This document shows positions 1 to 64,000 of a stretch of 64,000 nt of DNA, in pieces. A program made the translations under genes and the position numbers. Position 1 is the first letter of the stretch. Every line of letters starts with the position of its first letter. Source of the DNA: Nymphaea colorata (taxonomy: Eukaryota; Streptophyta; Magnoliopsida; Nymphaeales; Nymphaeaceae); the NCBI RefSeq assembly GCF_008831285.2, contig NC_045149.1, positions 22,264,535 through 22,328,534 of the forward strand. Direction: 5' to 3'. The notes under the pieces are model-generated. The model ran no database searches, had not been told where the DNA came from, and was given only the letters and a program-made list of their open reading frames with translations.

Positions 1-470
1 TTTCAGATGCATAAATGTGATTTGCAGTGAAGATATCTTTTAAAAATCTATAGATTTCAAAAGTTCATCTGAACATCCCAATGAACTGATCCAGTAATGC
101 ATTGATTCAGAGGCCATTTTCACAAGAAATATTCTTCAAAAGTTAGTAACCTGTATCTAGAACTATGGCGGAAGAGTGAGATAAATGTTAGGAACAAGGT
201 TCTCTGTTTTTCTCTCTCTTACAACATCAAGATAAGAAAATGAAGAAGAAAAAGACACAAGGTTCTCTTATATCCAAGTATAAAGAACCGCTCCTTCTTA
301 AACATGAGAATTAGCGTAAACCTGTAAAAAGATCCACAAGAATTAGGAAAACTTATTAACCATAGATCAGACTCCACATTTCAACAAGTCACTCTATAAA
401 TTCTTAACTAAACAAAAAAGAGAGAGAAAAGCCATCGCCCATGGGGAAGCTGGATCTTGGCGTTCCAGCG
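1..470. repeat. R1 block: duplicated 3' flank of a DUF247 gene
   Basis: This stretch lies just downstream of the stop codon of DUF247 copy 1 and is clearly similar to 20750-21284, 33060-33565 and 42760-43293. Shorter remnants precede copies 2 (7140-7294) and 6 (49110-49562). Shared landmarks are a stretch around 'agatgcataaatgtgat', a pyrimidine-rich patch near 'ttctctctttttctc', and a run near the stop resembling 'caagtcactctata'. It shows that duplication carried the downstream DNA along with each gene. It probably includes the 3' UTR and polyadenylation region. No convincing gene is present. Confidence 0.8.
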
Positions 471-1715
471 TCAAGTTGATTTGGGGAGGTGATAGGCTAA
501 CATGGCATACAGCACTTGCAGTACAGTGAGAGTAAGCAGAATGAGGACAGCAACGAGGGAGCAGTACGACCACGGGCTCCTGAAAAAGGTGCGTCTCAGG
601 TCAGCCCAGCACGATATCCCTTTGCTCTTGCAATGCTCGTTGATGTCCTTCCGAACCTTAGACAGCATGTCGATTCCATACGTGTCTCCTAGCTTTAGAT
701 CCTTGAAGAAGTCAACGACATCTTCCAGGCTGCCGAGCTGATTGTCGATGATCCCCTGGGAAGTCAAGGCTCGGGCGTCGGCGGCAGTGAGTAGAAGGTC
801 ACTGAGAAGGCGAAGGTAGGACGACACCGGCTGCACAGGTTGGTTGTCATCTTCCACAAGACGTTGCTCGTAAGCCACCATGTTCCTGAAAATGTAGTCG
901 GAGTCCCTGTTGATGAGGATATGCGGGAGCTTAAGAAACGGTCTCCACGACGGCCTGGGATCCCATATCACCATTCCTTCTGCCGCCGGCGAGATGGTAA
1001 CGCCCGAATCCTCGAGATCAATAGCACTGTAGCGTACGCTCATTTCGCCAAAGTTATGGGGAGAGAGACACGCTCCTGTTGCCGAGCCTGCTACGCGGCT
1101 TTGCCCAACCATAATGGGCAGAAATTTCATCCTTGCAGCGTCGAGGAGATGGCAAGCGCCGGCCAGGTTTGGCACCTCAAATGTTTGCATGAGATAGAAA
1201 TCTAAGAACTTGTTGAGCATAATTTCGAATGGCGGATCTCTGTACTGTAGGTGGCTATAAAGGCGTTGAAGAAAGGCCATGGGGATTTGGTTCTTGACCA
1301 CCAACACATCAAGCAGAATATGGCGGAGCATGATGTTGTTCAATGGAAATAAGGTGGGGGAAAACCTGGTGCGAAAGGGATGCGGCTCTGTTGTCATGAT
1401 GTGCATCAACTCCAACACGAAGCATCCATCTCTTACCAGCAGCTTGACAAATTCATCGTTGTCTGGAAGTGTGAAGAATGGGCTATTCGCCCCCTCGTAA
1501 CATTCTCTCACCTCCAGAGCATCGTTTCTTAGGGCATTAACGACATCATCTGTGCTACTAATTTGCGTCCTCAACAGGACCAAATTGAGCACGGTATCCT
1601 CCAACGAGTGGGCGTTACTGACGTAGTAAGGTCCAATGCACAGGAACAAAGGCATCTTTGGCTTGTATGCTCTATCGTTCTCGTACATCATGAAGATGCA
1701 AGGCTTTGGACACAT
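471..1715 (-). CDS. DUF247 (UPF0481) membrane protein, copy 1, intact
   Basis: A 414-codon intronless gene. Seen: IGPYY at residues 27-31, ECY at 71-73, DGCFVLE at 96-102, a KNQIP motif at 141-145, HLLDAAR at 189-195, DLEDSGV at 233-239, RNMVAYEQ at 277-284, GIIDNQLGS at 321-329, and FFRSPW followed by one hydrophobic segment (about 384-408) near the C-terminus. These are landmarks of the plant DUF247 family in the usual order, and the length is normal. The biochemical role of the family is unknown. A C-terminal anchor implies membrane attachment, with most of the protein on one side. The start is placed at 1715 because every copy has MC/MY/MS-x-x-P-x-IF here, just after a GA-repeat leader; the frame stays open for 66 more codons, but they translate UTR repeats. 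Residues 639-835 of the DNA are identical to copy 2, suggesting gene conversion. Confidence 0.93.
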   Translation of the reverse strand: MCPKPCIFMMYENDRAYKPKMPLFLCIGPYYVSNAHSLEDTVLNLVLLRTQISSTDDVVNALRNDALEVRECYEGANSPFFTLPDNDEFVKLLVRDGCFVLELMHIMTTEPHPFRTRFSPTLFPLNNIMLRHILLDVLVVKNQIPMAFLQRLYSHLQYRDPPFEIMLNKFLDFYLMQTFEVPNLAGACHLLDAARMKFLPIMVGQSRVAGSATGACLSPHNFGEMSVRYSAIDLEDSGVTISPAAEGMVIWDPRPSWRPFLKLPHILINRDSDYIFRNMVAYEQRLVEDDNQPVQPVSSYLRLLSDLLLTAADARALTSQGIIDNQLGSLEDVVDFFKDLKLGDTYGIDMLSKVRKDINEHCKSKGISCWADLRRTFFRSPWSYCSLVAVLILLTLTVLQVLYAMLAYHLPKST

Positions 1716-1743
1716 TCTTTCTCTCTCTCTCTCTCTCTCTCTC
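1716..1743. repeat. (GA)n leader directly before the DUF247-1 start codon
   Basis: On the coding strand an almost pure GA run ends a few bases before the ATG. The same arrangement precedes copies 3, 4, 5 and 6, with differing repeat lengths and interruptions, after a shared 'AAAGTTCAGCGGC'-like stretch (diverged in copy 6). GA runs in plant 5' leaders can bind BBR/BPC-type GAGA factors; a role here is inference. Confidence 0.6.
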
Positions 1744-2029
1744 GCCGCTGAACTTTGATAGGACTGATTACATGTAAGAAAAAAATGCACACGAAATTTT
1801 AAACATTTAAAGGAGGATTGGAAACTTGGAATTGAAAAAAAAGTTTTTGAAAATAAGTTTCTGGAAATAAAGGAATAGCTTACTTTGGTGAGTGTATGAT
1901 GACTGAAAACCAAATTTGTTTGAAACTAATTCTTAATTTGATGGATTGGAAACAAGGAAACTTGTTTCTTAGTTTCTTATGTGCGTGAATGTGTCTCTGC
2001 ATTTTCACTGTTCGAAGAATGCATTCACT

Positions 2030-2560
2030 TCAAAGTGGACTGAAATCGATTAACCTATCATAGAATTTCAGATGACTTGCACGAATCAGGTTAATTTCAG
2101 GTTGACAAAGAAAACCATTCCAATTGCACAAATTCGAACTAATTTTCTGTTTATGGAAATCAAATAATGAATAAGATGAACAAGGAATCGGAATGCCGTT
2201 TACAAACAGAAGTTCCTCCCGTTTCAAGGATGCATCTTCTTCCTGAACACAATCTCCACCACGTCCACTCCGAATCAACGTGGCATTAGTAATATTGACC
2301 ACCTCCGATTTCCCAAACAGCAGCTTGACAGCCCCGATCGTCTCTCCGGAGCATGGCCTCTCTAATGTCACGACGACTATCCCACCGGGCCTGACCGTCC
2401 GCTCCATCTCCTTCACGAACCTGGCCGGGAAAAGCGCATCGGCAAGACGAGAAAAAGGGGAGGTTGTGAGGGTCGGCGTCGCTGACGAGGGGCGGTGAAT
2501 CGAAGAAGGGGAGATTGGAGCGGGAGGAAGTGGGGAGGCGGTGGTGGCGGTGTGGGTTAC
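2030..2560 (-). pseudogene. Methyltransferase-like gene relic
   Basis: Two overlapping minus-strand frames together resemble the C-terminal half of the plant S-adenosylmethionine-dependent methyltransferase-like family. One frame carries SDADPHNLPF (about 2460-2500). The other carries LADALFPARFV, then EMERTVRPGGIVVV and a stretch around KSEVVNITNATLI. In intact relatives these parts lie in one frame with more residues between them, so there is at least one frameshift and a small deletion near 2440. No upstream half is visible. The relic sits between DUF247-1 and block R2 and was not seen near the other copies. Family assignment rests on remembered motifs. Confidence 0.6.
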
Positions 2561-2729
2561 TGCAGAAGGTGAGTGGGTGGGTCATGGGTGGTAGAGAGGA
2601 AGATGAGCACGACGGAGGTGGCGACGATTGCCGAGCAAGAGAGCTTGTTCAGCAGGGCGTGGGAGGCGGAACTCCATTCCATCACAGCGACGCAGGAGGA
2701 AGGGAAAGGCGCATGCTTAAAAATGAAGA

Positions 2730-4665
2730 AATAGAAAAAAAGACCGACGAGCGTGCACGCGACAAGTAGTCACCAAGCAAACAAAAGACCACCATCAGAA
2801 GACAAGAAACAAAGTATATATATATATTTTTTTATTTTTGAGGGGGGTTACTGTATAATTTATAAAACTTTTTATGTCAAATGTAAATTTTTTAAAAATC
2901 CTGTATAGTAATTTATTTTCTTAAATTTAAGTAGTAGGCATGGCTTCTGCCAGTGCCTACCCCTAGAGAAAGTTGCGTGCACAACGGCACATGGTATCGA
3001 GTAAAAGAGAAAGAGATATTTTTCTATTTTTAAAAAAATCTTTTAGCAAAAAGTTTTCTTTTTCAATATAATTAATGATATTTTAGTTATTAACCATATT
3101 AATGCACAAATTAGTGCATTCAGTATGGCCGTAGAATCTTTGCAGTTAGCACACATTCAATTGGTATTTCTGCCGTGCTGCGCTTGAAAATGGCAGTCGG
3201 CATGCGTAGCAGGTCAGACTGAGATTACAGCTTCTCCTTATGCTTTTTTTTTTTTTTTTGGTTTTCTTTAATGTTTTATGTTACAGAAACTTCAATGTCA
3301 CATGATAAAATACAGTCTGCCAAATAAACTATATAAATAAAAACAGCATGGATGGAGGAGCCACTGAGAAGAATGATAGCAGATTTCGGAAATGCAGTAA
3401 CAGATAGAGTGAGAAACTGATTGAGAACAGCGCCTTAGGGCTCTGAACAATGCAACTCTGTTCTTTGGATTCTGCCGAGATTGAGAACAGCAACTTTTTG
3501 TTTCTGTTGTATTCACAGCTGTGGGTTGCATGAGAGATGCTAGCTGTTTTTCACATCCACGATCGTTTTTCCTCTTTGCAAAATTAACTGCATAAATCTA
3601 GCCAAGAAGTTGTTTAGAAATAACATTTTTTCAATGTGTAGATTGGACGATATAAGGATATGAAACTTCGTTTTGTATCCACTGTCCTCGGATACCATTA
3701 GATATCATCACAACATGAGTTTATTTTATCTGGCCAACACTCTGTCTTTTTCTCATACATTAACAAATTTACTGATTGCATTTTGCTTATGTGCTGTAGG
3801 ATTGTGATGGCTCTATTCTTCTTGTTCATACCCCAACTTTCGCTGGAGAGAAGAATGCAGATCCAAATGCAAATTCTGTGAGAGGGTTTGAGGTGATTGG
3901 AGCTTTGATATGCATAAATTTGCTTATACTTTGAGACCATTTTATGCTTTCTGTGCAATAACATATTTATTACTACTTCAGCTGTTATTTTCATTTTCCA
4001 AATCGCTAACTATAGTCATCCTTATACAGTTATGCTGCTGTATGTGCATGTATGATGGTAGTGCTTTCGGCTGTACATCAATAGTCTGTGTTCTGTTTAT
4101 ATCATAAGCAGCTTACCTGCACATTAAAGGAGGAAAAATGAGATTCTGATTCGACTGAAACTGACCACTATCTGCCGCAATCTATAAGCTAAGGATCCTT
4201 CATCTAGCCTCTCTCATCCAAAATTAAGGATCCTTCACTTTGTCTGCTTTTTTACGGATTGTTTTTGTATTTAGGGGACCTTTTATCCCCAAATTTTGTT
4301 TATATATTCCCATTTTATCGGCACTTTGTCTGTATCTGCTGTTTCTGCATTTTAGGAGGGGAATTGGGGATGAATGGCTATATGTGCACTAATAACGATA
4401 TCACATCAAGAGTAATAATCTGATTTACCACTCTGCTTTGTGACTCTATCTTGAAGCGTATTCTTCTTTGTAACAATAGGATTGGCTTTCTACATTGAAT
4501 GCATGGAGTAGATTTTAGTCTTGAAGAGCTAATGTGAAGGGTTTTTCTTTTTATACATGTTATATATCTTTACATGTTTTTAAATTTTTTAGTTTACATA
4601 AAATTTACAGCATATTGTATATAATTTATAAATTATATACAGTTTATCGTCCCTATTCATAAATT
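2730..4665. repeat. R2 block, unit 1 (duplicated upstream region)
   Basis: This block matches 35150-36235 and 44880-46825 in the same orientation and order: a 'caagtagtcacca' stretch, 'tgggcatggcttctgcc', the 'aatacagtctgcca' segment, then the peroxidase exon relic (missing in the 35-kb copy). The copies differ by many small indels and substitutions, so the duplication is not very recent. Apart from the relic no coding potential is convincing. Confidence 0.8.
3800..3903 (+). pseudogene. Class III peroxidase exon fragment (unit 1)
   Basis: An acceptor-like 'gtgctgtag' is followed by an open stretch reading DCDGSILL, then [16 protein letters not shown] and VRGFEVIG. This is the start of the second exon of plant class III (secretory) peroxidases, which in the family begins at GCDGS/GCDAS, the calcium- and haem-proximal region. 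The similarity stops after about 34 codons. No first exon with the distal histidine, and no later exons, were found nearby, so it cannot encode an enzyme. A second relic lies at 46015. Confidence 0.8.
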
Positions 4666-4670
4666 ATTAT

Positions 4671-4949
4671 TTGGCATTGTGTTTGAGTACTGCATGTATC
4701 TGCAGAGGAAGATGCTGGAGTTTTAGTACTGCAACATACAGAGACAAGTCAGGATCCATGGCTGTCATGCTTCTTCACCTTCTGGTTCTGATGAAGAGGC
4801 CAACCTCTCAGAGCCAACAGTTTGCACAATTCTGTGTAAATAAAGGAGACTTTGGAAATCAATCCCCCTCTTTTCTTCTACTCTCTTTTCTTACTCACTT
4901 TCTCAGGTTAAGAAGCAGCTTGAAACCGAGCTCAGATCTAGCTAGCTAA
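4671..4949 (+). pseudogene. U/P-type cyclin terminal-exon fragment (unit 1)
   Basis: This aligns with the second half of the better preserved cyclin exon at 51798-52149, from YCMYLQR to the shared stop at 4947-4949. The frame is broken by a TAG at 4724-4726 where the other copy reads GAG, and small indels follow. The 5' junction is abrupt: the R2 sequence ends at 'ttggcattg' and the middle of the cyclin exon begins. It is a truncated relic. Confidence 0.75.
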
Positions 4950-5199
4950 TTCAAAATTTGGCTCTTGCATGTGCTTGCCGGATCTGGATTGGCAAACTTG
5001 ATTCTGAACCCAAATTTGGGTTGTAGGTCAGACCCTGTCTTGGGGCCGAGACTCTTATAACTGCTGTTCCACGAAAAATTATTTCTGGCTCTACCATTGG
5101 TACAAAATCTAAATGCTTGAATCGCTTGGCAGAATGTCTTAAAATATAATGTGCCAAATACAGGATCAGTTTCAAATATAGCCCGAATTTCTTGGGATC

Positions 5200-5697
5200 T
5201 ATGTTACCTGAGTGCGGGGTGCGGGTGCCGGTGCGGCACATCTCAAAAAATTTAGGTGCAGCGGTGCGGTGAGAGTATTTTATTATTTTTATTAAAATAA
5301 TAAAATGCCCTATTCGACTACGTATTGGACCATTCATTTCAAGAAATTATAAGCGACAAGAGAGATTGCTACTTACCTCGAATGGAGGTCACCCTGCAGG
5401 GCAGGCTGCAATCGACGACTTCGCCGGCTCCACTGACCACCAAATGCGACGTATAGAAGAGGGATTCAGAAGAAAAAAGGACGAAGAGGATGAAGGTCGA
5501 GGAAGAGGGATTCAGAAGAAGAAGGGATGAAGGTCGAGGAAGAGGGATTCAGAAGAAGAAGGGATGAAGGTCGAGGAAGAGGAATTCAAAAGAAGAAGGG
5601 ACGAAGACGTCGAAGGTACTGGGGGCGCACCCGCACCAGCACCCACACCGCATCGACGCGGGTGCGAGACCATAAAAAACGCACCCAGGTGACACAG
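5200..5697. mobile_element. MULE-like non-autonomous element 1
   Basis: A 498-bp insertion has inverted ends (left TATGTTACCTG, right CAGGTGACACA) and a flanking 9-bp duplication with one mismatch (CTTGGGATC at 5191-5199, CTTGGGATG at 5698-5706). The paralogous region near 52635 carries 'cttgggatgg' with no insertion, which serves as an empty site. Both ends are rich in GGTGCGGGTGC-like motifs. A relative sits at 36814-37305. About 9-bp target duplications fit Mutator-like elements. No transposase is encoded. Confidence 0.7.
5453..5600. repeat. 37-bp minisatellite inside MULE-like element 1
   Basis: Four units, the first and last diverged, start near 5453, 5490, 5527 and 5564. The core is 'atgaaggtcgaggaagag' followed by 'ggattcagaagaagaaggg'. 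Because 37 is not a multiple of three, each unit shifts frame. Confidence 0.85.
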
Positions 5698-5814
5698 CTT
5701 GGGATGGTTAATCCCCGTTCATCTGAAAATGAATTTTAAAGTCTGCCACTCTCAACGGCAAAGCAGGAAAGAGAGGATGCCTTCGAGACATTCTATCTCA
5801 TAAGCACATATTTG

Positions 5815-7139
5815 GGATGGGTTGTCTCGTAACACCGCATGTGGAACATTCTAACTGGTATTTTAAGTCCAAAAATCAGTTCATCTCAGCGTCTAGATTG
5901 TCTTTATTTGGGAAATGCTCTGCCTAATCAATGTCTCATAAACTCTTACATATGTATATGTGTATATTCAGCAATTCACTTGAATAAAACTATGAACCAA
6001 CAAAAACAAAAACAAAAAATTATTGTATTCACTTTTTTTAAAAATAGAATAATTAAAAATAGAAACTTTAAAATATTTATAGAATAAACACGAACGAAGT
6101 GACACATGACACCACATTATTGGCCAATACATATAATCGCTTTGCCACTGATTCAATTACCATTGGTTGACTCGGTGTCGGCCTTGCAACTCCGAATTGA
6201 ACTTCGAACAGCATAGGACACCTAAAAAAAATGAAACATTATCAGATTTTTATATCTGAAAGTGTACTCTGCATATAACAGAACAAATATTCAAAAATGT
6301 TAAATAAAATTAGAAAACATTAAAGAATTGCCCAGACCAACCTATAAATGTAGGGTGAACATTTAAAATATTAGGTCCAAATTAAAAGTGGTGGAATATA
6401 AATGGTGTACTACAGTTAAATGATTAGGTCCAAATTATATTTGTTCATCCAAATTCCAACATTTAAACAATATCAATTCTTGTAATTCTTGGAAATCGGC
6501 ATTATATAGTACTACAGTTAAAAGATTAGGTCCAAATTAAAAGCGATGGAATATAAATGAGGGGTGAACATTTTCGTGGGAACTTCAATTAAATGAATTT
6601 CTTAGTAAATAAAAATAGATGACAAGCAGTGATAAACAAAAAATTAAGTTATAAGAATTGAAATCAGCTGCGCCGGATGTTGCTGGATGACTAATTATTT
6701 GAACAACGACCAATTCAATTGGAACGAATGGGCGGTTCTGTCGTGTTCGCCTGAACATAGCTTACCATACCCAACTAATTGGATATTACTTGATCAAATT
6801 TCTGGACAAAGCCAATTCAAATATAGATGATACAAAACCACATCAAAGTTTTACATGAAATGCTAGGCTTGGACGTCTATCAAAATCAGAGATGCCCATA
6901 ATATTTGGAAAGAACAAACCAGGCACCAAAATCTGATTCCATTTTGGGATGTGAATTTTCTTATGGGATTCAACTTTTTTCTGGAATAGACGTAACTAAA
7001 CCATTGATGTCATTGTGCCCATATTAATTATAAGTAAATCATTTTTGAAGAAGTGTCCTTTTGTCTCCCTTCCTTAATTAATCTCCTTGTAGTTGTTTCT
7101 ATTCTACTGCAAAACTGCTAGCTAGCTAGGGTAGTATGC
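5815..7139. other. Intergenic, R3-related block, unit 1
   Basis: The part from about 5815 to 6180 matches 52850-53310 (landmark 'gggttgtctcgtaacaccgc'), and the part from about 6840 to 7100 is a diverged form of the segment at 17030-17280. Around 6350-6550 a short phrase like 'ttaggtccaaatta' recurs three times. No gene was recognised. Confidence 0.6.
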
Positions 7140-7299
7140 TCCCATCTATTCACACAAATCATGCAATCTTATTAAGCGTAGATCAAACTTTACATTCCAA
7201 CATTTCACTTTATGAACCCCTAAATAAAAAGGGAAGCGGTTGTGAAAAGTGACCTTCCATCGGGAAGCTGAACCTTGCCGTTCTAGCCTCAAGTTTGGG

Positions 7300-8470
7300 G
7301 AGGTGATAGGCTAACATGGCATACAACACTTGGAGCAAAGTGAAAATAAGTAGAATGAGCGCAGCAGCGAGGGAGCAGTACGACCACGGGCTCCTGAAAA
7401 AGGTGCGTCTCAGATCAGCCCATTTGAGATCCCTTCTCTCTCACTGTGCGTGTTGATGTCCTTCCGAACCTTAGACAGCATGTCGATTCCATACGTGTCT
7501 CCTAGCTTTAGATCCTTGAAGAAGTCAACGACATCTTCCAGGCTGCCGAGCTGATTGTCGATGATCCCCTGGGAAGTCAAGGCTCGGGCGTCGGCGGCAG
7601 TGAGTAGAAGGTCACTGAGAAGGCGAAGGTAGGACGACACCGGCTGCAGGTCGTCATCTTCCACAACGCGTTGCCCGTAAGCCACCATGTTCCTGAAAAT
7701 GTAGTCGGAGTCCCTGTTGATGAGGATACGCGGGAGCTTGAGAAACGGTCTCCACGCCAGTCTGGGATCCCATATCATCATTCCTTCGGCGGCCAGCGGG
7801 ATGGTAACGCCCGAGTCCTCGAGATCGATAGCGCTGTAGCGTACGCTCATTTCTCCAAAGTTGTGGGGAGAGAAGCACGCTGCTAATGCTGAGCCAGCTT
7901 CGTCTCTTTGCCCTACCATCATGGGCAGAAACTTCATCCTCGCAGCGTCGAGGAGATGGCGAGCACCGGCCAAGTTTTGCACCTCAAACGTTCGCATGAA
8001 ATGGAAATCTAAGAACTTGTCCAGCATCCTTTCGAACGGTGCATCTTCATACTGTAGCTGCTCATAAAGGTGTTGAAGAAAAGCCAAGGGGATCTGCTTC
8101 TTGATCGCCAGCAGATCTAACAAGATATGGCGGCAAATGGTGTTGTTGATGGGATATATGGTGGGGGAGAACTTGGTGCTCATGGTGCGAAAGGGACGGT
8201 CATCCGTTGTCATGATGTGCATTAACTCCAACACCAAGCACCCATCTCTTACCAGCGTCCTCACGAGTTCATCGATGCCTGGAAGTTTGTAAAATGGGCT
8301 GTTCACCCCTTCATAACAGTTCCTCGCCTCCATTGCAACATTTGTTACGGCATGAACAATCTCCACTTCGCTCCTTTTCTTCCTTTGCAAGACCAGGTCG
8401 AGCACGATCGCCTCCAAATTGTGGGTGTTCGTGGAGAAATAAGGTCCAAGCTTCAAGAAAAGGATGTCTC
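7300..8470 (-). pseudogene. DUF247 copy 2, main body (disrupted)
   Basis: About 350 residues of DUF247 remain: GPYF, NCYEG, DGCLVLELMHIMTT, a KKQIP motif, HLLDAAR, DLEDSGV, RNMVAYGQR and GIIDNQLGS. Three defects are visible. The start codon and first 14 codons are separated by the Copia-1 insertion at 8470/8471. A one-base deletion near 7425 (copy 5 has 'tttcgagatccc', here 'tttgagatccc') shifts frame before the FFRSPW anchor, which survives out of frame at about 7305-7420. Even ignoring the insertion, the two flanks do not restore one frame and lack about six codons seen in other copies. The N-terminal half is the most diverged in the array, whereas 7452-7648 is identical to copy 1. Confidence 0.9.
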
Positions 8471-8946
8471 TGTAAGATCATTTGGTGGATCGGCATATGT
8501 CTATGAGGAATTTCAGACATTATGGCTGTCTTAACATAAATATCTGCTTAAGTGATTGCATTTTTGGATATTACGTCATTTTAGATGGTATGAGGTAATT
8601 CTAAAATGTATATATATCAGTACGGAATTACGGACTCTTTGATGGGTGGAATCCGTAATTGTTCTTATTATAAAATGGTAGTGGTCCCTGGGGTCGTGCA
8701 ATGGTTGCTAGAAACATTAGTTTCTAGGGTTTTCCTCTTCCCCATCTGAGAGAGACCTCAAGTGCGCCGCACGTACCCTGGAAGACTCTGCTGCGATCTT
8801 CCTGTGCACCAGATCAGATGGATTCAGGTACGCTTCCGCTTTAAGTTTAAGGTTATGTTTGATTCAATGATTTAGCATGAGCATGATCTTGTTTTAGGAT
8901 ATATACGTTTGGTTTTGTATATGCGATATGGGGAGAAATCCCAACA
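8471..8946 (+). repeat. Copia-1 5' LTR
   Basis: 476 bp, TG...CA ends, same length as the 3' LTR and about 97% identical by eye. The end at 8946 is fixed by the adjacent primer site. Confidence 0.93.
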
Positions 8947-8948
8947 TT

Positions 8949-8961
8949 TGGTATCAGAGCC
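8949..8961 (+). other. Copia-1 primer-binding site (initiator tRNA-Met)
   Basis: TGGTATCAGAGCC two bases after the LTR is the usual plant Copia primer site complementary to the 3' end of initiator tRNA-Met. Confidence 0.85.
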
Positions 8962-9039
8962 TATGCTTGTTGTTGAATCGTTGATCTTTTGGCGTTCTTC
9001 CCATTTGGATGTTCCTTTCCTTCGACTGCAATTTTTGGT

Positions 9040-9665
9040 TTTCAAAAAAAAAAAAAAAAAACCTTCGAGTGGGCAAGCAACGGAAGCCGTCGGGCTTCCG
9101 CTGCAGTCGCCTGAGACGTAGGGGGTATGGCAAAGGACGACCGGTCTTCGGCGGGCGTCCGTCGCTAGAAGGCGACGGCCGGCCGTCCTCGCTCGTCCCG
9201 CTGGCGGCCCGCCGATGGCTCCCTTGCTTCCGTCGCAGCCATGAAGGGAAAGGAACAGGAGCAGCAGGGGCGGGCGACGAAAGGAAGGTGCGACGGCCGT
9301 CGAAGGGCTGCCACCGGTGACCTCGATGTCGCCGGACGGGCTCATGCGACCCGCCGGCGCCGACCCAACGTCTCAGGACACCCGCCGGTGGTTTTCCTGC
9401 TGCTGTCATTGTTGTTTTCAACCTCACGCTTCAGAAAAGGGGCAGATGTGTATAAAACAGAAAACCGGCCGATTCCGGCCGGCTTTGGGCGGACGATGGC
9501 CGGCCATCGCAGCAGCGACGGCCGGCCTTCTAGGCGGCACCCGCCGGTGGCCACCCACGCAGTTGGGTGGCAGTGGAGACGATGCCCGCGACCGCTCGCG
9601 CGGTCGAGCGGGCGGGCGGGTTGGCCCGGGTCGTGACAGACCCGATCCGGATCCATTGTGATTTA
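9040..9665. other. GC-rich leader region of Copia-1
   Basis: After an A-run at 9043-9060 the base composition changes to strongly GC-rich, with many GCCGGCC/CGGCCG palindromes, unlike the AT-rich surroundings. Open frames occur on both strands but are low-complexity, overlap each other and resemble no Gag domain. I read this as non-coding leader. Confidence 0.6.
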
Positions 9666-9794
9666 AAAAAAAAAAAATTAGTATTGCCGCCTCGCGCCTG
9701 AGCACCTGCGTTTGATTTTTCGGACCGGGTCGAGTTCTGTCGGACCCGACTCGTATCCATTTGGTTTAAGTAAATCAGTTCATTTTTTTTAAAC

Positions 9795-10165
9795 CGGTTT
9801 TGGAAAAGACTCGAACCGGTTCATTCGATTTCAGACCGGTTCAATACGATTCAGAACCGATTCGGTCCGATTCAGACCGGTTCGGACCTTTCAGATTCGA
9901 TTCGGACCATTTTGGGACAGGTTCATTCATTTCAGAACCGATTCGGACCGATTCAGGGCTTTTCAGAACCGGTTCATTCAGTTTTAGAACCGATTCTAGC
10001 ATTTCAGAACTGATTAAGTTGATTTTCGAACCGATTCGGGCATTTTCAGACCGGTTCATTGAGTTCTGGAACCGTTTTTTTGCCATTTTTAACCGGTTCA
10101 TTGGGTTTTGGAACCGATACGGTCTAATTTTGAACGGTTCGTTTAATTTTTAGACCGGTTCAACC
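9795..10165. repeat. Degenerate AACCGGTT/AACCGATTCGG repeat field
   Basis: Dozens of near-repeats of 'cagaaccgattcgg' and 'aaccggttcatt' are spaced roughly 10-35 bp apart without a strict period. The AACCGGTT core is self-complementary. The open plus-strand frame here (rich in F, R, D, S) is a by-product of the repeat. It lies in the untranslated leader of Copia-1. Confidence 0.75.
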
Positions 10166-10964
10166 ATATTTAGGGCCTTTGTGGATGCTTTTATTGTGGT
10201 TTAAGAACGATACAGACCATTTTAAGGCCGATTTAGTAGTTTTTGACCCTCTTAAGCATGATTATGGTACTAGTTTATAAAATTTGGACTCTTTTGGGCC
10301 CATTTCATTAAATCATTTTGGTTTTGTATGTAATGTAGGGCATACGTGTATGGTAATTTGGTTTATGCATCAGGTTTTGGATTCAATGAATGACAAATTT
10401 TGTATGTAAATTTTAATTCATGTATCATGTTTTGCATGTTATTAAAATTATGGGTGTACTTTAGATGAATGTTTGGATTATGAATTTTGATCTTTGGCCA
10501 TGTCTGTTGTTTGAAATGAGTACGTTTGTACTTTATGTCGCCAAAGTGACCTCTGTTGTATGAATTTGCTTGTTTTAAACATTAGATGATAGTATGTTTG
10601 ATCCATGCGGACAATGATCAACCCAAAGGAGGATTGTTGTTTGGTCAGGTTTAAGTATACAAGGCAATGAATATGTGATAATTTTTCAGGTTTCCATGTG
10701 AATAGCGAGTCAATCCAAAGATAGGCTCGTTGTTTGACAGAGTTAATTATTTATATTCATTGTTGACCAAGAATACCACTTGAAGTTAGTATTTCAATCC
10801 AAAGATTGGATATTAACGTTGCACCGGTACCTTGTGATGGGATTTAGGCCATTGTATTTAAATTCATTTATTTTTGTTGTTTCATCTTTGTACATGTATT
10901 GATTGTGAGCATGTTTGGTATTTTTGGTTTGTTCTTTGTACAGTGAGTTCTGCTTATATGATAT

Positions 10965-13510
10965 TTGCAAATTTTGAGTACTATTCCTGAGTTAAATGAT
11001 TCGATTTTTTCAAGTAATAAAAGAAAGACTGTTAAGGAAATTGCAGTTGACCAATCATTCGTTAAGAAACAAAAAAAGCATAAGAAAGGCCTATTAGGCT
11101 GCTTCTTTTGCAAGGGTGAAGGTCATCTAAAAGGGGATTGTACTGAGTATTACGCATGACGTGAAATGAATGGTACACTTTTCACTTTGGTTTGTTTTGA
11201 GGTTAATTTAACTTTAGTACCCAGAAACACTTCGTGGGTAGATTCGGTGTTACTACTTACATAGTGTCTATGCAAGGCTGCCTAAATTGTCGAACGCCAA
11301 ATGATGCTGAAAGATTCATCTATGTGGGCGATGACAAGAAGGCGAAGGTTGAAGCCATAGCAGATTTTTGGTTATTGTTAAAGACTGGTTGCTATTTAAA
11401 TTTGACAGAAACTTATGTGGTGCCGTCTTTTAGACGGAATTTAGTTTCTATTTCCTCATTGGACAAATTTGGTTACTATTATTTATTTGGAGGAAATAAA
11501 TTTAAGTTGTTTCTGTACTCAAATTTGATTGTCACTGGTTCTTTGTCTAGTAGCGATAACCTTTATTTGTTTGATATGGTTGCTTCATATAATGAAATCT
11601 TGCATGTTACGTCTAGTGGTACTAAAAGTAAAATTAACAGATGAGAATTCTGCTATGTTATGGCATATGCGCTTAAGACATATCTCTGAAAAGAGAATAA
11701 AAAGACTTATGTCAAAAGGAATTCTTGAGTCCCTTGATTTTACAGACTTTAAGTTTGCATTGTATGTATAAAGGGAAAATGAACAAACATTAAGGGGTTA
11801 TAAGTTTTATAATCCATTCAGTAAGTCTTTCTTTAAAAGGGAAATGACAATTTCTTTGAGGATATTGAGTTTGGGGAGGTGATCAGGTTAGAAGCATTGC
11901 TTTTGAAGAGAGACTTGAGTCCAATCTATTCAGAAGAAGGCAATGATGTCGATCTCCATACTGAAGAACAAACTCAACAACCTCAAGAAAATCATGTAGA
12001 GGTGCCACTGAGGAGATCCACTAGAGAGAGGAGAAATACAATTTCAAATGATTTTGTCTATCTACAAGAACATAATGTTGATATGGGTTTAATGGAGGAT
12101 GATCCTGTCAACCTCCAGCAAGTAATAAAGAGTTCTAAATCTCTTGAGTGGATGAATGTCATGAATGAGAAAACAAAGTCCATGATAGATAATGACGTAT
12201 GAGAAGTTGTTCCCTTGCCTGAAGGTGTGAAACCCATTGGTTGTAAATGGATATTTAATACCAAGAGGGATTCATTAGGTAACATCGAAAGGTAAAAGAC
12301 ACGTCTTGTCGCTAAGGGCTTTACTCAAAAGAAAGACATTGATTATACAGAGTCTTTCTCTCAAGTTTCGTTGAAAAACTCTTTCAGGACTATAATGGCA
12401 CTTGTAGCTCATTTTGACTTAGAGCTGCATTAGATGGATGTTAGGACAGTGTTTCTAAATGGAGACATTGATGAAAAGATATATATGGTGCAACAAAAAA
12501 ACTTTGTTTCAAGAAATGTAAAGAAAATGGTCTGCAAACTCAAGAAATCCATCTATGGGCTAAAGCAAGCTTTCCGTCAATGGTATTACAAGTTTCATGA
12601 AGTTATAGTTTCATTTGGTTTCGAAACTAATATGGTTGATGAATGTGTATACCAAAACTTCAGTGAGGCAAATTTATCTTTCTAGTTTTATATGTCAATG
12701 ATATATTGCTCACAAGTAATGATGTGGGCATATTGCATGAAACTAAGAATTTTTGTCAACACAATTTGACATGAAGGATCTTGGTTGTGCATCTTTTGTA
12801 TTGGGGATCTAAATGTTTCGAAATCATTCTCTGGCTATTCTTGGATTATCACAAAAGACCTACATTGATAAGGTGCTTCAGCGATATGGCATGAAGGATT
12901 ATAAATCAGGAGATACTCTAGTTGCTAAAGGAGACAAGTTTAGTCTCAAACAGTGCCCTAAAAGTGAAATCGAATCTAAAGAAATGGTGATTCCCTATTT
13001 GTCTGTTGTGGGAAGCCTTATGTATGCTCAGGTTTGTACCCGTTTGGATATTGCGTTTATCATTGAAATGTTAGGCAGATACTTAAATGATCCTAGTATG
13101 AGTCATTGGAAAACAACCGAAAGAGTTTTGAGGTACTTAAAAAGAACATAAGATTTTATGCTCACATACAGGAAGTCAGACCAATGAGAGATCATTGGGT
13201 ATTCAGATTCTGACTTTGCTGGGTGCCAAGATAATGACATCCAATTAGGTTTTGTAATTGCAGAATTTTGTCACGAGGCTGCGTATTATGTATGGTATAG
13301 AAAGACCACTAAGATTGTTGTGTGACAATAATTCAACAGTCATGTACTCTTATAACAACCACAGTTTGTTAAAGTCGAAGCACATCGACATTAAGTTTTT
13401 GGGCTGTTAAAGAGGGGATACAGAATGGTCAGGTGTCTTTAGAGCATATTGGGACAAACTCTATGATTTGCGGATCCGCTTACCAAGGGTTTAACACATA
13501 AGGTCTTTCA
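10965..13510 (+). pseudogene. Copia-1 gag-pol remnants
   Basis: In order: a Gag CCHC knuckle (CFFC...H...C, about 11099-11140); a protease start WVDS that runs into a frameshift where the D-S-G triad should be completed; a GAG-pre-integrase region (LWHMRLRHIS, about 11660-11770); a jump straight to the pre-RT linker (about 11880-12200), so the integrase core is missing; RT pieces in different frames with IYGLKQA (about 12550) and a YVND where YVDD is expected (about 12690); a later RT stretch (12813-13151) and weak RNase H scraps ending near LTKG (about 13480). At least five frame breaks or stops are seen. Non-functional. Confidence 0.85.
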
Positions 13511-13979
13511 CGAACATGTTGTTCGTATGGGGTGTTATCTTTGGATGATGTGCTGGTTTAGTGGGAGTTTGTATTTTGTTTGCTCTGATATATGGACACA
13601 TATTAAGTTTTCTACAGAATAAAGTTTAAAGTTCTTTGGTTCCATTCTGTGTTTGTGTTTTGATCTCCATAAGGTTTTAAAGTTGGACCAGTTGAGAATA
13701 AACTTGTTGTAATCACATTGCATGTAATTCTCATGCTATACATCCATATCAGATCTATGTCATTGGTTATGTTAACATTTGTGATCATTGAAGGTTTAGC
13801 TAATTTTGATATAGCGAAAGCCGCTTTGGTTCTGTGTTGATATGATCATAGACGAGATTGGTGAAATGACGTTTAATAAGATAACAGTTATGAGCTTTTA
13901 ATAAGATAGCAGTTATGAGCTCCTAAGGTTTTATGTAATGTCTGAATGTATAAAGACATATTTAGCCCAAGTGGGAGAT

Positions 13980-14455
13980 TGTAAGATCATTTGGTGGACC
14001 GGCATATGTCTATGAGGAATTTCAGACATTATGGCTGTCTTAACGTAAATATCCGCTTAAGTGATTGCATTTTTGGATATTACGTCATTTTAGATGGTAT
14101 GAGGTAATTCTGAAATGTATAGATACCAGTACGGTATTACGGACTCTTTGATGGGTGAAATCCGTAATTGTTCTTATTATAAAATGGTAGTGGTCCTTGG
14201 GGTCGTGCAATGGTTGCCAGAAACATTAGTTTCTAGGGTTTTCCTCTTCCCCATCTGAGAGAGACCTCAAGCGCGCCGCACGTACCCTGGAAGACCCTGC
14301 TGCAATCTTCCTGTGCACCAGATCAGATGGATTCAGGTACGCTTCCGCTTTAAGTTTAAGGTTATGTTTGATTCAATGATTTAGCATGAGCATGATCCTG
14401 TTTTAGGATATATACGTTTGGTTTTGTATATGCGATATAGGGAGAAATCCCAACA
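13980..14455 (+). repeat. Copia-1 3' LTR
   Basis: 476 bp, starts TGTAAG directly after the purine tract (AAGTGGGAGAT, about 13969-13979) and ends CAACA before DUF247-2 sequence. Confidence 0.93.
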
Positions 14456-14499
14456 CTCTCGTCTTCATACATATTGAAGATACAGGGCTCCGAACACAT
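14456..14499 (-). pseudogene. DUF247 copy 2, detached 5' tip
   Basis: The first 14 codons of DUF247-2 (MCSEPCIFNMYEDE) start at 14499 and run straight into the Copia-1 3' LTR. The match to the MC-x-x-P-x-IF-x-MYE start of the other copies is clear. The leader before it is CT/CCT-rich on the plus strand, like the GA leaders elsewhere but more interrupted. Confidence 0.88.
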
Positions 14500-14742
14500 C
14501 CTCTCCCTCCCCTCCTCCTGTTCGGTTCCCGTGTGCATCATGTTTGTTTGTAGCATTTAGAGGACAGCAAGCACGAGATATATATAGGCAAGAGAAAAAT
14601 GAATATGAGAGAAGAGGAGGGGAGGGGAGTCATTGGGCAACCATGACTATAGAAAATATATTTTTTTAGTAGTGCAATATCATGCATTGTGAATAAAGTA
14701 TATAAAAATTGCAAGCGGTTTTAACTATTCTCCCCTAATATT

Positions 14743-14801
<59 letters not shown>

Positions 14802-16740
14802 AAATTAAATTTTAATTTTATCTTAATGAGTGTAACGAATAACCTGAAATGAGCCTTATGGCTTCTCCTCGTAACTCAACCCGGTAATTGGGAATGGAAT
14901 TTCCAACTAAGGTAATTTAGACAACGACGGATATGCTAGACTAAGACGGAGTGGAGAGTTCAAATAGTTATTGACTTAGCTAGCAGAAAAAGGTTGACAA
15001 TTAACTGATAAGTCCAATTGCAATATTTTGATTTGGGTAGTGGTTGTTGTTATTTTCAGAACTGTAAATGTTTTCTGAACATCGGACGTGGAAGACAGTG
15101 GAGATGCCAAAGCCTCTCCTCAAGCCCGTGAAAAAAAAAAAAAAACCACTTGCCCTGAAAAAATGAAAAAAAATGATCCAATGTCTTGATTTCCAGTAAA
15201 AATAAAATAGTTCAAAAAAAGCTGATCAAACATTCCATATTAAAATTCTTTCTGTCATTAGGCAGAGGGTGCACCTTACCCCCCAACCTATCCCATCAAG
15301 GCGTTCTTCTTGCTCTTTATGTGTTTGCCTTTGTATGATTGTATCCTCAAGAAAAAAAATTCAAAGTTAAAATTGATTTCAAGACATACGAGATATGCAT
15401 TTAATGGGAATCACGTACATGGTATGAATCAATGCCATTATACGGCGGCAACAAGCCTTATAATTTTGCTTAATTAGAATTTAGGGCCTTCTCATATATC
15501 AACAAGCCTTATAATCAATGCCATTATACTTCTACACCGTCACACTATGAAGTAGTGGGCATGCATGCACCACCAAACAGTTGTGATGCATTTTGAGAAT
15601 GATTTTTGATTATAATACTTACCAATATCTTTCATGACTATGATTGCCAAGATTAACGAAGTGCATGTTTTGGGTGCTACTTTAATCTCTACAAGAACTG
15701 ATTAGGATTAGTTTATTCTCCTAAACAGATCGATCTTATCAACCAGATGTAGAGTATGAGCTCATGCTCCAGCTTCGTCAACGTTGGTGTCGGCATGCAC
15801 CCTCGTATTAACTAGAAAGACCTTTTCTCTTTTTTCTTTTTAAATTTGATTAATTTTAAAAATAAAAAGAATGCAAGTAAATTGGATCTGCTATGCTTGG
15901 CATTGCTAAGGGGAGATTTTGATGTATATATATAGGCCAATATGGGCTGACAAGAGTGTATATATATTGTCAGCACTACCGTGCACGATTTATCGTCGTT
16001 GCCCCAAACCTACTTCGATGTACAATTTTTGCACAATTAATTAATATAAATTTTTTCTTTCTTTTTTCTTTTTAAAAATGCTGTTAGTCAAAGTCTCATT
16101 GTTGCAGATGGAGATAATCAAGACTTTTTCAAAATAATATTCTCAAGAAAGTTATTTTTAATATTTGATTAATCTTAAATTTGAAATTGCAAGAATTTGA
16201 GGGAAAAAAGGCAGCCATTGATGCACAAGTAAAGTGCACCAAAAACAGTACCTTAAAACATAAAAAGAATGTCATGTATCTTAAGGAGACAAGAGGACCG
16301 GTTAGGTGAAAACATGAGCTTTCTTTTAGGCAGCAAGATGAAATGCTGCACCTACTCAACCATAAATATTAAGGGTTTGTTTGACGAGCAAAACATTATG
16401 TAGCTGTTTTATAACTATAATTTAAAGATTGAAGCAAATTCATGCAATACATTAATAAGTATCTTATCAATTCATTTGTAGCTTTTCAGGCATCCAAAAT
16501 AAACGATTTGAGGGTGGATTTCTAATCGTGGAGATCACATCTGTACTTAAAGTAGAGTTTGAAAAAAAAAAAAAGGTTGGTACTTAATTTTCAAATTGTG
16601 ATTGGGTTTAAACTTTATGCAAGATTAGTGCTAGACACAATCTCCAAATTGAATGCCCTTTGTTTCACCCGAAAAAGGGACTTAAAAAGCTAGCCCATTT
16701 TTTTTTCTCCGCGAATTGAGGGCTTCTAAAACCCTTTTTC
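14500..16740. other. Intergenic, no gene recognised
   Basis: Upstream DNA of DUF247-2 followed by AT-rich intergenic sequence. It includes the TA/GA microsatellite at 14746-14801 and several A- or T-runs. I see no domain, RNA gene or paired repeat ends. Confidence 0.6.
14746..14801. repeat. Compound (TA)n(GA)n microsatellite
   Basis: About 15 TA units then about 13 GA units, some 250 bp upstream of the DUF247-2 start. A much longer TA-GA compound tract holds the matching place upstream of copy 4. Confidence 0.9.
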
Positions 16741-16744
16741 TGGT

Positions 16745-18100
16745 AAATGGGTTGTCTCGTAACACCGCATGTGGAGCATTCAAACATGTATTTAAAGTCC
16801 GAAAATCAGGAGTTTCAGTGCCTGGATAGTATGCCTAATGCAGCCTTCATTTGGATACGTTGTATGCGCAAAGAATAAGCCGTTTCGTCAGATTCTGTTT
16901 CAATTTCTCGTGGACTTAAAGCTTTTCGGGAAATTACCAATTGAACAATTTCAAAAAGAGCAATAGGTTTCCGATTATATATATATATATATATATAGAT
17001 ATATATAAAACTAGTTTGGGTATGTGTCAAAATCAGAGATATCAATCAGATTTGGTAGGAAAAGAACCTCCCTACCACATGTAAATCCAATTTGGGATGT
17101 TCATTTTCTTATGGGATTTGAATTCTTCCGCTTGGGCTTAAAAGAAAAATCACTGGAACTATTGATATCATTCTGCCATTTTTGTAAACAATTTTCCAAA
17201 AAGTGCTCTTCATCTGGCTTTCTTAGTTGTCCTGAAGTTGTTTCTTGTGTTTCCGCAAAATCTCAAATTGCATTGTAAAATAGGATTGAATCGGACGACT
17301 TGAATAAAATTGAAGGCAAATCGAGTAACCATCCCTTCCACTCTTAAATCAGGTTCGGGCTTTTGGTTCCACAGACTTCATAACCCCGCCTGCCTGCCCA
17401 CCCAAACACACAAAAGCAGCTTTGGTTCCAGGAACCATTTTGCTCGTGACTTTGTTCGCTTTGAGAGTTCTTTGACTCAAGGGAAGCTAAAGCTTTGTGT
17501 ATGTCTAAATATGGTTTTAAATAAATATCCTATATCACATGTCTAAATATTTTGAAGGTTGTATCTTAACATATCGTAATTAATAAGGTTTGCATTTGGT
17601 TCAAAAGTCAGATTCAGAGTCAGATGTTAGTCTAAATATCAGATTTAGATATGACATAGGTTCTTCTGGGTTCATATTTGAATCCAAATAATGAACATCC
17701 CAAAAAGTTAATTTTGTAGAAGAGTATATCCAATTCGAAGCTGATCCATTGACATCCACTGCATGTCTATTTAATCTCTTTTCGTACATAATTAAGTTCA
17801 CATATGCTAATTAAGCGGGAATTAAAACCACAGACCAGTGTTAACAAATCTGATCACAAAAAACAGTTTCTGAATTGAGTCGGCCAAATTGTTCGATCCA
17901 GTGGATCCACAGCCACTAAAAAGGTTCTGACAAATGAAAAATATAAAAAAAATTATAAAGTCATTTGAAAATAAAGAAAGTTAATGAACAGTGCGTGACA
18001 CTCGACACCCTTCATTGCAAAAAATGAAATCAGTCGATTGGCCGCCGTCTCCATTCGAATTGGCAACACTGCATGGATGGCTCAGTTAGATCTGCACTTC
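16745..18100. repeat. R3 block, unit 2
   Basis: Matches 52850-53116 on its left side and 54140-54980 on its right side, and 37640-38760. Landmarks are 'gggttgtctcgtaacaccgc', 'ggcttaaaagaaaaatcactgg' and the 'tcagatttagatatgacat' segment. The plus-strand frame at 17024-17278 is open here and in the 54-kb copy but is closed by a TAA in the 37.7-kb copy, so I do not call a gene. Confidence 0.75.
16975..17008. repeat. AT microsatellite at a deletion junction
   Basis: About 17 AT units interrupted once by AG. The left flank ('caataggtttccgatt') matches the left flank of the AT tract at 53081, while the right flank ('gtttgggta') matches the right flank of the separate AT tract ending at 54140. 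Confidence 0.85.
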
Positions 18101-19500
18101 AATATCACTCTGCTTCGATTTTATGAATCTATATGATAGATGTCCAAACCCAAATTAGAGTGTAAGGGGTGTAGAGTAAAAGTAATTGTATATTGGTTAT
18201 ATTGATTATCTACTTACTGAGATGAACAAATATGTGCCTGAAAGATTCTCCCTGGTCATCTCTTTATAGGATTTGGAGTAAAATTAAGCCACCCATTGAA
18301 TATAAACCTTTTAAAATATATCTCTAAGCCTCATATATTGAAATCTGAATGTATAATTTGGTCTCAACCCATTTCTCTACCATAATTTGTTAAGTTAAAA
18401 TCCACTCGCATCCATGCTCTGTGCTTAAAGCTATGTGTGTGGAAGATAGGACGACCATTCTATACAGGCCTGATATCAAACGAAAACCTCATGCTCATCT
18501 CTCTTTGCACGCATTCAAACACACCTTTGGAGGCCTGGGCGTCGGCCCGGCCCGTTTAGATTAAAAAATTATTTTTTTAATGGGCCGGGCCGGCCCGATA
18601 CCCGAACCCGCCCCTACTTTGGACCTATTTGAATTTCAGTTCACATAGGAACGTGGATCCAATTTGGATCATCCACCACATACTTCTATCGGGCCCCTCG
18701 GATCCAATTTAGTTCATTTGAGCGTGGAGCTTTGATGGATATTCGTGAGAATGGATCCAGTTTGTATTTGGTCCGTTTAGTCAAGATACCGATTCACCTA
18801 TTTCGGTTTTGAGACGTCAATGAAGACCATCGCTGGTTCAAGCTACCTTCTCAATGCAATTGGAAGAAGGAAAAATATGATAGTATCCAAAGGTGCGCAA
18901 AGTATTTTCCAACTGGAGTTGGTTGATGACAGAGTGTTTCTAGGCTGTGATCCGATCCACAAAATCCATTTGGAACTGAGTCTTTCTTACTTCAAGATTA
19001 AAAATTATAAGACAATTAACATGTTTAGTGTGAGCCATGAGTTGTCACTGACGATTCATGATTTTGGAATATGAAATCTGTTAAAGATTTTCCTCTACAT
19101 TCTTCCAATTTGGATACCTTTTGTTCTGTTTTTTTTAGAAACCTACAGTATTGATTGTTAAGTAAAGAAGCTGCACATCTCTGATTACAGGGTTCACAGA
19201 GAATGTAAATGGTCAGGTTCAGGTTTGATCAGCAGATCCAACCAGTTGCGGAGTTGAACTGTACTGAATCTGAATCTGGCATGAAAAGGGAGAACCAAAC
19301 CCATTTTTGTCAAATCCAAATAAGGCAATGATTTAAGGAAAACCTGACTATAGAGAGATCAAGAAATTAAAACTCACAAAGACAAAAGAATCTTATATCT
19401 TTGTTATAAACTATGCTGAATATGGGTCCAGATGAAGAAAAGCTAATCCGATTCTATCATCATATTGGCAGATGCTTCAACGGCCCGCTCAGGAAAAAAA
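18100..19500. other. Intergenic, no gene recognised
   Basis: AT-rich sequence with a GGCCGGGCC/GGCCCGGCC palindromic patch at about 18535-18615. An 84-codon open frame at 18820-19074 resembles nothing I know. Confidence 0.5.
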
Positions 19501-19812
19501 CTGACTACATAAACCAACCTGACATATAGCAAAAAAATGGCTACCTAGCTTATGTTATATCACAGTGTGACCTTATTATTGCAAACAATAAAAGAAATGA
19601 TGGAACCATTAAACACACACACACACACGAGCTAAACAAAGTAGCTGGTTAAAAGATTTGGATTCATTTCCCACAATTTTATTAATTTGAACTTATTTAT
19701 TTATTTTTTATTCCAACTCTCTTTTATTAAATAAACTTTAACAAGAGAAGAAAGGTAAATTGAAAAAGGTTGTTAGAGTTGTGACAAGCCATTCATTGTC
19801 TAGTGTCTGCAG
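19500..19812. repeat. R4 block, first half, unit 2
   Basis: Matches 39105-39440 and 55760-56080: 'ataaaccaacctgac', an 'acacacacac' run, then 'cattgtctagtgtctgcagtt'. Here the block ends abruptly at the internal part of the MITE instead of continuing into the second half of R4, which implies a deletion. Confidence 0.75.
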
Positions 19813-20182
19813 TTCGAACTCGAGTTGAACTCCTTATAGCAAGCTCAACCTCTATTCGGCTACACAAATCGAGCTCGAACTCACTCATTTAACCCATTTA
19901 ATTCGTTCAGGCGTTAAACTCGTGTAAGCATTAACTCGTTTAGCTCGTACAAGTGTTTAACTCGTGTAACTTATCAAAATTTGTTTTTACACCAAAAGTT
20001 AAAATTGGTAAACCAGTAGTTTTGACAATATTATATAAAGTACCGGTTTTACGAGTCGAGTCAAGTTCCATCTATCATTTCGAGTATCTTTGCAAAGCTC
20101 GAACTTGACTTGTTTATAAACAAGTCGAGCACGAGCTTTCCACTGAGTGAGTTCGAGTAGCTCGGCTCTTTGTGCAGCCCTA
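19813..20182. mobile_element. hAT-like MITE copy a (left end lost)
   Basis: Rich in TCGAGCTCGA/AACTCG motifs and ends TGTGCAGCCCTA, the inverse of the TAGGGCTGCACA start of the copy at 25013. The 8 bases after the right end (TCCGAGTG) nearly match the 8 before the left end at 25013 (TCCGAGCG), fitting an 8-bp hAT-type target duplication. No transposase. Confidence 0.55.
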
Positions 20183-20749
20183 TCCGAGTGAGAGAGAGCC
20201 TAAAGCAGTCTACAACAAATAACAGGAGCGGTGGCTGCAGTGAGACAGATTTTTTAAAGCCCATTGGGCAGAATCTCAAACACACAGAAACAGGCAGTAG
20301 AAGCAGAAACCATCCAAAGGCAGAGGAAGTATGAACATGCACAATCATGAGAGCAGATAGAGTCTAATTTTAGAAAGGAACCATTAAAATAGCAAGGAAG
20401 AGAGGTAATGAAAAGAGTCAAAAAATCATAAACAGTGGCAGGAAGACGATAAAAAATTGCAGAACGTTTTAATACGTGAAGTTAATAAACAGGGTAGACG
20501 AAGTAGATTAATGAGGTTTGGATGAAACCTGTACCATTGTATGAGGAACAAATTTTTCCGTTTGGAAACTACCAGTTGGTAGTTAAAGATGGCGGCATTA
20601 CTGTTCCTTCAAGTAACTGTCCAGCGATCTGTCATAAAGAGTGGATTCAATAGCCAGTGAATTTCGATTTTTTTTTTTCCCTACAATTCAAACATTGTGC
20701 ATGTCTAGTGGTTTTCGAAAAGAGCAGATTGGGTGAAATGTATCTGCAC
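20183..20749. other. Duplicated spacer, no gene recognised
   Basis: Matches 42210-42700. A minus-strand frame entering the MITE encodes a short hydrophobic N-terminus in both copies, but the visible differences between copies change amino acids, so I treat it as chance. Confidence 0.5.
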
Positions 20750-21284
20750 AAGATTTTTATTGCACTTGTGATTTTGCATATTTGAAAACAAGAAAGAGAT
20801 TGGCCTTTGCAGATGCATAAATGTGATTTTCGGTAAAGATATCTCTTAAAGTCTATAGATTTCAAATTTTCATCTGAACATCCCAATATGAACTGATCCA
20901 GTAATGCATAGACTCAGAGAATTGGCCACCCGACCACTTTATACCTATTTTTTTCACAAGAAATATTCTTCAAAAGTTAGTACCATGTATCTACAACTAT
21001 GGAGGAAGCGTCAGATGAATGTTAGGAACAAGGTTCTCTCTTTTTCTCTCTTACAACGTCAAGAGAAAATGAAGAAGAAAAAGTCACAAGGAATTTAAGT
21101 GGTTAGGACGCAAGGTTCTCTTATATCCCAGTAAACCTATAAAAAAAATCCACAAAAATTTGGAAAACTTATTAAGCATACATCAGACTCCACACTTCAA
21201 CAAGTCACTCTATAAACTCTTAATCAAACAAAAAGGGGAGAAGAAAGCCATCACCCATCTGGAAGCTGGACCTTGCCGTCTAGT
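20750..21284. repeat. R1 block upstream of the DUF247-3 stop
   Basis: Same block as 1-470, closest by eye to 42760-43293. It is the presumed 3' UTR side of DUF247-3. Confidence 0.8.
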
Positions 21285-22529
21285 TTATTTGGGGAGGTGA
21301 TAGGCTAACATGGCATACAACACTTGCAGTAAAGTGAGAATAAGTAGAATGAGGGCAGCAGCGAGGGAGCAGTAGGACCACGGGCTCCTGAAATATGTGC
21401 GTCTCAGATCAGCCAATTTCGCGATCCATTTTTTCTCACAGTGCTGGTTGATTTTCGTCCGAGTCTCAGACAGCATGTCGATCCCATATGTGTCTCCTAG
21501 CTCTAGATCCTTGAAGAAATTAACGATGTCGTCCAGGCTGCCCAGCTGGTTGACTATTATTCCCTTGACAGTCAAGACACGGGCGTCGGCAGCAGTGAGC
21601 ACAAGGTCACTGAGGAGGCGAAGGTAGGACGACACCGGCTGCAGAGGGTGGTTGGCATCTTCCGCAAGCCGTTGCTCGTAAGCCACCATGTTCCTGAAAA
21701 TGTAGTCAGAGTCCCTGTTGATGCGGATAGGCGGGAGCTTGAGAAACGGTCTCCATGCCGGCCTCGGATCCCATGTCACCATTCCTTCGTCTGCCTGAGA
21801 GATGGTAATGCCCGAGTCCTCGAGATCGATAGCGCTGTAGCCTACGCTCATTTCGGCAAAGTTACCGGGAGAGAAGCACGCTCCTGTTGCCGAGCCAGCA
21901 ACGCTGCTTTGCCCAACCTTCATGGGCAGAAATTTCATCCTTGCAGCGTCGAGGAGATGGCAAGCGTCGGCCAGGTTTGGCACCTCAAATGTTTGCATGA
22001 AATAGAAATTTAAGAACTTGTTGACCACGATTTGGAATGGCGGATCTGTGTACTTTAGGTGGCTATAAAGGAGTTGAAGAAAGTCCATGGGGATTTGGTT
22101 CTGGACCCTCAACAGGTCAAGCATAATATGGCGGAGCAGGGTGTTGTTCACTGAATATATGGTGGGGGAAAACCAGGTGACGATGGTGGGAAAGGGATGC
22201 GGCTCTGTTGTCATGATGTGTATCAACTCTATCACGAAGCATCCATCTCTTACCAGCGCCATCACAAATTCGTCGTCGTCCGGCAGAAGATCAATGGTAT
22301 CCGCCCCTTCGTAACATTCTTTCTCCTTCAGAGCAACGCTTCTTAGGGCATTAACGACATCGCTTGTGCTACTAATTTGCGTCCTCTGCAGGACCAAGTT
22401 GAGCACGGAATCCTCCAACGTGTGGGCGTGACCGGCGTGGTAAGGTCCAATGCTCAGGAACAAGGCGTCCTTCGGCTTGTACGCTCTACCGCCCTCATAC
22501 ATCATGAAGATGGAAGGCTTTGAACACAT
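21285..22529 (-). CDS. DUF247 (UPF0481) membrane protein, copy 3, intact
   Basis: 414 codons, no intron, ATG at 22529. It has the family-like IGPYHAG (27-33), ECYEGAD (71-77), DGCFVIEL, a QNQIP motif, HLLDAAR, DLEDSGI, RNMVAYEQR, GIIVNQLGS, then YFRSPW and a single C-terminal hydrophobic segment, ending PK-stop like copies 5 and 6. Compared with copy 1 the region after ECYEG and the segment before the anchor (SETRTKINQHCEKKWIAKL) differ most. A plausible TATA box lies 72 bp upstream and a CT-rich (GA on the coding strand) leader adjoins the ATG. An S-domain receptor-kinase relic lies directly upstream. Predicted to be a single-pass membrane protein of unknown activity. Confidence 0.93.
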   Translation of the reverse strand: MCSKPSIFMMYEGGRAYKPKDALFLSIGPYHAGHAHTLEDSVLNLVLQRTQISSTSDVVNALRSVALKEKECYEGADTIDLLPDDDEFVMALVRDGCFVIELIHIMTTEPHPFPTIVTWFSPTIYSVNNTLLRHIMLDLLRVQNQIPMDFLQLLYSHLKYTDPPFQIVVNKFLNFYFMQTFEVPNLADACHLLDAARMKFLPMKVGQSSVAGSATGACFSPGNFAEMSVGYSAIDLEDSGITISQADEGMVTWDPRPAWRPFLKLPPIRINRDSDYIFRNMVAYEQRLAEDANHPLQPVSSYLRLLSDLVLTAADARVLTVKGIIVNQLGSLDDIVNFFKDLELGDTYGIDMLSETRTKINQHCEKKWIAKLADLRRTYFRSPWSYCSLAAALILLILTLLQVLYAMLAYHLPK

Positions 22530-22600
22530 TCTTTCTCTTTTTCTCTCTCTCTCTCTCGCAGAGCCGCTGAACTTTGACAGGCGTTATCCTCTAGGACTCC

Positions 22601-22608
22601 TTTATAAA
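22601..22608 (-). promoter_or_regulatory. Candidate TATA box of DUF247-3
   Basis: The coding strand reads GGTTTATAAAGG, 72 bp before the ATG. With usual plant spacing transcription would start in or just before the GA leader. Confidence 0.4.
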
Positions 22609-22668
22609 CCACCCCTTTCTATTTCATCACTGAAATTTTTTGTAATGTTCAACTCTTTGCACATAGCC

Positions 22669-23290
22669 TTACCCTTGATTGAGATTGTGGAGGTGTACTG
22701 TTTTCTTGTGCATATAAGCCCACCCAAATGCAACACATATTATTCCTGCTACCCCAAAAACTATAACAAAACCAATTGGATACTTTAAATAGTCTTCCCG
22801 TGCTTGACCGACTGCATAAGCTCTATCTAATTTCTTATCTTGACTTACTTTTGAACAATCTAAATTGGAATGGCCAAGAATGCCACTAAGGTTCATTTGT
22901 GTGGGTATTTTGAAATACATGTCATTAAGATAGTGAGGGCCAGATTGACCAGTAAAGAGAAGGCCTTTTGAAAAGCATTTTCCTTCTCCATCCATCTTAT
23001 AGCTAAAACCACGGCAGTTGCAGTCATTTATGCAGATGTTCTTGGAAGCTTCAAATGATACTGTTTTTTGGTAAATAGAAATCTGTATTTAGAAGCTTAA
23101 TAAACTTCACTTCCATTTTGTTGCAAACAATTTCGAATTCTGGTTTGCATCCTTGAGTCCAGTCAACAGGATCTTTCATTCGAAAACGAGGAGGACAAGT
23201 GCATGTGGGCTTTGGTTTGTAAAAACAGATTCGTCATTCAATTTTCCCCACAAAGGCCATGAGCTCTACATCTTGCTATTTATGGCATCC
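22669..23290 (-). pseudogene. S-domain (G-type lectin) receptor kinase relic
   Basis: Read on the minus strand this shows an EGF-like stretch (HGLCGEN, KPTCTCPPRF), a DPVDWTQGC-x-PEF segment, then a PAN/apple-like part (ICINDCNCRGFSYK, then CFSKGLLF), and a hydrophobic segment (IGFVIVFGVAGIICVAFGW, about 22710-22770) followed by HKK. This order is typical of ZmPK1-like S-domain receptor kinases. A frame shift near 23245 and another near 23065 break the extracellular part. The lectin domain before it and the kinase domain after the membrane segment are missing. It appears only in this unit. Confidence 0.75.
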
Positions 23291-24224
23291 ATGTAATTTC
23301 CCAGTCTTTTGTTCTCCGATTGAGGCGGAAAAAAAAATTGAGTATTATATGCCAAAAGCTCCTCAGACGAATAAAACGAGAATAAAATATGTTTTTTTTT
23401 TTTTCAAAAAACGGTAAAAAAAAAGATGCGTATAAAACGCGTTTTATACGCGTTATAAGGCAGGTGGTTAGATGGCACAACGTGTAATAATTGTTAAAAA
23501 GTTGTGTTTTTGAAACTTGATCGCTTCCTTCTAATGGCAAAAATGTATTTTTAAAAAGAAAAGAGGGGTTAGGTTAAAAAGCTCGATTTCTTCTGCTTCG
23601 TCTTCTTCTCCTTCGTCTCCTTCTCCTTCTCTTTGGTCTGAAGAGCATTCGATTGAACGGGGAACGCCGGACGAACGAGCAGGGGTCGACGGGAGTTGCG
23701 GGAGGTTGACGCTAATCTCCATCTTCTCCTTCTCGTTCTCATTCGAGAATGAAGAAGGGAGTCGCCACTCGGCAGACGGACGAGCGGTTTCTTCCAGAAT
23801 AGGGATTTTCCTGTGATTTTTGCTGTATACATTAGAAATCTTGATGTAGGCTTTCTGTATTTACTTTTATTATGTTATTGCACGTTTTGTTGTAGGTTTC
23901 TTTCAGAATAGGGATTTTGCTGTGATTTTTGCTGTATACATCAAATGTAGGCTTTCCGTTTTCTTTTTTATGATATGAGAAACAACTAACAAGCATTGGC
24001 ATTGGACCTCTTCTAAGAGGATGAACGATGAAACAGTCCTCTGTGTTGTGCATATAAGGTGAGATATAGATGCCCATGCTGAGAGCGGCTAAGGAATCAT
24101 TTTTCAATGTTTTTTTTAATTTCTCATTTATTTTTAAAAATTTACCTTCTTTTTTCCGTTTCATTCTCAATATATATAACTTTGTCATTTTTTTTCCTGG
24201 CAAAAGGCGAAGCTCCTTCCTACC
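23291..24224. other. Intergenic, no gene recognised
   Basis: Contains a short GCGTTTTATACGCG-like palindrome (about 23435-23455), a CT-rich stretch (about 23585-23740) and two copies of 'agaatagggattttgctgtg'-like sequence (about 23798 and 23908). A similar 'aaaacgcgtataaaac' phrase occurs near 52300. Confidence 0.5.
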
Positions 24225-25012
24225 AACTTTTTGTTATGTGGTTGAATTTGAGAAAGCGCAATCATATATGATGACTATGGAATGTTTAAATCTATATGTT
24301 TCTAAAACTACACGAAATTTCTAAATACGATAGACTTTGCAAAAATATTTCAAACTTAATTGTCATAGCCTTACTTTTAAACTCACATAATTCGAGCGGG
24401 GAAAAAGTCTACGGCGATTAAGCTTTGTCGGTATCCACCAATAACACTCTATTCTCTGTCCACCAAACCTTTCTCACGAGAGGAAGCCTGGGCGTGAGTG
24501 TTAAAATTCGAGAACCCAAGCTGCTGAATCGTTTTCAAGTTGAATCAGTTGTGGATAAAAAAACTGTTGTATTCACTTTTATCGGAAAAATGTACTAGTA
24601 ATTAAAAATAAAACTTTGTTTGTACAAAAAAAAAAAAAAAAGGAGCAGGAAGTCAGAGTGGGCAATCGGTTTGCCACTGAATATTCAATTAGAATTGTTT
24701 CACTCAGGCTATATTTTTACGATACTGGATTGAATTATCGACAGTAGGATCTTACATAAAAATGACGTTCAACCATCACAAGGCACATGCTTAGATGCTT
24801 GTGAATAACGACGCCAATGTGAAAATTTTAAGAACCAAGTTGTTGTTACAAACTTTCATGTCATGAGGATCTACTGGAGATTTATTTATTTACTTATTCA
24901 TTTTTTGGTGAAGGATGCAGATGAGAGAAAGGGAATCAGAACCACAGGTGACTCACATATGCCTATAAAGCTGCTCAGTGAAGTGGAATTGACCAATTCC
25001 ACCATCCGAGCG
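24225..25012. repeat. R4 block, second half, unit 3
   Basis: Matches 56100-56820, and 39470-39701 plus 41198-41745. Landmarks are 'gagaaagcgcaatcatat', 'cacgagaggaagcc' and 'catgtcatgaggatctactg'. It provides an empty site for the Harbinger-like insertion at 39702. Confidence 0.8.
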
Positions 25013-25370
25013 TAGGGCTGCACACGAGTGGAGTTGAGCCCGAGCTTGCCCAACTCGAGCTTGACTCGCTGAAAAAACTCGAGCTCAAACTTGAGTTCTG
25101 CTCCTTATAGGAAGCTCGAGTTCAATTCGACTACACAAGATCGAGCTCGAACTCAACTGGTTTAACCCAATAAGTCGTTTGGTGTTAAGTCGTTTAACTC
25201 GTGTACATGTAACTCCTGTAACCGGTTTTGATAGTATTATATAAAGTACCTGGTTACAAGTCAAGTTGAGTTTCTGGAACTCTCGAGCTCGACGCATCTC
25301 ATTTTGAGTATCTTTGCAAGCTAGAACTCAATTTGTTCATAGACAAGTCGATCTTTCGACTGAGTTCTTG
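25013..25370. mobile_element. hAT-like MITE copy b (right end lost)
   Basis: Starts TAGGGCTGCACACGAG and continues with CGAGCTTG/AACTCGAG motifs as in copies a, c and d. The right terminus seen at 20182 and 42209 is missing here. Confidence 0.55.
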
Positions 25371-25449
25371 AGTGAGAGAGAGCGTAAACCTCCCCATCAT
25401 TTTTTTTCTGCCCCCAGCGCATAGTGGTGCACTGGTGCCACGGAATCCA

Positions 25450-25802
25450 AACCCCACTTTTAAATACGCAAGTTTATTTGTGTCAAAAACAGGTCTACTT
25501 TCAAAATGTATGGATATTGGATTTTGGACATTCATTTGCACATTTGAATCTGAACCCAAGTTTTAATACAGAAGTTAATTTATGTTAGAAACAAGTCTAC
25601 TTTCAAAATAAATGGATATTGGATTTTGGACTTTGATTTTCACATCTGAATCTGAACCCAACTTTTAAATACACAAGCTATTTTATGTTAGAAACAAGTC
25701 TAGTTTCAAAACGTATGGATATTGGATTTCGGACTTCCATTTTCACATTTGAACCTGAACCCAACTTTTAAAAACACAAGTTAATTTATGTTAGAAACAA
25801 AA
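25450..25802. repeat. About 103-bp tandem repeat, roughly 3.4 units
   Basis: The phrase 'acaagtcta' begins new units near 25491, 25591 and 25694, followed each time by 'tatggatattggatttt' (one base differs in places) and 'tgaacccaa'. A partial unit ends near 25802. Confidence 0.85.
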
Positions 25803-28800
25803 TTTGATTGGATGTTTATTTCAAACACAAATGTGAACGCCCGAGCAATTGGATTTTGAGGTTACAAATGTGCGGCATCACCAAAACACAGTTAACTTGG
25901 ATTTTCTTTTACTAACATTATCATATTGTGGTTTGGATTCAGGTGCAAAAAAGAAAAATTTAAATTTAAATTGTAAATTTTAAGGACAGATATTCCATGG
26001 ATGTTTCTTCATTCACAACCAATTCGAATATGATATGTTGACATCTCTATCTGCATTATATTTCACACTTCTACAATTGTGCTTCATAAATAATCAATTT
26101 CAGTTTCTTCAAAAAATTCTAACTATAATTCAAATTTAAAATTTCAGACCTATTCAAAAGTGCTTAAATATTTTATGAAGCAAAAAAGATACTTTCACAA
26201 TAATGGTTTGGCTTGGGCATCGGGCTCAGGTTCGGGCCCAAAAAAAACCCAAGTTAGCCAGATTTATTTTTTCAATGTTATTTTTTATTTAATAATGATG
26301 TAAATTTTATTATTAAAAATATATTTAATATTAAAAAAATATTTTATATTTAAAATTATTTTTATTTTAACCAAGCCGAATGGAATCATGGAGCATTGAG
26401 CCGGGCAGATACTAGTGTTCGGGTGTGGGGCCGAGCCCGCCCCATGCCCAATCCTAATAATGGTACTGCCCGACACCGTTTACGGCAAGAGCTGAGACGA
26501 GACAACTCCTGACAGCCCTGCCCGGCACCAGAGTGACCCAGACAAGCATGTTAATAACGGCACAGTTCCGATTCTATAGTGACAACTGTTGGGGCGATAC
26601 GGAGCCACATTAACGACGGCATTACTGCAGACAGCTCCATATGTGAAGAAGGAACGCCATTCAATTTTTGAGAGTTTACTGGCAAATTGCGTCTGTGCGG
26701 CAGCCACTGTCGCCATCTACTGCAGATTTGAAACAATGGCGAGAGGCCACGCAGCCTGGCTTTGAAAACAAGAGCACATGCACAAATCCATATGAGCAAA
26801 TTTGAACGAAAACTCTCTGGCTTCTATAAATCACATCTGATGTATTTATTTCATCCAGACAAGAATCACTGACTCTATGAGAAGAAACTAGTCTCTTATG
26901 TACTGATGCATACATATTAGAAAAAATTGATTTGTAACTCTAGCTATCTAGTGTTAAGCTAGCTTAAGCTTACTCATTACAACTGTTTAATCTATCATGT
27001 TGATCAGATGAGGGAAAAACAAGAAAAAATGTGATAGGTATTGTTGTCATGCAGTATTACACTTTACATTTTTCTCTGGATGTTTTTCTCTCAATCGTCC
27101 ATCATAATAGATTGGTGGACATCTGTGGCATCATAGATATGAAAACTGAACCACAACTTTAACTCCCTCATGACATTTGGAAATGTCCAAATAAACTAGA
27201 GCCTGCATTCATGGAGTGTCTATATTGGTAGTTCCTACTCCACTAGCTCATAAACAAAAACCAGACTACTTAAATAGAACAATTAAAGTATTTTATTTGG
27301 GAATAAGTTGACGAGGAACATATATTAAGTTAATGATTTTTTGAATTTAATCATATTTTGATAATAATTAAAATTGAATGACTCATACAACATCAAACTT
27401 GTCTTCAAGTTTCATTAAAACAACTTGAGCTACAGCATGTTTTATATCAAATTAGTTTTTATAAACATATTCAGATGTTTTTATTTTGTTTAAAACATCT
27501 TTTAGTCAAAAATTAAAAAATCTAGTTCTTATCCCTAACCTAATGGTCTGGTATCTACCAATTTCCCCACCTACCCACACACACACACACATATATATAA
27601 AGAGACAGAAAGATGTCCTTCTTGTCTTCATTTACAACTTGTACAGATCTGCTCAGTCGCAAGAATTCATGGTCCAAGTAATAATACTGCCACATATATA
27701 CTTCCACTCACATGACTCAGCTGAAGATGGCAAATATTACTAGACACATCAAATTCACCATTCATCCAAGCGGTCCATTTCTTCCCTCTCGCCTTCTCAT
27801 CTCTCTGTCACACTCTGATAAACTAATCAAGAGAAGCAAACAAGTGAAAGCCTGCATTCACATTTCCTTCAGATTCGGATCCAACGGCCACATCAAGTTG
27901 ATAGCTGCAAGACAATGAAAGTGACAAGTGGTTGCTTGCCACGTGCCGCCATTATTGGAAGTGCTATTCCCAAGGAAAATGAAGTGCCATTTGTGCATAT
28001 CAGAATCAAAGTTTTGCTTCAAAATTACTCATAGTTTTTGCAAGAGATTTAGAATTCCCCACCTTTCATGAAGCTCGGGTGGATGAATATCAATATGAAC
28101 CAATGATGCATCTCACTGGTTGGATGAGACCAACATAGCAGAGGTATCATATCTGCCATATCTGTTCCCATATGGATCAGTGCTTCGATTGAGCAAGAGA
28201 TTAGGAACCCACTATTTAAAGCAAAAGACTCGAAAGCCCCCCATTCTCTTTCAATTGAGCAAGATATGTGGGACTTGAGTAACATATGGTATATCATTCG
28301 ATTAGAACGTCAGAATCGCTTCTTTTATGGTTTATGAGCATAACACCCACGTGAATTGAATAGGCGACATGTCTTCTACATGCCCATATGCTCGATCAGC
28401 TATACTACGTCCCTTGAGGCCTGACATGATTCAGTTATGACCGCAAATTATGCATTGACTCGGTAGCAGCAGTAAAACCTTAAACCCACATTTGCATTCC
28501 TCCATTGTTGAAGCAAGGAAGAGGAGAAAACAGTGTTGTAGTAAAGGAGAAAAAATTTCGAACTGCTTATGAAGAGCACTGATCATAAAGTCTTTGTCTT
28601 TCCAAGTAGACATTTGTGAGTTCTTCATCAGGGTGCGTTTGAAAGGGTTAACTTATCAGTGGTACTTGGTAGTCCTTACTGCAGATGAGTTTTACAACGA
28701 GGTTCCACCATGTAAATGAAAAAGGGCGAGGGGTGAACTTTGTCCGATGAAATGAGAATCTCGGTCACGCATTTTCCCAAAGCTCTAAATGTCTGCTCGC

Positions 28801-31607
28801 TGGAAAAGGTTGGCTGCCTCTTCTTCTGAGTAGCGATGAGGGGTTATAGGGATGAGGATCTTTGTCTACCAGGAAAAAACTTCTCTGCCTGTCAAACACT
28901 ACCTTATGATTGCAAAATGAATTGGATTTAGTGACGTTTAGAAGCAACCACCCATTTAGGGGTCGTTTGAATACTAGAGATTTGAAATTTATATATCTGA
29001 CGTGGGTTTGACATGACATGCTTTTGTTGACATGGTAAAAGATTCATGGTAAAATTCATAGTTATTCAAACTAAGGATCTTCTACACATGTGATCTTTAT
29101 TTTACTTCTTTACATTGAAAAAAATCGGATTCAAAATCGCAGGGAGGAAGTTCAGATCTTAAATCTACAGTTACTCAAATCCTACAAAGTCTCCAATCGG
29201 AGGCAATGAAACCCCTTCCTCCTTCCTTGCTAGGCTGCTAATAAAGACTCTTTCTGTAATCCATGCAAAAATGACTAAAAAAAATAATCCACAGCATTAA
29301 GACGGGGATTGTGGATGTGAACGAGTAAGACCGAACCACAACTTCAAGAGCCTATACAAGCTTTTTTTCTTAAACAGATCAGATCCAGTTTACAGTAAAT
29401 AATCTCATCTTGAATTGGCAAAAGTTTATCTTCTCTTTCTTGGAAAGCAGACACAGGCCAATTGAATGCATGGGATTTTCTATCTTTGCGAAATGCCTGG
29501 GCTTGGATACTGATATTAATAACAAAGAATAGTTCCAAATGGGCTCAGTGGTGTATTGGGAGGTAGACCCAGCTGGCTAGCTAGGTCAGAGATATAAGTT
29601 CACTGTGGAAGACTAATGCTGTCCGTTTCGCGACAAGTTGGGCTTTGTTTGAGTGGTAAAATTTTAAACTGCTTCCAGCCACTTGTTGATTGGCATGAGC
29701 AGAAACAGTAAGTTTCCAGCTTTAAAAGAATCTGCAAAATTTGTGTCAATTCCACCGGCCATCATCGGGACCACTATCCAATCACAGCCATCCAATGTAT
29801 TGTACAGAATAAGCGTGATTAAATACACTGCTCGGTTTATTGCATCGGGCAGTGTGCTGTGAGAGGTTCGAAGATTTATCCCTAATGTGATACTCAAGTA
29901 AGGCTTTTTTCGATATTATTATGATTCTACAAAATACATCACTCTGGATTATGGGGATTCATGCATTTTTTATGGAATTGTGACGACCTTTTATATTTTA
30001 TGTTATTTCCGAATTGGCGGATAAGTGCATGTTTCAGCCGATGAGGGATATTGACTGGGAAGGAGGGGTGGAGGGAAGGGGGCCGTGACCCTCCTTCAGA
30101 TTTTAAAAACTTAAAAAATTTATATGTAAATTTAATTTTAGTTTATTATATACATAAAATTTGAAAATTTTTATGTCAGTCTTTTTAAAATTTTAAAACT
30201 ATAATGATAGTTTAACCCTTGCAACAAAAAAATTATGGCTTTTCTGATATAATGCGTTTTGGCCAATAGGCCGATACTTGATGATGTTGAGACGTACTGA
30301 TCTTTTCAAAGTGAGAGGATACTCATTTTTAATAATAATAATAATAATAATCTTATTAGTCATATTAATTTTATATTTTCAGATAAATATATCCAAAAGA
30401 GTGGCATAGCCAGAATCAAATAGGATCACTTTAGCTTGTTTTTTGTAAAACCATTCAAGACCCTTTCATAGAGATAGAACAACAATAAGAAAGACACCTC
30501 TCTCTCTCTCACACACACACATATCTTGATGCATTTTTATTTATCACTTTTTGTTGCATGCTCTCCAGTCGGACGTTTTAGCCTTGATCAAGGCTCTTGG
30601 CTACTCTACTTGTATTCGACGTGACATATTTTTTTTTTCTTTTTTTTTTTGTGATACTTAATACCTTTTTTGCATTCATTTTTTTGGGATATTAATTATC
30701 TCTAAATACCATAAGAAATTGGTAGGTACGTGCGAAGACTCAGAAGAAAATCAAGGAGAAAAAGTTGTTAATTAATATTAGATGACTAAAACATCCTCTC
30801 GCTTTTTCCTTAGTTTTCCATCTCAAAAAAGATCAATTGTCAAGATGATTCACTATATGTCATGGAAATAAGGATCGTGTACCTACCAAATTCTCATAAA
30901 TTATACAACAGTTCTTCTAGATTATCCCATGATTGCAACTAGGGTAAAAATTTTTGTGGGTCACAAGCAAAGCAGTTGCTCATTTAAGTGTTGGATGGCT
31001 TTTCAAAAGAAAACAAAACATGCAGCTTCTTGCACATTTCCACTTTTCAATAAAGAAACTCAAAAGCATATTCCATTTTGGTGCTTGGCATTTTGGTGGA
31101 ACACGAAGAGGAGAAACAGCTCACAAATTCGAGGGCAAACATTATTGATGCTGGATTGGTAAAGATGCATTAAAGAGGCCAAGGCCATGATTTTACCAAT
31201 TACCATGGTGTTCTGCATTTGTTAACTTTCATCCCCAAAAACTTACCTCGCCATAAATTGCAAACAGTTGGCAGGCCAAACTTGAGTCAAATAACGCACA
31301 ACGAATAATAAATTATGGAACTACCAGCCATGCACTTCATTCAATGAACTCATCTAGGCATGATAAGGCAATGCAGATTGAATTTGAACTAACTTTACAA
31401 GTTATAACTGTTTACGCCTTAAGTTGCTGCCAAGTTAGCTTTTGGAAGCCCCACGAGAGCATACTTGCTCAAGTAAGGGAGGAAAACGAGATGTCGCAAT
31501 CATTTGATTGGAAATTCGTGGAGGTTGAGGTGATGGGTATTTTCGTCATCAGTGATAAAGCACACCATTTTCTCTTTGTTTTTTCCTCAGTTTTATATAA
31601 ACGATCC

Positions 31608-31610
<3 letters not shown>

Positions 31611-31656
<46 letters not shown>
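31611..31656. repeat. AT microsatellite
   Basis: About 22 uninterrupted AT units. Confidence 0.95.
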
Positions 31657-31659
<3 letters not shown>

Positions 31660-32487
31660 TCTTATCAATCAAACCCAGTCAGGGTAAAAATGTAAGTAGC
31701 ATACTTCATCTTGTAGGTGAATGATCTACTGACTATATTTATGGAATGACAATTCTGTTTTTCTAACTTTTGTGGTGTGACACATTTTTTTTGCCCAAAA
31801 AAAGTTTCTAGCTGGGCCTCTGATAGACCTTGTCGTCCTTTTCCTTTTAAGCTAAAGCTGTTATTTTAGGGAAAAAGGTTGTTTATAATGTTTACCTACA
31901 TCTTCTAGGGAAGATAGAAAACTTGGAAGGAGGAATAAGTTTTGAAGTTATTACTTGAGTTACAAGCGACTATGAGAGTAAGGCCCCTGTGTGACAGCTA
32001 TCCAAAAAAATGGCTGGTGTTTGAATAATAATAACCCTTTCTTTCCCTAAAAAATTGTTGCCAAAGGGTTGCCTTAGCTGTTTCAATGATTGATTTGATA
32101 GATCTTAAATATATTACTCTCGTTCCACTTAAACCTTTTTCCTTATAGATTTTATTGCACTTTCGTATATATTGACTTCATTACCATAACTAGAGACTCT
32201 TACAACTTAAACCCATTGAGTAAGTGTAGGCGCGAGAAGGTTTGATATGGAGTGGGCCTAGATCGTTTGATTGGTCGGTTGTAGTTTGAACTTTAGAGAT
32301 GTCAGCCTTTTGAAAACTCAAGCCCATGGTGCCCAAGGGGTTTGGAACAACTGGTCAGACTCAAATGTAATGATCCCACTCATTCCCTAATTTTGGTCCT
32401 TGGTCACGCAGATCCCAACCTACCCATAAGTAACTTCAGTTTCAACTTGAAAAAGGTTAAAGCAAGAATCAGGACAGCCAAATACTC

Positions 32488-32570
32488 TAACAACTCTTTA
32501 TATTAGTCTATCAAGATCCCTCACAACCTTAACAACTCTTTATATAAGTCTCTCAAGATCCCTTACAATA
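32488..32570. repeat. 42-bp tandem duplication
   Basis: 'caactctttata' recurs at about 32491 and 32533, each followed by a 'caagatccct' phrase. Confidence 0.8.
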
Positions 32571-33059
32571 TTAAATACGAGACTAAACTTTTACGATGTT
32601 ACAGTTCACCTTATTATGGTACATGCATCCATTCGTATGAGACCCTAGATCTGGGTATTGAACTGTGTTCTGATAAGTCTAATATGTGGTTTGAATCCTA
32701 ATTCTTTTAGTGTCAAGAGCTTGCATAATGCAACTTTGGACCCTAGAGGCAAAAAGTGGGAGGGAGCTTTAGCTTCTCTTCCTTGTGAAACCAAAGCATT
32801 GGCAAAGGAACAAGCCTCGTGGTACTTTTGATTGTGTTCTTTTCCCCGTAAAATAAATTAAAAACACAATGGTTTAAGGCGTTGTCCATAAACTTGGTCC
32901 ATTTCTTGACCTTGACTTGAACTAAAAAATATTTTTTGCCAAGTCAGTTTTAATCAACAATGGTAATTGCTAATGAAGAATCTATTGCAATATGATGCAA
33001 GAGATTAATGTGAAATATACAGCGGATCTATGCAATCTCTTGTTTTTATGATTCTATAT

Positions 33060-33565
33060 ATTCACAAAGAGATTGGCCTTTTCAGATGCATAAATGTGAT
33101 TTGCTGTGAAGATATCTCTTAAAATCTGATTTCAAAAGTTCATCGAACATCCCAATGAACTGATCCAGTAATGCATAGATTCAAAGAATTGGCCACCCCA
33201 CCACTTTATACCTATTTTTTTCACAAGAAATATTCTCTCAAAGTTAGTAACCTGTTCTGGAAATATGGAGGAAGACTGAGATAAATGTTAGGAACAAGGT
33301 TCTCCCTTTCTCTCTCTAACAACATCAAGAGAAAATGAAGAAGAAAAAATGACACAAAGAGTTTAAGTGGTTTGGAGACAAGGTTCTCTTATATCCAAGT
33401 TATAGAACCGCTCATTCTCAAAAAGATCCACGGAAATTAGGAAAATTTATTGAGCATAGATGGGACTCCACACTTCAACAAGTCACTCTATAAACTCTTA
33501 ACCAAACAAAAAAAAGGAGAGAAAAGCCATTGCCCATGGGGCAGCTGGATCTTGGCGTTCCAGTG
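33060..33565. repeat. R1 block beside DUF247-4
   Basis: Same block as 1-470 and 42760-43293, with small deletions. Confidence 0.8.
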
Positions 33566-34817
33566 TCAAGTTGATTTGGGGAGGTGATAGGCTAACATGG
33601 CATACAGCACTTGCATCAAAGTGAAAAAAAGTAGAATGAGGGCAGCAGCGAGGGAGCAGTAGGACCACGGGCTCCTGAAATAGGTGTGTCTCAGATCAGC
33701 CAATTTGAAGGTCCATTTTTCCCCACAGTGCGTGTTGATGTCCATCCGAACATTAGACAGCATGTCGATCCCATACGTGCGTCCTAGCCCTGAAGAACTT
33801 AACGACGTCTTCCAGGCTGCCCAGCTGGTTGTCGATTATTCCTCGGAAAGTCAAGACTCGGGCGTCGGCGGCAGTGAGTACAAGGTCGCTGAGAAGGCGA
33901 AGGTAGGACGACACCGGCTGGTCGTCATCTTCCACAAGCCGTTGCTCGTAAGCCACCATGTTCCTGAAAATGTAGTCGGAGTCCCTGTTGATGAGGATAC
34001 GGGGGAGCTTAAGGAACGGTTTACGAAACGGTATCCACGACGGCCTGGGAACCCATTTCACCATTCCTTCATCCGCCCGCGAGATGGTAACTCTCGAGTC
34101 CTCGAGATCGATAGCGCTGTAGCGTACGCTCATTTCGCCAATGGGAGAGAGACACGCTCCTGTTGCCGAGCCTGCTACTCTGCTTTGCCCAACCAGCATG
34201 CTGGGCAGAAATTTCATCCTTGCAGCGTCGAGGAGATGGCAAGCGCCGGCAAGGTTTGGCACCTCCAATCTTTTCATGAGAAGGAAGCCTAAGAACTTGT
34301 TGAGCATGGCTTCGAGTGACTGATCTCTGTACTGTAGGTGGCTGTAGAGGCGTTTAAGAAAGGCCTTGGGGATTTGGTTGTTGACCCTCAACACGTCAAG
34401 AAGAATATGGCGTTGCATGGTGTTGTTCAATGGAAATTCCAATTGGGCGGAGGAAAACCTGGTGGCGATGGTGCGAAAGGGATGCTTTACTGTTGTCATG
34501 ATGTGCATCAACTCTAACACGAAGCATCCATCTCTTACCAGCACCTTCACAAAATCGTCGTTCTGCGGAAGATTGTATAGTCCGATATCCGCCCCTTCGT
34601 AACATTCTCTCACCTTCAGAGCATCGTCTCTTAGGGCATTAACGACATCTTCTGTGCGGCAAATTTGCGTCCTCTCCAGGACCAAGTTGAGCACTGTATC
34701 CTCCAACGTGTGGGGGTTGTTGGAGTGGTAAGGTCCAATGCCCAGGAAGATAGGATTCTTTGGCTTGTATGCTCTTTCGTCTTCCCAAGTCCTGAAAATG
34801 CAAGGCTTTGAACTCAT
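33566..34817 (-). pseudogene. DUF247 copy 4, frameshifted before the membrane anchor
   Basis: ATG at 34817 opens about 354 codons with IGPYHSN, ECYEGAD, DGCFVLELMHIMTT, a NNQIP motif, HLLDAAR, DLEDSRV, RNMVAYEQR and GIIDNQLGS. Near 33785-33795, 8 bp present in copies 1, 3, 5 and 6 (between FF and the TYGID motif) are missing, so the frame ends after an unrelated tail at 33753. The anchor region (YFRSPW and the hydrophobic segment, 33566-33763) survives in another frame. Elsewhere there are in-frame changes: an insertion of a few residues before FLKLPR and a loss in the SP-x-GEMSV region. It is either a pseudogene or encodes a form without an anchor. Confidence 0.88.
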
Positions 34818-34861
34818 TCTTTCTCTCTCTCTCTCGCGCCGCTGAACTTTGACAGGACGGA

Positions 34862-34871
34862 TTATATATAA
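34862..34871 (-). promoter_or_regulatory. Candidate TATA box of DUF247-4
   Basis: The coding strand reads CTTATATATAAT, about 45 bp before the ATG. The homologous sites in copies 1 and 5 are weaker (TTACATGTAAT and TTATATGTAAT). Confidence 0.35.
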
Positions 34872-34916
34872 GCAAGAATAAAATGAACACGAAATATTAA
34901 AAATATTAAAGTACAT

Positions 34917-35033
<117 letters not shown>

Positions 35034-35149
35034 AGAAGGCATTGGTCAACCATTTTTGGTTTAAAAAATATAATTTTTAATATATTATGCTTCAAGACCA
35101 TCGACTCGCCCTTGCTACTCGAAAGGCACATTCTTACAAAATAAAGAAA

Positions 35150-36235
35150 TAAAAAAAGGACACCGACGAGCGTAGGGCATCCCTAAAATTGTTAAAAACG
35201 ATTGCAGGTGACAAGTAGTCACCAAGAAAACAAAAGACGACGACCAGAAAACAAGAAAACAAAGTATATTTTCATTTTTGAGGTGGGTTATTGTATAATT
35301 TATAAAACTTTTTATATCAAATGTAAATTTTTAAAAAAATTCAGTATAGTAATTTTTTTATTTTCTTAAAATTGAGTAGTGGGCATGCCTTCTGCCAGTG
35401 CCTAAGTTGCGTGCACAACGGCGCACGGTATCCCGTAAAAAACTTTTATAGTTTTTTTCACTTTTTTTTTAATTTTTAATTTTATTTATGCAAAAGGTTT
35501 TGCTTTTCAGTATAATTAAGGGTATTTAGTACGATACTAACGCACGAAAATTCGCAGTTAGCACTGGTATTTCTGCCGTGCTGTGCTAGAAAAAGGCAGT
35601 CAGCATTAAGAGTCTATTACAATCTTTTCCTCTTTTTTTTTTTTTGTTCCCTTCATCTTGTTGTACACTTGGATCCTCGTCGTTAAGCTCTGCGTAGCAG
35701 GCCAGAATGAGATTACAGCTTCCCCTTCACTTTTTTTTTTCTTTAATGTTTTAGGTTATAGAAGCTTCAATATCACGTGATAAAATACAGTCTGCCAAAT
35801 AAACAATATAAATAAAAACAGCATGGATGGAGGAGACACTAAGAAGAATGATAGCAGATTTCAGAAATGCAGTAACAGATAGTGTGAGAAACTGATTGAG
35901 AACAGCGGCTTAGGGATCTGAGCAATGCATCTCCGGTCTTTGGGTTCTGCGGAGATTGAGAACAGCAACTTCTTTTCTCTTGTATTTACGGCTGTGGGTT
36001 GCATGCGGAACAGCAACTTCTCTTTGCAAAACTGACTGCATAAATCCAGCTAAAAAGTTGTTTAGAAATAACATTTTTTCAATGTGTAGATTGGACGATA
36101 TAAGGATATGAAACTTCGTTTTGTATTCACTGTTCTCGGATACCATTAGATATCATCACAACATGAGTTCATTTTATCTGGCCGACTCTCTGTCTTTTTC
36201 TCTCATAGATTAACAAATTTATTGATTGCATTTTG
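35150..36235. repeat. R2 block, unit 4 (truncated)
   Basis: Matches 2730-3790 and 44880-46005. It stops at 'ttgattgcattttgct' immediately before the place where the peroxidase exon lies in units 1 and 5, so that relic has been lost here. Confidence 0.8.
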
Positions 36236-36813
36236 CTCGTGTTTGAACCTTCGGTCGAAGAGCCGTAGACTCAAACAAAATCATCCCAACTCTATTCACT
36301 CACAAGTGAATATAGACTTTTTCTTCATGATCTCAAAATCCACAAATTGGCCCCCGTGTTTCAATTATTCATTACACAGGAAAAAAAAAAATTGCAAAAT
36401 TTTCTCCAAATCATTGTAATGATTTAGCCTATTTGATTGAGCTTTTTAGACTTTTCCACGCTGCGGGGTTCAAGTGGTTATGACTTACAATACCTTATTG
36501 TTCCGACACAGTTTTTATTTTATTTTATTTTATTTTCACCTTTTAGTTAGTTTATACTAACTTGAATATAAATAGAGAAAATAAGCCGATGTGGGTCAAT
36601 GGCCATCAACCGACACGACTCCAATGCCAGTATTGACAACAACTGCTTCAAGGCATTGAATAGTGGAAAGAATCAGGAGCCTTGAGGCGATCGATCCTTC
36701 CAAATAAAGTGGCTACCAGACAAAAATGTTAATGGATGGAGGGCAAAATTGAGAAATAATTCCAGTGGGGGCAATAGACTCCACTGTGGCCCCCGCCCAC
36801 GTAAAACGTACCC
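36236..36813. other. Intergenic, no gene recognised
   Basis: AT-rich DNA with a (TTTTA)n patch near 36505-36535. It ends with the target-site copy AACGTACCC of the next element. Confidence 0.5.
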
Positions 36814-37305
36814 TATGTCACCTGAATGCGGGTTGCCGGTGCCGGTGCGGGTGCCGGTGCGGCACATCTCAAAAAAATTAGGTGCCGCGATGTGGTGAAG
36901 ATATTTTATTAATATTAATATTATTATTATTAATTTTTCGTAGAAATTGAATAACACAATTAAAATTATATATTTTTATGATAGTGGGAAAAAATCAAAA
37001 AAGAAATGTTTGAAAAAAAGTTAAACAGATCGTTTTATGAAAGCCACCATTTTTTAGTCCTGTATCGTTTTTTTTGAAAGAGAAAAGAGAACATATAATA
37101 TATCTATAGATGTATTAAATTAGATGCAACGGCCGATGGGGATTTGATTTTGTGGATTTTTAATTTGGTTTCATCCTGAAATCATATCCAGATCCAAACC
37201 ATACACGCAATGAACTTGGTTTGGATTTGGATTACTCGGAACTTGATCCAACTCCCCTGGGTGCGGTTTAGGTGCGCCAATGCACCCGGTGCCCAAGTGA
37301 CATTG
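36814..37305. mobile_element. MULE-like non-autonomous element 2
   Basis: A 492-bp insertion flanked by perfect 9-bp copies of AACGTACCC (36805-36813 and 37306-37314), with inverted ends TATGTCACCTG and CAAGTGACATTG. It shares the GGTGCCGGTGCGG-rich left end and 'ggcacatctcaaaaaa' with element 1 at 5200; the interior differs. No coding capacity. Confidence 0.75.
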
Positions 37306-37609
37306 AACGTACCCTGGAATGAATTAAGTACATTTTGGGTTAAGCTAGTAAAAATGCATATAATTAAATCTTTCACTTTTGAGTGAGAGGAGGTGATCCA
37401 CCAGGCAAAAGGCGAAGCTCCTATTCAACTCCTGCAAGATACTACACCCACTGCATTTCAACTTCTATTTTGATGGTCTCCTTTTTGCTCTAATTTAAAA
37501 TGAATACTGACTACCTACCAGCCATTGTCCGGTCCATTACACCAACCCTTTTAAGGACAATTAGAATATGTACTTGATCCAACACGGAGATACTGAACAG
37601 TAGGTCCAC

Positions 37610-38760
37610 ACACACACATATATACATATATTAGGTTTGGGTGTCTGTCAAAATCAGAGATATTTGGTTGGAAAAGAACATCTCTACCACATGTGAATCC
37701 AATTTGGAACGTTCATTTTCTTATGGGATTCTAATTCTTCCGCTTGGGCCTCAAAGAAAAATCCCTGGAACTGTTGATATCATTCTACCATTTTTGTGAA
37801 CCTTTTTCCAAGAAGTGCTCTTCATCTGGCCCAATTAATCGTCCTGCAGTTGTTTCTTGTGTTTCCCCATAATCTCAAATTGCATCGTAAAATAGGATTG
37901 AATCGGATGACTTGAATAAAATTGAAAGCAAATCGAGTAACGATCCGTCCCACTCTTGCAACAGATTCAGGCTTTTGGTTTGACAGACCCCATGACCCCG
38001 CCGGCCTGCCCACCCAACCCGCGCCCCCACCCAAACACACAAAAACAGCTTTGGTTCAAGGTACCATATTGAGGGATATTTGATTGTATTCACCAGCACA
38101 CATAGGGTACCATATTTAGGGACACCAGTAGATCCAATTTAGATCCATATCCAACTTAACAGCTTCAAAAAATTAGTATAAAAAAAAATGATGTCCATTA
38201 AGAAATCAAATTGGATTTGAATTTAAAGATAAAATCCCATTGAATTTGGACCCACAATTCAGATTTAAGTAAATATCTGATCATATTCGGATTCCGATTA
38301 GATATACTTTTAAATAAACATCCTATATCACATGTCCAAATATTTTGAAAGTTGTATCTTAACATATGGTAATTAATAAGGTTTGCAAAGAGTCAGATGT
38401 TAATCTAAATATCAGATTTAGATATGACATAGATTCTTCTTGGTTCATATTTGAATCCAAATAATGAGCATTAGAAATGGTTAATTTAGTAGAAGAGTAT
38501 ATCCAATTCGAATTCTGATCCATTGACATCACAACAGGTCTGTTTAATCTCTTTACGTGCATATTTAAGTTTGCATTTGCTAATTAAGCGGGAATTAAAA
38601 CCATGGACCAGTGTTAATCTGATAACAAAAAACACTTTCCGATTTGAGTCGGCCAAAATGCTGATCCAGTGAATCTGCCGCCACTAAATAGGTTCTGACA
38701 AATGAAAAATATAAACAAAATTATAAAATTATTTAAAAATAAAGAAAATTATTACCACGT
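37610..38760. repeat. R3 block, unit 4
   Basis: Matches 17020-18000 and 54140-54980: 'gtcaaaatcagagat', 'gggattctaattcttccgct', and the 'tcagatttagatatgacat' segment. The AT tract, long in unit 6, is here only a short interrupted ATATATACATATAT. Confidence 0.8.
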
Positions 38761-38910
38761 CAGCGAACTAATGCCAGGATAGATCAGTGGGTCGAAATTT
38801 GAAGTAATCATGGCACTTCATAAATTGTTTTTTCTTTTTATTTTAAAATCTATGATAGAAATAATGAGTGCAACACATCATGAGCCTTTTTTAACTAATA
38901 GAAGTAGTTG

Positions 38911-38984
38911 TGCAAAGTTGGAATTAAGCCCGGGCACTTTCCCGAAGCTTTGCAAAGTTGGAATTAAGCCCGGGCACTTTCCCG
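38911..38984. repeat. 40-bp tandem duplication
   Basis: 'tgcaaagttggaattaagcc' followed by 'cgggcactttcccg' occurs at 38911 and again at 38951 without a mismatch over the shared part. Confidence 0.9.
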
Positions 38985-39104
38985 GCCTCCGTTGGGTACC
39001 CGGTAGTCGCCCGACTCAGGGTCAAGCCTGAAAAAAAGAACCCAAGCATAATTTCGATCTGATAATCATCAGACTCGAATCAGCCGGATAGGCCCGAGTG
39101 GGCC

Positions 39105-39701
39105 CGATAAACCAACCTGACGTATAGCAAAAAAGGGCGACCTAGCTTATGCTGTATCACATCTGATGTGATGTGACCTTACTGTCATGTGATTACTGTG
39201 ATGTGATGTGACCTTATTATTACAAACAATAAAACAAACGATGGGATAATTGAACACACACACAAACACGAGGTCAACAAATAGCTAGTCAAAAGATTTG
39301 GGTCCATTTCTCACAATTTTATTAATTTGAACTTATTTATTTATTTTTCTTTCCAGCTCTCTTTTATTAAATAAACTTTAACAAAAAAAAAAGGGTAAAT
39401 GAAAGGGTTGTTAGAGTTGTGACAAGCCATTCACTGTCTAGTGTCTGCAGTTCTAGATCTCGCGTTTGGCCGAACCCTTGAGAAAGCGCAATCATATGAT
39501 GAATGTGGAATGCTTAAATCTATGTATTTCGAAAAACTATAAGAAATTACTACATACGCTAGATTTTGCAAAAGTATTTCAAACTTAATTGTCATAGTTT
39601 TACTTTTAGACTCATATAATTTGAGCGGGGAAAAAAGTATACGGCAATTAAAATTTGTCAGGATCGACCAATTAACACGGTCCACCAAACCTCTATCACT
39701 A
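39105..39701. repeat. R4 block, unit 4, part before the insertion
   Basis: Matches 55765-56340. It contains the 'gatgtgatgtgacctta' phrase twice and an ACACAC run, and breaks off at 'tatcacta' where the Harbinger-like element begins. The block resumes at 41198. Confidence 0.8.
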
Positions 39702-39924
39702 GGAGTGCATTTGATGCACAGGGAAGAATTTAACATAGTAAATTTTTTTAAAAAATTTTTTTGAAAAAAAAACAGGATGAAATTTAACCCTCAGGTCATG
39801 TTTGATGCACTGAAAAAATTTAACCTATTAATTTTAACCCCTTTTGATGTAAGGTAGAAAAATTAAGAGACTCAATATTAATAAAGGAGACGACGATGCT
39901 GTTGTTGCATAGGAAGAACTTGAT

Positions 39925-40013
39925 GATTATATGTAGTAATTACAAAAGGAGTGAAACATACTTTTGACGATTATATGTAGTAATTACAAAAGGAGTGAAA
40001 CATACTTTTGAAA
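39925..40013. repeat. 44-bp tandem duplication
   Basis: 'gattatatgtagtaattaca' begins at 39925 and 39969, followed by 'aaaggagtgaaacatactt' both times. Confidence 0.9.
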
Positions 40014-40094
40014 CAAGGTTTCAATGTTTAAGGACTACACAAATACACGCATGGAATCAAGAAACTAATTTTGACAGAAGGGTCCTTCTTGCCA

Positions 40095-40626
40095 TTATAA
40101 TCTACAGAAAATACATTCTCTTGCACAGAAAACCAATTGGCCGTTCACTTCTAGAATGTTTTCAAGTGGTCTGTGAACTCGTCCTGCAATCACCGTGCAG
40201 ACCAGCAGGGCCTTCCTTACTGAAGGACTGTCTTCATACTCTTCAATGGATTCGTATGCTTTTCCACTCGTCGACGTTGTAAAGACTCCAACTCCTTCTT
40301 TCAATGGTGCCATAAAATCTCAACAGTGCTTCTTTGCTAGCTTCCATGAATCTGGAGACAGCACCATTCACATATTCATCTGCCTCTTTGACATTCATTC
40401 TCATGCTTATTTTGTCTGGAAAGCTGCTAAGAAAACGATCACCATTCAGGACTGCAGCAAGGTGAACTAACTCCGTTTGAAATTCTGACAATTTTGCCTC
40501 TTCTTTAGCTGCTGTCGTTCTTAACTTCTTTGATACATCAGGCAGAACCTCTGAAACCAGTCCACAGACAGATTTAAGCCCTCGTATAAGAGCGAACATA
40601 CAGCATTTCTGTATAGCAACAGTCAT
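40095..40626 (-). pseudogene. Captured plant gene fragment, possibly PARP-like C2H2 family
   Basis: The minus strand carries an open stretch of about 110 codons with KLSEFQTELVHLAAVLNG-like and SRFMEASKEALLRFYGT segments, then, in another frame, GVGVFTTSTSGKAYES and RKALLVCTVIAGRVHRPLEN. The last part resembles the region of plant PARP-catalytic-like C2H2 zinc-finger proteins that reads 'LLRFHGT...GV.T..SSG.A...LVCRVIAGRV'. The part normally between LLRFYGT and GVGVF is missing, with a frame change. The fragment lies wholly between the inverted ends of the element. The family call is from memory. Confidence 0.5.
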
Positions 40627-40649
40627 ATATTACCTGGGCAGTCTGTGAC

Positions 40650-40739
40650 GATCAGCACCTGAACACAAAGTCAATTGAAGATCCGCACCTGAACAAAAAA
40701 TCAATTGAAGATCCGCACCTGAACAAAAAAACAACGAAA
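40650..40739. repeat. Three 30-bp tandem repeats
   Basis: Units start at 40650, 40680 and 40710, each beginning 'gatc' and containing 'gcacctgaacaaaaa' (first unit slightly different). Confidence 0.9.
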
Positions 40740-41197
40740 GCCCCTAATGCTTGGATGCCCGATTGAAGAAACATACCCGACATACTAGAACGGATTTGGA
40801 GGCCCGATTGATGATGCTTGGATGCAAAAAAGCGAGCGGCCCATGAATCGGCATCCCAGACAACGGCGATGGTTGGAGGAGAGCGGCGGTGGTGGTGCGG
40901 CGATGGTTGGAGGCAAAGCGGCGGTGGTGGTGCGGGTGAGCGCTGGACCTCGGCTTCCGCATTCCCACTCTTTTGCTTCTCCCTTTCCCCTCTGCGTCAT
41001 CTGGTCGGGAGCCGTCGAGCGGGTGGTCTTTCGTCGGGGGAGGGTGTCGAGCGGGTGGAATTCCACCCGCTCCTTTTTGCAAAAGACGGGGTGAATTTCA
41101 CCCCATTTGATGCATTTTTAGTCGGACGGGTGAAATTTCCCCCGCCGGTACCATTTTTTTCGAAAAATGAGCTTTCAACCGGGCAATCAAACGCCCC

Positions 41198-41745
41198 CTA
41201 GAGGAAGCCGTGGCGTGAGAATTAAACTCTGGTGATAAAATTTGAGAATCCAAGCTGCTGAATAGTTTGATTCGAGTTGAATCAGTTATGAATAAAAAAA
41301 TATTGTATTCACTTTTATCGAAAAAATATACTAGTTATTAAAAATAAAACTTTGGAAATACTTGTAAAAGAAAAAGGAGCGGGAAGTTAGAGTGGGCAAT
41401 CGGTTTGTCACTGAATATTCAATTACAATTGTCTCACCCAAGCTATATTTTACGATACTGGATTGAATTATGGACAGTAGGATCTTACATAAAAATGACC
41501 TTCAACCATCAGAAGACACATGCTTAGATGCTTGTGAATAATGATGCCAACGTGAAAATTTTAAGAGCCAAGTTGTTAACAACTTTCATGTCATGAGGAT
41601 CTACTGAAGATTTATTTATTTATTTACTTATTTATTTTTTGGTGAAGGATGCAGATGAGAGAAAGGAATCAGAACTAGAGGAGACTCACAAAAGCCTATA
41701 AAGCTACTCAGTGAAGTAAAATTGACCAATTCTACCATCTGAGAG
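41198..41745. repeat. R4 block, unit 4, part after the insertion
   Basis: Continues the R4 block after the Harbinger-like element; matches 24490-25012 and 56350-56820. Confidence 0.8.
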
Positions 41746-42209
41746 TAGGGCTTTACACGAACTGAGTTGAGTCTAAGCTTGGCCAGCTCGAGCTCGACTT
41801 GGCTCAAAAACTCGAGCTCAGTTCGAACTCGAGTTGAACTTCTTATAGCAAGCTCAAGCTCTATTCGGCTACACAAATCGAGCTTGAACTCGACTCATTT
41901 GACCCATTTAATTCGTTCAGGCGTTAAACTCGTGTAAGCATTAACTCTTTAGCTCGTAAGCATTAACTCGTTTAGCTCGTACAAGTGTTTAACTCATGTA
42001 ACTTATGAAAATTTGTTTTTTACACCAAAAGTTAAAATTGGTGAGCCAGTAGTTTTGAAAGTATTATATAAAGTACTGGTTTAAGAGTCGAGTCAAGTTC
42101 CATCTATCATTTCGAGTATTTTTGCAAGCTCAAACTTGGCTTGTTTATAAACAAGTCGAGTACGAGCTTTCGAGTGAGTTCTAGTCACTCGGCTCTTTGT
42201 GCAGCCCTA
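41746..42209. mobile_element. hAT-like MITE copy c (both ends present)
   Basis: Starts TAGGGCT and ends TGTGCAGCCCTA, giving inverted termini. The interior is full of GAGCTCGA and AACTCG motifs. Flanking 8-mers TCTGAGAG and TCCCAGTG agree at five places, as expected for an old insertion. The part 'gttaaactcgtgtaagcattaactc' is partly repeated near 41935-41990. Confidence 0.6.
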
Positions 42210-42759
42210 TCCCAGTGAGAGAGAGCCGAAAGCAGTCTACAACAAATAACAGGAGCGGTGGCTGCAGTGAGACAGATTTTTTAAAGCGCATTGGGCAGAA
42301 TCTCAAACGCACAGAAGCTGGCAGTAGAAGCAGAAACCATCCAAAGGCAGAGGAAGTATGAACATGCACAATCATGAGAGCAGATAAGAGTCTAATTTTA
42401 GAAAGGAACCATTAAAATAGCAGGGAAGAGAGGTAATCAAAAGAGTAAAAAAATCATAAACAGTGGCAGGAAGACGACAAAAAAATTGCAGAACGTTTTA
42501 ATACGTGCAGTTAATAAACAAGGTAGACGAAGTAGATTAATGAGGTGTGGATGAAACCTTCACCATTGTAGGCTAAGAAGTAACTCGCCAAATTGATAGT
42601 TAAGTGTTGAAAACAGTAACAGTCTTAAGTAACTCGCCAAATCTGTTTTTTTTCCTAGAATTCAAACATTGTGCATGTCTAGTGATTTTCTAAAAGAGCA
42701 GATTGGATGAAATGTATCTGCACAAAATTTTTGTTGCACTTATGATTTGGCATATTTGA
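42210..42759. other. Duplicated spacer, no gene recognised
   Basis: Matches 20183-20749 up to indels. 'agtaactcgccaaat' occurs twice (about 42569 and 42628). Confidence 0.55.
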
Positions 42760-43293
42760 AAACAAGAAAGAGATTGGCCTTTTCAGATGTATAAATGTGA
42801 TTTTCGGTGAAGATATCTCTTAAAAGCTATAGATTTCAAATTTTCATGTGAACATCCCAATGAACTGATCCAGTAATGCATAGACTCAGAGAATTGGCCA
42901 CCCCACCACTTTATACCTATTTTTTTCACAAGAAATATTCTTCAAAAGTTAGTACCATGTATCTAGAACTATGGAGGAAGAGTCAGATGAATGTTAGGAA
43001 CAAGGTTTTCTCTTTTTCTCTCTTGCAACATCAAGAGAAAATGAAGAAGAAAAATACACAAGGAATTTAGTGGTTAGGAGGCAATGTTCTCTTATATCCC
43101 AGTATAAAGAACCGCTCCTTCTTAAAAATGAGAATTATGGCAAACCTATAAAAAAAAATCCACAAAAATTTGGGAAACTTATTAAGATAGATCAGACTCC
43201 ACACTTCAACAAGTCACTCTATAAACTCTTAATCAAACAAAAAGGGGAGAAGAAAGCCATCGCCCATCTGGAAGCTGGACTTTGCCGTCTAGT
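42760..43293. repeat. R1 block beside DUF247-5
   Basis: Same block as 20750-21284 and 1-470. Confidence 0.85.
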
Positions 43294-44541
43294 TTATTTG
43301 GGGAGGTGATAGGCTAACATGGCGTACAGCACTTGCAGTAAAGTGAGAATAAGTAGAATGAGGGCAGCAGCGAGGGAGCAGTAGGACCACGGGCTCCTGA
43401 AATAGGTGCGTCTCAGATCAGCCCATTTCGAGATCCCTTTTCTCTCACAGTGCGTGTTGATGTCCTTCCGAACCTTAGACAGCATGTCGATCCCATACGT
43501 GTCTCCTAGCTCCAGATCCTTGAAGAAATGAACGACGACTTCCAGGCTGCCCAGTTGGTTGTCGATTATTCCCCGGAATGTCAAGACTCGGGCGTCCGCA
43601 GCAGTGAGCACAAGGTCACTGAGAAGGCGAAGGTAGGACGACACCGGCTGCACAGGGTGGTTGTCATCTTCCGCAAGCCGTTGCTCGTAAGCCACCATGT
43701 TCCTGAAAATGTAGTCAGAGTCCCTGTTGATGAGGATACGCGGGAGCTTGAGAAACGGTCTCCACGCCGGCCTCGGATCCCATATCACCATTCCTTCGGC
43801 TGCCGGAGAGATGGTAACGCCCGAGTCCTCGAGATCGATAGCGCTGTAGCGTACGCTCATTTCGCCAAAGTTACCGGGAGAGAAGCACGCTCCTGTTGCC
43901 GAGCCAGCAACGCTGCTTTGCCCAACCATCATGGGCAGAAATTTCATCCTTGCAGCGTCGAGGAGATGGCAAGTGCCGGCCAGGTTTGGCACCTCAAATG
44001 TTTGCGTGAGATGGAAATCCAAGAACTTGTTGAGCATGATTTCGAATGGCGGATCTCTGTACTGTAGGTGGCTATAGAGACGTCGAAGAAAGGCCATGGG
44101 GAATTGGTTCTTGACCATCAACACGTCGAGCAGAATATGGCGTTGCATGGTGTTGTTTAGTGGAAATAAGGAGGATGAAAACCTGGTGCTGATGGTGCGA
44201 AGGGGGTGCGCCGTTGTTGTCATGATGTGCATCAACTCTAACACGAAGCATCCACCTCTTACCAGCAGCTTCACAAATTCGTCGTTGTCTGGAAGTTTAT
44301 AGAATGGGCTATTCGCCCCTTCGTAACATTCTCTCACCTCCAGAGCATCGTTTCTCAGGGCATTAACGACATCTTTTGGGCTACTAATTTGCGTCCTCTC
44401 CAGGACCAAGTTGAGCACGGTATCCTCCAACGTGTGGGCGTTACTGGCGTAGTAAGGTCCAACGCCCAGGAACAAAGGCATCTTTGGCTTGTATGCTCTA
44501 TCGTTCTCGTACATCATGAAGATGCAGGGCTTTGGATACAT
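43294..44541 (-). CDS. DUF247 (UPF0481) membrane protein, copy 5, intact
   Basis: 415 codons from the ATG at 44541 to TAA at 43294-43296. Landmarks in order: VGPYYAS (about 27-33), ECYEGAN, then GGCFVLELMHIMTT (the usual DGCF is GGCF here), a KNQFP motif in place of KNQIP, HLLDAAR, DLEDSGV, RNMVAYEQR, GIIDNQLGS, YFRSPW and the C-terminal hydrophobic segment. Overall it is close to copy 1, while its last part resembles copies 3 and 6. The two changes at otherwise constant motifs (D to G, I to F) may be tolerated or may mark early decay. The leader is GA-rich. Confidence 0.92.
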   Translation of the reverse strand: MYPKPCIFMMYENDRAYKPKMPLFLGVGPYYASNAHTLEDTVLNLVLERTQISSPKDVVNALRNDALEVRECYEGANSPFYKLPDNDEFVKLLVRGGCFVLELMHIMTTTAHPLRTISTRFSSSLFPLNNTMQRHILLDVLMVKNQFPMAFLRRLYSHLQYRDPPFEIMLNKFLDFHLTQTFEVPNLAGTCHLLDAARMKFLPMMVGQSSVAGSATGACFSPGNFGEMSVRYSAIDLEDSGVTISPAAEGMVIWDPRPAWRPFLKLPRILINRDSDYIFRNMVAYEQRLAEDDNHPVQPVSSYLRLLSDLVLTAADARVLTFRGIIDNQLGSLEVVVHFFKDLELGDTYGIDMLSKVRKDINTHCERKGISKWADLRRTYFRSPWSYCSLAAALILLILTLLQVLYAMLAYHLPK

Positions 44542-44704
44542 TCTCTCTCTCTCTTTCTCTCTCGCCGCTGAACTTTGGCAGGACGGATTACATATAAGTA
44601 AGAAAAAAATGAACACGAAATATTAAACATTAAAGAACATGTGAGAGATGGGAATGCATGTGAGAAGTAGTTACCAAAACAAAAACGACTAAAAAAACAA
44701 TAAA

Positions 44705-44709
44705 ACAAA

Positions 44710-44763
<54 letters not shown>

Positions 44764-44768
44764 TTTGT
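44705..44768. repeat. (TA)24 flanked by perfect 8-bp inverted repeats
   Basis: ACAAAGGA at 44705-44712 and TCCTTTGT at 44761-44768 bracket a pure TA run, so the whole 64 bp can fold as one hairpin. It lies about 170 bp upstream of the DUF247-5 ATG. Confidence 0.85.
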
Positions 44769-44879
44769 AGAGAGGGGCAGGAAGAGGGTATTGATCAACC
44801 ATTATTAGTAAAAAAAAATAATTTTTAATATATTATGCTTCAATACCATCGCTTCGCCCTTGCGACTCGAAAGGCACAT

Positions 44880-46825
44880 GCTTAAAACTAAACAAATAAA
44901 AAAAAAGACCGACGGGCGTAGGGCATCCCTAGAAATGTTAAAAACGAATGCAGGTGACAAGTAGTCACCATGAAAACAAAAGATCACGATCAGAAAACAT
45001 GAAAACAAAGTATATTTTTTTATTTTTGAAGGGGGTTATTGTATGTAATTTTTAAAAAAATTCTGTATAGTAATTTTTTTATTTTCTTAAAATTGAGTAG
45101 TGGGCATGGCTTCTGCCGGTGCTGCCCTATAGAAAGTTGCGTGCCAACGGCGCACGGAACCCAGTAAAAGAGGAAGAGATATTTTTACAATTTTTTATAG
45201 TTTTTTATAGTTTTTTATTTTTGTTTATGTAAAAAATTTTCTTTTTCAGTATAATTGTGGATATTTTAGTAGCATGAATCTTAGCAGTTAGCGCACATTC
45301 AGTTGGTATGTCTGCCGTGCTGTGCTAGAAAATGGCAGTTAGCACTAAGAGGCTACTAGAATCTTCTCCTTTTTTTTTGTTCTCTGTGTCTTGTATACAC
45401 TTCCATCCTCTTCAAACAGGGTTAAGCTTTGCGTAGCGGGCCAGATTGAGATTACAGCTTCTCCTTTATTTTTTCTTTTCTTAATGTTTTATGTTATAGA
45501 AGCTTCAATATCACGTGATACAATACAGTCTGCCAGATAAACCATATAAATAAAAACAGCATGGATGGACGAGACACTAAGAACAACGATAGCAGATTAT
45601 AGAAATGCAGTAATAGATAGTGTGAGAAACTGCTTGAGAACCGCGGCTTAGGGCTCTGAGCAATGCATCTCCGTTCTTTGGGTTGTGCTGAGATTGAAAA
45701 CAGCAACTTTTTTCTGTTGTATTCACAGCTGTGGGTTGCATGAAAGATGCTAGCTGTTTTTCACATCCATGATTGATTTTTCTCTTTGCACATTAACTGC
45801 ATAAATCTAGCCAAGAAGTTTTTTAGAAATAACGTTTTTTCAACGTGTAGATTAGATGATATAAGGATATTATGAAATCTTCGTTTTGTATTTACTGTTC
45901 TCTGATACCATTAGATATCATCACAACATGAGTTTATTTTATCTGGCCGACACACTGTCTTTTTCTCTCATATATTGACAAATTTATTGATTGCATTTTG
46001 CTTATGTGCTGTAGGGGCGTGATGGCTCTATTCTTCTTGATGATGCCCCATCTTTTGCTGGAGAGAAGAATGCAGATCCAAATGTGAGAGGGTTTGATGT
46101 GATTGGAACTTTGATATGCATAAATTTGCTTATACTTCGAGACCATTTTATGCTTTCTGTGCAATTTCATATTTATTACTTCATCTGTTATCTTCATTTT
46201 CCAAATCGCTAACCATAGTCATGCTTATACACTTGTACTGCTGAATGTTCATGTTCGATGTTAGTGCTTTCGGATGCACATCAATAGTCTGTGTTCTGTT
46301 TGTATCATAAGCAGCTTACCTGTATATTAAACGAGGAAAAATGAGATCTTGATTCGACTGAGACTTACCACTACCTGCCGCAACCTATAAGCTAAGGATC
46401 CTACATCTAACCTCTCTCACCCAAAATTAAGGAAAAAAATAGGAAGATGACATTCACTTTGCCTGTATCTGCTCTTTCTGCATTTGGGGAGGGGAATTGG
46501 GGATGAATGGCTACTATGTGCACCAATACTGGCATCTAAAACACATCAAGAGTAATAATCTGATTTACCACTCTGCTTTGTGACTCTATCTTGAAGTGTA
46601 TTCTTCTTTGTAACAATAGGATTGACTTTCTACATGGAATGCATGGATTGGATTTTAGTATTGGAGAGATAATGTGAAGGGTTTTTCTTTTTATACATAT
46701 TGTATATCTTTACATGTTTTTAAATTTTTTAGTTCACGGAAAATTTACAGCATATTGTATATAATTCATAAATAATTCATAAATTATATACAGTTTATTG
46801 TCCCTATTTATAAATTATATTTGGC
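44880..46825. repeat. R2 block, unit 5
   Basis: Matches 2730-4665 almost throughout, including the peroxidase relic. It continues past 'ttggcattg' into sequence not found in unit 1, so unit 1 has a deletion at that point. Confidence 0.82.
46015..46107 (+). pseudogene. Class III peroxidase exon fragment (unit 5)
   Basis: After an acceptor-like 'gtgctgtag' the frame reads GRDGSILLDDAPSFAGEKN, then ADPNVRGFDVIG. Compared with the family GCDGS start and with the unit 1 relic (CDGS), the conserved cysteine is replaced by arginine and a short NANS-like piece is missing before VRGF. LDD, a family motif, is retained here but altered to LVH in unit 1, so each relic has decayed independently. Confidence 0.8.
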
Positions 46826-47199
46826 ATTGATAATCCATTGTGCTTGAAAAAGATTTGATTTTGGGGTTTTTCTTGCATATAATTTACAACAGACAGAATT
46901 TTTATTATTTTCTCTAATAGATGCCACACCTTTCATGAAACTGCCAAACAAGAGCTTGAGATGAATTTCTATTAACTTGAGAACGGAAAAGCTGAACTGT
47001 ACTGGTTTTCTAACTTGCTCCTTATCACTAAATTAGATTGTCAATGTTTCAGCTTACCATCATTGTTTATCAACTTGCAGAAATTTATTTTGTGCTGTTT
47101 GACAGTTCTATAAAAATTCATTGTATTGTTAAATGTAAAAAAAAGGTGTACCTACTGGCTACTGCATAGGCAGCATCCTTCTACTAAAGGTGACGTCTC
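46826..47199. other. Intergenic, no gene recognised
   Basis: AT-rich DNA with no paired repeats or coding signal. Confidence 0.5.
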
Positions 47200-47426
47200 C
47201 ACTGCTATAGAACATATTGCCAACAATTTCCACCCTTGCCAATAGGTTGGGTGGCGTTGCTAATAACATTATTGGCAACCGCTGACACCCTAAGGAATGG
47301 CCTTTCCCAGCGCCACATAGGACAAGGGCAACTCCAATTATCCCGTAAGGTGAGGGTAGTTGGCAACGGCTTTCTGGCTATTGGCGAAGGCAAGAGCCGT
47401 TGCCAATAGCCATGTTCGTTGTAGTG
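47200..47426. mobile_element. Possible CACTA-type MITE
   Basis: A 227-bp segment begins CACTGCTATAGAACAT and ends ATGTTCGTTGTAGTG, imperfect inverted repeats whose right end reads CACTACAACGAACAT inwards, like plant CACTA ends. The interior repeats 'ttgcca' motifs on both strands. The expected 3-bp target duplication is not visible (CTC versus GAT). Confidence 0.45.
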
Positions 47427-47819
47427 GATGTTGGTATACGACATGTTATCAAACAACCAGGCAAGCCGTTGTCTTCAATACGTTGTTAAGATGCAATGCT
47501 TTGAATGGTTCATTTTACTCTCCCTCGCCTCTAGGATCTCCGCTCAACTTCCACGTTATATGTGTGTGTGCAGATAACTACCAAACTGTTGTAACTAAAG
47601 TTTGAAGATAATTTTCTGAACTGCCGATTATAGGGAGATAAGGTGGTGGAGATTCATGACATGCAATTCTCAACCAGTTCTAATCAATTGACATAGGTCA
47701 CTAGAGATGTTGGTCATCTGCGAGCAGACGAAATTTTTGAAGCCACTAGGCTACAAGGGATTATGGAAGGATGGCATGCTAGCATATGAAGATGCAAGGC
47801 ACCAGCTCGTTTAAGCAGG

Positions 47820-48250
47820 TTTGTATACCTTGTGTGTACTAATAAATTGCTCACCTTGGATAGAATCCAGAAAATGGGCTTCCACCTTGTTAACAGGTGT
47901 AGTTTATGCAAAAGGGATTCACATCTTGTTCAGATGTGGAATCACTGTGGGATTATATAACCAAGCAGTTTGGTAGGAAAAGAATTCCCTTGCCAAAAAA
48001 CTGTAGAAGAGTTCTAGATGTGGCTGAATTTCTAGTTATAGTTCAAGTGTCTTACAAAGTGTTAGAGAGTTGTTTTTAACATTGTATGCTGGAAAATTTG
48101 GTGGGCAAAAAACAAAATGTACCATGGTGGCTGGAGTGACGTAAATATGAAAAGTCTGATTCCAATTACTTGGCAAGCTTGTAAGGAGGCGTTCATGGCC
48201 TTAAACCTACAAACTACGAAAAGAAAAAAAGAAAAAACACCTTTTTTCAT
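47820..48250 (+). pseudogene. LINE retrotransposon 3' relic (zf-RVT region)
   Basis: A plus-strand stretch reads NKLLTLDRIQKMGFHLVNR followed by CSLCKRDSHLVQ and, after a TAA stop, scraps such as WWLEW and YLASL in shifting frames. NKLLT-x-x-x-I-x-x-x-GF...NRC-x-LC is the signature of the zinc-binding reverse-transcriptase C-terminal domain of plant LINEs. Only the 3' end is present. Confidence 0.65.
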
Positions 48251-49130
48251 CTGGTTGAGAACACGGCCGTTGTGTGTAGAAGATGCTTCAGAAATCCAAG
48301 CTTCGTCTTCTCTCTATATTGCCATCAGCAAGAAGCAAAGGAGGAAGCATGTTGTTGCAGTCAAGAGATTAGAGCATGAAGAAGGCTAGGGTGGTTAGTA
48401 GGACTGTTGGGGGAGGAGGTGATGAATCAGAGTTTCATCTGCTTGAATGGGGCCTGCTCTGCTATGGATATATCTGAGGCAACATTCACGTCGACTCTAA
48501 CAATTCCAATTGGTTGAGAAGATTGAATCCCAATCCTTGAGGGACGTCAGAAATGGCCTAATTCGAGTTCCTGTGTTCTTAGCATAGTAGTTGGTAACAA
48601 TCTGTTCCCTCCTCCCATTGGTAAGATCATTCAAGGCTATGTATGTTCTGAAAAAAGCTTGGATAATGACTAAGGTTGATTCTTCTCTGCCTTTTTTTTC
48701 TTCTTCGCTGCCTTTAACTTGTTCTGCCTTTTTATGAGAGTGATTGTGTTTAATCACTTATCCTTTTGCCCTGCTTGATGCTTTGCGTTCATTTTTGATT
48801 TTTTAGATGTGGTGCAAAATTTTTGTTCAGTAAGTTCTTTTTTCCCCTCCACAGGAATCCTTCAGAAAGGAAAACCTTCAGCAAGCCCAAACCGGCTCTT
48901 CTGATTGACTGCTTCCTCTCTGTTGGACAATTTCGGTGGTTGGAAAGAACAAAAGGGCAGGATTGGCTTTCAGTATTGATTCACAACCAGTCAACCACTC
49001 AAGCTAAATCACAACAAGGATGATTTTGATTTAGTTACTTGGTTTCAAAATACTGATCTCAAGTCCTCTCGAAGTCAATATTAATATTGTCGGTTCCTAA
49101 ACTGAATATGTCGAGTTTGGCGACCCCACC

Positions 49131-49133
<3 letters not shown>
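48251..49133. other. Intergenic, no gene recognised
   Basis: No domain was recognised. Short open frames on both strands are not conserved in other units. Confidence 0.5.

Positions 49134-49172
<39 letters not shown>
49134..49172. repeat. AT microsatellite in the R1 remnant
   Basis: About 19 AT units placed where other R1 copies read 'ccaccactttatacctattt'. Confidence 0.92.
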
Positions 49173-49176
<4 letters not shown>

Positions 49177-49562
49177 CACAAGAAGTATTCTTCAGCGATA
49201 AGAAGGTAGTACGCTGCATCTAGTTCAAGAATGAGATCAATGTTAGGAACAAGTCCTTCTCTCTTTCTCTTTTTTACAACATCAAGAAAAGAACATGAAG
49301 AAGAAAAAGAAGAAGAAGAAACAAGGATTTTAAGTGGTTGGGAGATAAGCTTCTCCTATGTGCATAGATGTCACATAAAGTTTCAATAACACACAGAATT
49401 CTCCCCTCTTTACTGTAAAAAGGTCCACAAAAATTAGGAAAGGGTTAAAAGATCAGACTCCACACTTCAATAAGTCACTCTATAAACTCTTAACCAAACA
49501 AAAAGGGGAGAGAAAAGCCATCGCCCATCTGGAAGCTGGACCTTGCGGTTCCTGCGTCTAGT

Positions 49563-50810
49563 TTATTTGGGGAGGTGATAGGCTAACATGGCATACAGCA
49601 CTTGCAGTAAAGTGAGAATAAGTAGAATGAGGGCAGCAGCGAAGGAGCAGTACGACCACGGGCTCCTGAAAAAGGTGCGTGTCAGATCAGCCCATTTCGA
49701 GATCCCTTCTCTCTCACAGTGCTCGTTGATGTCCTTCCGAGTCTTAGACAGCATGTCGATCCCATATGTGTCTCCTAGCTCTAGATGCTTGAAGAAATTA
49801 ACGATGTCGTCCAGGCTGCCCAGCTGGTTGTCTATTATTCCCTTGACAGTCAAGACTCGGACGTCGGCAGCAGTGAGCACAAGGTCACTGAGGAGGCGAA
49901 GGTAGGACGACACCGGCTGCACAGGGTGATTGTCGTCTTCCACAAGGCGTTGTTCATAAGCCACCATGTTCCTCAAAATGAAGTCGGAGTCCCTGTTGAT
50001 GAGGACGCGTGGGAGCTTGAGAAGAGGCGTCCACGCCTGTCTGGGATCCCACATGACCATTCCTTCGGCCGCCGGCGAGATGGTAACGCCCGAGTCCTTG
50101 AGATCAATGGCACTGTAGCGTACGCTCATCTCGCCAAAGTTACAGGGAGAGAAACGCGCTGTTGATGCTGAGCCAGCTTCGTTTCTCTGCCCTACCATCT
50201 TGGGTAGAAATTTCTTCCTTGCAGCGTCGAGGAGATGGCAAGCGCCGGCCAGGTTTAGCTCGTCAAGTGTTTGCATGAAATAGAAATCTAAAAATTTGTT
50301 GAGCATGGTTTCGAATTGCGGATCTCCGTATTGCAGGTGGCTGTAAAGGCGTTGAAGAAAGGCCATGGGGATTTGGTTCTTGACCACCAACACGTCAAGC
50401 AGAATATGGCGGATCATGGTGTTGTTGAGTGGAAATAAGGTGGGGGAAAACCTGGTGACGATGGTGCGAAAGGGATGCGGCTCTGTTGTCATGATGTGCA
50501 TCAACTCTAACACGAAGCATCCATCTCTTACAAGCGTCATCACAAATTCGTCGTTGTTCGGAAATTTGTATAGTGCGCTATTCGCCCCTTCGTAACATTT
50601 TCTCACCTCCAGTGCATCATCTCTTACGGCATTAACGACATCCTCTATGCTACCCATTTGCGCCCTCTGCACGACCAAGTGGAGCACGGTTTCCTCCAAT
50701 GTGTGGTCGATTCTGTAATGGTATGGTCCAATGTTTATGAACAAGGTTTTCCATGGCTTGTACGCTCTACTATCCTCATACATCATGAAGATACAAGGCG
50801 TTGAACACAT
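49563..50810 (-). CDS. DUF247 (UPF0481) membrane protein, copy 6, intact
   Basis: 415 codons from the ATG at 50810; an in-frame ATG 13 codons earlier translates the GA leader and is not used here. Landmarks: IGPYHYR (about 27-33), KCYEGAN, DGCFVLELMHIMTT, a KNQIP motif, HLLDAARKKFLP, DLKDSGV, RNMVAYEQR, GIIDNQLGS, FFRSPW and one C-terminal hydrophobic segment. Differences from the other intact copies cluster in the N-terminal third (HYRIDHTLEETVLHLVVQRAQ) and around MQTLDELNLAG. Its upstream region lacks block R2 and is unique in the window, so it may be expressed differently. Confidence 0.93.
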   Translation of the reverse strand: MCSTPCIFMMYEDSRAYKPWKTLFINIGPYHYRIDHTLEETVLHLVVQRAQMGSIEDVVNAVRDDALEVRKCYEGANSALYKFPNNDEFVMTLVRDGCFVLELMHIMTTEPHPFRTIVTRFSPTLFPLNNTMIRHILLDVLVVKNQIPMAFLQRLYSHLQYGDPQFETMLNKFLDFYFMQTLDELNLAGACHLLDAARKKFLPKMVGQRNEAGSASTARFSPCNFGEMSVRYSAIDLKDSGVTISPAAEGMVMWDPRQAWTPLLKLPRVLINRDSDFILRNMVAYEQRLVEDDNHPVQPVSSYLRLLSDLVLTAADVRVLTVKGIIDNQLGSLDDIVNFFKHLELGDTYGIDMLSKTRKDINEHCEREGISKWADLTRTFFRSPWSYCSFAAALILLILTLLQVLYAMLAYHLPK

Positions 50811-50849
50811 TCTCTCTCTCTCTCTCTCTCTCGTTCTCTTCTGCCGCAA

Positions 50850-51797
50850 CTAGGCTTCCCTTAACTTTCTTGAGGCCAATTAGAAGCAGAAAATTTAGAT
50901 CCTTGAACATTGAAGCAAACTCATCCTAAGCCAACAAATCTCTGGTCATTTATTGTTCTAGAATCCAATGCAAAGTTAGTTAGATTTTTAGGAAAACTTT
51001 CAGCTGAAGAGTTATGGAATATTTCCTTCCCCTTGCCAATAATATAATCACCAAATGCATATGGAATACTCAGTTCTTTCAACCTCCCCAACAAAACAAA
51101 ATTCCTATCGTGTTCATGTTAGGTGATCAAAACGTAGGGTCAACTCTGCACGATTTGGCCTGCCACTTGACCAAATCTTGCATCAGATGAACGTGACCGC
51201 CACCAAATTGGAGTACATTAGGTGCATTAAATGACGCAAACATCAAGCTCCGAACGTTTTTATATACTTGTTATATGTACTTTATACATATGTATATACA
51301 TTTAGTAGACTCTGAACATCTTTTCTATGTTTTCATATGCAGTTATATTACCAAAATTTCAAAACAAACATCTCACTCTTCCTCGGCTCGTAAAAGATTG
51401 AGCTCGGGCTTGGCTTAGTTCATATATTCACGGTCTGCTTAGAAAGAGGTTTTCATGCTTAATCATGAGCAATCCTAAAGAATGGCTGTTAAGTATGTTT
51501 GGCTTGATTACGGGCCCGAGTCTGTAATACTAGTTTAAACCATCATGCTTAATTATCCTGTCGTTTATATGAGTTAAAATACTAAATCAATAATTTATGG
51601 GCTAAAATTCAGTGTTCTTTTGATTCTAATCACAGTTGAGCAGGCAAGCAAGTTGAATTATGCAATATCCTTTTCATATGACAATAATATGACAAAAATT
51701 TAAGTTGGTATAGTGTCACATCAAAGGGTTTGATAATTAAGTGTTAGTTGTGATATTGTGATTGATTTCTTAATTAAACATGTTGTGCTTATTACAG
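50850..51797. other. Unique upstream region of DUF247-6
   Basis: No match to R2 and no recognisable gene or cyclin first exon on the plus strand. The last bases (TTACAG at 51792-51797) look like a splice acceptor for the next feature. Confidence 0.5.
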
Positions 51798-52149
51798 GTA
51801 CTACAACAATGCTTATTATGCCAAAGTCGGTGGGTTTAGCACCACTGAGATGAACTGTTTGGAGATTGATTTCCTTTTCAGCCTCGGATTCCAATTGAAT
51901 GTCACGCCGCCGACGTTCCATGCTTACTGCATGTATCTGCAGAGGGGGATGCTGGAGTTTGAGTACTGCAACATACAGAGACCACTCAGGATCCATGGCT
52001 GTTATGCTTCTTCACCTTCTGGTTCTTCTGATGAGGCCACCTCTCAGAATCAACAGTTTGCTGTTTGTTGTACAGCCACCCCCCCCCCCCTTACTCATTT
52101 TCTCATGTTAAGAAGCAGCTTCAAACCGTGCTCAGATCTAGCTAGCTAA
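51798..52149 (+). pseudogene. U/P-type cyclin terminal exon, orphan
   Basis: After a good acceptor the frame reads [19 protein letters not shown], then [17 protein letters not shown] and [11 protein letters not shown], and stays open to TAA at 52147-52149. This is the second exon of plant U/P-type (CYCU/CYCP) cyclins, whose intron falls just before YNNAYYAK. The exon is intact, but no first exon (the SYLERI...CSPSC region) lies in the 5 kb upstream, where DUF247-6 sits on the other strand. Either the first exon is lost or an unusually long intron holds DUF247-6. The C-terminal tail has a run of ten Cs. Confidence 0.75.
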
Positions 52150-52849
52150 TTCAAAATTTGGCTCTTGGATGTGTTTGTTGATCCACTATCACAAAAAACG
52201 GTCTTATTGAAAAAAGATGAGTATAATATGACAAAACACAGTCGACTATATAATACCCGTTTTATTCTTGTCTTTTATAAAAAAATGTCAGAAAATAAAA
52301 AACGCGTATAAAACTCGTATTATACCATTTTTTTCCGTTTTTTCATTTTTTTATAATTTTTTATTTCTATGACACTTGTATAATTTGTTGAGATTTTTTC
52401 GCTTTATTCCTGAGATAAACAACTTTACTGTATTATCGCAGTATAATACCCATACACATTTTTTTGTAACAATAGCTGGATTTTGGGCTGAAAGTATTAC
52501 AAGTGTCATTCTTGTGAACTGTTTTTGGTTCCGCCACTGGCACAAAATCTGAATAGTTGAATGTCTAGGTAGAGTGTCTTAAAATATGCTGTCCCAAAAG
52601 TACATGATCAGTTTCAAATATAAAACTTAATCTCTTGGGATGGTTAATCCCGGTTCATCAATCTTGTTTGTTTAATAATTCCAATTTCTTAAAAATTAAG
52701 CATTTTGATTCAAATTTCCATGATTCTTGGTATAGCAAACGCTCGTAAGTCTGCTGCATCCTCAATGGTAAAGCAGAAAAGAGAGGATGCCTTTGAGACA
52801 TTCTATCTCATAACCACATATTTGAGATGGGGTGTCTGGTGATTTTGAA
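52150..52849. other. Spacer matching the uninserted form of 4950-5815
   Basis: Shares 'ttcaaaatttggctcttg' and 'cttgggatggttaatcc' with unit 1 and shows the empty site of MULE-like element 1 near 52635. No gene was recognised. Confidence 0.55.
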
Positions 52850-53075
52850 ATGGGTTGTCTCGTAACACCGCTTGTGGAGCATTCAAACATGCATTTAAAG
52901 TCCGAAAATCAGGAGTTTCAGTGTCTGGATAGTAAGCCTAATGCACCCTTCATTTGGATACGTTGTATGCGCAAAGAATAAGCCGATTCGTCAGATTCTG
53001 TTTCAATTTCTCGTGGACTTAAAGCTTTCGGGAAATTACCAATTGAACAATTTCAAAAAGAGCAATAGGTTTCCG

Positions 53076-53080
<5 letters not shown>

Positions 53081-53116
<36 letters not shown>
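53081..53116. repeat. AT microsatellite (left)
   Basis: About 18 AT units; left flank shared with 16975. Confidence 0.92.
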
Positions 53117-53118
<2 letters not shown>

Positions 53119-53755
53119 TCAGCAACTCACTTGAATCAAGTATGAACCAACCAAAAAAAGAGAAAATTATTGTATTCATTTTTTTAAATATAATAACTAA
53201 AAATAAAAACGTTATGATATTTATAAAATACTGAGTGAACACTGAATTGAACTTTGGACAGCAAAGAGGAAAAGGAAAACCACCACAAAGCACATGCCTA
53301 GATGCTTGTGAACAAAGCTGCCAATGGCAAGGCGACCTACTGGAGATTTTCTTTATTGGGGATAAGAAGACGGAGTCGAGAAGCAAGGAATAAAAAATAA
53401 GAGAAGGCTCACCTGAGTCCTAAGCCTATTAAGTCTCTCACATAAGGAAAATGAGTACACTAAAAACGATGGTTAAGCCAGCGAAAATGCATATAACTAA
53501 ATCCTAAGGGAAGGAGGAGGAGACCCATCACCCAGCAAAAGGCGAAACTTCTACCCGACCTTTTATCTCTATAGAACTGCTGTTGGTACTTCAAGATGCT
53601 ACCCACATAGTTCAGCTTGCACTTTGATGGTCTCCTTTTTTGTTTCATAAAAAGTTGTGGAATTTTAAATGGATACTGATTACCTACCAGCCATTGTTCG
53701 GTTCATTGCACCAACTATTTCAAGGACTACATGGAGATACTGAGCAGTAGATCTA

Positions 53756-53758
<3 letters not shown>

Positions 53759-53789
<31 letters not shown>
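53759..53789. repeat. AT microsatellite (middle)
   Basis: About 15 TA units. Confidence 0.92.
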
Positions 53790-53791
<2 letters not shown>

Positions 53792-53994
53792 GGGCAGTGA
53801 GCAGTCCATGGCCATGTCTTAATCTAAGTTGTCTTATTCTAAGTGCACGGCAGACAAAAACTTATTGATTTCTGTTGTCATCCAAAAAATTTTGCTTGTG
53901 GAAGTCCCCAACAAGGAGGATAGAACATAGTTCTTTCCATATCCAGCTAATTAGATATTGCTTAACGCAACTTGTGAAACTCAGACTCAATTAA

Positions 53995-54145
<151 letters not shown>

Positions 54146-55177
54146 TTGGGTATCTGTCAAAATCAGAGATGTCAATCAGATTTGGTAGGAAAAGAACCGC
54201 TCTTCCATATGTGAATCCAATTTGGGATGTTCATTTTCTTATGGGATTCGAATTCTTCCGCTTGGGCCTAAAAGAAAAATCACTGGAACTGTTGATATCA
54301 TTCTGCCATTTTTGTAAACCTTTTTCCAAGAAGTGCTCTTCATCTGGCCCTCTTAATCGTCTTGCAGTTGTTTCTTGTGTTTCCCCAAAATCTCAAATTG
54401 CATTGTAAAATAGGATTGAATCGGAGACTTGTATAAAATTGACGGCAAATCGAGTAACAATCCATCCCACTCTTACATCAGGTTCAGGCTTTTGGTTTGA
54501 CAGACCCCATAACCCCGCCGGCCTGCCCGCCCCCCACCCAAACACTTAAAAACAGCTTTGGTTCCAGGTTACCATATTTAGGGATATTTGATTTGATTCA
54601 CCAGCACACATAAGGTACCATGTTTTGGTGTGCCAGTAGATCCAATTTAGATCCATATCCAACTTAACAGCTTCAAAAAATTAGTACGAAAAAAATTTGA
54701 TGTCCCATTAAGAAATCAACTTGGATTTGAATTTAAAGATAACATCCCATTGAAATTGGACCCAAAATTCGGATTTAAGTAAATACCTGATCAGATTCGG
54801 ATTCCGATTAGATATACTTTAAATAAATATCCTATATCACATGTCCAAATAGTTTGAAATAATAGGGTTTGCAAAGAGTCAGATGTTAATCTAAATATCA
54901 GATTTAGATATGGCATAGATTCTTCTTGGTTCATATTTTAATCCAAATAATGAGCATTCGAAAGGTTAATTTAGCATAAGAGTATATCTAAGGTAGAAAT
55001 AATGAGTGCAAAACATCATGAATTTTTTCGAACTAATAGAAGTAGAAGGCTAAACTTCGCAACGTTGTACTTAGTTTCATATTGAATTTTGTGGTCGTAT
55101 GGTACGATGAAATACTCCTCTTGCCCACCCGAAACGATTAATAGTTTTGTAATCTGGTGTAGAAACTTAGGCGACAA

Positions 55178-55566
55178 TGTAACACCCTAAAAATTTTAGT
55201 CCCGTATTGAAGATTGTGAGAGATTTTTAAGGGCTTATAAAGTGGGTCATTACCATAAATGATTGTCTTGGTTCTTAGCCTTTTTGAGGCTGGAAACGAA
55301 ACTGCTAGGGGGCGGGTTGGGATCCGCCGAACCAGGGGTCCTCGAGCTCAGAAGTGGATCGGGTTGTTATAGTGGTGGTATTAGAGCCGGTTCAACACTC
55401 GGACCTGTGGTCCCACACACGCGGACGCGTATGTCTTAAGTGACGTGGATTGTAACACCTCAAATCTAGTATTGAAGATTGTGCTGAAGCTGAAACTGAT
55501 ATGGGGCAGGTTAGAATCCGCCGAACCAGGGGGCCCTCGAGCCCAGGAGTGGGTCGGGTTGTTATA
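55178..55566 (+). mobile_element. TRIM retroelement with perfect target duplication
   Basis: A 389-bp element: left LTR 55178-55371 (TGTAACACCC...GTTGTTATA), a tRNA-Met-like primer site (TGGTATTAGAGCC, about 55376), about 70 bp of internal sequence with a CGCGGACGCG palindrome, and a right LTR 55451-55566 shortened by an internal deletion of about 78 bp. GACAA flanks it on both sides (55173-55177 and 55567-55571). No coding capacity, as expected of terminal-repeat retrotransposons in miniature. A related LTR lies at 61770. Confidence 0.82.
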
Positions 55567-55759
55567 GACAATGAATTGCGATCGATCATACCGGACGACT
55601 TCTTTCTTCAGCAAGGGAATGAAACAAGTAGCGACGACAATCTACCAAACACTCAAAAAGAATGCGACTTTCAACTTGCAATCAATCAAACAAATGATGA
55701 GGAGAAAACAGCAATATCATCATATTAGCACATACTTCAACGGCGCTCAGGAAAAAACT

Positions 55760-56821
55760 GACTACATAAACCAACCTGACGTATAGTAAAAAAGGCTACC
55801 TAGCTTAGGCTATATCACAGATTCACAGTGTGACCTTATTATTGCAAACAATAAAACAAACGATGGGACAAATTAAACACACACACAAACACGAAGTAAA
55901 CAAAGTAGCTAGTCAAAAGATTTGGATTCATTTCTCACAATTTTACTAGTTTTAACTTGTTTATTTTTCTTTCCAACTCTCTTTCATTAAATTAACTTCA
56001 ACAAGAAAAGAAAGGTAAATTAAAAATGGTTGTTAGAGTTGTGACAAGCCATTCATTGTCTAGTGTCTGCAGTTCTAGATCCCACGTTCGGCCGAACCCA
56101 ATATTTTGTAGTTGAATTTGAGAAAGCGCAATCATATGATGAATGTGGAATGTTTAAATCTGTGCGTTTCTAAAAACTATAAGAAATTAGTACATACGCT
56201 TGATTTTGCAAAAGTATTTCAAACTTAATTGTCATAGCCTTACTTTTAGACTCATATAATTTGAGCGGGGAAAAAGTATACGGCAATTAAAATTTGTCTT
56301 GATCCACCAATTAACACTCTATTCTCTGTCCACCAAACCACTCTCACGAGAGGAAGCCGGGGCGTGAGAATTGAACACGGGTTATAAAATTCGAGAATAT
56401 TCACTTTTATCAGAAAAATATACTAGCAATTAAAAATAAAACTTTGAAATACTTGTAAAAGAAAAGGGAGCGGGAAGTAGTTAGAGGGGGCAATAGGTTT
56501 GTCACTGAATATTCAATTAGAATTATCTCACTCAGGCTACATTTTACGATACTGGATTGAATTATGGACAGTAGGATTTTACATAAAATAACCATCAACC
56601 ATCAGAAGGCACATGCGTAGATGCTTGGGAATAATGATGCCAATGTGAAAATTTTAAGAACCAAGTTGTTGAAAACTTTCATGTCATGAGGATCTACTGG
56701 AGATTTATTTATTTATTTTTGGTGAAGGGTGCTGACGAGAGATAGGGAATCGGAACCAAAGAAGACTCACATAAGCCTATAACGCTGCTAAGTGAAGTGA
56801 AATTGACAAATTTTACAATTC
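55760..56821. repeat. R4 block, unit 6 (complete)
   Basis: Both halves of R4 are joined here and lead directly into the MITE, giving the reference layout for the broken copies in units 2, 3 and 4. Confidence 0.8.
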
Positions 56822-57201
56822 GAGCTTGAGCTTGGCCAGCTCGAGCTCGACTCGGCTCAAAAAATTCGAGCTCGAGCTTGGATCGAACTCAAGTTGAGCT
56901 CCTTATGGCGAGCTCGAGCTCGATTCGACTACACAAAATCGAGCTCGAAGTGGACTCATTTAACCCATGTAACTCATTTGGCGTTAACGCTTGAAAACGT
57001 TAACGCATGTAACTCGTTTAACTTGTGTAACTTGTGAAAATTTGTTTTTGCCTTAAAGGTTAAAACCGGTGAACCGATTTTGACAATATTATATAGAGCA
57101 CAAGTTTAAGAGTCGAGTCGAGTCGAGTATAAACAAGTCGAGTTCTTGAAACTCGAATTCGGAGTATCTTTTCCGAGCGAGTTGCTCGTTGTGTAGCCCT
57201 A
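56822..57201. mobile_element. hAT-like MITE copy d (left end lost)
   Basis: Same GAGCTCGA-rich interior; ends TGTGTAGCCCTA at 57201. The left terminal TAGGGCTGCACA is missing. Confidence 0.5.
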
Positions 57202-57253
57202 TCTGAACGAGAGAGCGGAAACCTCTTTTAAAGAAAGAGGAATAGGAACAATG

Positions 57254-57528
57254 GTGAGAAGAAAGAAACTGTATTTCTCATTGTATTTCTATGAATCATT
57301 TACAAGGTATATATAGAGGCAATTGGATAAGAATCAAGAAACGATCATATCCCTGATTTCTGCTCGTACAAGATCATCATTCCAAATTCATTGTGATTTC
57401 TCAATCTGCAACGTCTAACAACTCATCCTCTTGATTTGGGTGATCTCTGATTCCTTGATTTTGGGCAATCTCTAATTCCTTGAGTTTGGGTGATCTTCTT
57501 CGACTGTTACGGGAAGTAACGTTCAACA
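57254..57528 (-). repeat. Copia-2 3' LTR (inner end precise, outer end approximate)
   Basis: Begins TGTTGAACG on the minus strand right after the purine tract. With no second LTR to compare, the outer end near 57254 is chosen from a CA terminus. Confidence 0.55.
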
Positions 57529-57535
57529 CTCCCCC

Positions 57536-60500
57536 TCAAGTTGGTCCTCCAGGATTGATGAGACCCAACTTGCATCTGAATTTTACAAACGAGTCTTTTC
57601 CCAATGCCTTAGTAAAAATGTCTGCAGTTTGATTTTCAGTGTCAATTTGCTTAGTACAAATCTCATTTCTTTGGATCTTCTCTCGAATGACATGGCAGTC
57701 GATTTCAATATGTTTCGTTCTTTCGTGAAACACCGGATTTGCAGATATGTGTATTGCTGCTTGATTGTCACAATGTAATTCCATTGGTTGATGAAGAATA
57801 ATTCCAAAATCATTAAGAATGTACTTTATCCAAGTTATCTCACAAGAAGTCAAAGCCATTGCTTTATATTCGGCTTCGGCTGAAGACCTTGAAACAGTTG
57901 TTTGTTTCTAAATTTTCCAAGATATTGGACTTCCTCCAATAAAAATGCAAAAACCTGAAGTGGATCTCTTTGTCATTGGGCAAGATGCCCAATCTGAATC
58001 ACAAAAGGCTTTGACTATCATGTCACTATGGGACCATAAGAAGACCCCATAACTTGTTGTAGATTTGATGTAGCGAAGGATCCTGAAAGCTGCCTCTAAG
58101 TGTGTTGTTCTTGGTTGCAACATGAACTAACTCAAACATGTGAACGCTGTGCATAATATCAGGTCGTGTAATGGTTAGATGACCAAACGACCAATTATTT
58201 TCCTAAAAAAGGTGGGATCTTGTAATAGTTGCCCTTTTTCATCATCCAACTTTAAATGTTGCTCCATGGGTGTTTCACTAGGTTTAGCACCACTATATCC
58301 TACTTCATGTAAGATATCTAGTGTGTACTTCTTTTGGGATAAAAAAATCCCTTTTTTGGATCGGGCTACTTTAACACCCAAGAAATATTTTAAATCTCCC
58401 AAATCCTTCAATTGAAATTTGTTATTGAGGATGACTTTCAGTTTCTCAATGGCATCACGATTGTCTCCCGCAATGATTATAACATCAACATACACAATGA
58501 TGAAAATATTCCCTTGTTTATTGATATTGAAGAACAAGGAATAATCAGCCTTAGATTGAGAGATGCCAAGGTGTTTGAGAGTCTCTGATAGTTTAAAAAA
58601 CTAGTTGCGAGATGACTGTTCGAGACCATATAAGGATTTGTTTAGCCGACACACCTTGTTCTCCCCTTGTCGGGTAAACCCAGGAGGCAGTGTCATGTAG
58701 ACTTCTTCATGTAGATCACCATGGAAGAAGGCATTGTTGACATCAATTTGAGAAAGACTCCAACCTTTGATGGCTGCAACTGATAAAAGACATCGAATAG
58801 TGGTGATTTTAGTAACCGGAGAAAATGTCTCTGTGTAATCAATGCCTTCGGTTTGAGTATACCCTTTAGCAACGAGTCGAGCCTTATAACGTTCAATAGT
58901 AGCATTGGCATGATACTTGATTTTATAGACCCATCGGCAACCAATAGGGTGTTTGCCTGGTGGGAGAGAAACGATATCCCAAGTTGAGTTGGCTTCTAGT
59001 GCCCAAATTTCAGCTGCCATAGCGTCTCTCCATTCTTGATGTTGCATTTCCTCTTGGAAGGTGGACGACTCATGGTGATTGAGAATAGATGTAAGGAAAG
59101 CTTGATAAGTAGGAGAAAACTTGTCTAAATGAAGGTAGTGACACAGGGGGTACCTCGTTCCTTTAGGTTGCATATGTGCCGACATCGATTCAGAAGATGT
59201 GGGCTGGGTGATGGAATGACATTGATATTCCTTAAGGTGTGAAGGTGGAACGCGCCGTCTAGTTAATCGCCGCAATTGAGTGTCAGAAGAATCAATGTGG
59301 GGGGTAACAATATCAACGATGTTAGGTTGCTGGTGATCTGATGGTGGTGCCGGTGGTGAGGGTGTAGGTGATTGAGGTGGAGGAGGTTGTGGTGGGCTGG
59401 TTGGGGAAGGTTGGGGTAACATATTCAAGTGATTCTTGAGATGGTAGAGGTATAACAACTTAACTATCTTGGACTTGGTAATTTTGAAAAGGAAATGTAT
59501 TTTCTATAAACTTAACATCTCGACTAGTGAAAATTTCATTTGTGTCAAGATCATAGAGTTTATCGACATGTTGACCATTAGGGTATCCGACAAAGACACA
59601 CTTACGTGATCGTGAGTCAAATTGATGAGTTTTGCCAATGTTATATGCATAACACAGGCAACTAAAAACACGAATGTGATTATATTTGGGAGTTTGTCCA
59701 TAAAGAACTTCATAGAGGGTTTTTTCTTGTAAAGGATGAGTAGGCAAATGATTGAGTAAATAAGCAGTAGTTAAAACACATTCCCCCAAAATTTTATAGG
59801 CAAGCATGCTTGAAAACGAAGGGTGCGAGCAATATTTAAAATATCTTTGTGTTTGCGTTCAACCACTCCATTTTGTTGAGGATTGGCGACACAAGAATGT
59901 TGACGCTCGATGCCTTTATGATGTAAAATATTTTCCATATTTGCAGAAAAAAATTCAGCTCCATTATCACTTCGGATTTTTTTAATGGAGGTTTGAAATT
60001 GATTTTCCACTAAATTGATAAATTTTTCAATATAAAAGAATGCCTCAGATTTATAATGCATAAGAAAAAGCCATGTGCAACGTGAGAAATCATCCACAAC
60101 AGTGAGGAAATAAAGAGCGCCAGATAGTGAAGGTGTTTTGTAACCTCCTCAAATATCACAATGAATCAATTGAAATATGCTAGTGGTGGATATGGAACTA
60201 TTAGGAAAAGGTAAACGAGTTTGTTTGGCAAGATAACATATGGAGTAATGCTCATTAACATGAGAGGAATCAATGAAACTAAACAAGGACTTTAAACGAG
60301 CAAGTGAAGGGTGACCGAGTCTAACATGCCATAGAACAGATTGGTTTGGTGAGGCAGCGGCGGCGCGTGGTTCTTCATCCTCAAGGATACACAAGCCATT
60401 CTGCATTCTACCCTTCCCAATCGTCTTCATCTTGCGTCGGTCCTGAATGGTACAAGAATGAGTATCAAAGATAACTTGACAATTGTTTTGAGCAACCAAT

Positions 60501-61205
60501 TTGGACATAGATAAAAGGTTACAAGAAAAGGTGGAAACATATAAGACATGATGTAACGTAATAGAAGAATTTAAATACAACTGACCAACATGGGTGACTG
60601 GAGTGGTGGAACCATTAGGAAGCTTAACGGGATTAGATTGAGCTAAAGAAGGGGAAATGAGGTTAGACAAGAATTTAGTAATATGGTGTGTAGCTCTAGT
60701 ATCAATTATCCATACTTGAGAGGAAGCTAAACAAACAATGAGTGACTCTAACATACCTGCCAGGTTGACCTTGGGTGTTTTGAAGGTTTGCTTGAGGCTG
60801 CTGTCGTTGGCCATTAGAAGTGCTCTTCTTGGGAAAATCGTGAAGGAGGTAGCAGCGAGCCTTAATATGCCCAAGTCGTCCACAGTGTTCACATTGAGGT
60901 CTGGTTCGACCCTTAAAGTGGTTGTTGTCATGATTCTGTTTCTTTACAATAGCTGCTGAAATGTTGTCAGATTGTAGGGGAACGTGAAGATCACGTTGGC
61001 ATTCCTCTTGAACCAGCAGGGCGTAAGCTTTGGACGTGTTGGAGACAAGATTCATGAGTAAGAAAGTACCATGTTGTTGGATCTCTCCTAAGAAACAATG
61101 ACAGAGTGGGGACCCGTGGGTTTCGGAATAGAACCATCAACAAAACCCATCTTATTTTTGGCTAAAAGGGCCATGGTCATGGCTCTTCTCCACGTTTTAT
61201 AATTA
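57536..61205 (-). pseudogene. Copia-2 gag-pol remnants
   Basis: From 61205 downwards: a Gag N-terminal stretch (NYKTWRRAM, then LLAKNKMGFVDGSI); a CCHC knuckle (CEHC...H...C, about 60890-60930); a protease motif WIID followed by T-R-A where the catalytic triad should read D-S/T-G; GAG-pre-integrase with its H-H-C-C residues; a TGA at about 60148 before the integrase core; an integrase core with D, D and E in DDFSR, SDNGAEF and VERKH; RT N-terminal part to SLYGLEQ and a TAG at about 58601; an RT active site YVDV in place of YVDD (about 58480); RNase H with CDSDWAS and CDNQAA. At least five breaks are seen. Confidence 0.88.
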
Positions 61206-61236
61206 TCTCTAGTGAGCTGTTGGGATACAAGACACG

Positions 61237-61296
61237 TCCCCGAAAAATCAAGATTCGGGCGTCGGCAGCAGTGAGCACAAGGTCACTGAGAAGGCG
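61237..61296 (-). pseudogene. DUF247 copy 7, 60-bp scrap
   Basis: The minus strand reads RLLSDLVLTAADARILIFRG, matching residues about 302-321 of the other copies almost exactly. It is bounded by truncated Copia-2 on one side and by the TG start of a new LTR at 61297 on the other. Its orientation matches the rest of the array, so it looks like what remains of the next gene in the series. Confidence 0.85.
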
Positions 61297-61667
61297 TGTT
61301 GGGTAGTGGCCCTGAGCCCTATCCCTTTCACACTGTAACTGCAAATAAGCTCCTGCAGTTATGTAATTAAAACAAGAAATAAATCACAATATTATGTTTT
61401 CGTTTTTTTTCTTACCTTAAGTCTCCTTGCCATAACCGTAGCTGGTTAATTGGAGAAATCCTGAGAGGCGGTCTATAAAACCCAGCGTCTATACCTTAAT
61501 AGATGGTAGTTGAGAAATCAACTGTGCGCATCTCAGAAGCAAACCCCAAAAAACAATTTACCTCTTGCTTCTTCCTTTTTTCTCTTTTGTTTTGTCGTAG
61601 GTGCTACTGCTGAATCGTGGGAAGAATCACCGAAAGCTTCCGCTGCTTTAGTTCTTCTTTGTTTCCA
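61297..61667 (+). repeat. Candidate 5' LTR of element 3
   Basis: TG...CA ends; the inner end is set by the primer site four bases later and the outer end by the break in DUF247 homology. It contains 'ggtctataaaacc' (about 61471), a plausible TATA box. Confidence 0.65.
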
Positions 61668-61769
61668 TTAGTGGTATCAGAGCAGTTTCAACACTCGGAC
61701 CTGGAGTCCCACACGCGCGGACGCGTGTGTCTTAAGGGGGCGGACGCATATGTCTTAAGAGGGGTGGAT

Positions 61770-61960
61770 TGTAACACCCCAGAAGTTTAGTCTTGTATCG
61801 AAGATTGTGAGGGGTCTTCAAGGGCTTATAATGGGAGGTTATTAATGAGATGATTGTCCTGGTTCCTAGTTTTTTTAAGGCTGTAGCCGAAACTGCTAGG
61901 GGGCAGGTTGGGATCCATCGAACTAGGGGCCCGAACCCGGGAGTGGGTCGGGTTGTTACA
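61770..61960 (+). repeat. TRIM-type LTR within element 3
   Basis: 191 bp from TGTAACACCCC to GGGTTGTTACA, clearly similar to the left LTR of the TRIM at 55178-55371, and followed by a primer-like GGTATCAGAGCC. Confidence 0.75.
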
Positions 61961-62675
61961 GAGGTATCAGAGCCATTTTTTGTCGAATTCCAAGTAAGTG
62001 AACTCGACCGTAGCAGTGCCTGTGATATAGAGATATATATATGTTGAATGATATAATGATGGATCTATGTGTGTGCACGCCTAAATTTGAATCCCTGCGT
62101 GAAAAGTTATATGCTGGAATGGGAATACAATATTCTTATTACTGGGCCCTTTCTGATTTCACAGAAAGAGGAAATGAAGCATGTGAGGTATCAAGGGTGA
62201 AGTATGTTAGTCTTGGGTTTTTTGAATCTCTCTGATGTACGTACTATGTTGTTTCTCCTTGTTGTCTTTTGTTATTCCATTAGACTGGAGTCGACCTTAG
62301 AACAGAGTATGCATATCTGCTATCCAGAACAACGTCGATAGAGGGCAAGGCCAGCTCTGCTCGACTATGGGTAGACCCAAAAACAATAAACAAGAAAAAG
62401 AAACCTCATGCTCTAAGGACTAATAGAACATTCATCAAACTGACTGAAATTATGCCACCTTCCTTGTAGTGATAGCAGGGGGGATTTGGGAAAATGAGGG
62501 ACACGGTAGGGGAGTGCAGGCTTCCTCCTGTCATTCCTCTGTGAATGCCAGTTCACCCCCATCGCTCTTCCTTGCTGCCGGTTCATTCTCGTCACAAGGA
62601 AGGGGGATCAGAGAGAGACACACCTGGTTTGGGGATATCGTCTCCCTCACGGTGGCAAAGCGAAAAAAAAAAGGA

Positions 62676-62889
62676 GCAACAGAGGAGGCGGTGGTGGCTG
62701 CGGCTGTGAGCAACGGTCGCTCGGTCGGGGCTCCTTCTGTTCGCCTTGCTGCACACAGAGGAAAGACCAGAGAGGAAGACGGGCAACAGAGGAGGCGGCG
62801 GTGGCTGCGGCTGTGAGCGTCGGTCGCTCGGTTGGGGCTCCTTCTATTCGCCTTGCTGTACGCAGAGGAAAGACCAAAGAGGAAGACAG
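62676..62889. repeat. Two tandem 107-bp repeats
   Basis: 'gcaacagaggaggcgg' starts at 62676 and 62783, and the units stay similar to 'agaggaagac' near their ends. GC-rich, between the primer sites and gag; open frames here are probably leader. Confidence 0.9.
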
Positions 62890-63598
62890 GTCCCTCTCTG
62901 GTTCAATCCTCCGTTGGAGATCGATGGATGCTCCATCGTCGAATGTGAAGAAGAGGAGGCGCTCTCAAGAAGAGAGAGAAAGCCCAATGAGAAAATGAAA
63001 AAGGGGTTAAGGCTCAAAGGATTTGTGTTATTTCTGAAATTTTCAAAATCAGTGCATCATTTTCGTTAGTTTTTCAAAAAGGCTGTTATACTTCTTGAAA
63101 ATTAAAGCTGCAAAACTTTTGCTGAAAAGTTTTTCAGAAAGAGGCTTGCGAAAAATATTTTCAATAAAAACCAGAGGTTTCATACGAAATTACGATTTGG
63201 TACCCTCTAAGTTATTCAAAATTTACGAAAGAGGTTTTTTCGTATATTTGTCGGTAATTTCATTGGAAAAACGCAATGTTATGCATTATTGCTTTATGGT
63301 ACCCTTAGTTTTATTTAAATTTCAGAAAAAGGGTGCTGACTCACTTGTTTCTAAATGGTGATTATTGCGTTAATACGAGATGTTATGTATATTTGCCTAT
63401 TGGTGCTTTTTAGTCTTGTTTAGAATTGCAGTTAAAGTTATTGAATATAAACTCGAAAATACAAGAGGAAATTCACATTGTGTTGCTTCTTGATATGCCT
63501 TAGACTTCTACTGGGAATTTCTTGACATGATATTTCATTGCTTGCTTCATGTTTATTGTACAATTGTACTTTGCTTGCCATTACAACTTAATTTAGAA

Positions 63599-63934
63599 AT
63601 GACTTTAAGAGTGGGAGCCTCTGAACTGGCCAAGACTGAAAAACTCAGTGAAAATAATTTTCATGCATGGAAATGTAGAATCATGTTGGCTCTAACTCTA
63701 GAAAGACTGATTTATGTGGTCAACAAGCCTTTTTTCACTTTAGGGGACAAACTTACTGATGATGAAAAGAAAGAATATGAGGCTTTTGAGAATGATGACT
63801 TGATGGCCAAAACCATCATGTTAACATTCATGGAAGATGATATGATCAAAGTATTTGAAGACTGTCCAAGAGCAAAAGTTATGTTAGATAGTATTTCATC
63901 CAAATTCAACATCACTACTACTATGCATGTTTAA
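63599..63934 (+). pseudogene. Copia-type gag N-terminal part of element 3
   Basis: From the ATG at 63599 the frame reads KLSENNFHAWKCRI-like sequence and EYEAFENDDLMAKTIM, typical of plant Copia Gag (UBN2/Retrotran_gag_2). A TAA at 63932-63934 interrupts it, but the same frame continues after it with LLLEQYTSYKMKE and VVDHVN, the usual next part of the domain. The stop is therefore probably a CAA-to-TAA change, and the element is likely defective. The upstream in-frame ATG at 63527 encodes a hydrophobic stretch unlike Gag. Confidence 0.75.
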
Positions 63935-64000
63935 TTATTGCTAGAACAGTATACCTCGTATAAAATGAAGGAATCAGATACAGTTGTTGACCATGTTAAC

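Follow-up and report, generated by a model that had tools for sequence, protein, structure and literature searches.

The 64-kb window of Nymphaea colorata DNA (C12:22264535-22328534) harbors a large part of a tandem array of DUF247 genes. This array probably represents a lineage-specific and atypical DUF247 subfamily undergoing birth-and-death evolution, in which a unit of 9.5 kb has been copied, the copies exchange segments with each other, and copies E and F, and probably A, are retained by selection. The structure of the array, the breakages of its copies, their mosaicism and the signals of selection carry this reading. Here, birth-and-death evolution, which had already been proposed from the letters of the window in an earlier analysis (the sequence-only reading), is well supported, since only 4 of the 13–14 loci are still open, LTR elements have been inserted into three copies, segments have been exchanged in a mosaic manner and some of the survivors show signs of purifying selection. 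The array is therewith an ordinary kind of thing, the history of which is unusually well preserved. The birth of a DUF247 array can be read stepwise, from the founding unit and a hitch-hiking cyclin exon to swapped upstream regions and insertions that killed copies. Furthermore, the genes worth testing can be named, which are A, E and F first, and C as a contrast.

Extent of the DUF247 Array and Inventory of Its Copies

Within the window, six DUF247 copies (A–F) and a scrap of 60 bases (G) are present, all of them on the minus strand. Copies A (471-1715) and C (21285-22529) each consist of a single open frame of 414 aa, and copies E (43294-44541) and F (49563-50810) of a single open frame of 415 aa. 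Copy B is broken. Its main body covers 7294-8463 (starting at about 7294), and its N-terminal piece, severed by an LTR element, is located at 14456-14499 with the start codon of B near 14499. Copy D (33571-34817) is frameshifted, with the reading frame shifting between codons 341 and 345. The Pfam family DUF247 (PF03140) is matched by 6/6 copies with E-values of 5e-37 to 8e-61 and 129–207 bits, compared to a curated cut-off of 24.8. The number and the strand of the copies as well as their spacing of 6–14 kb are as the sequence-only reading had described. Its count of four intact and three broken copies holds for A, C, E and F, which are open, and for B and D, which are broken, but G (61237-61296) belongs to a seventh copy, H, as its 3′ piece; the body of H lies beyond the window at 68096-69283 (window numbering).

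The end of the array, which had been placed at 61296, has to be shifted, as DUF247 copies go on for ~170 kb beyond the window, to about 232.6 kb (window numbering). The region analyzed comprised the window, 30 kb to its left and 170 kb to its right (264 kb in total) and contains 16 DUF247 match clusters, which correspond to 13–14 loci. Here, G and H as well as J and K were each counted as one copy, because pairs of LTRs lie between the halves; O and P may be the halves of a single copy as well. All full-length open frames of the array (A, C, E and F) lie inside the window, and each DUF247 locus found beyond it is truncated, split or stopped. The remnant M, also beyond the window, is encoded on the plus strand and is the sole strand exception in the array. 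To the left of copy A on C12, there is no DUF247 among the matches listed, and in the whole genome (407.8 Mb) 73 DUF247 matches were listed, exon by exon.

The array is a divergent, atypical DUF247 subfamily that, with the exception of a scrap on C9, was detected on a single chromosome. Using copy F as a query, genomic matches of at least 50% identity over at least 100 residues are confined to C12, 22.265-22.497 Mb. Outside C12, the scrap on C9 (56 residues) was detected, and the best other gene is located on C4 and 35% identical. Eight further DUF247 proteins of this genome share only 21–35% identity with the array proteins, and in a tree of 12 proteins of this genome, which leaves out L008 (containing stops), the array groups with C4:21.775 with a support of 100 and long branches. 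Copies A, C, E and F each appear to be intronless, i.e., a single open frame, and one strong C-terminal hydrophobic segment is present in 4/4 open copies (best 19-residue hydropathy 2.48, starting at 388–392). Searches with copy F, which were aimed at close relatives, revealed no DUF247 in the viral contigs or genome contigs searched, and the same query gave no match to solved structures (best E 0.79). In the literature collection searched, this Nymphaea DUF247 array is not described.

Duplicated Spacers and Growth of the Array

The duplicated blocks R1–R4, which the sequence-only reading had noticed between the copies, are reproduced in the comparison of the spacers; blocks of about 0.1–2 kb share 69–97% identity and follow the same order in several units. 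The blocks that recur in order comprise the gene flanks, block U located upstream of A, D, and E, the cyclin-derived V, and R1 to R4. Block U of A (2704-4679) is found again at 35203-36237 for D and at 44869-46829 for E. Block R1 (16991-17983) recurs at 37618-38751 and 54127-54991, blocks R2 and R4 (19455-20541) at 39207-39466, 55715-56075 and 41819-42570, and block R3 (24234-25222) at 41232-41947 and 56104-57022.

To the left of copy A a cyclin gene is located, and the order in this flank is the cyclin gene, then R1–R4, then copy A. The Pfam Cyclin domain is present in exon 1 (E 6e-25) and in exon 2 (E 3e-11), a GT follows exon 1 and an AG precedes exon 2, and the exons joined by eye stay in frame. 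We take this gene to be of the P/U-type, the Pfam label being Cyclin only. The spacers of the array duplicate the DNA between this neighboring cyclin gene and copy A, the second exon of the cyclin included. In unit A, a truncated copy of this exon is found at 4688-4977 (plus strand). Immediately upstream of F and I, the cyclin intron end and exon 2 are present, beginning 49 bases before the ATG of F. This upstream region of F (50859-52659) contains an open frame at 51778-52146 on the plus strand, the protein of which matches that of the parent with 98% identity across 99 residues. The remaining copies of exon 2 are truncated or stopped.

We infer a founding unit of ~9.5 kb (−7727 to about 1760), which would have consisted of the cyclin intron end, cyclin exon 2, the spacer and the DUF247 gene. 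This unit would have been copied head to tail, and larger blocks would have been duplicated later, with A-?-B paralleling H-I-K. Unequal crossing-over together with gene conversion is the likely mechanism. LTR retrotransposons have split three copies, and others are frameshifted or truncated. In a nucleotide tree of 11 of the 15 copies (J, L, M, and N omitted) the support is 100 for B+K, 91 for D+H, 90 for B+K+P and 89 for F+I, and at most 69 for the other nodes.

When R1 was compared with the genome, 7 of the 44 matches listed reach E 1e-66, six of which are located in the array and one on C6. The weaker matches listed mostly display 69–76% identity to the middle part of R1 (40 of 440 candidates scored). 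Among the best four frames per block, the longest spacer frame has 92 codons, compared to 295–514 in the controls. The coding signal of R1 is weak, with coding ratios of 0.23 over 53 codons and 0.32 over 87 codons in one pair and of 0.34–0.63 in others. Within the window, no tRNA was detected, and none of the Rfam families reached its gathering score.

Breakage of Copies by LTR Retrotransposons

LTR elements sit inside three copies, B, H/G, and J/K. The element within copy B (8471-14455, plus strand) is bordered by LTRs at 8471-8946 and 13980-14455, which are 96.8% identical (K80 0.032), and the N-terminus of B is found past the right LTR. The frames of this element at 12296-12682 are similar to an RVT_2 frame at 58601-59422. 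The element splitting copy H has its left LTR at 61297-61668 and the partner at 67722-68094, with G and the body of H on either side. Here, the K80 of the LTRs is 0.059, and 0.055 was obtained for the J/K element. The target duplications flanking the LTR elements match only partially. J and K are 94 and 92% identical to copy B, respectively.

Segment Exchange and Selection

The copies exchange segments and are mosaics. Along the coding sequence, sites that pair E with either A or C are clustered (27 of 34 neighbors alike, 17.2 expected; permutation P 0.0003), and between C and E a K of 0.116 was found in the gene vs. 0.043 in the 3′ flank.

For the codon tests, A, C, E, and F were used, and the in-frame parts of B and D entered only the counts of private changes in six copies. 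Averaged over A, C, E, and F, omega amounts to 0.56 (P 6e-6 vs. 1). Broken down by segment, codon columns 233-345 have an omega of 0.24; elsewhere, the values are 0.72–0.87 and do not differ from 1. Private changes are not creatable by exchange among the six copies, although exchange with outside copies could create them. Judged by the ratio of amino-acid to silent private changes, E (0.18, P 0.003) and F (0.33, P 0.007) look constrained by purifying selection, which probably also acts on A (0.41, P 0.08). The ratios of the other copies are 0.33 for B (P 0.003), 0.59 for D (P 0.49) and 1.08 for C (P 1.0), and the low value of B fits a gene that was functional until recently. The selection tests among the intact copies, a check that the sequence-only reading had suggested in the form of dN/dS, point to constraint in E and F and probably in A, but to none in C.

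Copy C is open, but it is either unconstrained or undecided. In the four-copy model, the branch of C has a fitted omega of 2.9 (P 0.004 vs. 1), in a test that is biased by segment exchange. Among the four open copies, C carries 40 private amino-acid changes vs. 4 silent ones (ratio 2.76), and against all six copies 15 vs. 4. Its private-change ratio compared with pooled A, E, and F gives P 0.058, and compared with B and D P 0.16. Copy C as a positively selected gene was rejected, since the omega of 2.9 in the four-copy model stands against a ratio of about 1 in the comparison with six copies.

The site models, likewise biased by exchange, give nominal support for a small class with an omega of 3.2–3.4 (P 0.012 and 0.026). 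Together with the value of the C branch, this class could mean diversifying selection, which would count against the explanation preferred here.

Since 9–10 of the 13–14 loci are broken, it might be argued that every copy is either dead or dying, with the open frames surviving by chance, and the private-change ratio of pooled A, E, and F is indeed no different from that of the pooled broken copies B and D (P 0.55). However, E and F each carry fewer amino-acid changes than expected under neutrality (P 0.003 and 0.007), and the mean omega of 0.56 also speaks against a dead array, which we consider improbable.

Upstream Regions of the Copies

The 2.5 kb upstream of nine copies were compared and fall into four classes, A/D/E/H, F/I, B/K, and C alone, which are not fully distinct, as a distal stretch of 253 bp is common to B and F with 97% identity. 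As the near-upstream regions form four classes, the copies may partly differ in the time and place of their production, and the DUF247 proteins would act anchored in the membrane via their C-terminus.

Copy C has ~52 bases before its ATG in common with the A/D/E/H class; further upstream, receptor-kinase sequence is found. This is a fragment of an S-domain receptor-like kinase (22586-23489, minus strand) directly upstream of C; the stretch 22584-23326 matches a receptor-kinase gene of the neighboring array. The upstream DNA of copy C has been replaced by this fragment. Both the fragment and the receptor-kinase array next door had been overlooked in the sequence-only reading.

A Neighboring Array of S-Domain Receptor-Like Kinases

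To the right, seven genes with lectin and kinase parts plus fragments are located, all on the minus strand; four of the receptor kinases have open frames. Three of the seven genes were checked with Pfam, by which S_locus_glycop, PAN and kinase domains were detected in each of them, and B_lectin in the two with the first exon scanned. Genome searches with PF00954 and PF01453 revealed further S-domain kinases on C12 up to 22.56 Mb. The DUF247 remnants L, M, N, O, and P sit among and beside the kinase genes, and the kinase array interlocks with the far end of the DUF247 array.

For PF00954, 40 matches were listed in the genome. With a distance of 200 kb, these form 14 clusters, and one of the two large clusters is located on C12. 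Of 16 DUF247 clusters, two have an S-domain cluster no more than 100 kb away, where 0.18–0.27 would be expected (P 0.013 uniform, 0.035 rotation), in a test that was chosen after the array had been seen and that used the PF00954 clusters, leaving out the PF01453 list. For overlap alone, one case was seen (P 0.055 uniform, 0.088 rotation). The closeness of both arrays is weakly above chance and is treated as a lead.

This would allow a compound locus, in which the DUF247 proteins and the adjacent S-domain kinases act together and the kinases provide the signaling domain missing from DUF247. A possible requirement of DUF247 for a partner kinase has been suggested in the available text of a review (PMC13033167). 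The presence of seven receptor-kinase genes and fragments among DUF247 remnants, on the same strand save for M, the kinase fragment adjoining copy C and the proximity of the clusters (P 0.013 and 0.035) are in line with such a locus. Nevertheless, the proximity test is post hoc and the P-values of overlap alone are 0.055 and 0.088. Furthermore, every DUF247 piece located among the kinases is broken, and adjacency may just reflect a region prone to duplication. Joint action of both arrays appears unlikely. The receptor-kinase neighbor nevertheless deserves attention and is relevant to how signaling by DUF247 proteins comes about.

Comparison with DUF247 Recognition Systems

Other DUF247 genes are reported to have roles in signaling or in wall and stress biology. 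In our judgment, a role of this kind would be more likely for the array of N. colorata than one in self-incompatibility, and a self-incompatibility or pollen-recognition locus is not supported.

For a large DUF247 block in oak, a function in non-self-recognition has been proposed, which still needs verification (PMC9018854). According to the available text of this study, the block of Quercus lobata is a large local block of duplicates, comprising 34 complete and 22 partial genes, and its recognition role is only proposed. The Nymphaea array resembles it as a large tandem block, and its segment exchange would yield new combinations, as suitable for a repertoire of many DUF247 genes. In contrast to the oak block, it is one locus-restricted subfamily (apart from the scrap) with a visible founding unit including a cyclin exon, and it has only four open copies, one of which is unconstrained. 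Such a repertoire is even less probable than a compound locus. The DUF247 family of rice (PMC11184719) has 69 genes and clusters formed by duplication as well; here, the available text reports three tandem duplications and no comparable array.

The sequence-only reading had considered a recognition locus on the model of the grass S and Z loci. In the available text, the SI-DUF247 proteins of grasses have 508–559 aa and are encoded by intronless genes, and the locus has a secreted partner of 82–122 aa with one intron (PMC9825253), sizes that are repeated in the excerpt of a review (PMC13033167). The grass genes (PMC9623065, PMC9825253) and the Nymphaea copies have the DUF247 family, the intronless structure and the C-terminal membrane segment in common. 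As far as the same texts describe them, the grass loci differ in having two genes per locus plus a small stigma-expressed partner and in being multi-allelic. The predicted proteins of the Nymphaea array have 414–415 aa, which is outside the grass range (PMC9825253).

By a home-made hydropathy rule, 24 signal-peptide-like ORFs were found in the window. Of the 980 start-codon frames tested across the 264 kb, 43 were signal-peptide-like and contained at least two cysteines. In these single-exon scans, by which a two-exon partner could be missed, no small secreted ORF recurs intact across units. Both scans agree on this point with the sequence-only reading, which had found no such partner repeated in the units.

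A grass-type self-incompatibility locus, composed of pollen DUF247 receptors and a small secreted stigma partner, would fit to several diverged single-frame DUF247 genes with a C-terminal membrane segment, and self-incompatibility is described as suggested or confirmed in some Nymphaea, in the available part of PMC12802289. The deviating protein length, the identity of only 21–35% to the eight other DUF247 proteins of the genome, the lack of a signal-peptide-like ORF intact across all units in the single-exon scans, the death of most copies and the lack of a visible paired DUF247-partner unit render it very unlikely. The same low probability is assigned to a single compound recognition locus formed by the DUF247 array and the interlocked S-domain kinase array, with membrane-anchored DUF247 proteins being paired with kinases that provide the missing signaling domain; if true, one of the lineages that branched off earliest among flowering plants would possess a locus of this kind, outside the grasses.

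Several individual ORFs were inspected as candidates for a secreted partner and rejected. The ORF 3910-4107 of block U is stopped in both other copies, the ORF 38810-39031 is stopped in its other copy, and the ORF 22504-22788 sits in the receptor-kinase fragment. The ORF 17111-17278 of R1 (55 codons) is open and has its ATG at 54241; in the left copy it is open and lacks an ATG, and the copy at 37723 contains a stop. Others are pieces of kinases or retrotransposons. In the spacers of the kinase array, ORFs at 123699, 154379, 155615, and 166257 (with 215144) recur partly and are free of stops.

Receptor-like kinases and further DUF247 genes

The S-domain (G-lectin) receptor-like kinases form a tandem array at C12:22.37-22.56 Mb, corresponding to about 108-294 kb when the numbering of the window is continued beyond its right edge. 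The genes of this array all lie on the same strand, and remnants of DUF247 genes are interlocked with it. Within the fetched stretch, open frames in both the lectin and the kinase part were found for four of the seven receptor-like kinase genes, and a fragment of such a gene is present in the window itself (22586-23489). A small signal-peptide-like open reading frame recurs partially in the spacers of the array (166257-166454 and 215144-215341, window numbering, outside the window).

A further DUF247 cluster is located at C1:18.53-18.91 Mb, with 30 among the matches listed. Here, the two full-length frames examined (18.838 and 18.905 Mb) each encode about 480 aa, as does a third frame on C1 at 19.306 Mb. 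On the same chromosome, 66 kb separate a DUF247 gene at C1:21636904 from an S-domain receptor-kinase match at C1:21702877, and this pair is a second instance of the closeness of the two families.

Spacer content

Two related stretches with Copia-type frames, 57228-60782 and 80244-83614 (window numbering), share 92-93% identity and adjoin the DUF247 scrap G and the DUF247 piece J right of the window, respectively. The spacer block R1 (copy at 37618-38751) contains a dispersed repeat at about positions 500-845 of the block, for which many chromosomes carry matches of about 69-76% identity. The spacer between the DUF247 copies D and E harbors a 127-aa open frame (40243-40626, minus strand), which has no match in Pfam. 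The DUF247 units contain hitch-hiking duplicates of a cyclin gene's second exon (51778-52146 and 4688-4977); the parent gene (L011) at the left edge (-9979 to -6538, window numbering) looks intact. Tandem repeats are present at 25443-25800 (103-bp unit, 3.5 copies) and 62676-62887 (107-bp unit, 2 copies).
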